DNA from: Mrakia gelida
Taxonomy: Eukaryota; Basidiomycota; Tremellomycetes; Cystofilobasidiales; Mrakiaceae
Length of the DNA stretch: 64,000 nt
Direction of reading: 5' to 3'
Assembly (NCBI GenBank): GCA_024345305.1
Contig: BRON01000008.1
Span: 868,001 to 932,000 of the forward strand
The first letter of the stretch is position 1, and each line of letters begins with the position of its first letter. The notes under the pieces were generated by a model. That model did not search any database, was not told the DNA's origin, and saw only the letters and a program-made list of their open reading frames with translations. Below are positions 1-64,000 of the stretch, piece by piece. The translations under genes were made by a program, and so were the position numbers.

Positions 1-2155
1 ACTACACCCTTCCTTCCCTTCAGCCTCAGCAGGACTATCTCCCGACTCGTTCCTCCTATCCTTCATCAACCTCTCGGCGTTCCGATCTCGTTTGGTGTCC
101 GATCCTCCTCCAGCTCCTCCTCCAACGGCTGAGCTGTTCGACCGTAACCGTTGAGCTGCTCGCTTGTCTCCAGCGTCGGCGGCGAGTCGATACCAGTTGA
201 GAGCGTCCTGAGGAGAGGGAGGGGTCCCGATTCCGACCTTGAGAGAGAAGGAGGAGGGAAGGGGGAGGCGAGAGGGAGGAGGGAAGGAGGTGAGCTTGAG
301 CTCGAACGAACGAAAGTACCGCGAGTCGCTGAGAGCTCAAGAAGAGAGACTCACCTCGCTGAAGTACCCTACAGCGTACTGAGCCTTCGCCAACCCAGCC
401 TCAGCAGCCTTCTTCGCCCACAGGTAAGCCTCCGTATCCGACTGAGGAAGCACTCCTGGCGATCCGACGAGGTACCAAGCGGTGAGAGCGAAGCATGCTT
501 CTCGATGTTCTTGCTGAGCGGCGATGTTCTGCAAAAGGTCGAAAATGAGCGAAGGTCAGCTCGAGCGCGAGATACTGCCAACGAGCGAGAGAGAGGAAAT
601 CGGACTCACGTAATAATGTATCGACAAAGCCGCGTCCTGAGGACAACCCATCTTCCCGTACTCGTAGCACTCTCCCAGCTTGTAGGCACTAGGCGCGTAT
701 CCCAACTCGCTAGCCTGAGCGAGGAGCTCGGCAGCGTACTCGAGATCGACGAAGAGGACGTTGTCGATTCCTCGTTCGTGAAGGAGAGCGAGCTCGTGAA
801 GAGCGTGGGGGAACTCCTCCGTCGCGTGCTCGGTCGACCTCTTGAGCCACTTGACCCCCTCCTTGGGTCGTTTCGAGAGTCCGAGGTTTCCGTTAAGCTC
901 GGCGGTTCCGAGACGGTACATCGCTCCGGGGTGGAGAGCAGCGGCGGCTTTCCTGGGAGAGAGGAAGAGGAGGAGGAGGGAGCGAGAGGGACGTGTCAGT
1001 CGAACGAGCTCAACCTCTCCTTCTTCGAAGCTCGTTTCCCCATTTCCCTCCCACCAAGCACGACGTTCTGCATCTCTTAGCTCCCAAGGCCCCTCTCATA
1101 TTCAACTCACCACCTCCGCAACACCAGGAGCTTCGACGAATCCGAAGTTCGAACGAAACAAACGAAGACTCACTTGTAGAACTGAACGGCCTTCGCACTC
1201 TCCCTCCTACACCCCCACCCGTTCTCACAGCACGTCCCAGCCCTGTAGGCAGCGTCCGGGTGACCATGTTTCGCAGCGAGCATAAACAGAGGGAACGCCC
1301 TGTCGAAGTCCTGCTTCCCTCGAACGGTTCCGATTCCGTTGGCGTAGCAGTCGGCGAGGAAGTACTGAGCGTCTGGGTGACCTCGATCTGCGAGACGTTT
1401 GAGGAGAACGATGGCTTCCTTGATGAGATCCTCCTTCTTCTCCTCTACTGAGACGTCGTTCTCTGGGGTGTCTGAGGTGAGGTTCTTGGAGGCGTCGATC
1501 ATGAAGACGGCGAACTCGAAGATGACCTCTGGATCGTTCGTCTTCTTTGCGTTCGTTCGGTAGAGTTCGAGCGTTTTGGCGTGGGAGAGGAGAGCGGCTT
1601 GGTTTCCGGGTCGAAGATGACTGGAGGAGGAGGGAGGAAGACGAGAAAGAGGAGGAAGGAAGGTGACAGGCGAAGGTGAAGGAGGTGAAGGGAGGAGAGA
1701 GGGGGAAGGAGGAGGAGGGAGGACGCAAGATCAGTCAGCTCGTTCGCTCTCGAAGATGGTACGGAACGAAGGTGCGGATCTCTCGTAGAGTATGCTGAGA
1801 TCCTCGTAGACCTCGCACGTTCTCGAGCAAGAGTCAGGAAGCTGAGACGAGCTTGGGATCTCTTCTCCCAAGGCCGCAGGACGAGCTCCTCCCCCCTTCT
1901 CCTTCTCCCTCGAGCGTCTCCCCACCTTCCCTCCCTACCCTCGACTCTTCTATACCACACAGAGACAGCCCAACGAACAAGAAGATGAGCTCACGATTGA
2001 TCCAAGAGAGGCGGAGCTGGGTTTCCATACATGCTGGCTGTCGCTGAGCTCTGACGGTTTCCTCCTCCTGCTGAAGTCGGCGTCCCTCGAGGTTGAACCT
2101 GACCGTACCCGTACTCGGACGGAGGGCGAGAGGACTGAGGCTCAAAAGCCGACAT
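1..2155 (-). CDS. SKT5: Skt5/Chs4-like chitin synthase regulator (Sel1 repeats), 3' end outside window
   Basis: Sel1-repeat activator that in other fungi recruits and activates chitin synthase III at the plasma membrane. Reading leftwards, the start ATG at 2155-2153 opens a Gln/Ser/Pro-rich N-terminus. A family-typical stretch follows (AKTLELYRTNAKKTNDPEVI, then FEFAVFMID). Sel1 repeats then run across several exons: HPDAQYFLADCYANG, HPDAAYRAGTCCENG, YAPSAYKLGECYEYG, LAKAQYAVGYF and LNWYRLAADAGDKRAAQRL. Two junctions are clear: exon end 355 with donor 354, and last visible exon 1-207. The tail is basic and disordered, and the last two visible codons are Cys-Ser, which fits a C-terminal CAAX box whose last residues lie outside the window. 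The junction between roughly 1730 and 1850 is unresolved. The family call is firm; orthology to Skt5 rather than another Sel1 regulator is probable. Confidence 0.85.
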
Positions 2156-2530
2156 GGCCTCTAAAGCGAAAGCGAAGGGTTGAGAGAGAAAGAAGAGGGA
2201 AGGGGGAGAAGGAGAGTGGGTCGAGTCGAGGCTTGAAGGAAACAGGGACCTCGAGGGAGGGCGTGCGAGCTCCCTCGCCCTTGCTTTCACAGCCTTTTTA
2301 GAGGGAACCCGACGTCACCGATTTGCGAGAATGATTTTTTTTCGTTGATGAGGAGATAGGCGTTAGGATCGTACATGGTCGAGAAACGTGATAAAGTTAC
2401 AACGGTCGAAAACAAAAGAAGGACGCAAGGGAGAGCTGAAGAACGCGACGAGCTCGTCTCCCCTCCCTCCGATCTCTCAACCCTCCTCGACTCCTCGTCC
2501 TCCACCAACCAGATCTCAAAACCAAGCCCC
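2156..2530. other. Intergenic: SKT5 promoter side and RCF2 3' flank
   Basis: There is no supported gene here. It holds the upstream flank of the Skt5-like gene (minus strand) and the 3' flank of RCF2. A short T/A-rich patch at about 2333-2343 interrupts otherwise purine/pyrimidine-biased sequence. Confidence 0.5.
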
Positions 2531-3743
2531 TCAGGCAACCACCTTCGCCGAAGCCTTCTGACCCTCCCTGAACTTTTCGTGAGCCTTGAGAAGCTGCTCC
2601 TTCGCGCGTTGATGCTCGGCCTGCTCGTGTTCCGTTACGTCCAGCATGTCCGCCCAAGAGTGATCAGGTTCCTGTTCGAACGAGAAGAAGACGAGACAAT
2701 CGGTTAGCGAGGGTGGAAGAGGAAGAGAAGGACGAGAGAGACAGGGAAGCTCACCTTCTTGACAGGATGCTCAGGATCGACTTGCGTCAAAACAATCGTC
2801 CCCACGATCAGACCGACGGTGAGAGTTTGAGCGATGATTCGAGCGTTAATGAGCTTCTGCACCGTCGTCAGACCAGGCTTCCGCCAGACGAAGCCTAAAG
2901 ATCCAGCCACGGCGGCTGAACGAAAGGAAGAGAGCAGCGAAACGAGTCGCGTGAGCTCGACGTCTCCTCCAAACTCGCGAGAACGACTTGAAGAGAGCTA
3001 CTCACCAGCCCAAGCACCTCCCACCAGCGAGTACTGATGGTCACTGCAAGACAAAGAAGGAACAGATAAAAGGGTCAGAGTTCGAACAAAGGAAGGGAGA
3101 CGACGACGAGGAAAACGAGACGAGACGAGACGCACATCGCCCACGCCTTGATCTGCTGATTCCTATCCAGCTTCTCCCACTCCATCTTTTTCCTCAGCTG
3201 CACAGCATTCAGCTCGTCCACACCCGATCCTCTCCACTGAGCCTTCTCGAAGTCCGTTCCAGCCTTCTCCGCTGAGATGATCATGGAAGGGACGAGGATG
3301 ATGACGACTCTGCGAGGACGAGGAGGAGGGGGGGGGTCAGAAACGAGCTCCAGTCAGCTCGATCAGGGAAGTTGGAAGAGCACGACTGGACTGACCCAAA
3401 TGCCTTGAGAGGTAAAGGCAAGGTCTTGTAGTAGTTGGTTTTGTAGTAGGCGGTGGTGAAAGCTGGGATGGCGAAACAGACTCCCGTTAAGAGTCCGTTG
3501 ATCCCTCCTTGGACCACGGCTGATTGATGAGCATCGGCTTCCTCTGTATAAGTTAGAGAAGGGATCAAGAGGGTCAGCTCTCACCGAAGATGATTGGGGA
3601 AAAGAAAGAAAGCAAGGAAGCAAACCTTGAGTGATGAGCTGAAGGGAGGGAGGGAGGGAGGGAAAGGTGAGCTCGAGTCAGCTCCTTATCTTCGTTCCTT
3701 GTGCGATCAGCTCTGGAGATAGAGAGACGAGACGAACCTTCAT
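2531..3743 (-). CDS. RCF2: Respiratory supercomplex factor 2 (HIG1 domain protein)
   Basis: Inner-mitochondrial-membrane protein of the Rcf2/HIG1 family, which associates with cytochrome c oxidase and bc1 supercomplexes. The start is fixed by tiny exons: ATGAAG (3738-3743), then 13 nt (3626-3638), then an exon from 3543. Together they give MKLITQEEADAHQSAVVQGG, matching the yeast Rcf2 N-terminal pattern. A hydrophobic segment follows (GLLTGVCFAIPAFTTAYY). Next come an amphipathic linker (FEKAQWRGSGVDELNA) and the C-terminal HIG1 domain with WAAVAGSLGFVWRKPGL, then VQKLINARIIAQTLTVGLIV. The protein ends QKASAKVVA before TGA at 2533-2531. The family is certain from motif order. The 6-nt and 13-nt exons are unusual and would be missed by many gene finders. 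Confidence 0.93.
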
Positions 3744-4482
3744 TTTGGGTTGATAGGTCGAGAGGTGAGATTTGAGTGTTCTGTATGAGAGGGTGAAAAG
3801 AGGATGAACGTTGAGGGAGAAGAGCGACCCCTTCGTCGAGCTGAGGTGCGCGATCCGACGGGCTCGCCTCGGATGACGAGCAAAGGTGGAGAAGGGGGAG
3901 GGTGGAGGCTGGAAATACTCTTCGGCGGCAGAGGAGACGGGAGAAAATCTGCACAGAACTGGTTCGGTGAAGTTTTGCTCCCCTTCCGAGCAAGATTTTC
4001 GAGTCTGGAGCTGAAGGCGCGTCGAAGAAGTCAGCTCGTCCGATGAGGGACGACGCGTCGTCGTCGTCGTCGGACTGTTTCACGTCTCTTCAACTCTTCC
4101 TCAATCCCGAAGTTCAGCAAAGGTCTTCATGTCAGCGTCTACAAAAAACTCGCTCACCGTTCGAGCAGGCCCGAAGCTTTGCAGAATCAAGCGGACGCGG
4201 TCGAAAGCTGGAGTTCGTCGCGATCTTTGACCGAAAGCGATTTTTTCGTCTTTGTAGATCAAAACCTCGTGAATCGAACAATCAAGGGTGCTGAACCGTT
4301 TAAACGTCTTTGCTTCGTGACGAAGAGTCGATTTGAGCGAATGCGGGACGAGTCGAAACCAACGAAACGGTGAGCTCGACAAGCTCGCTTTGGGTCGACC
4401 TCAACAACATCCTCCCTCCTCCCCTTCACCATCTTCCGTTGCCCTAGAGGACCTCATCCCCATATCCGGCCGCTCACCAGCC
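3744..4482. other. Divergent promoter region RCF2 / gene A
   Basis: This is a 739-bp head-to-head region. A GGGA tandem run sits just inside the neighbouring intron near 3645. One GACGCGTC palindrome is at 4052-4059, followed by a short GTC repeat. 4101-4382 is relatively AT-rich and open in one minus frame, but it lacks an early ATG and has no recognisable domain. I treat it as untranslated or regulatory DNA. Confidence 0.5.
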
Positions 4483-6323
4483 ATGTCAACGGTAGCAGCA
4501 TCGACTTCCCAAGCCGAGGGATCCTACGACGGCCTCCTTCCCTCCCCTCCCGCCTCAGCTCAAGCTCAACCTCCTTCTCCTTCCCTTCCTTCCTTTCCCT
4601 CCCCTCCCAACATCGACTCGGAGCCCGTCGCCTCCTCTTCGGCCAATCCGGACGACGCGGGAATCAAAGCTCATCTCCTGGTCGTGACTCCGACGTCTGT
4701 TGAAGCTGAGGGGGCAGCGAGAGGAAAGGGGAAGGGAAGGAAGCCTCGCAAGGCTGAAGACGAGGGAAGGTCAGTCCGTCTCATTGATATCTTTCTCTCG
4801 CCTATGCATCCCCTCGACGACAAGGTGTTACGAGCTCAGGCCCATACCTTCGCTTCTCCACCCATTCCCAGCTCCGGATCAGCGCTTCCAACCTCAGGAC
4901 GATGGTCCGAAACGGAGGAGGACGCCCTCGCGCGTTTTCTTTCGTCGATAGACGACTACTCAGCTGTCGACGAGGACGGTAGGGACGCGTTTGATGGGTT
5001 CGCAACGACGAATGTAAGCCCTAGCTCTACTCTGCCTGCACACTAGCGCGAACCCATCCCGAACCCGAAGACTGACAGCTCTTTTTTCCGCTCTCCTCTC
5101 CCTTGGGTCGCTCGTTCCGACAGCACACTCGACGAACTGCTAGAGCCTGCAGGATGCATCACCGATCTTCCAAGCCGACGTTCGATGCTCTGATCGAGAG
5201 GATTCACGCTGGATTGCCTATGAGGGACTCACCTGAGAGGGAGGAGGTCGAGGAGAAGCCGGTCGATAAGAAGGGGAAGGGAAGGGAGGCTGAGATTGTT
5301 CGGTTCGTCTTCCTTCATTGCTGCTTTCGGATTGTTCGCGACCTCTGAGAGACTATGATCTGACTGAGTTGTTTTTGTTGCTCTTCCTCCAGTCCCGTCG
5401 AGGAAGATCTCGTGGAGGACGACGGCGTGGAGAGCTTGGACGAGGGAGAACTCGTCGATTACGATCTGTGAGTCTCGTCGGTCTCTATACGTTCGTCACT
5501 CTAGCACGCTTCTGACCCCTTTCTCTCTCTCTATGACGCGAGCAGAGGAACCCGTCCGAATTCGTACAACGCTGTGGAGGAGGCCGACTTTCGACGATGC
5601 CTTCGAGAATCCGACACCGTCGTCGAAGCGTCGAAGAAGTTCAATCTCCTTCATCCGGACAGGAGCTACGAGTCGATCCGAAGGCGACACAACAGACTTT
5701 CGGCAAACTACGAAGGAATCCTCACGAGAAAGCTCGACGGACCGACGTTCGTGAGAGGAGGAGCGCCGTATTGGTCTGAAGAGGAACAGGAAGAGTTGGC
5801 TCAGCTTCTCGCCGGATCGAGCGACGATGGGATCGCCATCTACCGAGTCTTCCAGGAGTCTGTTAGTCCTCTCTCTCTTTGATATATAAACGCTCGCGTC
5901 TCACCGTCGCTGACGCCGTCTTTGCTTCTCCTTCTTCCTCCTCTCGTCGCGTCCCTTTCCCTTCCTCAGCATCCAAGGAGGACGACCGCAGGCATCAGAG
6001 GTCAATACGATCGACATCGGAAAAAGTACGACCAGAGGATCCAAGCTATCAAGGACGGGGACTCGTCAAAACCTTCGCCGTTCATACGCGAGACGGCCAA
6101 ACCCAAATCCCGACTCTCTGCGTCTCCCTCGCCTCCTCCTCCCTCCTTCGTTCCCATCCCTCGATCTCAACCTCGTCCCTCTCCACCAAACCGTCCGACA
6201 TCACCACCGCCATCCCTCTCTTTCGCATCCTTGCTCTCCATCCCTAGGCTCCAGGCGTCGGCGGCTTCGAAGCCGTCCGTCCAAGTCGCGTCGTCGTCGT
6301 CGAGAAAGAGAACCAGAGTCTAG
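4483..6323 (+). CDS. Gene A: protein with three Rap1-type Myb-like repeats
   Basis: Exons 4483-5013, 5124-5302, 5393-5467, 5546-5861 and 5970-6323 join in frame to 484 codons. The Ser/Pro-rich N-terminus (about 1-135) carries a basic KGKGRKPRK patch. Three Myb-like units follow: (1) from about 140, RWSETEEDALARFLSSIDDY ending in a TRRTARACRMHH helix and FDALIERI; (2) from about 270, NAVEEADFRRCLRE ending in HPDRSYESIRRRHNRLSANY; (3) from about 335, PYWSEEEQEELAQLLAG ending in HPRRTTAGIRGQYDRHRKKY. An exon border falls just before the HPRRT helix, at the same place as in genes C and D. The tail is Ser/Pro-rich and ends RKRTRV. I see no BRCT or zinc finger. By architecture it is a nuclear DNA-binding protein related to the Rap1 Myb. 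Function is inferred only. An extra intron near 4769 is possible but not needed. Confidence 0.8.
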
Positions 6324-7034
6324 GGTCGCGTCGATTCGGGAACCAACTCCAACCCACACTTTCACCATCTATCCCTCCTCCAGCACTCCCCATCCCTCTT
6401 GCAACCATCATCATCCTCAGCATCATTCGTCGCATCGTCTAAACACGCGTCGCACGAATCCACCTCCCTCCCTCCCACCCTCCACTCTCCAGCAGCACCC
6501 GCTTCTCATCAACCACCGCACCATCAAAGCACTCTCACACTTTCACACTGCTCCTCGTCGTTCAGCTCCTCCTCCTCCAATCCCATCCCGTCGACGTCCA
6601 TCTCCCACTCCTCGATCAACCACCCCTCCTCGCGTCTCAAACGCTCTCCTCCTCTCAAGCCTTCGTCCCTCCGTCTTCTACCACTCTTCTCTCGGAACTC
6701 CGCCATCTTCTTGGTCCGATAAGAAGAATCGCTTGCACTGGGAGCGAGGGGAAGCTGGTGTGATGGTGGAGTCGACGCGAAGGGACAGGAGGGTGGGAGG
6801 AGTCGAGCTCGTCGGACGGAAGTGGCAGCGAAGGATGTATGGCAGACATTTGGGCGGGTCGGAGAGCTAGCCATTGTATCACTTACTTGTTGTTTTCTTC
6901 TGTTCATGAGTCTTGAACCTCTCAAAACTAAAAACGACTCCACGGAGCCAGACTCTAACGGACTTCGCTTCCTACTCCTCGACGCTCATCTCCTCCCCCA
7001 GCCATCCCTCCCTTCTTCCTTCCTTCTTCCTTCC
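6324..7034. other. Intergenic between genes A and B
   Basis: This is pyrimidine-rich, low-complexity sequence (6360-6720, TCC/CAT repeats) followed by more mixed sequence. No ORF here has domain-like content. It is probably the gene A 3' UTR plus the gene B promoter. Confidence 0.5.
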
Positions 7035-8301
7035 ATGTCCCATCCATCCAACGGAGAACAAGCCAGCAATGCCTGGTCCGGCATCCACTCCAAACTCTCC
7101 ATCTTCCTCGACGATGAGTCCAAGCTCACCGACCTCATCTCCCCAGGTTTGAAGGTGAGCTCGACCTTCCTCTCCTCCGTCCCTCCCTTCCTCCTCTCCT
7201 CGCTGAGCGTCCCTCCTTTCTCGTTTTTCTCTGAACGCAGACTCTCAACCCCCTCCTCGTCCTCGTCGATCGAGAGAAACTGGCCTCCCACGTCGTTCTC
7301 GGCTCTCACCCTCAACACCTCAAGATCAACCTCCTCCGCCAGAACTACCTCCTCTCCTTCAGATCCGATCTCAAGATCGTCACCTTCGACTGGATCTTCG
7401 AGTGTGCTCGACAGGGAAAGATCGTTCCCGAGGAGGGGTTTGAGCTCGTGGGGGAAGCAACGTTCAAGAGAGATGATACTACTATCAGTGGTTCGTCGTC
7501 GAGCGAGGCTGGTGAGCAAGGAGGAGGAGAAGGAGGAGCGAAGATGGAGCCGAGTTCAGAGAGGTGAGCTCGCCTTCTCTCCGGTTGTTGTATCTCTGTG
7601 AGAGTTGACAGCATTCTGACCTTCGTATCTGCTCTTCTCGCATCAGTCCTGAGCTGCCTAAGGATCACGACGATTCGACGAAACGAGCTCGCTCGACTGG
7701 ATCTGAGGCCGATGAGTTCGTCTCTTCTCTTCCCCTTCCTTCTCGCTCGAACAATGGGACTGACTCCTTCTCTGCTTGTTCGTGTAGCTCGGAGTCGAAC
7801 GCCAAGAAGGCGAAGGTCTCCGCTCCTACGAACGGAAACGCGTCGACCTCGGCGTTCGTCCAGCTCCACCCCATCTCTCCCACCCATCTCGCTTTCCACT
7901 GACCTCACGTCGTCCTTTGCTCTTAATCAAACAGAGCTACCAATGGAAACCCATCTCAGAATCAACAGACCGCTTCATCCTCGACGTCTCAAGCTAAAGG
8001 GAAGGGCAAGGAGGTCGGAGTCGAAGGTGAGCTCGAAGTCAACTCGCGTCGTTGTTCTTCTCCCATCCCCTCTCCGTCCTGACCAGCGCTACCCTCCCTT
8101 CTCTCAGAATCAAACCCGGCCGATCAACTATACGCTCACCTCGTCATACTCGCGGAAAGGGCTTCAGCTCCAGCCTCGACGACCCCTCCCAAACCCCAAC
8201 CCAACGCGACGACGACCTCTTCCTCCTCCTCGTTCTCCCTCCTCCTCGAAGGAGCCATGATCGGCGAGCGACTCCCTGGGTGCCTGGAGGGTCCCTACTG
8301 A
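7035..8301 (+). CDS. Gene B: BRCT protein, ORF stops at the first zinc-finger cysteine position
   Basis: Exons 7035-7154, 7241-7563, 7647-7715, 7788-7853, 7935-8026 and 8108-8301 join in frame to 287 residues. The N-terminal BRCT domain reads SKLSIFLDDESKLTDLISPG, then TLNPLLVLVDREKL, then SDLKIVTFDWIFECARQGKI with the conserved BRCT Trp. A basic Ser-rich linker follows (KDHDDSTKRARS, NAKKAKVSA). The short segment ADQLYAHLVILAERA may be a Myb remnant. The frame ends at TGA 8299-8301, exactly where paralogues C, D and E have the first Cys of a zinc finger. Sequence beyond the stop still encodes the rest of that finger (next entry). Two introns use GTTCGT donors (7716, 7854). It may be a truncated but expressed BRCT protein or a pseudogene. 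Confidence 0.7.
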
Positions 8302-8513
8302 TACTGGTGTGGTCTCTCCCCTCCAGAAAGGACCCGCTTCGTGCCGTTCGAGACGGAGAGGGGAGAGAAGGTCAAAGGGTGCACGACGTGTCGAAGTGGC
8401 TGGACGAGAAGATCACGGACCTCGGGCAGGACTCGAAGACGAGGGCGATAAGGTTGCTTGTGGAGGAAGGGGAGAGGAGGAGGAGGGTGCAAGTCCTTGC
8501 TCCGTACAAGTAG
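8302..8513 (+). pseudogene. Degenerate zinc-finger tail of gene B
   Basis: Immediately after TGA 8299-8301 the same frame reads YWCGLSPPERTRFVPF and reaches CTTC at 8380-8391, i.e. the second Cys and the second Cys pair of the family finger. Then the conserved continuation KWLDEKITDLGQD appears one frame away (from 8391), ending at TAG 8511-8513. Gene E has CLSCFKWLDEKI at the equivalent place, so the original reading was CTTC-x-KWLDEKI in one frame. There are therefore two lesions: Cys codon to TGA, and a one-base loss near 8391. Sequencing error is possible. A 36-nt intron (8291-8326) would remove the TGA, but it would also delete a finger Cys and would not repair the later frameshift. Confidence 0.6.
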
Positions 8514-8800
8514 CTCGGAGGTTGTTGTCGCGTCGTTCCGTTTCGGTTCTTCCTTTCTTGGTCCGTTCGGTAGTCTACTAGCTCGATCTTGCTGTTCTGT
8601 TGGGTTCTTCGGTTCCTTTTTGTTCGATCTCAGATTTTACGAGCTTGTGTCCATGACGTTCTCGCTACCGATGTATACACTATGCGAAACGAAAGCCCAA
8701 AAGTCACCAAAAATCGAAAGCCTCGACGCGTCGACCGCGTCCTCCCTCTCGCAACCAACAAACGAAAACGAGAACCATCTACTAGCCCGTCTCAGCCCTT
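8514..8800. other. Convergent 3' flanks of genes B and C
   Basis: This is the tail-to-tail region of genes B and C. It contains one GACGCGTC palindrome at 8725-8732. I see no additional gene. Confidence 0.5.
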
Positions 8801-11057
8801 CTAGCCTCTCTCCACTCCCCTCCCAAACTTCTCAACCCTGATCTGCTCTCCTCTCCCCACTAACCTCTCCGTCTCCAAAACCAATCTTCTCTCCTCCCTT
8901 TCCGCCTTCCCTCCCCTCCCTCCCTCATCCTCATCTTCATCAACCACCATTTTCCTCTCCATTCCCTTCTGGAAGTACTTGACACACTCGCAGCACGCTT
9001 CGAGCTCCCTCGTGTCGATCCTCGAAGCGTCGTCCTCGAACGCGAACGACGTCGTGTCGTACCACTTCGCGTCGGTGCTGGAGCAGAAGTAGCACCAGGG
9101 CTCGTCGTCGGCGCAGGCGGTTGGTTTCGTTCCGACTTGGAGCAAGGAGTTGGGTTGGGAAGGAGGGAGGGAGGTCTGATGATGGTCGTCGTGGGTGGAG
9201 TTGGAGGACGACGCGCCGAAGAACGAGAACGAAGACGAGGAAGGGTTGGAAGTGGTTGGGAGGACGGGTTTGATCGGCGAGGAGGTGAGCATGGTGGTAG
9301 AGCTGGAAGGAGAGGCGGTGGAGGGGCGGAACGGGTTGGGGAAGGAGTGGGACGCCCGTTGAGGGAGACGTGACGGGATGTCGAAGTTGGGTTTGAAGGA
9401 GGAGGAGGAGGAGGCGTGGGAGGAATAGGGATGATGAAGAGTGTTTGAAGATGGACCGAGAGGTGGAGAGGAGCTGAAGGGTGGTGCGGAGATGGTGTTC
9501 GTGGTCTTCTTCGACGGTCGAGGGTTCGACTCCTCCTCCTCGTACGACGACGCGTTGCAAGGTCGAGCGAGATGAGGTTCGAACGAGCTGCCTCCGACAG
9601 ATCCTGTCTTGTTCCTCGACGACTCTCCAGAGTGAAGAAGCTGGAACGCGCTCTGGAGTCGATGCTGCTCGTTCGCGGGTCGTCCCATGTCGACGTCGTC
9701 CGAGGAAAGAGATCGTCTCCTCACCGGCTTCTTCCCGTTCTTGCTTGCCTTCGTGGGCGACGACGAGTTTGCTGCTCGGATGGCTCGGATGACGGGATCG
9801 AACTTGGCCCTGTTGGAGTCGTAGTGGGTGTTCACTGCTGGTGCCGCTCGAGTAGGGTTCTGACCAAGAATCGAGACAGAAAGAGAGTCGTGTCAGGACG
9901 TGAACGCGAGGGGTTCGAGAACGGCGACCTGAGACAGAGGCGAAGCACTCACCCTCCTCGAGAACTCGTGACACATCGAGAGCTTGGTCCTTTCAGGAGA
10001 GACCAGAGCGAGTAGCCCAGCGAGTTCCGTGTCATCCTCCTCAGTCCAGCGATTGGTAGCGAGCGGCCTGGCCAAGTCGAAGAGATGGACGAGAAAGAAG
10101 CGCGTCGACTCAACTCGAAGGATGAACTTGTGGAACGCGTCTGATCTGACTTCCGACTGCTGCATGACGGTCTTGAGGTAGCTGATCTCCTGTTGGGAGT
10201 AAGAGCTCCTGGGGAGAGGAACACGAGACGAGCCGTCAGCTCTACGAGAAGAGTGGAAGGAGAGACAGCGAGTCGAGTCGCGAAGAACGGGATCGATCCA
10301 CTGACCCTTTTCCATCTGCCCCTGGGCCGTCTTCGGCATCATCGCTCTCCTCAGAGTGACTGAGAGCGTAAAAGCTACGAGGCAAGAAGACCGTCAGAAG
10401 GTTTAGAGCCATCTCACAGGAAGAGGGTGAGGGAGAAAGAGCAAGCTCACTCAAGATCCTCCTCGTCCTCCTCTTCCTTGTCTGAACTCAACACGACCTC
10501 GTACTCGTCCTCCGGCTTCGCCATCTCGGCGTGGTAAGACTCTAGGTACCAGTAGAGCGTCACGAGATGCTGACCCTCTCGAACGAAGGGACGGGAGTTG
10601 ATAAGGACGCAGCCTTCGTCGAGGATGAGATGGGTCGCCTCCGAAGCGTCTCGAGTGGTGATATCCGGAAGACCAGCCTCTTGAAGTCGAAGCTAAGACA
10701 TGGGAGGGAACAAGGAAGGTCGGTACGAGTCAGAGGAGGGAGAGGGGAGGGAGGGAGAAGAAATGGAGCCGAAAAGGAGTGGAGCGGAGAAGAGAAACGA
10801 GTTGAGCTCACCCTGAGATCTCTCTCGATGTTGCAAGCCTTGAGGGAGCGTGAATCGAAGTGAAGCCTGAGGGAAGGGTCGCTGAAGGGCCAGATTGATC
10901 GAAGAGAGATGGTAGGAGCTACGGGAGGCGATTTGGAAGACGAGGAAGATGGAGAAGAGTTGGAGGGAGGAGGGGAGGGACGAGGATGAGCTTGAGCTTG
11001 ATGAGCTCGAGCAGGTTGGAAGGAGGAGTGATCCGTTCGCTCGGGCTGACAATCCAT
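8801..11057 (-). CDS. Gene C: BRCT, Myb and GATA-like zinc-finger protein
   Basis: The start is ATG 11057-11055. The BRCT-like domain begins FDSRSLKACNIERDL and continues after an intron as LRLQEAGLPDITTRDASEA, THLILDEGCVLINSRPF and HLVTLYWYLESYHAEMAKP, followed by an acidic stretch. Two Myb-like units come next. The first, weak, is SYSQQEISYLKTVMQQ. The second is clear: NRWTEEDDTELAGLLALV, splice, then NPTRAAPAVNTHYDSNRAKF and DPVIRAIRA. A Ser/Pro-rich linker of about 200 residues leads to a C-terminal finger, WCYFCSSTDAKWYD, then CCECVKYF about 30 residues on. The stop TAG is at 8803-8801. It is divergent from gene D across 410 bp. It is probably a nuclear DNA- or chromatin-binding protein (inferred from domains). 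Exon borders around 10240-10480 are approximate. Confidence 0.78.
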
Positions 11058-11467
11058 CTTTCGAAGACGATACGGAAGAAGACGATGGTGATGGTTAGGG
11101 TCCAAAAGGAAGGCGACGTTCCTTTCGAAAAAGGCGGAGAGAAGAAAGATGGGAGACAGGGCCGACAGGGGTGGAGCTCGCGAAGCTCAACTCTTCCAGC
11201 GTCGCCCCTGCCCTTCCTCGCATTTTTTCCTTGTTTGGGTATGGAGGTTTCTCAAATAAATATAGTATTCATCCTCTGATTGTCAGCTCTCCGAAATTTT
11301 CGCATCTTCGTTCCTGAATTGGCCACTCAAAGACGGATCTGACCTTCGACGTCCCTCCTCCTCCTCCACCCACAACAAGCTCATCCGTCCCTTCCAGCTT
11401 TGGATGCTCGCTCTCCTCCTTCAGCCTCATCGATAGTCACATCTACCACTTCCTCTCCTCTTCCACC
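11058..11467. promoter_or_regulatory. Bidirectional promoter of genes C and D
   Basis: This 410-bp gap lies between the divergent starts of two paralogues (ATG 11057 minus, ATG 11468 plus). It contains an AT-rich patch (AAATAAATATAG near 11256), the only such sequence nearby, which is a plausible core-promoter element. Co-regulation of C and D is inferred from position only. Confidence 0.5.
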
Positions 11468-13749
11468 ATGTTCTCTGAAGCTCCCGTCAAGAGTGAACTG
11501 GACGGTCCTACGACTGCATCTCCTCAAGCTCCCCATCCAGCTGCTCCCCTCCCTCCTCCCCTTCCCAACGCCACCGCTTCTTCTTCTTCTTCCACTCCCC
11601 TCGTATGGCCAGCCGGCTCGGGACTAGTCTTCTACTGGGATCCTAGGACTGCGCTTGCTAGGAGAACCTATCAAGGTCTGATGGTAAGTCCCTGTGTTTC
11701 TCTCTCGCTCGAAGAAGGGATCAGCTCGAGCTCACCTTCTCCCTCCCTTCCCTTCCTCACCTTTCGTTCGTCTCTCTTCTCAGAAATTCACCAAGGGAAC
11801 TCTCGTCAGCACTCAATGGATCTATGAGGCCACTCACGTTCTCATTGACGTCAACAAGCCTCTCTCGTCCAGGGATCGAGAATACTACAAGGGCAAGCTC
11901 ATCCTCACCCTCGATTGGGCAAGGGACTCGGTCATCGAGGGAGGTCCCAAGGACGTCAACGACGAGAACTATCAGGTCGTTTGGGAGCAGGAAGAGGGAG
12001 GAGGAGAGAGAGATGCTCAGGTTGTTGGGGTGGCGAAAAAGAAGGGGAAGAAGAAGGCGAGGGAGGAGGTTAGGCGAGCTTCGACGGAGGAGCCGGGAGG
12101 AGAGGAGGACTCTTCTTCTGGAGACGACAGGTGAGCTTGCGGAGTGTTCTTGTTCTTCTCTTTCCTACATCGAGCTAACTAGACCCGTTTTGGTTCCTCA
12201 GACCTCTTCACAAGCGATCTGCTCCCGTTCGGGGACCGGCAGGGCGATGGACAGAGGAGGAGAACTTGGTGAGCTCGCTTCACTCCTTCAATCCTTCCTT
12301 TCTCTTCTCGCTGACCCTTCCACCTCTTGCTTCCTCGTGTACAGGACTACGCTCGCTTCATGGCTGCCTACCCGAATCCGAACTGGGGACACTACCACGA
12401 CAGCGTGAGTCTTCTTCGAACGCTTCGTCTCGAACGAACCTCGTGCCGCTCGCGTCCTCACCTTTCTCGCTCATTTTCCAGCATCCCAGCCGCTCTCTCA
12501 GCGCCATCGACCAGCACTCTTACCACAAGAGGGCCGTCATCGATCCGCTCATCCAAAAAATCAAGAAGGAAGCCAACGGTCGATCAGTCGTTTACGTTCA
12601 TCCCATCGTCCCCTCAGCCTCCTCCTCCTCCTCTCGTCCCAACCCTCCTCCCCCTCGACCTTCGAACAACGACAACAACGACGACTTAGATCGATCGTCA
12701 GGAGACGAAGCTCACCACGTCGCTCAACCTTCCTCCTCGAACCTCGCGACGCGTCCCATCTCCTCCAACTCGAGTCTTCCGTGCGTCAACTGCAGATGCA
12801 AAACATCATCCTCTTGGCATCGATTGAAGGAGTTCGATACTGGAGATCAGCAGCTCTGCTCCGGGTGTCGATCCGCGTGTGAGTATCTTTTTCCTTCGCT
12901 TTCTCTCGCTCTTCTTGCTTGTCTTCTCGTCGACTCGCCCGAAGACTGACGCGCCCGTCTCGTTCTTTGACTCCTACTTCTGAACCGCCAGTCTACGCGT
13001 CCAACAAGAAAGACGGATTCGAGGAAGGGAAACAAGCCCTCGCTCGAAGGAGGGAAAGGATCCTCGGTCCCGACGCATCCGATCTCGACTTGAGCGACGA
13101 CGATCAACCTCGACGAGCCACCATCACCACCAGCTCCTCCTCCAACCACGCTTCTTCTTCCGCTCGTCACTCCCTCCCCAACACCACCTCCACCTCCTCC
13201 TCTCATCACCACCAATCTTCCTCGTCCTCGCATCATCGATCTTCCCTCCCCGGTCCGAGCACCTCGTCGTACCTCGCGCCTCCTCCTCCTTCGCACAAAC
13301 GAGCCCGCTCCACCAACGAAGACGTCGATCCAAGACTCGAGAAACGACGAAGGAAACTCGCCAAGATGGGAGCATCCGCGTCCGCTTCAACCTCCCACGC
13401 TTCAACGTCCTCCAACAATCACAATCACAACGCTCCTCCTCCCTCCAACAACCACCGCCTTCCCTCCTCCTCACCCTCCGCCCCCCCCGACCCCTTCCTC
13501 CTCGTCGGAACCAAACCCTCCGGCTGCACCACCAACCGATGGTGCTGGGTCTGCGGGTCGGACTCCTCCTCGCGGTACTCGAAGATCAATCTTCGGGAGA
13601 TGGGGCAGGGGAGAGTGGTTTGTGGGGAGTGTTCGGCTTGGAGGAAGGAGAGGAGGAGGGAGGAGATGAGTGAGGAGGAGTTGGTGGAGTTGACGAGGGC
13701 GTTGAGGAGGAGGGGGGAGGGGATTAGGAGGGGGTTTGTGGAGGGTTAG
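11468..13749 (+). CDS. Gene D: BRCT, Rap1-type Myb and two GATA-like zinc fingers
   Basis: Exons 11468-11683, 11784-12130, 12202-12268, 12345-12404, 12482-12878 and 12992-13749 join to 614 residues. BRCT (about 55-150): GLVFYWDPRTALARRTYQG, STQWIYEATHVLIDVNKPL, LILTLDWARDSVIEGGP. A basic linker follows (KKKGKKKAREE). Myb (about 200-260): GRWTEEENLDYARFMAAYP, then HPSRSLSAIDQHSYHKRAV and IDPLIQKIKK. Zinc finger 1 (about 331-360): CVNC, a Trp at the GATA position (SSSWHRLKEF), then CSGC. Zinc finger 2 (about 547-575): WCWVCGSDSSSRY, then VVCGECSAWRKERR. Between the fingers lie a Ser/His/Pro-rich region and a nuclear-localisation-like cluster (HKRARS, EKRRRKLAKM). This is the most complete family member and the best reference for it. 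It resembles Rap1 in carrying BRCT plus Myb, but the GATA-like fingers are not part of known Rap1. Role unknown. Confidence 0.85.
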
Positions 13750-14151
13750 GAAGGGAAGCGGGGAGGAGGGAGGGTGGGTGGGTGGGATGGAGGGTTTGGA
13801 GGTTGGCTAGTTTATCACTCGTGTTTTTCTTTGATTGTTGTGTTTACGATTCACGATCATGCTTTTCTCTCCGTCTCTGTGTAACGTTGCATCGCGAGGA
13901 AAGAAAGAGCGGGGGGACAGCGAACTCGACGCGTCGAGCTCTTTCGTTCCGTTTCGTTCGCGTCCCTCTCGGTTTCACCCTTCCTCTCTCCCCTTTCCCT
14001 TTTTTCAAGCCACCACAGGTCTCAGCCGGCTTCGTACTCATGCAAATCATCACACCACCAACTCTCCAACAAACGACTACCACAAACGAAACGAAACCAA
14101 AACAAAAACGCGTCTCCTCCCTCCCTCCCCCCTCCTCTTCCTCCTCGCCGC
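13750..14151. other. Convergent 3' flanks of gene D and the makorin gene
   Basis: This is tail-to-tail UTR sequence. It starts with a G-rich run (13750-13800) and later becomes C/A-rich with ACAAA repeats (14045-14110). A GACGCGTC palindrome sits at 13928-13935. I see no gene. Confidence 0.5.
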
Positions 14152-17100
14152 TCAATCCAACTCATCCATCTCCCCATACCCACCCAACGCCCCCAACACC
14201 CTCTCCAACTCCTCCGCCTCTCGTGTCGGCCTCGCCAACACCGTCGCACGCTCAACCTCCAACTGATGTTGATCCCTAGCTGCTCGTCTCCTTTGCCTCC
14301 TGTTTCCTCCCACGCCAGTTCCAGCTCCACTGGCCCCAGCAGCAGCAGCGTTGCTTGACGAAGCCGACGCGCTGTTCAGGCTCGACGCGTTCGCGTTCGT
14401 CGTTCGAGCGGGAGGGTGACTCCCAAACCCAACGTTCGCTCCGACGTTCGAGTAATCAGGCATGGTGTTGGCGAGCGGGACGCCGAACATCCCTCCTGCG
14501 AGGGCTCGGACGGCTGCTCCTAGGAAGGAGGGTGGTGAGGGAGGAGGAGGGGCGGATGGGGTTGGGGTTGAGGTTGAGGCGGAGGTTCGAGGTGGGTTTG
14601 AATTTGACCTGGAGGTGGGAGCTGGACGTCGTTGACGGGAGTCGACGAGGGGAGGGGGTCCGTCGTCGTCGCTGCTTTGAGGAACGGGAGCGGGAGGGAG
14701 AGGTTGGTTGAATCGTCGTGGGGAAATGAGGGGTGGTGGACCGTCTGAGTCAGAGGATGGGTCGTTGGTGTTGGTGGTAGGTGGTGGGGCTCGAGGTCGT
14801 GGAGTGGTGGAGGATCGAGATGGACCTCCGACGGGGACGAGGCCTGGTGGGCCGTCTGAATCGGATTCGCTCGCGGCGGAAGGTCGTGGGGGAGGGGCTC
14901 GGGCTCGAGGAGTAGTGGTGGTGGTGGATCGAGAAGGACCTCCGACGGGGACAAGTCCTGGTGGGCCGTCCGAGTCGGAGTCGTTTGCGGAGGAAGGTCG
15001 AGGAGGAGGTGCTCGAGCTCGAGCTTGAGGAGTGGTGGAGCGTCGAGAGGGACCTCCGACGGGGACAAGTCCTGGCATGGAATCCGAGTCCGAACCGTTC
15101 GCGACGGGAGGCTGAGGTCGAGGTGCTCGACGAGCAGCTTGGGGATGGGAAGGTCCAACTCGAGGTCGGACGGCCACGAGTCCTGGCATCCCTGGATCCG
15201 AATCGGAGTCGTTGGCGGCGGCAGGAGGAGGAGCTCGAGGAGGAAGAACGAAGTTGGCTGGAACCCTCACGAGTCTCGGTAGACTCGAGTCCGTATCCGA
15301 TCCCGATCCCGATTCCTCCTCCACACGAGCAGCTCTCGACGGGGCTGGGCCACGAGGAGCCCGAATAGGAACGAGAAGAGGAGGTCCACCGTCCGAATCC
15401 GACGCGTTCGAGTCCCTTGCCGTTCTCGCTGGAGGACGCCTTGCACTGTTGCTGTTGTCCGCGGATCGGTTCCTCGACGAGATTGGGATGAGAGGAGGAG
15501 GTGACGAGTCCGATTCCGAATCCGACGCGCTCTCGGGGTCGTACGGTGGGTGGGAGGGTGGAGGAGGAGGTCGACGACGGGAATCGACGAGGGCGGGCAT
15601 GGAGGAACTGGAGGCGTCCGAGTCGTTTCCTCCTGCGGGTCGAGAACGGGGACGAGGAGCTCCTGCTCGAGGGAGAGGTTGACCGTTGATGGCGACGAGA
15701 GGAGGCATTCCGCCTCCAGCAGTGTTATCGGTTCCTCCTTCGGCGAGACCGAGAACGCGACTGAAGATCTCGGTGAGGTAGGCTGCTGAGTTGGTAGGGT
15801 TGGAGCTGAGAATAACGAGCGCGAGGAAGGGCAAGGAGGGCCAACAAGTCAGTACCGAAGACGAGTAAGACGAGCGACGCGTTGAAATCCAAAGCATGCT
15901 CGAGGTTTGGACTCACCCTCCACCTCCCTCCGCAAGCATCGCATTCTCCATCGAATTCAAGAACCAGTCCAGCCCTCCGGGACCTGCCAGCCCACCTCCA
16001 CCGGGAGGCCCTCCAATCCCGAACGGGAAGATGCTCCTCCCTCCCGCGCCTAGGAAGTTTCGAAGTGGATCGTTGGAGGAGGAGGAAGGAGGTCGTCGAG
16101 ATTTGTGACGAGCCATGGACGATTGGACGGTCGAATGGAAGAGGAAGGGGGTTGTCGTGTTGGGGAGGAGGTGGGCGTAGAAGCTAAAAACGTGGGCCGT
16201 TGAGAGAAAGGAGAAGGAAGGGAGGAAGAAGTCAGCAACGCGGGCGAGGAGTCGACAGAGGGTGCCGTTTGACTTCGAAAGGGACGAGGGAGAGGGACAA
16301 CGAACCAGCTATCAGCGTAAGGGCAGAACGGATTCGTCGTGCGAGACTCGACGAAGTAGCGACAAGGCTTCTGCTTCATCGCTGACTTGTAGTTGGCGAT
16401 GATCGTTCGTTTCTCCTCTCCTTCAGCGGCGAATTTGGACGAGGGTGTGATGAAGTCGGATTTGCCTCGACAAAGAGGGCCTAAGAAAAAACAGCGAAGA
16501 AGGAAGAAAGTCAGCGAGGTGCGTCGAAGAGAGGAAATGGAGGAGGAGACACGCGAGTCGACGGTAGGGATGAGAGAGGAGGGAAGACGAGACTGACAGA
16601 GTTTCGCGTTCGTCTGAGCGGTATCCTTCTTCTTGGGATCTCTCCACTCTCTGATGCAGCTGTGAACGAGAAGATAGTAGGTCGTTAGCTCGAGCTAGGA
16701 CCGCTTTGAGCGTTCGTCGACGCGAGACGAGGGTCCAACGAAAGCGCGACGCAGACGAGGATCAAAGCTTAGAGACCAGACTCACGAGAGACAGAAGATG
16801 TGAGAGCAGTTTTCTGATTCCGTGAAGCGAGAAAAAGCATGTCAGCGAACTGAAATCGAACGAACGTGGACGAGACGTCGCCGTCGCGAGCTCAGTCAAC
16901 TCGCAACAGCGAAACGGAAAACGAAGCTCACCTAGCAGCCCAAAGAACTCTGGATTCCCTTCAAAGCACACCGAGCAGCTCAGCTCGGACGTCTCATCTC
17001 CGCTCCCTTCGCTTTTTGGAGAAGGATCCGTAGAGTCGGCAGGGTGAGGGAAGAGGCAGGTTGTCGAGCGATGGCAGTAGCCTGGATCGGAACGAAACCA

Positions 17101-17697
17101 GCAAGGTTGAGGGTCAGTTTCGCGGACAAATTTCTGAGGAGAGTAGAGAGTGATACGAAGGGTAGCTCACCCCGTTGCCAGAACTTGCACACAGGTCGAG
17201 TGGGTTCCTTCTTCGGCTTCTCGAGGACGGGAGGCGAGTCGGCTGTGGAGGCGGGAGGAGGAGCGGTCGAGGACGCTTTCTCTTTGCCCTTCCCCTTCCG
17301 TTGTTGCTGGTCGAGGAGTCGTTGCGGCTTGGTTCGGGCGTTGATACCAGCGTTGGGAGGTCCTACTGATCCAGGAGCCTCTACATATCGAGGAGAAACG
17401 GAGGAGAAAGCGAAGGGACGAGTCAGCTCGACGAAAGCGGGGAGGGATGGCGATGGCGGGCGAGCTCGTTCGTTTTCAACAGAGCGAACAGAGAGATCTG
17501 AACGAACCATGAACGAATCTACACGACTGTACGCATCCCTTGTCTGTGTTGAAGAACTTGCATACGAGAGGTTTGGGAGGAAGAGGGGAAATTCGAGCGG
17601 GACGAGAGGTGGAAGGAGGAGGAGGGAGGGTGGAAGTCGAAGCCGTCGGTTGAGCCGAAGGAGTGAACGGAGTCGTTTTCGGGTTGAAGGTTGACAT
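14152..17697 (-). CDS. Makorin-type RING/CCCH E3 ubiquitin ligase with long repeat tail
   Basis: ATG 17697-17695 opens MSTFNPKTTPFTPSAQ. The order of domains is makorin-like. CCCH 1: VCKFFNTDKGCVQSCRFVH. CCCH 2: VCKFWQRGYCHRSTTCLFPH. A C3HC4 RING is spread over four exons: CSVCFEGNPEFF, NCSHIFC, CIREWRDPKKKDT, LCPLCRGKSDFITP. Then comes the makorin linker EEKRTIIANYKSAMKQK and CCCH 3, PCRYFVESRTTNPFCPYAD then CFYAH. The CCCH 3 exon runs in frame, without stop, through an internal Met at 16116-16114 into a Gly/Pro-rich segment. After one intron it continues into a long disordered region with about 11 copies of an acidic [DS]-P-x-L-[VI] motif. The C-terminus is basic (NRRQRRRAARDQ) then charged. 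The RING and CCCH ligands look intact. Total length is about 900 or more residues, far longer than usual makorins. Confidence 0.85.
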
Positions 17698-17958
17698 CGA
17701 CAAGAAGGAAGGTTGACCCTCTGGGTAGACTCTTTGGGTTGTTTTCGATGCTGGTGGTTTGGGTGGACGGGAGGAGGGAGGGAAGGCGAGCTCGTTCGAC
17801 CACGCGAGCGAAAGAGGGGTCTCGCGATCTGACTGACGTTCCTTCCCTCCTTTGCTTCCTTCCTCCAACCCCAACAGACAGGAACATCTGTTCTACCTCG
17901 GATACCCTCTCTTCTCCCTGCCTTTGGATCGACAGACGCGAAGTCCTGCCTGAAACGA
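17698..17958. promoter_or_regulatory. Divergent promoter makorin / SH3 gene
   Basis: This 261-bp head-to-head gap lies between ATG 17697 (minus) and ATG 17959 (plus). It is short enough that both genes must share control sequences. I recognise no specific factor site. Confidence 0.45.
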
Positions 17959-19755
17959 ATGGCCGTTCCTTCTTCCTTGTCGAGTGAGCTTCCTTCCTTC
18001 CCTTCCCCGTCCGTCCTTCCTTCCTTTGTCCTCCAACTCATCTTTCAATCCATCCACTAACTCGTTTCTTTTCTTCTCTTTCGCATCTACAGAAGGATCC
18101 CCTCCATTCTCTCCCGCTCCTACTTCAACGACCAACGTCTCGTCCTCCTCGCCGACCTCACGCTCTCAATCTCCTCACTTCCCCTCTCCCAGCTCGACGT
18201 TCATCCCCCCTCCATCAGAGAACGAAGAGTTCGAGAGAATCATGAAGCTCAAGGTAGAATCCTCAACGGCCAGTAGTAGATCAGCATCGTCCTCTCGTCG
18301 GCGGACAGCTTCAGGAAGGGAGGAAGGAGGAGAGGGATCAACCCAAGAGGAGGACGACCAGCGTCCATCACCACCTTCCGACCTCGCTCAACAACAACAA
18401 ACAACAGACGAGGAAGGCAACCCTCTCCCTCTCATCATCGAAGGAGGAAAAGAACGGAGACTAGGAGATCTCGACGCCAACGACCAGATGGAAACCGACC
18501 TGTTCGAAGGAGGAGCAGGAGGACAAGCTCGTATCGACGTCGACCAAGGAGGAGATCTCACCCCTCGGCTCCCTTCAAGCGAAGATCGCGACCTCGAAGA
18601 CCCTTTCAACTCCTCAACTCACCCAAACAGAAGAATATCAACAGCTTCCTCCCTTTCCCAACCCCACCCACTCGACATGCCTCCCATCCCACCTCCCTCT
18701 CACCCCACTCCATCAACCTCAACCTCAGCCCACGACCTCGTCTCCTCCTCCTCCCACCACCCTCTCCCAATCCCAAACCGTCTCTCCACCTCCTCCTCAG
18801 CTTCCTCCTCCACTTCAGCCTCAAGACCAGCCCCTCCCAACCCAACCACCTCCTCGTCCTCATCAAGAGCTTCCCTCAACTCCACTACTTCCTCCTCCCG
18901 CTCACGCTCAGGAGGTCGTCCCGCCCAACCACCTCCTCCAATCCAACCTCCTCGCTCACCCTCCCCTTCCCCACCACCACCACTCTCCATCCGAGACTAC
19001 GCCTTCTTACCAGGGGACGAACGTCACATCGGTCAAGGTCCCATCCGAGCAGAGATCTTCCTAGCTCGAGCAGCAGCTCTCAAAGCAGCCGAAGCTGCCT
19101 CGTCTTCTACCAACAACGGCTGGGGAGGAGGAGGAGGTGGGGGGTTTGGCATGGGTGGTGGACGACGCTTCGGGTACGGAGGAAGGCAGGACGATGATGA
19201 GGATGAAGAGGAAGAGGAGGATGATGAGGATGGGTACGAGGATGAGTCGGACGACGACGAGGGGAGGTACGAACGGGAGGGAGATGGAGAGGGAGACGAG
19301 GAGCCGCTCTCAGCAGCCAGTTCAACGGGATCGTTCCCTCCTCCCGAACCGGAAGGGTCGAGGTATCAGGTCGATCCGGAACCGGGGGTTTATAGAGCTC
19401 TTTATGCGTGAGTCGAGCCCCAAAGCCTCCCTCCTCCCCTCTTTCCTCGCTCGACGCGTCTCCCTTGTCTCCGCTCCCTCCCTTCCTCCTAACCCCACAC
19501 TGACCCAGGCCTCTCCCCCTTCCACCTCGTTCGCTCGCTCGTTCGTTCGGTCACAGCTTCCAATCCGAAGCCCCCGCCGAGTTATCCCTCTCGGAAGGCG
19601 ACCTCGTTCGCGTCCACGCCTCAGGAGGAGTAGGCTGGGTGGTCGCGACCTTGCTCATCCAGAACCCGGCGTTCAGTGCTCCAGAGGGGGAGATGGTAGA
19701 GACGGGGTCGCAGGGGTTGGTGCCGTTGGGGTATTTGACTAGTGCGCCTCAGTAG
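17959..19755 (+). CDS. C-terminal SH3 domain adaptor (Nbp2/Skb5-like)
   Basis: The first exon is 25 nt (17959-17983, MAVPSSLS). Exon 2 starts at 18093 and is one long frame to 19407, and the last exon begins at 19557. The N-terminal third is Ser/Pro-rich with a short conserved-looking ENEEFERIMKLK. LSIRDYAFLPGDERHIGQ resembles the motif preceding SH3 in fungal Nbp2/Skb5 proteins. A Gly-rich patch and a strongly acidic run (about 19185-19265) precede the SH3 domain: GVYRALYAFQSEAPAELSLS, EGDLVRVHASGGVGWVVA, GLVPLGYLTS. The protein ends SAPQ. The SH3 ALYDF, ExD and GW signatures are clear. Nbp2-like proteins tether phosphatases and kinases in cell-wall and HOG signalling, but assigning this one to that family is tentative. 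Confidence 0.75.
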
Positions 19756-20184
19756 TGTAGAGTTGGGTTGCTTTCTTCTTCGTTCATTCGTTCGTTCGTT
19801 CGTTCTTTGCTTTGCTCTTCGCTCGCGTTTCTCGCTTTCACTCCTTTCGTTTTTCGTCGCTGCTTTGCTTTGTTTCTTCCTTCTCTCTCTCTCTCTCTCT
19901 ACTTTCTAGCTCCTCGTTTAAGTTGCCCTCGTTCGTTCGTTTTCTGACCGGCCCTGTTCTCTCTCTCTCGCGCGATGGATGGATGGAATCGCTCTTCTCG
20001 TCTTGCTCCAAAGCACCCTCTCCTCAGGAGCATGAGTTCGAGGACTTTATAGAAGCTGAGTCGGTGAGGGTCGTCAACAATCCAAGCTCGGAGGCAAACT
20101 GGTCTCCCTCAGACTGCTCTCCTTCGAAAGCTCGAGCTCGCATCTCCCTTCCTCCCTCTCTTCACCCTCTTACCCACCCCAAGG
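19756..20184. repeat. Intergenic with TTCG and CT microsatellites
   Basis: This lies between the SH3 gene and PIG-S. It holds an imperfect (TTCG)n tract near 19781-19806, a (CT)n tract near 19883-19900 and a (GATG)n run near 19975-19985. An alternative upstream start for PIG-S in this interval cannot be excluded, because the frame preceding the chosen ATG stays open for a stretch. Confidence 0.55.
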
Positions 20185-22567
20185 ATGTACATTCTCCTCT
20201 CCTTCTGGACCGTCATTCTCTTCTCAATACCATTCTGGTGGATCTCAGCTTCAATTGAACGACTTCCTCTCAGATCCCTCTCGCCAACAGCTCGTCAATC
20301 CCTCGAGGTGAGCTGATGAGCTCGCTCCTTCCTTCCCCTCTCCCCCTTCCTCGTTCTGACCCGCCTCTTGGTTGGTTTCGGGATGGAACGGCAGACTCTT
20401 CGTTTCTCCGAAAACGTCGTGATCAGTGTGTCGTCGGGGGAAAGCTCGCTCGACGAGGAAGAGCTGGTGGAAGGGGTGAGGAGGGAGCTTGAGCTTCTTG
20501 GACGAGGGAAGGGAGGCGATGAGATCTTGGTTTCTACGAGGAGCGCTTGGGACCTTCTATGTGAGCTTCGAGTTTCGCTCGCCCTTCTTCTGTACATGGA
20601 GACGATGCTGACCTCCTCCTGCTTTGATTGACTAACAGACAACGCGAGCTTGAGCTCGAGCTCATCACCATCACCTTGGGAGGTCATCGTTCAGCCCTCC
20701 GCCTCTCCCCTCCATCCCATCACTCACCTCCCGCTCAGCCCCTCGGACACCTTGCTCGGCTCCGTGGGAGACTCGAGCTTACATGTTCACGCTTCTCCTA
20801 GCAGCTTTGGTTCGTCGACTCGTCGTGCTTCAATCCCTTCGAAGTGAAGAGCTGACCGATCTCCTCCCATCGCTCGTTCGACTCAGCCAACCTCCCAACC
20901 TACCTCTCTCAAACCCTCTCCCACCTTCTCCCCACCTCCGAGCACCTCCTCGCTTCTCAAGATCCGAAGGTAGCCAAGTTCTCGGATCACTACACGCTTG
21001 CGTTCACGCTCTTGCTGGAGGATGTGACGGAGGGAGAGAACCCTTTGCACTGGGAGATTGAGAGGAGTTTGGAAGGTGTGTCGCTGCTCTTCTTGAAGCT
21101 CACAAGAAGCTGAGGGTGTAATCGTTCGCGCTGACGTCGCCCTCCTCGTCCTTCCCTTCGTTGCTCGCCCTTTCCAGCGACGATCCAACCCCTCCTCGAC
21201 GCGCTTTCCCCTCTTCACACCTTCACTCTCGAGTCCCAGATCCAGTACCACTCTCCACTCTCTATCACACCCGTTCAGCGCTCTTACAGCATCCAGGACG
21301 AGACATCGACAGACGAGGAAACAACAACCTCGACGTCGACGTGGCTCGTCGAGAAGGAGGACACCAAAGCTTTCGTCAACTCGGAGCAATGGTCCTTAGG
21401 ATCTCAAGGAGTCGTCGATGACGGTCCGACTCTTCAGTTCATGGTTTTCGTGCCCAGAGGAGAGAAAAGACCGTTGAGGTTCGAGGCTGAGGGAGAAGGT
21501 GAGTTTCTTTTTCGCGCGTCGGTTCCGCGAGACTGGGTATTCTTTCTCCAGGCCGGCTCTCTTCTCTCGAACGCTGCTGACTCTGCTGACGTCCTTGATC
21601 GCGTTTCACGAGCAGACAGAACCTCCCTGTCCTTCCTCATCCCCCAACAAGGCTCCCTAGTCATCTACAACCCTCCCTCCCACTCCACCTCCTCCTCAAC
21701 CCTCACCCTGCCCCTCCTGCATCACCCCCTCACCTCCCACCTCCACCACCTCCGCCGACTCCTCGGTATCCCCTCCTCTCCTTCTTTCCTCCCTCCCAAC
21801 ACCATCTTCGCACGCAAATCGTGTCTCGGTCGCCCAGCGAGTAGGATAACAAGGTGGGAGCTGGCGTGGTTGGCGAGAGCGAGGACGGTGGAGAACGTGA
21901 GGGATTCGGTTGGGGGTGTCATGGGTCTGGAGAGGCTGGTGGGGAAGATTGGGGAGATGAGGGTTGGGAAGAAGGTGAGGGATGATGTGGCTGGAGCGGT
22001 GGGGGAATTGGAGGAGGTGAGTTTGCTTCGCGCTCGTGTCCTTTTTCCGTTGACGTTGTCGAAGCGAGATTAGGAGCGAGGCTGGCTCTCCTTCGCCTTC
22101 GTCTTTGTCTTTTACTGACCTTGTTTACGTTCCTTGTTGTTTTCCGCGTCCACAGATCGTCGAATCCTCCCCATCCTCGCCGTTCGAGATCTTCCCTCGC
22201 TCGTCGCGTGCTCTCGCTCTTTCCTCGAGAGCGTTCTTCAACCCGACTATGCTGGGGCTGCTTTACTTCGTGAGTGTCCCCCTTTATGCTTTTCAACTCT
22301 ACCTCTCCGTTTGTTCCATCTGCCCGCGCCTCCTCGCCCTCGACCTGACTGACCTTCGTCCCGTCTCGTTCGCAGCCCGACGAGCACAAGTACGCCGTCT
22401 ACACTCCCCTCTTCGCTCCCGTCGGAGTCCCTCTGGTCGTTGCTTTGGTCAAGGCGATCAAGAAGCGGAGGAAGGATCGGGCGGAAGGGGCGAAGACGAA
22501 GAAGGAGAAGGTCGTCGTTGTGGTGGAGGAGAAGGAGAAGGACGCGTCGATATCCGCTTCGATTTGA
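20185..22567 (+). CDS. GPI17: GPI transamidase subunit PIG-S / Gpi17
   Basis: Subunit of the ER GPI-transamidase complex that attaches GPI anchors to proteins. The first exon carries the N-terminal membrane anchor (ILLSFWTVILFSIPFWWISA) directly after ATG 20185. Luminal segments follow: TLRFSENVVISVSSGES, WEVIVQPSASPLHPI, NLPTYLSQTLSHLLPTSEH, KFSDHYTLAFTLLLED, then IQPLLDALSPLHTFTLESQ and GPTLQFMVFVPRGEKRPL. The C-terminal conserved block is SRAFFNPTMLGLLYF, then PDEHKYAVYTPLFAPVG and VPLVVALVKAIKKRRKD, i.e. a second membrane span and a basic cytosolic tail ending before TGA 22565-22567. About nine exons. One donor at 20810 is GTTCGT. It is convergent with gene E. Topology and motif order match the family well. 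Confidence 0.9.
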
Positions 22568-22751
22568 TGGCTCGTGAGCTCAGATCATCGTTGACGAGCG
22601 CGGAAGAAGAAGTGAACATGCAGATGCAGAGTGTAAGGTAGGTATCGTGAAGAGCCATGAAGGGTATAGACGAACAAGAGTCTGAGAGAGCGGGTACGGA
22701 AGAATGCAAAGCGAAACCAACCAAAGACGCGAGCGAAACAAAGAACCAAAA

Positions 22752-25333
22752 CTATAATTCCCCACCCCTCCACTCAACAACCATCGTCCCACCATCCTCC
22801 GCTCTCACCCTTCCTCTTCTCTCCCTCAACCCATTGACCTTCCACATACACAGCGCCCAAGCCAACCTCCCCCCATCCTCCAACGCCTCGACCTCTAGCA
22901 CAGTGTCCCCTCGCTCGTCGATCTTCTCGTCCAGCCATTTGAAGCACGATAGGCAGATTGGGGTTTGTTGGATGAACTTGTCGACCGCGGCTTCTTCGAA
23001 GCCGCAGAAAAAGCATGCTGGGGCGAAAGAGGTTGGGAGGAAGGATGAGGGGACGCCGAGTTCGAGGAAGGAGGGAGGTTCGAAAGGTTTGGGGGGTGGA
23101 AGGTCCGGTGGTGGGGAGAGGGAGGAGGAGAGTGATCGACGTGAGCGTGGAGAGCGGGCGAAAGGGGAGGGGGCGGGTGGGAGAGGAGAGGGTAGGGGAG
23201 GGAGAGGTAGAGGGAGGGAGTTGGATTCGGACGCGTCGACGATGGGCGGTGGTGGGGTTGATGCTTCCCTCGACGCGAGCCTTCTCCTCTTCGGTGATGG
23301 TGGTCCTGGAGAACGAGACGAGAGTCGGCTTGAGGATGGGGAGGGTGAGGAATCGGGGGTGGAGTATATGGAGTGTGTTGAACTGGAAGGCGTCGACGCG
23401 GAGGAGGAGGAAGAGTTGAGAGAGAAGGGAGAGTGATGCGATTTCTGTTGTTGCTCCTTCGTCTCCTGCTGGATGCCGAACATAAGGGTGGGCGCTATAT
23501 CCTCCTCGAAGTCTACGAGCTGCACCGTCTCCGTCTGGTTCGATCCATCAACGTGTTGCTCGATTTCGCCGTTCGCGACGTCGACCTCCGGCGAAAGCTG
23601 GACGTCCGTTGATGCCTCGAAGGTTGCAATCTGGAAATCCTCGACTGGGAGAGATTTCTTAAGTTCCAGTCCATTCCTGAAATTAGGGGCCGAACGAGAG
23701 CTGATCAGCTTCGAGCCTCGTTCGGGTTCGTTCGAGTCGCGTCGACAATCGTAGCTGATTGACCATGGACTCACCTCATTTCCAGGAACATCTCCTCCAG
23801 AATCTCGATGCTGAGAGTAGGCTCGTCCTCCTCGGTAACAGGCTCCACTGATCCCATCTCGGTCGGCACCTCGACCGGTTCCTCCAGTTCCTCGTTCTCG
23901 TCGTCGTCCTCCAGCGGAAGTTCGGCGTTGGCTGCTTCCTCCAGTGTCTCGACTTCGGGGCCATCAATAACTCCGGTATCCATTGATTGAGCGCTGGAGA
24001 AGACGTAAGGTCGGTCAGCTCGAGCAATTTCGTCTCGTTCACAAGTCGCGTCGAGAATCAGATGACTCACCTCGACGGATCCACCTCTAACTCCTCGATC
24101 TCATGACTAGGTTGACTCTTCAATGCCTTCAGAAGTTCTATGAAGAGGGAGATCTTCTCTCTGAACCTCGTCCTCCACCAATCAGCGGTCTGGTTGGGCT
24201 GTCGCGTCGGAATGAACGGGCGGGGAAGGTCAGCTCTTCTCCGCCTTCGAAGGACCGAACGTACGAGACTAGGAGGCTGGACTCACATAACCTCTGACGT
24301 AGAGATCAAAGGAGTCCCGTCCCTCAGCGTCTCGAGGCCAGGGACTGACGTTCGGACCCATAGCGTGGAGGAAGGTCGCGAACTTGTCGTCCGACGGCTC
24401 CTCGGAAGCGATGAACGGGGAATCCGAAGGTAGAGGGCTTAGTCGGAAGACGTCTGTGTTTCAGTACGATGTTACTGACCCGAATCCACTGGAAGAAGGT
24501 CAAAGAAAGCTGCTCAACTCACTTCGACACGTCCTCGTCCTCGTCCCCTGACTCATCACCTCCCTCTGACTCGACGCCAGCTGCAGCCTCCGCTTCCCCC
24601 TCAACTCCAGCCACAGCCCTGGGCTCTTCCTCCTCCAGAGGTTCCATCGCCGGCTCAACCTCCTGGACGGCCTCGACGGGGATGTCCTCCACCTCGTTCG
24701 CGTCGTCGAGAAGAATCGAAGTCGATGCGAGAACCATCGACGTTGACGGCTCCTCCTCCGGAAAAAGTGTCGCAAGGACTGAGTTGGAGACCAGCGGGTG
24801 ATAGAGGTAGTCCGTTTCGTGCTGCCATCGCCCCGAGAAGATGCTGTCCTTTATCCATCTAAGCTGAAGGAGGAATGGCGGCCCAAGAGAGGATCCCTGA
24901 TCTTGAAAGAACCGCTCTCCGAAAGATGAGGTGGGATCCACGAGAACGTGAGTTGCTTGGGGGAGGTGTCTGGTGACTAGAGGAGCTTTCCGGCTACGTG
25001 TGAGAGTCTGCGAAACGAAACGGAGCGTTAGCGTGATCCCTAAAAGATGAAGAGGGAGGGCGAGAAAGAACGAACGTCGACTTCTGCTTCCAGTTTCCGT
25101 GCCTTCGCACAGGAAGGATCGAAGTAGAACAGGAATCCTTCAGATCCGTCGGGAGCGTTGTTAGGTGAGAGATGTGATGGTGGTGGGTCGAGGTGGATAG
25201 AAGGTATGACGAGTGAGGAAGAGGGGAAGGAAGGAGGAGGACGGTGAGCTCGACCTCGAGCTGAGGAAGGGCGAGGAGGAGGGAGGTAGATGTCGTCCGC
25301 GGGTCTGAGTTGAAGGATGTTCAGAGAGAACAT
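22752..25333 (-). CDS. Gene E: BRCT, Myb-like and zinc-finger protein (B-like)
   Basis: ATG 25333-25331; first exon to 25076 with a GTTCGT donor. BRCT: GFLFYFDPSCAKARKLEAEV, TLTRSRKAPLVTRHLPQATH, VLVDPTSSFGERFF, LRWIKDSIFSGRWQHETDY. A long acidic region (about 24520-24730) follows. A weak Myb-like unit comes next: SDDKFATFLHAMGP then WWRTRFREKISLFIELLKAL. After a second acidic stretch and a Ser/Pro linker there is a C-terminal finger, CFFCGFEEAAVDKF then CLSCFKWLDEKIDERGD. The stop is at 22754-22752. KWLDEKI is shared only with the broken tail of gene B, making B and E the closest pair. The splice after the first acidic region (about 24480-24545) is unresolved: the obvious donor there gives the wrong phase, so an upstream donor must be used or the model is wrong. 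Confidence 0.75.
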
Positions 25334-26182
25334 TGCCTTGTGGAGGTCCGGAGATGGTTAAGGGGAGCGAGAGGAGGGCGAGTGGGTTCCCATACGAGGG
25401 TAAGTGAGGACGGAGGGAGAGTGAAGGTTGAGGTCAACCTCGAACGAAATTTGGATTGACCTTTGTAACCCCGACCTCCATCTATGTTTCGATTGGAAAA
25501 TCTCATTTTTATAGATCTAGGATCTCATGCCTACTCTATTCTACCGAGCTGTCTGCAGAAAAAGTTCTAAAATGACGGCCTCCGTCTTGAAGGTTCAGCC
25601 GACCGGCAAGGTCGAGCTCTTCGAGCTCACCCTCCGACGCGTCCTCCTTTCCCTCCCTCAAGAGCCATTGCGAGCGAATCAAAACGAAACACGATCGTTG
25701 ATATAGTGAGAATAAAGAGAAGGGGTAGAGGCAACGACAAAACCAGAGAATTTGAGAGCGAGGTAACTGAGACGAGAGGGATGAACTGAAAGTGAAGAGG
25801 GTATCAATGAAGTGAAGAGGCGAACTACAAACGAGTGAGCGTGAGAGAAGAACAGTAGAGGAGTATCAAAAGGAAGACGAAAGAGGTGAGGAATAGGTGA
25901 GCAGAGGTAGGAGGAAATGCAAAGGGCTAAGAAGTGAAAGGAAGCGAGCGAGCGAGCAGAACGAGACGACGAGTTGAAACGATTAGGGCGTGAGGTAGAG
26001 ATGGGAGGCCTAGACGAGTGCAAAGATGAGTGGAGGTAGTAATAGAGAGAGGCAGGATATGCGATAAACCAACATGGAACGAGAAGTGAAGAGCAGAGAA
26101 AAGAAGGACGACGACGAACGACGCGCGAACGAAAGCAAACGAGATCGACCCCTTCCTCTTCATACCAACAGTGCTCCCTTCC
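25334..26182. other. Intergenic: gene E promoter and CRIB gene 3' flank
   Basis: This is 849 bp. 25334-25550 is the likely gene E promoter. 25680-26110 is strikingly purine-rich on the plus strand (GAGAAG-type repeats), so it is pyrimidine-rich in the 3' UTR sense of the CRIB gene. A 45-codon ATG frame at 25571-25708 has no support. GACGCGTC is at 25636-25643. Confidence 0.5.
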
Positions 26183-29100
26183 TCACGGCCTCCTCCTTTG
26201 AATCGACACCTCCTGCTCGAACCCATCCTCGTCGTCGCTCCCAAACTGATGCAGGAAGTCCGAGTAGGCAGGCGTCCCAGGCGTCGTCGGGTGATCCGCC
26301 TCGTCCCCTCCTCCTCCTCCTCCCCTCATCGTCGGCGAGTCCTTGTACTTCTTCGGCGAGTTCAGCATCTTGACCGCTTCGTCGAGAGCCAGTTCGGCCT
26401 CCTCGAACATCGACTGCTGAGATCCTGCTGACGAGAGACTCTTCGCCACGTCCGACGACGAGGATTTGGTGATGTAGGGTCGGTTGGGAGGAGGTGGTGA
26501 GGAGGAGGTGGTTCCTCGAGAGGACCCGTTCGAGCCTCCGAGGAAGAGACGGACGGGCTTGGTAGGCCGGTTCATGGAGGAGGAGGCGAATTGGGTGGTG
26601 GTGGCTGAGGCGGAGGAGGAGGAGGGAACGAGGAAGGCTCGAGTGATGACTGCTTCTTCGTCCATGGACATGTGTGAGCCTGAAGAGATCATCGACGGGG
26701 AGAGGGAGGTGACTCTTGACGTTCCGGTGGCGGCTGTCATGACTGAGAGTCGAGCGTCCAGGTTGGAGGCTCGCGTCGAGTTGTACGAGGAGGAGTTTCG
26801 CATTCCGAGGGAGGGTCGACGACGGATGGAGGAGTTGGAATGGGAGGTTGGGATGGAAGCGTCACCATTGAGAGAGGGGACGAAGGAGGTAGTCGAGGTT
26901 TGGGATGAGTTCGAGGTGGTTCGCTCGAGAGGGACAAGTTGGTTGGAAGCTCGTCGACCCGTCGACTGACCAAAGGTCCCTCCCCCGTTTCCGGCAGGAT
27001 CTCCTCCCGCTCCGAACTCGTCGAGATATGCGAGACCTCCGCCTTCCTCGTCCGAAGACTCCTCCTTCTCGCGTTGACCATTCCTCCTGCCCTTCGTCGT
27101 CGCGTCGACCGGTCGAACGAGCGCGTCCGGAGTCCTCCTTCCTCCTTGCAACGCCCCGCTGAGTGTCCCGAACGTGTTCGACCGAGGTTCGTCGTCTCCA
27201 GAACTTGAAGAGGTCGAGACTTTCCGCGATGGGATCGCTCTCGGAGGTGAACGGGTAGGAGGGGTGGTCGAGCGTGTGGGTGGCGGAGGAGACGAGTCGA
27301 CTGGGACCGATGGGAGGGGCCGACGAAGAGGTACGGTGGTGAGGAGAGGTGCTGGGAGGAGAGGTAGAGCTCGAGAGACTGGGGAGATGGTAGGAATTTG
27401 GACCGAAAGAGGGATCGCCGGAGGAGGACGAGGAGCGGTAGTGATTCGAACGGCTGGTGATGCTGCTTCTGTTGAGCTTCCGAAGGAGGAGACCGAGTTG
27501 GAACGCTGAGCGTCTGGTCGAGAGTCCTTCCTGGCAGGAGGTACGTAGGATCCAGGCGGAGGAAGGGGAGTGATGGGATGGTTGGTTCCTCCTGAGGACG
27601 AGGCGCCGTGCGAGAAAGTCGAGGACGTTTTCGGCGATGTGCTTCTCGAGGTGGCATCTCCTCCTTCTCCTGCCGATGGAGGATCGCTCGGTCGACGACC
27701 GACGCCCTTCTTGGCCAGTCTGGAAGACCGCTGTTCTCGAGGAGTAAGAGGAGGCCGCTCCTCTGACGGCGACGCGACGAGGTTCGAACCTGCGTGACTC
27801 GACCCTGAGTCAGACGCGGCTGCTGCTGGTTGTGGCTCTCCTCCTCCTCCTCCTAAGGCAGCCGAGAGCAGGCCCTGCGCCCAGCCACCGTCCGTCTCCT
27901 CGCGAGCAAAGACCTCGATCCCCTTGAAGTCTCGAAGCTGGAGGGAGAGGCGAGAGGAGACCTTGGTCGACAAGTCTGGCCGAGGAGGTGGAGGAGGAGG
28001 AGGTGGGGACTCTGGAGTGAGAAAGGTGTGCGAGAAGGGTGGGAGCTGTGGTGGGGTTGAAGGTACGATGGGTTTGGTTGGACTGGAGGTGAGGGATCGG
28101 ATGGAGTTGGAGGAAGGGGATATGGGGACGTTGAGAGCGGCGGCTCTCGCTAGTTGAGATTTCGACTTGTCCTTGGCTAGACGAAGGAGTTCTGTTGTCG
28201 AGAGTCCCTGAGCCTGAGTTGTATAGAAGCCAAAAAAAAACGGAGAAACCGGTCAGCCCTTGGCCTCGAGAGGAGATGAAGATCGAGACAAAGAAAGAAG
28301 GGGAAGTAAGAGAGGGAGGTGAAACTCACCCTGAGCAGCTCAACCCATTCGGACGGCAGAGCAGAGAGATCATCGCTCTCCAGATGCAGCTCATGATGAA
28401 CGTTGAACGGCATCCCGATCCCTCCATCGTCTACAGGGTCGGTGCCGTTCAGCAAGACACCGTTCTCGCTCGTCGACGAGTTCTTCCTTCGTCTCGACTC
28501 GAGCTCACGCGGCGACCCTTCCTCCCCTTCCATCCCTCCTAGAGTTCCTCCTGCCCCACCACCTCCTCCTCCCATCACTCCTAGCAAAGTCGACGAGGCC
28601 GACCTGAGAATCCTGCTCCCTTTCCTCTTGAGCTGTTGAGCGTTCGAGGACTTCCTTCCTAGAGTCGCCGCTCTCTCCTTGGGCTCGTCGCTGAGAGGGA
28701 CGAGGATCGGGGCATCTCCGTTGTTCCATCCGGGGGAGGTAGCACGAGGTGGTAGAGAAGACGAAGGGTACCTCTGAGGTTGAAGTTCTTCGTTCTCGAC
28801 CGAGCGGAAGCTGAGGTTTGTGCTAGATCCTGGTCGTTTGAGGAGCGTCCAGCTCTTCTTCCCTTTGAGGTGTTTCGAGCTTCCTCCTCCGCCTCCTGAG
28901 GGACCATCGATGGAAGCTGCTGGAGTAGTGGTGATGGTAGGACGAGGAGGCGGTGGTGGCGGGAGGCCTCTTGTTAAGCTGCTCGAGTTCTTGTGGGTTG
29001 GAGAGAGGTGCGAGGAGGAAGAGGAGGAGGGTTTGGGGACGTCTTCGAACTCTTGAAGGGTGGGCGAGTTGGGTCCTCCCTGGAGCGAAGGAGAAGAGGT

Positions 29101-29346
29101 GAACGAGTACGAGGATGAGTTGGAGGGCTGGACGGCAGGTATATGAGGTCGTCTGAACCGACTGGTAGGCGAGGACGTCCGAGGAAGGGAGCGAGAGGAG
29201 TGGGAGGCTGGAGGTGAAAGGTCCTTGGGAGGAGGAGGAGGAGGAGGGGTCGAAGGCGATGGCTCTCGTTCGCGTTCGTTCGACCGTAGGAGCAGCTTGG
29301 AGAACCTCGACCGTTGACCTGTTGATGATGATGAGACCGTCGCCAT
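26183..29346 (-). CDS. CRIB (p21-Rho-binding) domain protein without kinase domain
   Basis: ATG 29346-29344. The long first exon (29346 to about 28329) is Ser/Pro-rich with polyproline stretches (PPPPPPPKDLSPP, GLPPPPPPRPT), possible SH3 or EVH1 ligands. It ends in a CRIB/PBD motif: GIGMPFNVHHELHLESDDLS, then ALPSEWVELLR. Exon 2 starts at 28214 (AQGLSTTELLRLAKDK), completing the PBD helix, and runs uninterrupted to the stop at 26183. The second half is disordered, with basic and Ser-rich patches (LTPREQRSSRLAKKG, RRPSLGMRNSS) and an acidic C-terminus (FGSDDEDGFEQE). I see no kinase domain, unlike PAK kinases. It is probably a Cdc42/Rac effector or scaffold for polarity (inferred from the domain). 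The exact family is not recognised. Confidence 0.8.
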
Positions 29347-30224
29347 CCCCCTGGGGTATATATCCGAGCGGAAAGAAGGGGAAGGAAGGAAGGAAGGAGG
29401 GAGCGGATGGAGGAAAGGAAGCGTCGCGAGCTCACTCCTCCTCGAGACCCCCCTCGTGGCGCAGAGACCTGCTTTTTCTTTCCGAGCTCAACCCCGCGAT
29501 TGTTTTCCAACGTTCAGAGGAGGGTTCATGCAGAGGACGTGTATATGTGTTCATCGATGAGCTCGAGCCTGCTGCAGATTTTGAGAGATGGAGAGAAAGA
29601 GGGCAAACCTTCGCGTCCTCTCGCAGATCGCCTCAGGCCGCCTCTTTTTTGGAACGCTAACCCACCCCGAAACGGAGAGATCTACCTGTTCCCCTGAAAA
29701 AGACAACAACAGGTTCTAAGGATACATGCGCACGTCAAGGGGTCAGCAAGAGCACTTTAAGGACGGAATTGGCGGTTGAGAGGAGATGAGGCGGACATCG
29801 CGTCGTGAAGGAGGGAGAACAGGACGCGTCGCCGAAGAGTCTCCGAAAGGACTTCGTGGAGAGGAAGTTTGCGCTTTTCTACGCTCATAGCAAGCTGAAC
29901 GAGAGGAATCCAAAGCCGTCGTGGGAAGAACTGACGCGTCGAAGGAGAGTCGATGGACGCGTCGCGGCTGAAAAAGGATCTTTGGATCAGCTTCGACTTT
30001 CCTCGGGGGCGACAAAGGCCCTCCAACATCCTTGAGTTCCTCATAGCTGGAACGGATCGTGCGAAACCCGGGAGCGAAAATCTTCTCAACCTTTCAAACA
30101 CGACCCACGACTCATCGTCATCTCGCGAGGGGAAAGGAAGGGCTAAATCGAAGCTCACCCCTTGGTCCCTCCCTTGCTCTCGACACCCACTATCGACAGG
30201 CAGACGACTAGGCCCATTCTCGAC
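29347..30224. promoter_or_regulatory. Divergent promoter region CRIB gene / NHA1
   Basis: This is 878 bp head-to-head. TATATA lies at 29357-29362, just upstream of the CRIB start. Three GACGCGTC palindromes cluster at 29823-29830, 29933-29940 and 29956-29963, the densest cluster in the window. Open frames here on both strands lack domain-like content. Confidence 0.55.
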
Positions 30225-32763
30225 ATGTCACCCTCCCCTCCCCCACCACTCGTACTGTCACAACCATCTCCTCCAGTTCAGCCAGACTGGTTCGATCCAA
30301 TCTCCATCCTCTTCCTCCTCCTCGGCGTCTTCTTCGTTCTCTTCGGTCTGCTCTCTCATCTCATCAGAGGAAAGTTCTTCATCCCGAGTTCGGTAGTCGC
30401 TACCTTGTTTGGTGAGTTCAAGTCGAGGCTCGTTTATCTGGTCCTTGGCAGAGGTAGAACGGACGAGGGACGCAAAGGAGGCAGGGAAGGAAGGTCGAGC
30501 TCACCGATGTCCCTCTTTCTTCTTGCTCTCCTTCACCTCGCTTCTCGCCTCCCAGGAATCCTCCTCGGACCGAAGGGACTCGGACTTTTAGCTTCTCCAG
30601 CCACTGATTCCGGAGGTTGGTCGGATGGGAGCGAGAACGAGGAAGCTCGAGAGTTCTTGCGATGGGGGTGCCGTGTAGTGCTTGGGTGAGTGAGCTCGTT
30701 CTTTCCCTCCTCCCATCGTTCTCACCCCCTCCTTCAACCTCATCCTTCTCGTTTTGGTGGTGCGTCCATACTCATACGACATGCATCTGTGCTCTCCATC
30801 CAGAATCCAAGTCCTCGCCGCAGGGATCCTCCTCCCAACTCGCTATCTCGCTCATCGCAAGAATCTCCTCACCCTCACGACGCTCCTCTTCCCCGTCATG
30901 ATCTCCTCATCCCTCATCTCAGCTCTCTTCACATATCTCCTGATCCCAGGCATGGGCTGGTACGAGGCTCTCGTTATCGGCGCCTGCCTTGGACCTACGG
31001 ATCCCGTTCTCGCTGGGAGTGTGATCAAAGGTCAGCTCTCTTCGCGTCTTCACCACAACATCTCGCTTCGAGGGGTTTGTTACTGACCCCAAAACGATCT
31101 GGAACAGGTCACTTCGCCGACAGGCACGTCGAGAAGAGCTTGAGAGACGTGCTGCTTTGTGAATCGGGCGCTAACGACGGACTCGGTGAGTCGATCTGGT
31201 CGTGCGCTCTCGCTCTCGCGCGAAGACCACTTCTTCTCTTCTTTGCATCCCTATTCGAATCCCAACTCACTTACTGACCTGGTTAATCTTTCGTCGTCCT
31301 CACGATCTCCGTCCCCTCAGGCACCCCCATCCTCCTTCTCGCCCTCTCACTCCTCGTCTCGACCTCCTCCGAACCCCCTCCTTCAGCACCGACCACCTCC
31401 CTTCAGCTCCTCACCAACTTCCTCACCTCGATTCTCTTCTACAACACCATCTTGTCTCTCGTCGCTGGAGCCGGAATCGGATTCGCGGTCCGGTACCTCC
31501 TCATTCAGTCAAGACGACGAGGTTGGATCGACGAGGACTCGATGCTCGTGTTCTCGTTGGCTACGAGCTTCGCTAGTGAGTCATCTCGGCTCACCCACAC
31601 TGTTCCAGGCTGGAGCCATTCTCGAATCGGTGTACAACGGAGGGGGAGATCGAAGCAGCGCGTCGAAATCGCAGGCTGACCCTCGTCGCCGACGCATCAA
31701 TTCTCTCTGTCAATCCCCAGTCATCGGATCCATGACTCTCCTCAACACCAACACCTTCCTCGCTTGCTTCGTCGCTGGAGTCTTCATGAGCTGGGACGAC
31801 GAGGTCGCTGATGTCCTCCACACAAAGGTCAGAAAGCTTCCTTCTTCATCTCGACGCGTCCGTTCCTCGCGCTCGAGCTGAACCCACTTCTGCTCCTCTT
31901 CTTCCAGTTCTCCGAGGGCCTGGACAAGTCAGTACCTCTCGCCTCATGCTCGCCTTCGTTCCTTCGCTGACTCGCTCGTTTCGTCCCCTTGCAGTCTCAT
32001 CGACATCCTCATCTTCTCGGTCCTCGGCTCGGTCCTCCCCTTCGACTCTTGGGTCTCTTCCTCCTCGCCCATCAGCTTCGGTCGCCTCGTCTCCCTCGCC
32101 ATTCTCGTACTCGTCTTCAGGCGACTACCGGGAGTGCTGCTGTTCTCGAAGGGGTTGCCAGCGATTCAAACCTGGGGGAAGACCATGTTCGTTCGTCGCG
32201 TCTTCGTCGAACTCTGCTTTCTTCTCCCACTGACGAGTGCTTTCTTGTTCTGTTCTGCAGCTTCCTCGGCTGGTTCGGACCCATGGGCATTGGAGCCCTC
32301 TACTACGCACTGGAAGCGGACGTTAGCTCGTCAAGTCTCGCGACCCAGATCTACACGATCGTTTCGTTCATCATCTTCGCCTCGATATTCGTTCATGGAC
32401 TCACCATCCGTCAGCACTCCTCTCCTTTCTCTCTCTCCTCCTCCCCTCATCTCACTGACCTCTTACCTCTTTTCCTCCTTTCCCTATTCCACCTCTTCCG
32501 CCTCGATCTCTCCTTCCACGCGCGTCGTTCCTCGTCTAGCTTTCTTCCTCCTCCTCACCCACCTCGCTCCCTCCCTAGCTCCCCGCCTCCTCGGAGAACG
32601 CAAAGCCGTCGGACAAGACTTCGGAGGAGGGGACCACTTGCTCGCTGAGGAAGGAGACGACGCTTCTGAGGAAGGGGAGGAGGAGCGACGAGGACGTCCC
32701 GCGACGGAAACGGACCCCTTGTTGGAGGCTGCTCGTTCGGGACCGGGAGCTCGTCCTAGATGA
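30225..32763 (+). CDS. NHA1: Na+(K+)/H+ antiporter, CPA1 Nha1/Sod2 type
   Basis: Plasma-membrane alkali-cation/proton antiporter. ATG 30225 opens a short Pro-rich cytosolic N-terminus. About 12 hydrophobic segments follow, for example ISILFLLLGVFFVLFGLLSH, TLLFPVMISSSLISALFTYL, GLGTPILLLALSLLVSTSS, ILSLVAGAGIGFAVRYLLI and GSMTLLNTNTFLACFVAGVF. The family signature GACLGPTDPVLAGSVIKGHF carries the ion-binding TDP motif, and DVLLCESGANDGL carries the SGxNDG motif. The GPMGIGALYYA motif is also present. The C-terminal tail is short and acidic (EEGDDASEEGEEERRG) and ends ARSGPGARPR. It lacks the very long cytosolic tail of S. cerevisiae Nha1 and is closer to the Sod2-type length. About ten exons; ends are firm, interior borders approximate. 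Confidence 0.88.
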
Positions 32764-33132
32764 TTAGGTAGATTTCATTGAACACATCTTAACGACCAGA
32801 AGCTGCACTTGGGGGAAAGAAAAGTCTGAGAGCAGAGTGCAAAAAATCAATCGCCTCTTTCTCTCCGGTGTCTCGCAATCCTCGAAACTCCGCGAGCTCA
32901 CTCCTCCCTTCCCTCCCTCCCAACCCCTTCAACCCCTTCGACTCCCTCTTCCCTTCACTAGGAACCCCTCTCACCCCTCCGCTCCCTCTGATCTCCGAAG
33001 ATACGACGCTCGAAATCCCCCCCGCGTGCTGGTGACACGAACAGCAACCTCCCTTCAACCACCGCCTCCTCCTCTCACCCACCTCCTTCCTCCTCCTCAC
33101 CCTTCTCTCGTCACCCTCTCACGTCCCCTTAC
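32764..33132. other. Intergenic between NHA1 and the DUF218 gene
   Basis: This is 369 bp, mostly C-rich pyrimidine sequence (32885-33120) upstream of the DUF218 start, a typical basidiomycete promoter/5' UTR pyrimidine tract. No gene seen. Confidence 0.5.
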
Positions 33133-34975
33133 ATGCTCCCCTTCCCAGCAACCCAATCCTCTTCATCTCACTCACACAGCAAACGCTCCTTCGGCTTCGG
33201 TGGGGGCAACTACCTCACCACCTCCTCCTCCTCTTCCTCCCTTTCACTCAGCGTCGGGAACGGGAGCCTGCTCGAGAAGCGTAAGGTCAGCGAGCTCCTA
33301 AGGCAGCGTTCGAGAGTTACCAACCTTGCTTTGGTTCTCATCTTGGGGTTACTGGGAGTGAGTCTAGTAGCAAATTTCCGAGGGTGGGTGGACGCTCAGC
33401 ATGGGGGACAGCATATCTCTTGGGGGAGGGAGATGGACGGCGACGAGGGAGCTGGCGGAGCAGGGTGGGTTGGCGAGAGAGGGCAGCCGAAGGAGATCTT
33501 GGATACGGTTGAGGTGGGGGAGGGGTTGAAGGGGTTGAGTCATCTTGTGGTCGTAGCTGGGTGAGTCCCAGTCTCGCCCTCGTTCCCTTCCTCCTTCGAG
33601 CGAGAGAGGAAGGGAAGCTTAGGCTTCCAGCTCAAGCTCACCATTCCCCTCCCTCCCTCTTCCCCTTTCGTTTTGTTGGCAGTCACGGCATCTGGACAGG
33701 GCACGACGCTTCGTTAAGGGATAAGGACGATCAGTGGTTACTGGAACCGTATCAGCGTGGTGGACAGACGGTGCAGGCGATTTTCAAGCATATCAAGGCT
33801 GGGTGAGTTGGAGTTTGAGTTTGGAGTTGAGCGAACGAACGAACGAGCTTGGGTTTGCTGACTCGCTTACCTTTTTGTGTTGATGAAACAGAGCCGATTT
33901 GGTACTAGGAGACCCGAATGCCTTGCTGGTGTTCTCGGGTGGGCAGACGAGGCCTTTAGGTGAGTGTTTTCCCTTTGATCGCCCAGCACAAACGAGACGA
34001 GACGCGCCGTGCCTGTCCTCGTCTCGTATCAACTCGTCCTCCATCATACCTTCGAGGCTCTCTCTCTTTCTCTCCAAACATCCCGACTGACTCCCTTCTT
34101 CTTGATCTGTTCGGTTGACTCTTTCGCATCAACAGCCGATCAAACAGAAGCCCAATCCTACCATCACCTCGCAACCGCTTCCTCCCTCCTCCCTCCTTCC
34201 TTCCCTCGAGCCACAACAGAGGATTTTGCACTCGACTCGTTTCAGAACTTGTTGTTTTCGATAGCGAGGTTCCATGAGGTGCGCTCTCTCTTGCATCCTT
34301 CTCTCCCTCCCCTCTCGTTGGAGTCGAGTCGCATCGAGCTGACTCTTCTTTCCACTCTCTCTTTCTCTCAACCCCTCTTTATCCGTCTCAAACCCCATTC
34401 TCAATCGTTTTATCGTTCACAGATCACATCCTCCTACCCCTCCTCAATCACCGTCGTAGGCTTCGGCGTCAAAGCCGCTCGGTTCAAGGAACTCCATCGA
34501 GCTGCTCTGAGATTCCCGGAGAGCAAGTTCGAGTACGTGGGGATTGATTTGGAGGGGGATTTGGAGAGTTTCTACGAGGGGGAGGTGAGCACCACTTCCG
34601 CTGTTCTTTTCTTCTGCTTTCTTCAAACGCGAGCCGCACTCGACTCGACGCGTCCTTTCCCATCTCACCAAACCTGACTCTCACTCGTCCCCCCTCCCTC
34701 CCTCCAACCCACTCACCCACTCACCCCCTCCTCGCTCACAGAAAAAGAACGGCTACACCCCCTTCACCCAAGACCTCTACGGCTGCCACCCTCCTCTCGT
34801 CTCCAAACGGCGACGTCGAAACCCTTTCGCTCGGTTCCATCCTTACCTCACCTCCGCGCCGGAGCTGAGAGGGCTGATGGAGTTCTGTCCTGGTCACTCG
34901 GGAGGTGGGGAGGGTGGGTTGAGTGGGTTGGGGGTTGTGTACGAGGGGGTGCTGCCTTGGGATGGGGGGCGGTAG
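33133..34975 (+). CDS. DUF218 (YdcF-like) single-pass membrane protein
   Basis: ATG 33133 opens a Ser-rich cytosolic N-terminus followed by basic residues (LLEKRKVSELLRQRSRV) and one membrane anchor (TNLALVLILGLLGVSLVANF), suggesting a type II protein. The DUF218 fold follows over several exons: LSHLVVVAGHGIWTGHD, DQWLLEPYQRGGQTVQAIF, GDPNALLVFSGGQTRPL, ADQTEAQSYHHLA, DSFQNLLFSIARFHE, ITVVGFGVKAARFKELHRAA. The GGxT motif followed by SEA/TEAQSY is the family signature. The final exon carries GYTPFTQDLYGCHPPL and ends at TAG 34973-34975. The biochemical role of eukaryotic DUF218 proteins is not settled, so no reaction is assigned. Confidence 0.85.
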
Positions 34976-35346
34976 AAGTTGGGAGGGAAGACGGAGGGAT
35001 GAGTCGGTTTGGGCTTTTTTGGGCTTTTTGGGTTTGGGTTTGGGGAATAGTCTTATCTAGATGCGTTAAGTTTGTCTTGGTTGATTGGTTGGTCGGGAGG
35101 GAGGTGGGTGGAGAGGAAAGGGACGAGCGGGCGTAAGATTCTCGACGTTTTCGTCGCGTCGAACGGACCATCGCTCTCGCTCTCAACCAAAACGAAGCCT
35201 TAAGACAGATCCAGAGCTAGATAAACAAATGCTACGCCTACGCCTATTCCTACTCCTCTCCCTTCATCCTCGGTACGATCCCGTTCCACTGCCATCAAGA
35301 CAACCAAATGGACGAACTTCAAGTCAGCCAACTCGTCTCGCCGAAC
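34976..35346. other. Convergent 3' flanks, DUF218 gene and Zn2Cys6 gene
   Basis: This is 371 bp tail-to-tail. It contains a G/T-rich tract with repeated TTTGGG (about 35008-35045). No gene seen. Confidence 0.5.
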
Positions 35347-38300
35347 TCAACTCCTTCTCTTTGAACTAACCATCTCCCTCCCCCACCTCAACCCCTTCAG
35401 CTCCTCCCACCCACTATTCCTCCTCTCCCCACTCCCCACCAGTTCCAGCAAAATTCGCCTGAGCAAGCAGTCCTCGGTGTCGAGTCCGAACTGCGTCCAC
35501 TGCTGGAGGGTGTGCTGGAGTCGGTCGATGAGGTGTGGGTGAAGGGTTGGATCGAAGGGGGAGCAGAAGATTCGCGCAAGGAGGTGGGAGACAGAGAGGC
35601 CTAGGATGAAGTGGTGCAGGGAGAGGGTGTAGGAGAGCATGGGGCGGGTGCGCCAGAGCTGGGTGAAACAGGGTAGGGCCGGGGAGACGAAGACGTGTCA
35701 GTAGAGAGTTTTGGGGAAGAAGAGGTCGGGTAAAGATAGGCGCACCTTGAGAAGGAGGGTCAGAAGAATCTCGGACTTCTCGGTTGCCTCGTTGATTTGG
35801 CGAGCACCTGCAAGAACGGGGACGAACAAAATCGAAGTCAGCATCGATCGACGCGTCGAGTTCGAGGGGCGAGAGAGGACTGACCTTCCGGAGTAGCCAA
35901 GATCGGAGACCAGTCGTAGGCTTCGTAGGAGATGGGAGAAAAGAGGTAGACGGTCGCGAAGGAGATGGGAACGATGGTGATCCTGGGAAACGGAGAGGCG
36001 ACGAGGAAGTCAGTTCAAGTCGAGGAACAAATCGACGCGAAGGGAAGATCTGGAACGCACAAGCCTGAGATGGAAGAGAAAAGTTCGAGTCAGCAGTGGT
36101 TTCGTTTTGAAAGGAGGAAGAGGGCGGGTAAGACTCACTATCCGAGGCGTGCTGATCTCGATGCCACTCGTCCATCTTTTCCTTCAGCCTCTTCGCTTCC
36201 TCAAGCCGAGCCGTAAGCGTCGCGATGACGGTTGGAGATCCAGAGCTCGTTTCGATAGGGTGGAAGGTTCCATCGAAGAGGCATCGTTGGGCTGTGAAGA
36301 AGGCCGAACAGACGAACAGGTCAGCTTTCGATCTCGTTCGCTCGACGCGTCGAACTGAGCTCACCTTCTGCGAGCAGATCCGAAACGAGAGCGTAGGCGG
36401 TGATGTACGAATCGACTCCGTTCTGGTTGGCTGAGCGTTCGCAGCATTGCTGCCAAAGAGCGGAGATCGAGCTGCCGATGAGAGCTGGGTTCCCGCAGGG
36501 AATTTGAAGTCTGCAAAACGAAACGAAAGAGAAGGAGTGAGCGAGAGCTTCGAGAATGGAGATGCGATGGAACTGACAGATGATCGTGAATAAAAACAGT
36601 AGCGTAAAGTCTGGAGAGATCCATGAGAGCAGCTCCTTCTCTCGTCTGAACGTCCTCGAGACGAAGGTAACGAGCCATCGCGGTGTGAAGACCGAGATTG
36701 TGAGCTGCTTGGACGGAAAGAGCAGAGAGAGCGAAGTCGGCGTGCCAGATTCTGAGCGAGGTCGAAGAAGTTCGAAAGTCAGCATAGGGGGCTTGGAAGG
36801 GTTGGGAGTGGAAGGACGAACGAGAAGAGAACGAGTCCCTTCAAATCGTCGACCGTCATCCGAAGGCTCTCTCCTCCGTTCTTCTCCTCGATGAAGCGAG
36901 AGACCGCTCTTCGGACGAGATGAATCCCTCGGTTGTAGGTGTTCTGGTCGAGAGCTCGAAGACCGATGGTGACGGTGGCGTTGAAGAGGAGGGTTGATCT
37001 GAGGAAAGAAGAGGAAAGAAAGATCAGACAAAGGTTTGACGGGTCGAAGAGAGCAGGCTAGACAAACGAGGAGAACTCACGAGCGACGAAGCAGAGTGAT
37101 TTGCTCGTCTGTGACCGGAGAGGGTAGGAACGTGATGTAAGGAGTATGAAGAGCGAGATCGGAGATGTAGCTGCGAAGAGAGGGACGCGAGGGACGCGTC
37201 AGCAAAGGAAGCGACGAGACTTCGAGACGACGCGGTCGACTCACAACTCGATGGCGACCTTTGCTGCTTCGTAGTCGACGAGCCCTAGGGTGATCAAGTC
37301 AGGATCCGAAACCGCCTCCTCCGATCCCTCCTCCGAGATGCTTCCAGCCGGCGAACCTGCGCGAAGGAACGACGTCGCGTGTCCTGGTTCGAGTGGACGC
37401 GCCGAGGGGAACGATCCACCCTCTGAGGCGTTCCGAGACGTCCGACTGGTCTCCTGGATTCCATCCGAGGTGGTGATCCGTCGAGGTGAGAGGGATTGGG
37501 ACTGAATTTGGGAGGGTGTGGGAGGGAGAGAGCGATGCTCAGGTGGAGGGAGAGCGTTGGGAGGGGAGGGGTCGAAACGACTGGTTGAAACGTCGAGAGG
37601 TGGATAAGGGTGCCGAGGAGGGTGGGATGATGTGTGTTGACCATGGGGAAATCCAGTTCGCTCGAGCGGAATGCCTGAGGTGAATGTAGGAGAGATGGGA
37701 GAGCGATGGGAGGGTCGAAGAAAAGGGGGAGGAGGACCAGTCGTCGACGCCGATTGCAGGAGGTGGTCGACTTGCGAACGAACCCTCGCGAGCTCGAGCT
37801 CTAGAGATACGACTCTTCCTTCCATCGAACGAGGAGGTATCTGTCGCTGTTGTTGTTGTTGGTAGGGATTCGAGGAGGTCCGTCCGTAAAGAGCGCCGAA
37901 CGACGAGTTTGGAATTGGAGGAGGGAACGATTGCTTGTGAGGAGAGATGGAGGAGGGTGATGGGTAGAGAGAAGCTGAGGATGTAGAGTAGGTGAAGGAG
38001 GGCTGGGCTGTCCACGATGCTGTGGAGGAGGATGGTCCGGCGAGCATCGAGTTCTCACGCGACGGTCCTCTCCGTTTCGGTCCATCGAAGACGCACGGCA
38101 CTCCAGCTCCACGGCATCCTCTACATGGATCAGAGGTCCCTCCGGCTGGCTCGTTCCCCGTCGATGTAGATGCAGGGAGGGAGTCGTCCGAAGAGGGAGG
38201 TCGAATGCATCTGCGAGAGTTGGCGACGCCGGAGGAGGAGATCGAGGAGACGAACAGAAATGGAGACGCGAAGGAAGAAGCGACGAGAGAGCAGAGATGG

Positions 38301-38734
38301 GAGGAGAGGTCAGTATAGCGTGGTATAGCTCGAAGGAGAAGGGATCCTACTCACTTGGACTTCAGTCGACGACATCTACGAGAAGTGACGAGAACGAAGA
38401 GGGAGGTGTCAACACCGAGAATCGACGCGTCGACGGTCACCTCGGTCGACGGGGACCAAACTCACCTCGAACCTGTCGCGAAAACGACGAAGAAAGAAAA
38501 GTTAGAGATCAGGTTTCTTCGACGAAGCATCATCTGGGACTCACAAGCTTGAACTGTCCGCTGCTCTCTGTTGAGCACAGGCTGCTGGCCCTCTGAGAGA
38601 GGAGTGACGGCATCTCCCATCTGCTCGTCTCCTCCCTCGTTCCCTCTCTCTCCCTCTCCTCTCCCTTCCATCGTCGTCTCGTCTCCTTCCTCGTCTCGTG
38701 GTCGCTTGGGAGGAGGCGAAGATCCAGGTTCCAT
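35347..38734 (-). CDS. Zn2Cys6 transcription factor with fungal-specific domain
   Basis: ATG 38734-38732 opens MEPGSSPPPKRPRDEEG and an acidic region. The binuclear cluster is split by tiny exons: exon 1 ends at 38545, exon 2 is 7 nt (38466-38472), exon 3 is 21 nt (38355-38375) and exon 4 starts at 38210. Spliced, these give VQACSRCRRLKSKCIRPP, and after an unusually long loop PCRGCRGAGVPCVFDGPKRR, i.e. six Cys in CxxCx6C and CxxCx6C spacing. A Ser/Pro linker and a short helix (RVVSLELELARVRSQVDHLL, a likely dimerisation coil) follow. The regulatory domain contains YISDLALHTPYITFLPSP, LLFNATVTIGLRALDQ, AAHNLGLHTAMARYLR, MDLSRLYATVFIHDHL and LIGSSISALWQQCCERSA. The stop is at 35349-35347. There are ten or more exons. 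The target pathway is not evident from neighbours. Confidence 0.85.
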
Positions 38735-39151
38735 CAACGTGAGGTTTCGATTTCGTCTGTGGTGGTTGCTGAGGAAGAAGGAAAGAAGCGCGCTGACTGT
38801 TGTTGAGCTCGAACCTGGAAGTCGGGGACTCGAATGCGTTCTCACGCGGACGAACGGCCTTCCTTCCCTTCCTTCCCCGTACCAAAAGTTCTGCATGAAC
38901 AGGCAAGATGCCGGATACGGCTAGATAACGTGAAAGGTCGTACATCAGACTACAACAGCGAGAAGAAAAGAAACGATGGTACGAACGATAGAACTAGCAA
39001 AAACCCTCTCCCTTCCCTCTCTCCCTCTCGACCCAAATAACCAACCCCCTCTGCTCCTCCCACCAACCCTAACCCCAATCCCCGCAACCTCCCTTCTAAT
39101 CGTCCTGATCCTCCCTCCGAAGGTACGACGGCGACGACGACGATCCTCGAC
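38735..39151. other. Zn2Cys6 gene promoter and ESA1 3' flank
   Basis: This is 417 bp between two minus-strand genes: the promoter of the Zn2Cys6 gene plus the ESA1 3' UTR, with C-rich tracts near 39000-39115. No gene seen. Confidence 0.5.
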
Positions 39152-41159
<2,008 letters not shown>

Positions 41160-41583
41160 CTAAACGAGACGAGTGTATATATGAGAGTCAGATTGGATGT
41201 CTAGTTACCTCGAAGGAGTGAGAAGGAAGGGAAGGAGGTGGTGGCGAGACGAAGGAGGACGCAAGGAAGGGAAGGAGGAGACTCACGATGTTCGACGGAC
41301 GATAACGGGCGATCCAAGGATTCTACGAAGCTGATTCGAGTTGGAGGCGATGAGTGGTATACTCCTCTCGAGGTACGAGAAAGAACTGGACCGGAAGAGG
41401 ATGAACTGAAGTGGATGCTGGTGGTTGAGTGCGACCTTTCCTCTCGAGGTCGGCCTCCTTCTCGAACGAAAAGTCGAGAGCTCGCTTCATTCTCCTCCTC
41501 CTTCGCTTCACACGGTCACACCAGCTTTCACAACTTATATCAGGATCAGCTCAGCTACTCAATCACAGCCCTCCCTCTCCATC
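41160..41583. promoter_or_regulatory. Divergent promoter ESA1 / ELP6
   Basis: This is 424 bp head-to-head between two nuclear chromatin/tRNA-modification genes. GTATATAT lies about 13 bp upstream of the ESA1 ATG. No other recognised elements. Confidence 0.5.
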
Positions 41584-42726
41584 ATGTCGTACCTGTTTCC
41601 TCATCTCAGCTTTCAGGACCCAGAAGGAAGCAGCTCCTCGCCTCGAGTCCCCCTCCCTCCCAAAGGATCGACCATCCTCCTCTCCGACACCCTTTCCGCC
41701 CCAGCAGGATTCGTTCTTATGCACTTCTTAGCATCCCAGCTCAAGGCAGGGAATGAGGTCGTACTGGTTGGGTGCGGAGAAGGTTTGAGTCACTACAGAG
41801 CTGTAGCGAAGAAGATGGTGAGCTCGGCCTCTCCTTCCTTTCTCTCCCTTCGAGCTCAACATCTCAACTGACTGCCCTCTTCCCACCTCTTCGACCCCTC
41901 TCAGTACCTCAACGACTCAGCAGTCACTTTCATCGATGCTCTCTCCCACCTCTCCATTCCCACCGACTCTGCCAACTCCACTCCCCTCGCGTCCAACGTC
42001 GCTCCCTCCCTCTTCCCTCCGTCGAACGACGACGATCTCTCCCTCCGACCTCTTTACAACCTCATCGTCTCAACTCTCAAAGGAAAAGGTCGGGCAGTCA
42101 ATGGAGCCGACTCAGAGGATACTCCCGGACCAACAGAAACCCTCATTATCATCGACGATTTGAGCGCTCTGCACTGGATGGGAGTCGAGGTCGACGAGGT
42201 GTCGCGTTTTGTTCGAGCTCTGCAAGCTCGTTCTAGGAAGGTGGGAGGGCTCTTCTCTTCAACTTTGGAGCTTCACCCGACACTTGAAATCATGTTCTGA
42301 CTGTTCATCGCTTTCTCATCCTTCTTCTCAACCAGACATCCTCCTCCCTCCTCCTCCTCATCCACGGTTCAACCTCCTCTCCCTCCCTCCCTCAGGACAC
42401 CCTCTTCCGGACCCTCTACCCCTCCGTCGAACTTTTCATTCAATGCCGAGGGCTCTCAAGTGGTCGCAGTGGTGAAGTTTCAGGCGAGGTTCGTCCTGCT
42501 TTCCCTCTCTTGCCCTCTCTGACCTCGCGTCGCTATCGTTCTCCATCGCTGACCTTCCCTCCCCCGTATTTTCTTGTCGTTTTCTCAGCTCTCCTTCACC
42601 CCCACACCACTCATGTCCTCCGACACCCTCTTCCCTTCGACCTCGCCGGGGAAGGAACTCCAGTACAAGCTCGGAGACTCGAGCGTCACGTTCTTCGCGA
42701 AGGGGACGGGGTACGGGTTCCTCTAG
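41584..42726 (+). CDS. ELP6: Elongator complex subunit 6
   Basis: RecA-like subunit of the Elp4-Elp5-Elp6 ring required for tRNA wobble-uridine modification. ATG 41584 gives MSYLFPHLSFQDPEGSSS. Conserved pieces are KGSTILLSDTLSAPAGFVLM, HFLASQLKAGNEVVLVGCGE, then after an intron AVTFIDALSHLSI, TLIIIDDLSALHWMGVEV, FVRALQARSRK, then SSSLLLLIHGST and ELQYKLGDSSVTFFAKGTG. It ends YGFL before TAG 42724-42726. Like other Elp6 proteins it has a RecA-like core (IIIDDLS) but no usable Walker A motif. About five exons. The annotation rests on fold-level motif order and length (about 270 residues). Confidence 0.82.
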
Positions 42727-42870
42727 ACTGGACTAGGTAGCGTTTGGTTTTTCGTGGATATCGTATCGGTCGGATGCATAACTAGACATGATACTCGTCT
42801 GAGAACCTTCGAAACCCTCCTCGTCGAAACGTATAGCACGAAAACGAACGCGGAAGTCCGACGCGTCGAA

Positions 42871-44200
42871 CTACCAAACCACCCTCTCCCCCTTCCAATC
42901 CCTGAATCCACCACTATCTCCTCCAGCCTCTTCCTTCCCACTCTTCAACGTCTTCATCAACGCCACAAGCTTCTCCACCGACTCCTCCACCTCGAACAAA
43001 CCCTGCTCGGGTTTGGAGGGTTTCGAGGGGTCCACGAAGGGGGAAGAGAGGTTGGTCTTCGTGGTTCCCGGGTGGTAGGCGAGGGAGATAGAGGAGGATT
43101 TCTTTTGATGGAGCTGAAGAGGTGGATGGAAACGAAAAGGGGGTGGGTCAGAAGGAGGGAAGGGAGGGGAAGAGTGAAAAGAGGAGGGAGGAGCACGCGT
43201 CGAACGAACCTCGAGCGAAAGGGTTTTGATGATTTGGTTGAGGGCCGTCTTCGATCTAGACAACGGACACGAGTGGCTGTCAGAGTTTCTCTTTACAGTC
43301 AGAGAGAGATAAAGATGACTCACGATCTATAGCTATACCACCCTCCAGTCCTGTTGTCTCCAACACTTCCCACCCTCGCACTCACACTCAAGCACAGACT
43401 CACATCCCTCCTCAGCAGACCCATCGCTGGATCCTCGTCTTCCTCTGAAGGGAGCAGAGACGCGAGTTGTTTCTGGGTGGGGAGGAGAGGAACGAAGTGC
43501 TTGTAGGCGAGGAGGTGGGAGAGGGTGTTGAGTTGGAAGGTTTCGAGGGACTGCAGTCAAACGACGAACGAGCGAGGTGAAGAACACACAGAGAATTAGC
43601 GAGACACTTCTGCGATGATGAGCAGAAGGAGGGGTTGAGGTTTACCTTGATAGGGTCGATCTGAGTGATAGATTTCTCGGGATGAAGCTGTCGCGTTCCA
43701 AAGCCAAACCCAAAGTCAAGTCAGCTCACCATCTCCCTGCCCTCTCTCTTCCCTCCTCCCTCCCTCCTCTCCCTTCTCTCCCAACCCCAAACACCGTTCC
43801 GAAGCTCACTCACCACCCCAGCCGAGCAAACAACCATCCTCACACTCCCCTTCCCCCCAAATCTCTTCTTCACCTCCTCAGCAGCCTTCTCCATCCCTCG
43901 ATCCGTCTCCTTCAGCCCATCCACTTCAAACACGCTCAGCCTGTCCTTCCCCTTCGTCCCTCCTCCGTTCAGAATCGCTTCGGTCGTGTGTTGCGGGGTG
44001 CGGGAGGAGAGAGCTACGACGGATAGGGAGGTGTGGTTGAGGATGTGGCCTGCAGGAGGGAGGAGGGAAGGAAGGGAGGAGAGGTGAGCTCGATCGGTTG
44101 AGCTTTGAGCTTCGACGTTTGGAGAGGAGGAAAGAGGGGACGAACGAGCAAGATGCAAGCCGATTCCTGAGGAGGCGCCGTAGAGGACTGCTACGCTCAT
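42871..44200 (-). CDS. Short-chain dehydrogenase/reductase
   Basis: Classical SDR of the sepiapterin-reductase/C-factor-like type. The N-terminal cofactor motif is SVAVLYGASSGIGLHLA. Then VVALSSRTPQHTTEAIL, FEVDGLKETDRGMEKAAEE, VRMVVCSAGV (the NAG-equivalent position reads CSAG), LETFQLNTLSHLLAYKHFVP, the catalytic motif GWYSYRSSKTALNQIIKTLS (YxxxK) and ISLAYHPGTTKTNLSSPF. The stop is at 42873-42871. It has several exons, with a start ATG at 44200-44198. Cofactor preference and substrate cannot be read from the sequence. It is convergent with ELP6 across 144 bp. Confidence 0.87.
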
Positions 44201-44500
44201 GTTCTGAAGGTCTTGAGGAGGGAGGGTGAGGGAGAAAGAGACGGGATGGGTGTTCGAAGGAAGGAGGGCAAGAAGGTGAGCTTCTCGATCTCGCCCGCTT
44301 GACGGTCTCGAACCAAGCTGATGACGAATTCAGTCGAAAGTTTGTAGGACCTGGGCAAGAGGTAGAACGTAGAAAGGCATTAGATCAAGGTGAAGACGAA
44401 CGAAGCGGAACACATATGTAGAAAACGAAGAGCAAAAGAAAGAGGGAAGCGAGACGCGACTCGAGTCGAGGGCGAGCGGCGAGCGAGGGTTTGGGCGAGT
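44201..44500. other. SDR promoter and BXI1 3' flank
   Basis: This is 300 bp between two minus-strand genes. No further gene or element recognised. Confidence 0.4.
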
Positions 44501-46150
44501 TTAGTCTCGGTTGGAGTTTCCGAGCTGTTGAAGAGTGTGCGAGAAGTGTGGAGAGCCTGGTCAGCTACAAACGCGGTCGCGAGACAGAGACGAAGGAACC
44601 GCCAACGGGGACTCACGACTCGAAGGACCTGGAGGAAGAGGTTGATCGCGTCGAGGTACAACCTGAGAGCTCCGAGGATGGCCTCGTCAGGCGAGAGGCG
44701 CTTCATAATGGCTTGGGTCTGTTACATATCGAACGAACGGGAGGAGACGAGAGTGAGCAAAGGAAGACGCGTCGAGGGGTAGGATTGAGGGAGAGGGACG
44801 AACGTCGAAGATGATGTAGCCTGAGAAGAGCAAGCATCCTCCGCATCCAATGACGAGATCAGCGGTGGATCCGAAGGGGAAGAAGATGCTGATGAAGCTG
44901 GTCGCCATCAGGGTCATCAGGCCAGTGACTGGAGAATCGACGCGAACCAAGCAAGAAGGTCAACTCGAGCAGAAGGACGATTAGAAGCGAAACGAGACCA
45001 GGGGAAATGATGAACGCACAAAGCCAAGGACCAAGTCCCTCGAAGTCGTACTTCGACTGCATGGTGAAGAGTGTGAGTCCGACGAAGACGGCGAGGGTGA
45101 TGAAGAGAGCTTGGATCACGACAGTGGTCTCGTAGAATCCGACGACGGTTCCGACGGCCATGGCCTCGAAGAGGGTGAAGATTCCGAGGATGAAGAGGTT
45201 GAGGGGGTGCTGGTTGATCTTCCAGAAGAGGACTCCGAGAGATCCCATGGATCCGACCTGGCGAAGAGAGAGGGAGGAGGGAGAGGAAGGAGACGTGAGC
45301 TCGAGCTTCGATAATGAACGAGCGAGAAGAAGGATATCCAACGTACGAGAGGAAGCCAGAAGAACCAGGCACTGTTAAGTATGAGAGTAACAAGTCAGCA
45401 GATGCAGTTCAACTTGAGCTCTGGAAGGAGAAGATGGGAAGAAGCGAGAGAGGAAGGAAGGGACGAGCTCATCGACCGTGCCCTCTCTCGTCCTCCTTCC
45501 CCCTGTTCCTTTCCTCCCTCGTCCTCTGCTCACTCCCTCTTTCTCACTCCCCAGTCCAGTAACAGCAGATAAAGGGAAGAACGACTCACTTGCTCCTGGT
45601 CCAGTTCAAGATCGCCGGCTGCATCATCACGAACGACACCACCGCCGTCGCAAGAAGCTGAATGCTCAAGATCGTGTAGACCTTTCGGATGAACGCCATC
45701 CTAAGTAGACACCCAACCGAAGACATACGAGGGTCAGCAACCCAGACTCTCTCTCTCCGTCTCTCATCGCTCCCTCAACCACCGTCGTCGTTCGTCTCGT
45801 CGCTCGCTCCACCTTCCACCTCCTTCCCTGTCTTCCCTCCCCTTGTTTTTCTCACTCACCTGACAGACACATCCGAACTCGACACAGTCGTTCCAATCTT
45901 GAAGTCGTCTTCGGAACCGTCATCGCTGTGAGGACCTCCTCCTGTTCTAGGGACGAACGCTTGAGCGAGGAGGGGAGCAGCAGAGGAAGAAGAAGCGTCT
46001 GCTGGAGTGGAGGAGTCCGCCGTTGCCTGGTAGCCTTTCGCAGCGACGGGAGGAGCGGTGTAGGAGGGAGGAGCGCTGAGGACGACGAAATATAGGTCAG
46101 TGGGGGAAGAGGGAGGGAAGAGAGGGTGAGAGGGGAGCTCACTAAGCCAT
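44501..46150 (-). CDS. BXI1: Bax-inhibitor-1 / TMBIM family membrane protein
   Basis: ER/Golgi multispanning protein linked in fungi to calcium homeostasis and stress-induced cell death. The first coding exon is 8 nt (46143-46150, ATGGCTTA). It splices to give MAYAPPSYTAPPVAAKGYQA. Then come FKIGTTVSSSDVSVRMAF and seven hydrophobic segments, including IRKVYTILSIQLLATAVVSF, LFILGIFTLFEAMAVGTVVG, VVIQALFITLAVFVGLTLF, LMTLMATSFISIFFPFGST and GCGGCLLFSGYIIFDTQAIM. The C-terminal family motif EAILGALRLYLDAINLFLQV is followed, after the last intron, by VLGNSNRD and TAA 44503-44501. Reading through that last intron would give a longer, unlikely tail. Assignment to the LFG/BXI1 branch is good. Confidence 0.9.
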
Positions 46151-46405
46151 CGTGAAGAAGGGAAAGGAAGGGAAGGTGGAGTCGGGAGCTTCAAGCTTGA
46201 GGGAAGCGAGGACGATGACCCGGTTGAGGGTTTGCCGCAGCAGAGAAGCTGCCGGAAAATCCTTTCTCGAAGAAAGATGTAGGCATGATAGACTTATATC
46301 TGTTCATAGATCGAACGTAGTACAAAAACTCTGCGAGACTCTAGCCCCAATCTATCGATCAAAAGCAACCCCTTCGAGACGCGAACGGCAAAACGAACTC
46401 TCCAT

Positions 46406-49382
<2,977 letters not shown>

Positions 49383-50024
49383 TTTTTTAGGTGAGAGGAG
49401 AGTGGAGAAGGAGAGGAGAAGGAGAGAAGAAGAGAGAAGAGTGGGGGTTCGGGGAGAAAAGGGGAGGAGCTGAAAGGAAAGGAAAACCAAGCGGAGGGAG
49501 AGCGAAGACGTGCTCGCCCGTTTTTATTATTTACTGCTGACAAAATTCACAAGCAAGTCGGACGTCTGTCGTTGGCGCATACCTGGCAGAGAAAGATGAG
49601 GATCACATCTTCTTTGCTTGAGGTTGAGGCTGGAACATGCCCAAACGAACGAACAAAGCTCGAGCTCGCCTCTTCCTCCCTTCTGATCTGTTGCCAACCA
49701 GAACGGTCCCGTTTACTCTTCTCGCTATCCCGATTTCTTTCATAATTCAAACCTTAGCTACATGTCCTTTGCTCTGAAGCCGAATGGTCGCCTCTCGTCC
49801 TTCCCTTCTTCGGAAAGGGGACGACGCGTCGTTCCTCGAACCGATCCGTTCGTTGCTTTCCGAAGCTCGGAACAGAAGTCGTGAAGGTCATCAGAGAAAG
49901 GGGAATGCATAGGAAGGGATGCGTAAGAATTCTGCGTGAAAAAAAGATGAAACAACGTCGTTCGCGATGAATACGGACGCGAGGAAGCGGTCGAAACGAC
50001 GGACACGAGCCGTCGATCGTCCAG
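49383..50024. other. MET3 promoter region
   Basis: This is 642 bp upstream of MET3 and downstream of the small minus-strand gene. It contains an AT-rich stretch (TTTTATTATTTACT near 49521) and a GACGCGTC palindrome at 49823-49830. No further gene supported. Confidence 0.45.
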
Positions 50025-50431
50025 TTATTGTCCAGCAGCCCTCCTAGCCTCAGCTTCCCCCAGTCTCTCTCCCTCCCAGTAGGCTCTGAAGTTGTCGACC
50101 GTCGCTCTGTCCCCCTTCGCCGCCCAAATCGCGTCCAAAGCGGGAGAAGGCTGACCTGGGTATTGAAACTGAGCGAGACAGCGACGTCCTTGATGGTCGC
50201 ACCCTCGCCGCGCATTACGGAGCTCTACAACATACGGAAAAGTGGCCCGCTAGTCAGAACGATGGTAAGCAGGGGTAAAAGTGAGAAAACAAAACAGCTC
50301 ACCATCGCGCCTCGCTCAGACCGAATGTCAACAGGAAACAGTTGAAGCAGGACCATCTTCTTGATGACGTGGTTGGGAACTTGACTCCAGAGTCGCTCAG
50401 CCGCTAGGTCGACGACAGTAGGGATGGGCAT
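50025..50431 (-). CDS. Small unrecognised protein with unresolved frame switch
   Basis: ATG 50431-50429 opens a 43-codon exon (MPIPTVVDLAAERLWSQVPN, then VIKKMVLLQLFPVDIRSERG) ending at donor 50302. The best acceptor, set by CTGAC spacing, starts an exon at 50224 reading MRGEGATIKDVAVSLSFNTQ. Soon after, the convincing continuation lies in another frame: PSPALDAIWAAKGDRATVDN, then FRAYWEGERLGEAEARRAAG and stop TAA 50027-50025. Either a more distant acceptor (exon from 50168) is used, or one base is missing near the NTQ codons. Length is about 90-115 residues; small, basic and acidic mixed, no membrane segment. I do not recognise it; a mitochondrial or ribosome-associated small subunit is possible. 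The retrotransposon sits about 390 bp upstream of its start. Confidence 0.5.
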
Positions 50432-50822
50432 CTTGAAACGAGGTTGAATTGGTGGGAGGAATGGAGGAGGCGAAGCGAAACAGGGACAAGGACGAGTCAG
50501 CTTTTGACGTCAGACCGCCCCTCAAGCACTGCCTTCTCATATTTTCCATGATCCTCGATTCAATCTGTACTTTTGCGCCTCTCGGCAAGCTCTCGGGACT
50601 CGCTCGCAATCCCACGAGCCACGGACACGACCACGACCACGGAGAATCGAGATGCGACTCGCGCGACGATAAGGCTCAATCTCCTCCGCGGAGGAGCCTG
50701 ATTACGGGCTGAAGGCTAGAGTGAAAGTCAAGGACCACCTTTTGACCATAGGGTAGCCGAGGAAGAGGGAGGCTCGACAAAGTTGAGCCTTGGATCGATT
50801 CGATCCGATTCGACGCGTCGCT
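50432..50822. other. Upstream flank of the small gene, interrupted by the retrotransposon
   Basis: This is 391 bp between the small gene start and the 5' LTR, ending in a GACGCGTC palindrome (50812-50819). It may hold the promoter of the small gene. A palindromic CCACGACCACGG-type patch lies near 50620-50645. No gene seen. Confidence 0.4.
50818..50822. repeat. Target-site duplication, left copy (TCGCT)
   Basis: TCGCT immediately before the 5' LTR is repeated at 55661-55665 immediately after the 3' LTR. The 5-bp length is typical of Ty1/copia integrases. Confidence 0.95.
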
Positions 50823-51049
50823 TGTTGGAAGGTGGCGACTCGCAGAGAGGTCTTACGTGGTAGCTTAGTAACGCGTCTCGTTCAGTCCCCTTGTTAGTAA
50901 CCATTCTTCGTAAACAGCTTTGTAAGCTACCTTCAGATCACGTGACCATTTCCATAGTATATAAACCTTTCGAGTAGCTAGCTTTATACAACAAGCTTTG
51001 AACCACATCCTGCAGACATCCCTAAGCTCAAGTGGACGACCCAACAACA
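50823..51049 (+). repeat. 5' long terminal repeat
   Basis: 227 bp, TG...CA ends, identical by eye to 55434-55660. It contains the palindrome TCACGTGA (50938-50945) and a TATA box (TATATAAA, 50958-50965), so the transcription start is probably about 50990. The region just downstream (from 51050, CGTTATCAGCACC) is where the primer-binding site should be; I could not match it to a specific tRNA. Confidence 0.95.
50938..50965 (+). promoter_or_regulatory. LTR promoter: CACGTG E-box plus TATA box
   Basis: TCACGTGA at 50938-50945 is a perfect palindromic E-box (the kind bound by bHLH factors such as Cbf1/USF). It stands 12 bp upstream of TATATAAA (50958-50965). The same pair is present in the 3' LTR at 55549-55576. 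Confidence 0.6.
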
Positions 51050-51095
51050 CGTTATCAGCACCAGTTCGCCACCACCCGCTCAGCAATCCTTCGTC

Positions 51096-54000
51096 ATGTC
51101 AAGCAACTACTCCAAGAAGCTGGATCACAAGCTGTTCAAGCTCACTGCTCTCGATGGTACCAACTACGAGACGTGGTCAGTAAGGATGGAGATCGCTTTT
51201 GGAGAAGCAGGAATCAAGCCCGTCGTCCTCGGTACGAAAACCAGGCCCAACCTCACCCCGGAAATTATGGAAAAGGACACCACCGGACAAGAGGTCGTGA
51301 AGCAGCAGAACAACGTCAAGGACATCGAAGAATGGGACCATATGGACGAGTTCGCGCTCCACAGGATTCAAATGGCGGTCAGCGACCGAGAACTACCTCG
51401 GATCCGGAACTGCAAACACGCAAAGGAGGCATGGGATCTTCTGAGGAAGACTCACAAGGTGGAAGGAGGAGCGGGAGAGGTCATGGCCATCCGAAGGATG
51501 AGGGACCTCAAGATGGAGGAGGGAGAACCAGTACAGGAGTACATCGACGAATTCCAAAGGATCATCGACGACATGTCAGCTCTCGGCCTCAACATCCCAG
51601 ACAGGATGAGCACAATGTTCTTCCTCAGTGGATTACCTGCATCACTCGAACAATTCATTCAACACCAAACGCTCCAGGCGCAAGAATCAAAACAAGAACT
51701 CAACCCAACCGCCGTCGCCACATCCCTCCTCATCCACGTAAGGACTCACGAGTCTCTCAAACCGACAGGTACTTCATCGTCGAAGGAAACAGCCCTCCTT
51801 GTCGACAAGAGGACCGCCAAGTGCCATCAGTGCAACAAGGTCGGACACTTCAAGTCGGAGTGCTGGGAGTTGAATGGAGGAAAGCCCACGGGGCAGGGAC
51901 AAGGTGGAAAGGGAAGGAAGTTCGGGAAGGGGAAGAAGGAGAACAAGGGGAACTGGAAGGATAGGGAAGAGGCGCACCTCGTAGACTACGGTCTTCAAGC
52001 AGGATCCGACATCGCGACGTCGGCCCAAGCGCTCTTCGCTCAAACCAAGCATGGATACATCGCCGATAGTGGAGCGTCAAACCACATCGTCGGGGACCGG
52101 GAACGCTTCGTGACATACAAGGCGCACAACGGAACGGTCACGACGGCCAACGGATCAATCGTTCAGATCCTCGGCATCGGCTCCATCCACCTCCAGACCA
52201 CCGTGAAAGGATCAAGGAAGGCCTTCACCATCTCCGACGTATACCACATCCCAGGGTTCAGCAACCTCATCAGTATTGGTCAACTCGGTAACAAAGGAGT
52301 CGAGACCAGGTTCCCCAGCAAGGGGACAACCCAAACCAACAAGCGATGCCAGTTCCTTCGAGACGGATCGCTGTTCATGGAGGGAAAAGAGGTGTCGAAG
52401 AACCTCTACATGCTGGACGTGAGCGACTTCAAGGGAGTCGGCTCAGGAGGAGAAGACGTAGCACTCGCGGCAACAGGAGTCGACAAGATCGAGGTCCTTC
52501 ATCGCCGGCTCGGTCACGCTTCTATCTCCGCCATGGAGGAGTTGTCTCGTCAGAAGCTCCGACCAACCTTCACCAAAAAGGACATCATCGGATTCAAGGA
52601 AAGGATCTGCGTACCTTGCGTCGAAGGGAAACAACATCGAACTCCATTCCCCACCTCCACCACCAAAACCACTTCACCTCTCGAACTCGTCCACACGGAT
52701 CTCGCCGGACCGATGCCAATCGCCTCGGCTCAAGGAATGCGTTACATGATGACGATCTGGGACGACTTCAGCAACTACCACTGGTCGTTCGCATTGAAGA
52801 GGAAGTCGGAAACACTGGCAACATTCATCGCCTGGAGGAAAAGGGAGGAGAAAAGGACCAATCACGTCGTCAAACGGATCAGGTCAGACAACGGTGGGGA
52901 ATACACGTCGAAGGACTACGAGTTCTACCTCCGGGACGAAGGAATCACCAAGGAAACGACTATCCCACGCACACCGCAACAAAACGGCAAGGCCGAACGA
53001 GGAATGCGAACCATCGAGGAGAAGATCACCTGCGCGCTACGAGACGCGAGGGACCTCGACGGATCCTACTGGGCGGAAGCCATGAACTACGCCACATACA
53101 CAATCAACCGCATTCCCTCATCCTCAGTCAACTCTCAAACCCCCTACCAAGCCTACTACAAAAGGAAGCCCGACCTCACTGCAATGCGGACGTTCGGAGC
53201 TCTCGCTTACGCGCTCAACCTTCAAAAGATCAAGCATCAACCCAAGAGCATCAAGTGCATCTTCCTCGGATACGGCGATCTCAACGGGAAGAAGGCCTAT
53301 CGACTTCAAGTCCATGGAGACCCCAAGCGGTCGATCCTTCATTCTCGGGACGTTATCTTCGACGAAACACGTGGAGTCCACCAGACGGTGGAGCTACCAG
53401 GAATGGGACAAGCCGGAATCAAGGAGGACCACAAGGAGGAGGAAGAAGAAGAGAAGGAACTAGAGGAGGACAAAGGAGAGGAACAGCACCTACTCAAGTC
53501 CAACCAACAAGACCCGGTCAGGGAGACCGAGGCAAGGAAACCCAACCCATCACGCGTCAAGCACTCCTACACTTACGAGCCCATCATCGATGAACCGGCT
53601 GTCGATTTGAGTGGGAGCTACGGACGAGGTCAACGGCACAAGAAACCTCTCACAGGAACAGGAGACTCGGCAAGATTTGTCCAGACAGACTACGACATCA
53701 CCGACTTCATTTCGGAGGACTTCGCCGGACACGCTCAAGCGACGCAACCCAAACTCGAGGATCTTCCACCACCCTCCGTCCCAAATACATACGGAGAAGC
53801 CATGGCGTCGGAGCACGCATACTTCTGGAGGGAAGCGATGGACGAAGAGATGGTGTCGATGGAAGGGAACGGAGTCTTTGAACTCACAGAGCTACCCTCA
53901 GGATCAAAAACGGTCAGAGGTCGCTGGGTCTACGCGCTCAAGAAAGGAGCCGACGGGAGGATTACTCGCTTCAAAGCTAGATGGGTCGCCAAGGGATTCA

Positions 54001-55403
54001 GTCAGCAAGAAGGAGTCGACTACGTCGAGACGTACGCGCCGGTATCAAAGCTCAACTCACTCAGGATCGTCCTCGCCATCACAGCATCGGAGGATCTCGA
54101 TCTAGTCCAAGGAGACTTCAAGACGGCGTTCCTCACAGCCGACCTAGTGGAAACGGTCTTCATGGAACAGCCAACAGGGTACGAACAAAAGGGAGCCGAC
54201 AAGAAGAAACTCGTCGCGCATCTCCTCAAGGCCCTATACGGACTCAAACAATCGCCACTCGCGTTCTACAATCACTCCTCAAAGTTCTTTCAAACTCAAC
54301 TCAATCTCCATCCACTCGAAGCGGACCCTTGCATCTACATAGGGCATAGGAAGGGACGACGGATCATGTTGGTCCAGTACGTTGACGACTTCGTCGCCGC
54401 AGGAGACAACGAGGATTTGGAGTGGGTCATGACGGAGATCCAAAAGAAGTTCAAGATCGACGACAGAGGAGACCTCAACCCAGGAACAATCCTCGGGATT
54501 GACGTTACGAGGGACCGCAAGGCGGGGACAATGGACCTCAGCCAGAAACGATACGTTCAAACGGTCCTCGAACGATTCAACATGGTCGACGCTAAACCAA
54601 ACAAGGTTCCGATGGACGACTTTAGGCAACTGTCGGTCCAATCGGAGGATTCGGGATCAGAGAAGCTGGACGGAGTACCCTACCTCGAAGCGGTGGGATC
54701 GTTGATGTACCTCCAAGTCTGCACTCGACCGGACATCGCCTTCGCCGTCGGAGTTCTCAGCCGATTCAGTTCGGACCCACGAAGGGTTCATTGGGGAGCA
54801 GTCAAGAAGGTCATGCGATACCTACAAGGATCAGCAGACACGTCGCTTCAACTTGGAGGACACTCGGACGCTCCAATCGCAGAACTATGGACCGACTCCG
54901 ACTACGCCGGAGACACGGAATCAAGACGATCAACAACAGGATTCGTCGTCAAGGTATTTGGATCCACAGTCATCTGGGCAAGTCGACGCCAAAAGGCAAT
55001 CAGTCTCTCTTCTCTTGAAGCAGAGTACATCGCTCTCTCCGCAGGATGCCGGAGCCTTAGGTGGGTCGCCAAGATCCTCGCTCAACTCGGATACGACACC
55101 GGATCGATCCCAGTAAACGTAGACAACCAAGGAGCCATCGAAACAACCAAGAACGGTACTCACTCGGAAAAGACCAAGCACATCGACGTCGCGTACAAAT
55201 ACGGACGAGAGGCCCAACAGAGTGGATTCATCAAGCTCAACTACTGTCCCACCGAGGACATGCAGGCAGACATCCTCACCAAGGCTCTCGGAGTCGAAAA
55301 GCTCGAACGGTTCAAGAAATCGCTCAACATCCAGAAGGAACCCTCGCGCATGGATCAGAAGACCAGCGGAGACATGGATGGAAACCCGCAGAGGGGGAAA
55401 TGA
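51096..55403 (+). CDS. Gag-Pol polyprotein, Ty1/copia type
   Basis: One frame of 1435 codons from ATG 51096 to TGA 55401-55403, with no frameshift or stop between gag and pol. Gag: LFKLTALDGTNYETWSVRM near the N-terminus, LPASLEQFIQHQTL, and a CCHC zinc knuckle CHQCNKVGHFKSEC (about residues 247-260). Protease: YIADSGASNHIVGD. Integrase: HRRLGHASISAM with CVPC (HHCC zinc site), then catalytic residues in HTDLAGP, SDNGGEYTS and PQQNGKAER. Reverse transcriptase: RFKARWVAKGFSQQEGVDY, GDFKTAFLTADL, ALYGLKQSP and the YVDD active site. RNase H: WTDSDYAGDTESRRSTTGF, SSLEAEYIALS and KHIDVAYKYGRE. All catalytic residues that I can check are present, so the element may be active. Confidence 0.96.
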   Translation: MSSNYSKKLDHKLFKLTALDGTNYETWSVRMEIAFGEAGIKPVVLGTKTRPNLTPEIMEKDTTGQEVVKQQNNVKDIEEWDHMDEFALHRIQMAVSDRELPRIRNCKHAKEAWDLLRKTHKVEGGAGEVMAIRRMRDLKMEEGEPVQEYIDEFQRIIDDMSALGLNIPDRMSTMFFLSGLPASLEQFIQHQTLQAQESKQELNPTAVATSLLIHVRTHESLKPTGTSSSKETALLVDKRTAKCHQCNKVGHFKSECWELNGGKPTGQGQGGKGRKFGKGKKENKGNWKDREEAHLVDYGLQAGSDIATSAQALFAQTKHGYIADSGASNHIVGDRERFVTYKAHNGTVTTANGSIVQILGIGSIHLQTTVKGSRKAFTISDVYHIPGFSNLISIGQLGNKGVETRFPSKGTTQTNKRCQFLRDGSLFMEGKEVSKNLYMLDVSDFKGVGSGGEDVALAATGVDKIEVLHRRLGHASISAMEELSRQKLRPTFTKKDIIGFKERICVPCVEGKQHRTPFPTSTTKTTSPLELVHTDLAGPMPIASAQGMRYMMTIWDDFSNYHWSFALKRKSETLATFIAWRKREEKRTNHVVKRIRSDNGGEYTSKDYEFYLRDEGITKETTIPRTPQQNGKAERGMRTIEEKITCALRDARDLDGSYWAEAMNYATYTINRIPSSSVNSQTPYQAYYKRKPDLTAMRTFGALAYALNLQKIKHQPKSIKCIFLGYGDLNGKKAYRLQVHGDPKRSILHSRDVIFDETRGVHQTVELPGMGQAGIKEDHKEEEEEEKELEEDKGEEQHLLKSNQQDPVRETEARKPNPSRVKHSYTYEPIIDEPAVDLSGSYGRGQRHKKPLTGTGDSARFVQTDYDITDFISEDFAGHAQATQPKLEDLPPPSVPNTYGEAMASEHAYFWREAMDEEMVSMEGNGVFELTELPSGSKTVRGRWVYALKKGADGRITRFKARWVAKGFSQQEGVDYVETYAPVSKLNSLRIVLAITASEDLDLVQGDFKTAFLTADLVETVFMEQPTGYEQKGADKKKLVAHLLKALYGLKQSPLAFYNHSSKFFQTQLNLHPLEADPCIYIGHRKGRRIMLVQYVDDFVAAGDNEDLEWVMTEIQKKFKIDDRGDLNPGTILGIDVTRDRKAGTMDLSQKRYVQTVLERFNMVDAKPNKVPMDDFRQLSVQSEDSGSEKLDGVPYLEAVGSLMYLQVCTRPDIAFAVGVLSRFSSDPRRVHWGAVKKVMRYLQGSADTSLQLGGHSDAPIAELWTDSDYAGDTESRRSTTGFVVKVFGSTVIWASRRQKAISLSSLEAEYIALSAGCRSLRWVAKILAQLGYDTGSIPVNVDNQGAIETTKNGTHSEKTKHIDVAYKYGREAQQSGFIKLNYCPTEDMQADILTKALGVEKLERFKKSLNIQKEPSRMDQKTSGDMDGNPQRGK

Positions 55404-55433
55404 AGGAAGGGCTCTCAGCTCGTCGAGTGGGAG

Positions 55434-55660
55434 TGTTGGAAGGTGGCGACTCGCAGAGAGGTCTTACGTGGTAGCTTAGTAACGCGTCTCGTTCAGTCCC
55501 CTTGTTAGTAACCATTCTTCGTAAACAGCTTTGTAAGCTACCTTCAGATCACGTGACCATTTCCATAGTATATAAACCTTTCGAGTAGCTAGCTTTATAC
55601 AACAAGCTTTGAACCACATCCTGCAGACATCCCTAAGCTCAAGTGGACGACCCAACAACA
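55434..55660 (+). repeat. 3' long terminal repeat
   Basis: 227 bp, identical by eye to the 5' LTR. It is preceded by a short purine run (GAGTGGGAG, 55425-55433) that may be the polypurine tract for plus-strand priming. Confidence 0.95.
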
Positions 55661-55665
55661 TCGCT
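55661..55665. repeat. Target-site duplication, right copy (TCGCT)
   Basis: TCGCT directly after the 3' LTR matches the left copy at 50818-50822, fixing both LTR borders exactly. Confidence 0.95.
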
Positions 55666-56046
55666 CTCACTTCCCCTCGTCAGGCTCTTTTCATCTCCCA
55701 CCCTCCCTCCTGTTTTCCTTCACGAACGCGCATCTCAGCTCCTCTTTCCTCTCAACCCGAGCCCAAGAAAGGTGAATGAACTAAGTAGCAAGAGAGAAAG
55801 AAAGAAAGAACCTCGAGTCCTGTCCGAAGACTCGAACCGAAAGAAGAAGCAAGGAAGAGAACTAAAGAAGGAGGCGAGGCCGAAGGGTATACTAGGCTGG
55901 TTAGGAAAGGTAGGTCGTTGACCGACCTTCCAAAAGAGAGAGGGCAAAAGGATCGAAGGCGAAAGAACGAAGGGGCGAAGAAAGAACGAAAAGACGAAAC
56001 GGAACCGGGGTCGTTGTTTTGTTGTCGATTTGGTTGGGGGTTCTAT
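55666..56046. other. Flank between retrotransposon and TUB2 stop
   Basis: This is 381 bp, purine-rich on the plus strand (GAAAGAAAG runs 55790-56000), consistent with a pyrimidine-rich TUB2 3' UTR. No gene seen. Confidence 0.5.
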
Positions 56047-59000
56047 CTATTGCTGCTCCTCCTCGTACTGCTCCTCACCCTCCTGGATCTCCTCGGTGTA
56101 CTCCTCCTCGGTTCCGGCGGACTCGTACTGCTGGTCTGTGGGATGCGAAGGTAAAGGAGATGAGGGGGAGGTCAGCGAGGGAACGAGGACGCGTTGAAGG
56201 GGAGAAGAGGCGGAGAGATAGGGACGAACACTCGGAGACGAGATCGAGCATGCTGAGAAGGGAGAAAAGAAAGAGAGGAAGGCGCGAGGTTAGCGACGAG
56301 CTTGGAGAGCGAAGGGAGGGACGAAGGCGAGACGGCGCTCAAACTCACTTCGACTCGGCCTCGGTGAACTCCATCTCGTCCATACCCTCTCCAAGGTACC
56401 AATGCAAGAAAGCCTTCCGCCTGTACATGCTGTTGGTCGGCGAGAACAAGACCAAAACCAAGAAGGAAAGAAGAAGAGCGAGGAGTCAGCGACCGACGAA
56501 CGGCTGGACGCCACTCGAAACGAGAAAGGGAAACGTACGCCGAGAACTGAGAGTGGGTTCGCTTGAAGAGCTCCTGGATGGCAGTGCTGTTTCCGATGAA
56601 GGTAGCGGACTGCTTGACACCGACGGGGGGAACGTCACAGACCGAGGTGAGGACGGAGTTGGGGATCCACTCGACGAAGGCCTGGAGGAAGCGAAGGGAG
56701 GGGAAGAAGGTCAGAGAACGAGGAGGTAGCGTGGGACACGCGACTTACACCCTGGTTCTTCTGTCGGAGGTTGTAGGAAGCCTCCTCGACGTCTCGCATG
56801 GAGATCTTGGCACCTGAGGAAGGAGGGGAAGCAGAGCCGAAGGTCAGCGATTGCGTCCTCGTTCGAAGCTCGACGGAGGGTTCGAGAGAAACGAACCTCG
56901 GAAGATGGTGGCAACGGTGAGCCATCGTCCGTGAGCGGGATTGGTGGCTGCAGAGGCGGAGAAGAGACGCAGGAGTCAGCGAAGGTCGAAGGGACGAACG
57001 AGCGAAAGGAAACGCAAGCTCACCAGCCATCATCGACCTAGGGTCGAACATCTGAGCGGTAAGATCGGCGATGGAGGTGGTCTGGTAAGCCTGTCCTCCG
57101 GGCTGTTGAAAGAAGAGTCGAATAGACGCGTCAGTGCGGCGAGAACGAGACAAGCAGACGAAGGAGGGACGTAGATGGACGAACAGCGACAAGAGGAGCG
57201 TATCCGGTCATGAAGAAGTGGAGTCGAGGGAAAGGAATCATGTTGACCGCGAGCTTTCGGAGATCGGAGTTGAGCTGTCCAGGGAATCGAAGGGTGGTGG
57301 TGATACCGGCCATGACTCGAGCGACTGGGACGAGGAAGCGAGGGAGATCGGTCAGTTCAGCTCGCCGTTCTCAGTACGAACGAGATGAGGGAAGCGATGA
57401 GACTCACTGATGGAGTTAAGGTTCTCGTAGGTAGGCGAGGCGGTCTTGAGGGTCCTGACACAGATGTCGTAACTGGAGAAGGACGAGGACGAGAGGTGAG
57501 CTGGGGTTCGACGAACGGCGGCGAGCTCGAAGGAAGGAACACGTACAGAGCCTCGTTATCGATACAGACTGGAGGACAAGAGGTTCAAGTCAGCTACAGT
57601 CGAAGAGAGAAGTGGAAAGGAGGAGGGAGGACGACTCACAAGTGAGATCGGAGTTCTCAACAAGCTGGTGGAACGAGAGCAGGGCGTTGTAGGGCTCGAC
57701 AACGGTGTCGGAGACCTGGAGAGTTGCAGCGAAGCAGAGACGATTCCAAATGATCAGCTCCTCGCGCTCTACATCTCCTCGCCCCAATCACAATGAATTA
57801 CGCTCGAAACTCACCTTAGGCGAAGGCAAAACCGAGAAGGTGGCGAGCATTCGGTCGGGGAACTCCTCCTTGACCTTGCTCAACAGGAGGGAACCCATAC
57901 CGGATCCGGTTCCTCCTCCGAGGGAGTGGAGGAGCTGGAACCCCTGAAGGAGATCACATCGCTCGGCCTGGATTCGGAGAACGTCTGTGAGAGGTGAGAG
58001 AGGGCGAGGAGGAGGTCAGCTTTGGCGCGCGAAAGTCGAGTTGAGCTCTCCTCCTCGAGTATTTCGTTCGAAAGCTGAAGAGCAAGAAACGAGGGAACGT
58101 ACCAAGAACGGAGTCGACGAGCTCGGCTCCCTCAGTGTCTGTAGAAGCGAGATGAAAGCGATGCCGAGTCAGAAGGAGAAGGCCGGAAGGTGAGAAGGAG
58201 GAGGAGGGGAGACGAACAGTATCCCTGTGAGGTGGCGATGGAAAAGGAGCGAGGCACGAGTTAGCGTTCTGGGGAGCTCTGTGCGAGCAAGGGGACTTTG
58301 GGGAGCGAGAAGAACGAACCTTAGCCCAGTTGTTTCCGGCTGAAAGCGAACAAAGGAAAGGAGGAACGTGTCAGGGACGAGGTCGAAGCGGAGAGGCGGA
58401 GGGCAAGAGAGGAAGGAAGGAAGGAGATTGCGAACCTGGAAGGAGAGGTCGGAGAGAGAAGAGGAAGCATGTCAGCGACGAGGACTCGACGAGTATCGAG
58501 CGAGGAGAGACCACGTACCTCCAGACTGTCCAGAGATGAAGGTGTCGGGTCGGAAAAGCTAGTGAAGATGGAGGGAGGAAAGGTACGAGGGTTGATTTTG
58601 GGTCAGCTTTCCTTCCTCCTTCCTCGTCCCTCGATCAATCTCTAGACCTCCGAGGCAAGCAGATCTCGCTCCCTCGCCTAGCTCGGACCTCTATCCCTCC
58701 CATCAAAGGTATCCCGAATTCCAGCGAGTGTTTCCAGAGAAGGAAGAGACTCACGTTTCCGAGGGGACCAGCCTTGATGTTCTCTCCAGTTCCAGGTTCG
58801 AGATCGATCTGGATCGACCTGGGAACGTACTTGTTCGCAGAAGCTACACAAAGAAGAGAGAGAAGAAGCGAGTCAGCCTCGAGTGGGTAAGCGAGGAGAT
58901 GTCGAGGGAGGCGATGGAATTGGGAGGAGGACAAGGGGAGGCGGAGATGTTGAAGGAGGAGGAGGGCCAGAGGGGTGCGTGTGGGTTGGAGGTGGAAGGG

Positions 59001-59466
59001 AGGAGGTTGAAGCTTACCCTCGGTGAAGTAGACAGCGGACCTGACGAGCTGCTGGGGGTCCTTTCCAACGTACATTCCAGTGCATCTCACAAAGATCAAA
59101 AGAAGAGAAAGGTAAGGATGGGAAGGGAGGGAGGGAGCGAAGGAAAGGATGGGGGAGGTGAAGGGAAATGGTTGAACTCATCTCTTGTCCAACCCATGCT
59201 CAAGGAGGATGTGGTCCCAGAAAGCAGTTCCGAGCTGGTTACCAGCCTGGAGGAGAGAGTCGTACACGTTTTTATATCATCGAAGAGGAGGGAGCGAGGG
59301 GCGGGAAGATGGTTGTTGATTGAAGGTGGCGAAGGGGGAGGAAGGAGGAAGGAGGGAAAGCAAAGTGTCAGTCGAGACTCCAAAGGGAACCAGTCAAAGA
59401 TGCAAGAGAGAAAGAGAGAGGGGATTTGCTTACCTGACCGACCGACAAGTTGATGATCTCTCGCAT
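56047..59466 (-). CDS. TUB2: Beta-tubulin, about 20 exons
   Basis: GTP-binding microtubule subunit of about 447 residues. ATG 59466-59464 gives [11 protein letters not shown], continuing [73 protein letters not shown], the tubulin signature GGGTGSGMG (140-148), [73 protein letters not shown] and an acidic tail ending EEEQQ. About 20 exons include one of 20 nt (58320-58339) and one of 7 nt (58218-58224, GGATACT). The intron at 59080-59181 fits only AT-AC ends if the canonical length is kept. With that parse residue numbers match standard beta-tubulin (F167, C201). Residue 198 is Leu (57644-57646) instead of Glu, and residue 6 is Asn instead of His. Confidence 0.93.
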
Positions 59467-61391
59467 ATTAGAAGAGTAGAAAGAAGGCGAAGGGGAGGGG
59501 AGGGAGGAAGAAGGGAGAAGGTGAGAGTTGCGAGGAACTCGAAGCGAGGAGGGTCGAGCGCGACAAGAGCGAGGACGCGTTGTTTTCCTTTTTTTTTCTC
59601 TCCCCAAAGAGGAAAGTCTTCGAAATCCATCTCAATTCGATCATCCCGCCTCCCAGTCTCTGATACAACCATCTTGAGCACGATGCTGGTCGAAAAAAGG
59701 ACGATTTTTAACCACTCACTCCCTCGTGCTCTTGTCCCTCCGCCTGCGACCTCGACCTCCTCCTCCCTCCCCCTCTCCTGTTCCAACCAACTCCTTTTCT
59801 CACCACCCACAAAGCCCCACCACTTAAGCGCTACCTTGTGGGTGCTCACCAAAGAAGTATCTCTACTCGAAAGACTGGACTTCGACCTGCTCCAGATCGT
59901 CGAAAACCGAGCTCGGTGTCGGTCGCCCATGATGCGAGCTCGACTCAATTTCCCTCCCTCCCTCCCTCCTCCATCCCTCCACCCTCCTCACCCTCCTGCC
60001 CCTTTCCTTTGTCCCACCACTCCTCCACGTCTAGCCTGGTCGCCACTGTACTTACCTCCTTGTCACTCCCAAATCCTCGTCGCGACCAGGCCATCTCCTC
60101 CCTCCAACCGAGCTCTCCTCCTCCCCTCCGCTCTCTCCTCGAAGCTCACCTCCCTGATCTCCTCTCCCTCTCCCTCTCCCCCTTCTCTCGAAGCTTTCTC
60201 AACCTCCCTTCACTCCAACAGCCTACATCACACATCAGCTGTCCTCCCCATCTGACCCAAACACCACCCACCTTCAACCATCGCTCTCTCGATCTCCCAG
60301 CCGTCAGCTCCAACTCCTCCCAAGTCCAAAACTGAGCCATCTCCTCAGCAACCGACGTCTTGTACGACTCAGAAACATGTCAAAACCACGAGCATGGGCA
60401 CACGCAAGCCCGATTCCCCAGCGACTACAGTGTAGAAGAGGTCGTGGACCGACTGACAAAGGGGGAGCTTTCTTTGGCGCGTCGTCCTCTTTTCATTCTT
60501 CTTGGGGAGTCGCCCCCAGTTTCTACTCAGTACTTCGTTCAACAGTACTTCTGCTAGGTATATCAACGAGGGGAGAGAAACGGAAGGGCTGGGAAGATGA
60601 GGAGGGGAGGGAGAGGAAGTGAGGGTGAATTTGACGAGGAGGGGGACAGTCTGAGAGGGAGAAGCTTTTCCTGATTCGGTTTCGTCTAGGCTGGAGGATA
60701 TGGACCGAGCTTGTACGGGCTGCGTTTGTTGCAGGTAGCTCAACAATACCAGCTGCTTTCTGGGTTCTTCACGACTGGCGAGCGAGAAGGAGCGGACTCA
60801 ATCGAGCGACGCGTCGCGACTGCAGCTGCGAGTTCATCTTCTTCCTCGCTCTGAATGTCAGTTCTTCGAAGAGAAAAGCGGCCAGAACTAGAGATGTTGG
60901 ACTCTGTGAGCTCTCAAGCACTGACGGGCAGGCTCGGAGGGAGAAACGACGCGTCGCCCAACGAGTTTTGGGACGAGAAACAGACGAGAAATTCCGCTTC
61001 AACGTCCGCTCTTCAGACCCGAAGCTTTTCGATCAAAAACCTCACAGCTACTAGGCAAATCTGCCTCCGCTGCTAGCCTCTTGAGTTGATTCCTCAGCAT
61101 CAGTCATCAGCTTCGCTCATGAGCGCTCGATTTCGATCAACCTTCCCCTCCCTCCCTCCGTGCCCCCTGCCCTTCCTTATCCTCCAACCACCCCTCCCCT
61201 CTCTTCGTCACCCTTCCCTCCAAAGCCTCGTACGCCTTTCGCTCGCCCATCCTTTATTCCTCCGAAACCCTACCTCTCTCTCTCTCGGAAGATCTCCAAC
61301 GCAAGTCGCCATTCGTCGTCGCTCGCCTTCAAATCCCAACCCCTCCCTCTCCCTTCCCTTTCCCTTTTCTCTTCATCCGTGATCAAGCAAG
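59467..61391. other. Long region between TUB2 and GSH1, coding content uncertain
   Basis: This is 1.9 kb between divergent TUB2 and GSH1, larger than any other gap. It contains the candidate ORF below, a minus-strand candidate beginning MAQFWTWEELELTAG (ATG 60340-60338), two GACGCGTC palindromes (60808-60815, 60948-60955) and C-rich tracts before GSH1. A short, spliced gene on the minus strand between 60146 and 60750 is possible but I cannot assemble it. Confidence 0.4.
59683..60255 (+). CDS. Candidate hypothetical protein (low confidence)
   Basis: ATG 59683 opens an uninterrupted 190-codon frame ending at TGA 60253-60255. The central part reads like protein (LWVLTKEVSLLERLDFDLLQ, IVENRARCRSPMMRARL). 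The second half is a Pro/Ser-rich low-complexity sequence that could be translated UTR. The opposite strand is also open over much of this interval. No family recognised. Confidence 0.3.
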   Translation: MLVEKRTIFNHSLPRALVPPPATSTSSSLPLSCSNQLLFSPPTKPHHLSATLWVLTKEVSLLERLDFDLLQIVENRARCRSPMMRARLNFPPSLPPPSLHPPHPPAPFLCPTTPPRLAWSPLYLPPCHSQILVATRPSPPSNRALLLPSALSSKLTSLISSPSPSPPSLEAFSTSLHSNSLHHTSAVLPI

Positions 61392-64000
61392 ATGGGTCTG
61401 CTCGTCGTAGGAACGCCCCTGGATTGGGAGGATTCCAAGGAGTATATCGAGCACGTCAAGTACGAGGGGATATCTCAGTTCATCGCCCTCTACGACAGGC
61501 TCAAGGGGAAGCCCGAGGAGCCGCTGCTTTGGGGAGACGAGGTCAGTTCACTCTTGCATCTTTCACGAGCTTGTCTTTTCAGGGAGAGGCGACGCGTAGA
61601 GGCACTGTCGAGTTTGGGGCAAGGAGATGATGAGCTTGGAGGGTCGAAGAGGGTTGAAGTTTTGATCTTGATTCCGAATTCGGGGAGGGAAGGAGCTCAA
61701 GGAGGAAGGGGCTGGGAGAAGGCCGACGGTCTGGTCGATACCGCCTGAAGGACTTCCCTTCCACTCGAGCCACCCTCCTCAGACGCTCAGAAGACCATCT
61801 TTAACCCTTCTACCACATCTCTGCATCGTTCAAGCTCATGGTTCTCGCTAGTTCATCGAAGCTGACTCAAGCGCCTCTTTTGAACCTCCACTTTCTTTCC
61901 TCCTCCCTTCCTTCCTCTACAGATCGAGTACATCATCGTAGCCTTCGACGATGCGACCAAGAACGCCTACCTCGCCCTCTCGCAGACTGAGATCCTCGAG
62001 AAGCTCGCTGGAGTCGTGATGGACATGGAGTGCGGGAAGGAGTGAGTCGACGTTCACCTCAGCTGCTCTTCTTGCTTCTTCGAGCTGAGCTCACCTTCGC
62101 CTCCCCACTCTTGTTTTGAATCTTCCAGCGAGGTCCCTCCGACGTTCCACCCCGAGTTTGGACGCTACATGCTGGAGTCGACACCTGGAGCTCCCTACGA
62201 CGTGTCGATTGGGAGTTTGTTGAGCGTTGAGGCGAACATGAGACTTCGGTGAGCTCGCCTTCCTCCCTTCCCCTCGTATGCGTTCACTCGGCTTTTTGGA
62301 GACTCTGAGGATGCTCTCGACCTCGAGATACGATTCTCAGTCAGCTAAGGTTCAGTTCTGACTCGTTTTGTCCTCTGATTTGCCCTCCTCAGTCGCAAGA
62401 TCGCTCGAGCTCACCTCGCCGACAACGAGATCCCAATGACCTTCACGTCCTGGCCTCGTCTTGGAGTCACGGAGGCTCCTTACACGGATCCTCACCTCTC
62501 TACCAAAGGAGACGCTATGAGGTCTCTGTTTGTCGGTGACAACCTCATCAACGAGCACGTCAGGTTCCCGTGAGTCGATGCCTTCCTGCCCTCCTTCGCG
62601 CGACGCGTCTTGCCCTCCGCCGCCTTCCCCGCCTCGACCCATCTTTCGATGTTCTGACACCCGCACCCGTTTCTCTCTCGATCAGAACCCTCGCTTCCAA
62701 CATCCGAACTCGTCGAGGCTCGAAAGTCGCCATCAACGTCCCCATCTTCCACGACACGAACACGCCTCGTCCCTTCATCGACCCTTCCATCCCTTACGAC
62801 CGAGACCTTTACCCCGGAGACCACGAAGCCAAGGATGGAGCAGCTCTCCCGGATCACATCTACATGGACGCGATGGCTTTCGGAATGGGTTGCTGCTGTC
62901 TGCAGATCACGTTCCAGGCGACGGATCTGAAGGAGGCGACGACGGTGTACGATGCTTTGGTGCCGGTTGCTCCGATTATGGTGAGTCTTCTGAACTGGCT
63001 CGAAGGAGACTGGAAGGGACGATGTGGTGTACGAGAGCCGCTTGAGTGATGTAGCTCAGCCTGGAGGCGAAGAAGGGGACTCGCTGACTCGCTTCGTCTC
63101 TTTTCGTCTCGCAGCTCGCGATGAGTGCAGCTTCTCCTGCTTACCGAGGTTTCCTCGCCGACGTCGACTGTCGATGGGACGTGATTGCTGGAGCTGTTGA
63201 TGATAGGACTCCTGGAGAGCGTGGTCTTGAGGTGAGCTCGCTTCTCTCCGCTCACCGAAGGAGACGCGTCGAAGCTGATCCCTTCACCCCGCCGCTTTTT
63301 CTCCTACGTCAGCCCCTGAAGGAGGGAGAGCGTCGGATACCGAAGTCGAGATACGATAGTGTGGACTCGTACATGTCCTCGGACGCGAAGAACCGACCGG
63401 AGTACAACGACAACGACGTGCCGGTGGACGAGGAGGTGAAGAAGAGGCTGTTGGATCACGGTTCGTCTTCGTTTCCTACTTCGAACACCTTCTTTATCTT
63501 CTCCTTCTGACCATCATCTTACTCCTCCCTTCAGGTCTCGACGAGCCTCTCGCTCACCACATCGCTCATCTCTACATTCGAGATCCTCTCGTCATCTTCA
63601 CCGAGACCTTGGAGCAGGACAACTCGCTGTCGACGGATCACTTCGAGGTCAGTACCGTCTTGCTCAGAACGAGGACCCCTCTTCGACCTATCTTATCTGA
63701 CCTTTCGCCTCACCTTCACACAGAACATCCAATCGACGAACTGGCAGACTCTTCGATTCAAGCCTCCTCCACCAAACTCACCCATCGGCTGGCGAGTCGA
63801 GTTCAGGAGCATGGAGGTTCAACCCACCGACTTCGAGAACGCCGCCTACTCGATCTTCATCGTTCTTCTCACGAGAGCTATCCTCAGTTTCGGTCTCAAC
63901 TTCTACATCCCAGTCTCGAAGGTTCGTTCACCTCGACGCGTCTCTCTCTCCTCCCCTTCTCGTTCGTCCAACTGACCTTTTTCTTCGCTCCCGTCTCTTT
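61392..64000 (+). CDS. GSH1: Glutamate-cysteine ligase, 3' end outside window
   Basis: Catalyses the first, rate-limiting step of glutathione synthesis (glutamate + cysteine + ATP), cytosolic. ATG 61392 gives [20 protein letters not shown]. Exon 1 is 61392-61541; exon 2 starts at 61923 and ends at 62041. Conserved GCLC segments follow: [182 protein letters not shown] and [20 protein letters not shown]. The protein is open at the window end after [11 protein letters not shown], roughly two thirds through the usual length. The MGCCCLQ and [10 protein letters not shown] blocks leave little doubt. Confidence 0.95.

Follow-up and report, generated by a model that had tools for sequence, protein, structure and literature searches.

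A family of about 46 genes for BRCT, Myb and zinc-finger proteins, probably DNA-binding regulators, expanded on one contig of Mrakia gelida

The window analysed here, a stretch of 64,000 nucleotides from contig C8 (BRON01000008.1, positions 868,001 to 932,000) of the cold-loving Cystofilobasidiales yeast Mrakia gelida, carries five genes, A to E, that had been predicted to share BRCT domains, Myb units and cysteine fingers. Spliced models built by hand reproduced the predicted starts and ends of all five, with the following features (positions within the window):

Gene A, 4483-6323, forward strand: exons 4483-5013, 5124-5302, 5393-5467, 5546-5861 and 5970-6323; 484 amino acids, hand-spliced, all phases fitting
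Gene A Myb units, forward strand: three, third helices at about 5124-5192, 5652-5717 and 5970-6038
Gene B, 7035-8513, forward strand: BRCT core 7271-7444; C-terminal tail resembling that of gene E minus the cysteines; last intron uncertain
Gene C, 11057-8801, reverse strand: exons 11057-10812, 10692-10451, 10359-10306, 10208-9953 and 9859-8801
Gene C domains, reverse strand: BRCT core 10659-10498; Myb third helix 9859-9794; C-terminal C4 finger 9100-8921
Gene D, 11468-13749, forward strand: exons 11468-11683, 11784-12130, 12202-12268, 12345-12404, 12482-12878 and 12992-13749
Gene D domains, forward strand: BRCT core 11808-11972; Myb third helix 12482-12550
Gene D fingers, forward strand: two, an internal GATA-like finger from 12779 that spans an intron and a C-terminal C4 finger 13537-13707
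Gene E, 25333-22752, reverse strand: exons 25333-25076, 25007-24523, 24437-24287, 24198-24071, 23993-23775 and 23676-22752
Gene E domains, reverse strand: BRCT core 24977-24801; Myb third helix 24198-24133; C-terminal C4 finger 23021-22854

A purpose-written gene finder recovered most of A and the internal exons of the other four genes, dividing one exon of B into two, and differed from the hand models in several first and last exons; having learned its splice and codon model from those hand models, it serves as a consistency check only. Gene D aligns with the Mrakia frigida protein P0001 at 51% identity over 607 columns, which span the Myb splice and the first finger splice, the BRCT splice receiving no support from this protein. 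The splice site noticed just before the HPxRT helix turned out to be a family rule, as 33 of the 39 starts checked follow directly on an AG, against a background of 7.4% of positions in the exons of A to E.

With profiles built from the family itself, a BRCT was recovered in B (E 2.5e-16), C (E 1.2e-18), D and E (E 5.7e-24), as predicted, whereas gene A yielded neither BRCT nor finger. These E-values (2.5e-16 to 5.7e-24) are partly circular because B to E are among the seeds; independent support comes from a search of the PDB with the whole profile (27 of 29 segments), in which BRCT proteins took the top ranks of the 59 listed sequences (best E 1.4e-6). By profile similarity, the N-terminal domain thus belongs to the BRCT domain superfamily. 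Gene A contains three Myb units (E 3.8e-9, 7.9e-6 and 1.3e-7, from a profile partly seeded by gene A), the first of which is 57% identical to that of the gene at C8:1462315, and one clear unit each is found in C (E 1.5e-7), D and E (E 3e-6), C and E again being among the seeds; the family profile found no Myb in B. The best solved matches of the Myb profile are c-Myb and a SANT domain, and both profile similarity and the three-helix fold place the units in the Myb/SANT domain superfamily.

The C-terminal fingers were likewise where they had been expected, namely one in C (E 6.2e-14) and one in E (E 1.6e-5), both genes being seeds of that profile, and, together with the internal one, two in D. 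The description of the finger of B as broken is fair, since the tail (KWLDEKI), which can be aligned to that of gene E, lacks the finger cysteines when the last exon is read with the longer of the two splice variants tried. The four cysteines are invariant in all 20 aligned C-terminal fingers, a selection from 35 profile matches of which one, at C8:995472, lacks the first cysteine. The additional GATA-like finger in the middle of the protein occurs in gene D and in genes at 991, 1191, 1261, 1388 and 1526 kb of C8.

None of this is visible to Pfam on single proteins: A to E gave nothing over any cut-off, and only profiles built from the family work. A search of the genome with PF00533 returned six matches, none in the window and four off C8, and the Pfam BRCT model therefore misses the family. 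The GATA model PF00320 matched three of seven internal fingers (best 23.0 bits, below the cut-off of 26.8) and one of 20 C-terminal fingers (E 0.37), and no Pfam family matched the fingers above its cut-off. Compared with GATA zinc-finger factors, the C-terminal finger of the family differs in its loop, which is also longer, and many members carry a MGELERLAW stretch behind the finger. The predicted models of P0001 and P0002 are weak overall (mean 51.5 and 56.7), the BRCT of P0001 being poor (pLDDT about 40-57). Myb/SANT proteins appear in their Foldseek and VIA-align lists, as do weak BRCT and GATA entries; nothing reaches significance in Foldseek (best E 0.64 for P0001 and 0.55 for P0002), and absence from these lists excludes no known fold.

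The original prediction saw a local cluster of five genes as a lineage-specific expansion. The five genes and the expansion both stand, but the cluster is a mere fragment of a far larger family. This family comprises about 46 genes, some of them recognised from a single domain, which lie dispersed on the two strands of a 1.1-Mb part of C8. Three whole-genome searches placed 75 of 76, 70 of 72 and 20 of 20 matches on C8, which makes up 5.1% of the genome (34.9 Mb in 25 scaffolds for strain MGH-2; PMC9872599), whereas the 19 matches of a control family of transcription factors were distributed over 12 contigs, C8 not being among them. One family gene lies on C1. Such confinement to one chromosome is unusual. 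A typical member begins with a BRCT, continues with one to about five Myb units and closes with a C4 finger at the C-terminus. One or two of these parts are missing from individual members; over the whole family, the number of Myb units ranges from none to about five. The alternation of strands noted in the window does not exceed chance over the family (the 46 loci form 28 runs against 24.0 expected; p = 0.14). The closest paralogues are often far apart on C8, on either strand; there was no support for neighbours being most alike (Mantel p 0.34), distance being no predictor of similarity.

Four separately annotated Mrakia frigida proteins are relatives of the family and the only ones found, which does not bear out the suggested origin from a red yeast of the Sporidiobolales type. 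Nine pairs are reported, and none of their parts exceeds a pN/pS of 0.73; the dN/dS values were taken exclusively from stretches with 45% identity or more, a choice that lowers dN. This constraint speaks against the idea that we are looking at decaying gene copies or at an artefact of the assembly of a single contig, which is largely contradicted and can hardly be upheld. The missing finger cysteines of gene B, the finger match at C8:995472 and the members with one domain only would fit such decay, but the spliced frames are open with matching phases, the genes in between look ordinary and the M. frigida proteins were annotated separately.

In Rap1 (TERF2IP family) of fungi and animals, too, a BRCT at the N-terminus precedes the Myb unit or units, and as an arrangement this likeness holds for C, D and E, though not for A, which has no BRCT, or B, which has no Myb. 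One could hence imagine that the family consists of Rap1 paralogues binding telomeres or subtelomeres. The Pfam model Myb_Rap1 (PF08914) weakly matches two of 22 units (best E 0.0055), below its cut-off (14.8 bits against 27.1 for P0002), and the first Foldseek row for P0002 is a Rap1 DNA-binding domain, albeit not significantly (E 0.55, Foldseek probability 0.66); in the VIA-align list, however, Rap1 is tied with c-Myb and SANT chains. PF08914 found no match in the M. gelida genome itself, a weak test as the control stayed silent too and introns break the Myb. Rap1_C is absent from A to E at E-values up to 1, and its sole match in the genome, on C2, is weak and below the cut-off (E 0.127), although introns could hide others. 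A missing RCT alone does not exclude Rap1, since C. albicans Rap1 is described as lacking it too (PMC6510891). The contig ends carry plain TTAGGG arrays (among the first 100 of 253 matches listed), and TTAGGG or its complement occurs in two of the 21 upstream regions examined. Rap1 is present in one or two copies, the two RAP1 genes described for Hansenula polymorpha lying on different chromosomes (PMC6510891), and about 46 copies on one chromosome are not what a telomere protein needs. In addition, the family adds C4 and GATA-like fingers and up to about five Myb units. The telomere role put forward for the five genes finds no support in these results, and descent from Rap1 with retained telomere binding seems improbable.

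From our point of view, the proteins are most likely lineage-specific DNA-binding regulators with a Rap1-like layout and no detectable Rap1 C-terminal domain, as far as can be judged from their sequences. A to E are members of this family of about 46 genes, and we lean towards reading its proteins as nuclear DNA-binding regulators whose genes multiplied on C8 by duplication and intrachromosomal shuffling. The third helix of the Myb units would contact DNA, tandem units or the fingers could add specificity, and the BRCT may serve to recruit a partner or for self-association. Each protein would then regulate transcription or chromatin in the nucleus in a sequence-specific manner. Single-gene duplications, in one case or more including part of a neighbour, would have enlarged the family, and the copies may then have been shuffled along C8 by rearrangements confined to that chromosome.

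The wide spacing of near relatives, on either strand, could also be expected if the genes were carried by a mobile element inserting only in C8, and direct repeats of 96 bases (77%) and inverted repeats of 1.2 kb (76%) flank the L038 and L049 genes, respectively. The L049 repeats, however, resemble copies of another gene, no repeat was common to many copies among the 20 stretches and the window compared, and the similarity between copies (67-84%, pieces of at least 90 bases), judged by eye from the coordinates, mostly starts and stops near the gene or includes a neighbouring gene. With one member on C1 as well, we regard such an element as very unlikely.

A different reason for retaining new copies would be host defence, each copy recognising and silencing a transposon or other foreign DNA by a logic like that of KRAB zinc-finger proteins. 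The genes for the latter on human chromosome 19 are a large DNA-binding family grown largely on one chromosome in tandem clusters. The M. gelida family resembles them as a large, predicted DNA-binding set mostly on one chromosome, but its domains are others and its members stand as single genes or small groups among other genes over 1.1 Mb. The many diverged copies, with their two types of finger and variable number of Myb units, would suit defence, as would a copia element in the window that looks intact; the nine pairs, on the other hand, show no excess of amino-acid change, their pN/pS having been taken over whole parts and similar stretches rather than base-contact positions alone. We consider this function doubtful, yet if the proteins did bind transposons, they would be a fungal parallel to the KRAB zinc-finger proteins.

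One could further speculate that the family stays on C8 because its members recognise sequences along their own chromosome, which they would mark, pair, insulate or segregate, so that copies leaving C8 lose their use. This would make it a fungal counterpart of the chromosome-specific pairing or dosage systems of animals and would open chromosome-specific regulation to study in a small, culturable genome. Plain intrachromosomal shuffling, though, explains the one-chromosome pattern without any chromosome-specific function, and we give such recognition little credence. About 46 genes for probable DNA-binding proteins nearly confined to one of 25 contigs offer a natural experiment on how a family spreads and is retained. 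No description of the combined layout of BRCT, tandem Myb and zinc finger was found in the openly licensed literature searched, and the words BRCT and Myb are absent from the main text of a published analysis of family expansion in Mrakia (PMC12749792).

Two further leads were followed and dropped. A link to mating type was rejected, as a search for receptor genes placed the STE3 receptors on C16, not on C8. Among 21 of 32 gene models (six with uncertain 5' ends, four without a BRCT and one with too short a flank were left out), the best word of eight letters shared upstream, CGAGCTCA, occurred in 13 stretches; we do not take it as a family signal because its reverse complement resembles the splice donor common in this genome, GTGAGCTC.

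On sequence grounds, genes A to E of the window are members of one family, and the original prediction to this effect is borne out by what they share, namely a BRCT common to B, C, D and E, a Myb unit common to A, C, D and E, and a C-terminal finger common to C, D and E. In 33 of the 39 cases checked, the Myb of the family has an intron directly before its third helix. Gene A has no BRCT; its first Myb shares 57% identity with that of C8:1462315 (a BRCT-Myb-finger gene named, like others below, by its position on contig C8) and, by eye, the types of the three Myb units follow the same order in both genes.

Models rebuilt from the raw sequence start and stop exactly where A to E had been placed before. 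Once spliced, A, C, D and E yield long proteins without a break in the frame, their GT-AG introns measuring 68-119 bases and agreeing in phase, E having one acceptor of an unusual kind, after CTAAG; B likewise splices open, its last intron allowing two readings (47 or 36 bases). When both strands were scanned with a small gene finder, it returned the internal exons of B (with one divided into two), of C, D and E, and most of A, with first or last exons differing from the hand models in several cases; since it was trained on these models, the agreement tests consistency only. Independent evidence comes from P0001, a Mrakia frigida protein annotated by others, to which D is 51% identical over 607 columns, in an alignment that spans the Myb intron and the intron of the first finger and does not span that of the BRCT.

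The family is concentrated on C8, which makes up 5.1% of the genome. Falling on this contig are all five genome matches to the BRCT of D, 13 of the 14 to its BRCT plus Myb (the other one weak, E 0.64), 22 of the 23 to pieces of E (the other one weak, E 0.08), 20/20 to the Mybs of A, 75/76 to the C8:1462315 protein and 70/72 to the C8:1260385 protein, counted as exons, several of them per gene or from the query itself, in a search that scores its best candidates. A fungal zinc-cluster family used as control gave 19 matches over 12 contigs and none on C8; it may be older and hence have had more time to spread. Merged, the matches form 43 stretches between C8:528907 and 1665242, three of which hold two genes each, which gives about 46 family genes, including some for which the evidence is a single domain or a weak match, and excluding a weak match at C8:294697 (E 0.015). 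The sole solid family gene elsewhere (C1:2066310-2068875, +) is 39-44% identical to the C8:1260385 protein and may represent either the founder or a copy that escaped. That the proteins serve the chromosome carrying their genes we consider very improbable.

Strand alternation, previously put forward as a special feature, did not hold up, as 23 loci lie on each strand in an order no different from chance. Between family members lie genes that, by eye, we take to encode ATP sulfurylase, a MYST acetyltransferase, beta-tubulin and a sodium/proton exchanger. Closest relatives are often distant from each other (991497- and 1525455+, 92% identity; 1462351+ and 1567173-, 85%; 992630+ and 1043435-, 78%), and among 29 BRCTs distance and identity showed no correlation. 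Likeness between copies at the DNA level amounts to 67-84% in pieces of at least 90 bases and by eye falls for the most part within the gene; part of a neighbouring gene is also common to the copies at 1488546 and 1564929. Rearrangement inside chromosomes, or mesosynteny, is known in fungi, as described for Dothideomycetes (PMC3510045), and could have produced the pattern of the family on C8.

Repeats surround two of the genes. A 96-base direct repeat (77%; positions 2758-2851 and 7211-7306 of stretch L038) on either side of C8:832380 is either chance or a trace of the gene's movement, and a roughly 1.2-kb inverted repeat (76%; 1103-2260 and 8325-9501 of stretch L049) encloses C8:1461970, its gene models resembling copies of what is presumably an F-box-like protein. 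Elsewhere, a modelled member without BRCT (L042:20-2228, i.e., C8:1053019-1055227, +) has an open frame with a stretch near a classical GATA finger (CSNCRTRRTSMWRRDSLGGPLCN), a weak profile match, and stands tail to tail with a full member at a distance of 336 bases. A short TTAGGG tract inside the contig (C8:1741349-1741378, -), the only four-unit one on C8 among the matches listed, lies 51 kb from the contig end and is perhaps the trace of a former chromosome end.

Single family members match almost nothing in Pfam; family profiles do match. Searching the window, along with 20 stretches picked for holding earlier matches, from five BRCT seeds (B, C, D, E and P0001) yielded 29 segments, and a profile of 27 of these matched the BRCTs of Pol mu, TOPBP1, DNA ligase IV and BRCA1 in the PDB (best E 1.4e-6), the Rap1 BRCT being absent among the 59 PDB sequences listed. 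The Myb profile (22 units) matched c-Myb among solved sequences (E 2.3e-5, a whole-chain value, single repeats being weak) and the SANT domain of DNAJC2 (E 0.003). For the C-terminal finger, the profile found nothing below E 0.14 among solved sequences; all 20 sequences selected for the alignment keep its four cysteines, and a match at C8:995472, not one of the 20, lacks the first. D-type members have an internal finger of GATA-like character, with three of seven matching (best E 6.1e-5, 23.0 bits against a cut-off of 26.8). Structure predictions covered the M. frigida relatives P0001 and P0002 (mean pLDDT 51.5 and 56.7). In both, the Myb is predicted well; the C-terminal finger of P0001 (pLDDT 58-90) has two strands and two helices, and the BRCT, poorly predicted in P0001, begins at 55-63 in P0002 and stands at 73-78 over the second half.

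BRCT domains bind other proteins, and the targets of Myb units and of GATA-like fingers are DNA or proteins. The combination of the three leads us to lean, by a little, towards nuclear DNA-binding regulators. A role in transposon defence seems unlikely to us, and one at telomeres a long shot.

In M. frigida, four related proteins were found (P0001-P0004). Well-supported branches of a BRCT tree (built on 65 columns, with stars on 7 of its 30 inner branches) require no fewer than three changes between the species. In BLASTP comparisons, P0001 pairs best with D, P0002 with the 1567 and 1462 kb genes of C8, and P0003 and P0004 with those at 1260 and 1192 kb. Tree and pairings together suggest that these branches, at the least, are older than the split of the two Mrakia species. 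No relatives outside Mrakia turned up among 5.8 billion proteins, in searches that need shared five-letter words and of which two of three scored about 8,000 candidates. Nine paralogue pairs gave dN/dS values of 0.26-0.47, biased down by the dropping of stretches under 45% identity; with these dropped, the BRCT had the lowest pN/pS in seven pairs.

Three further features were recorded:
Window 50823-55660, forward strand: LTR element whose two 227-base ends have the same sequence
Window 14728-15240: imperfect tandem repeat (73% over 408 bases) within a proline- and serine-rich acidic protein
C16:465013-466017 and 503471-504508, forward strand: a pair of STE3 pheromone-receptor genes separated by 38 kb

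The LTR element, which we take to be of the copia type, has just one open frame, 1435 codons long (51096-55403), and identical ends around such a frame point to a recent insertion. The STE3 pair on contig C16 is of interest for the mating system of Mrakia gelida.
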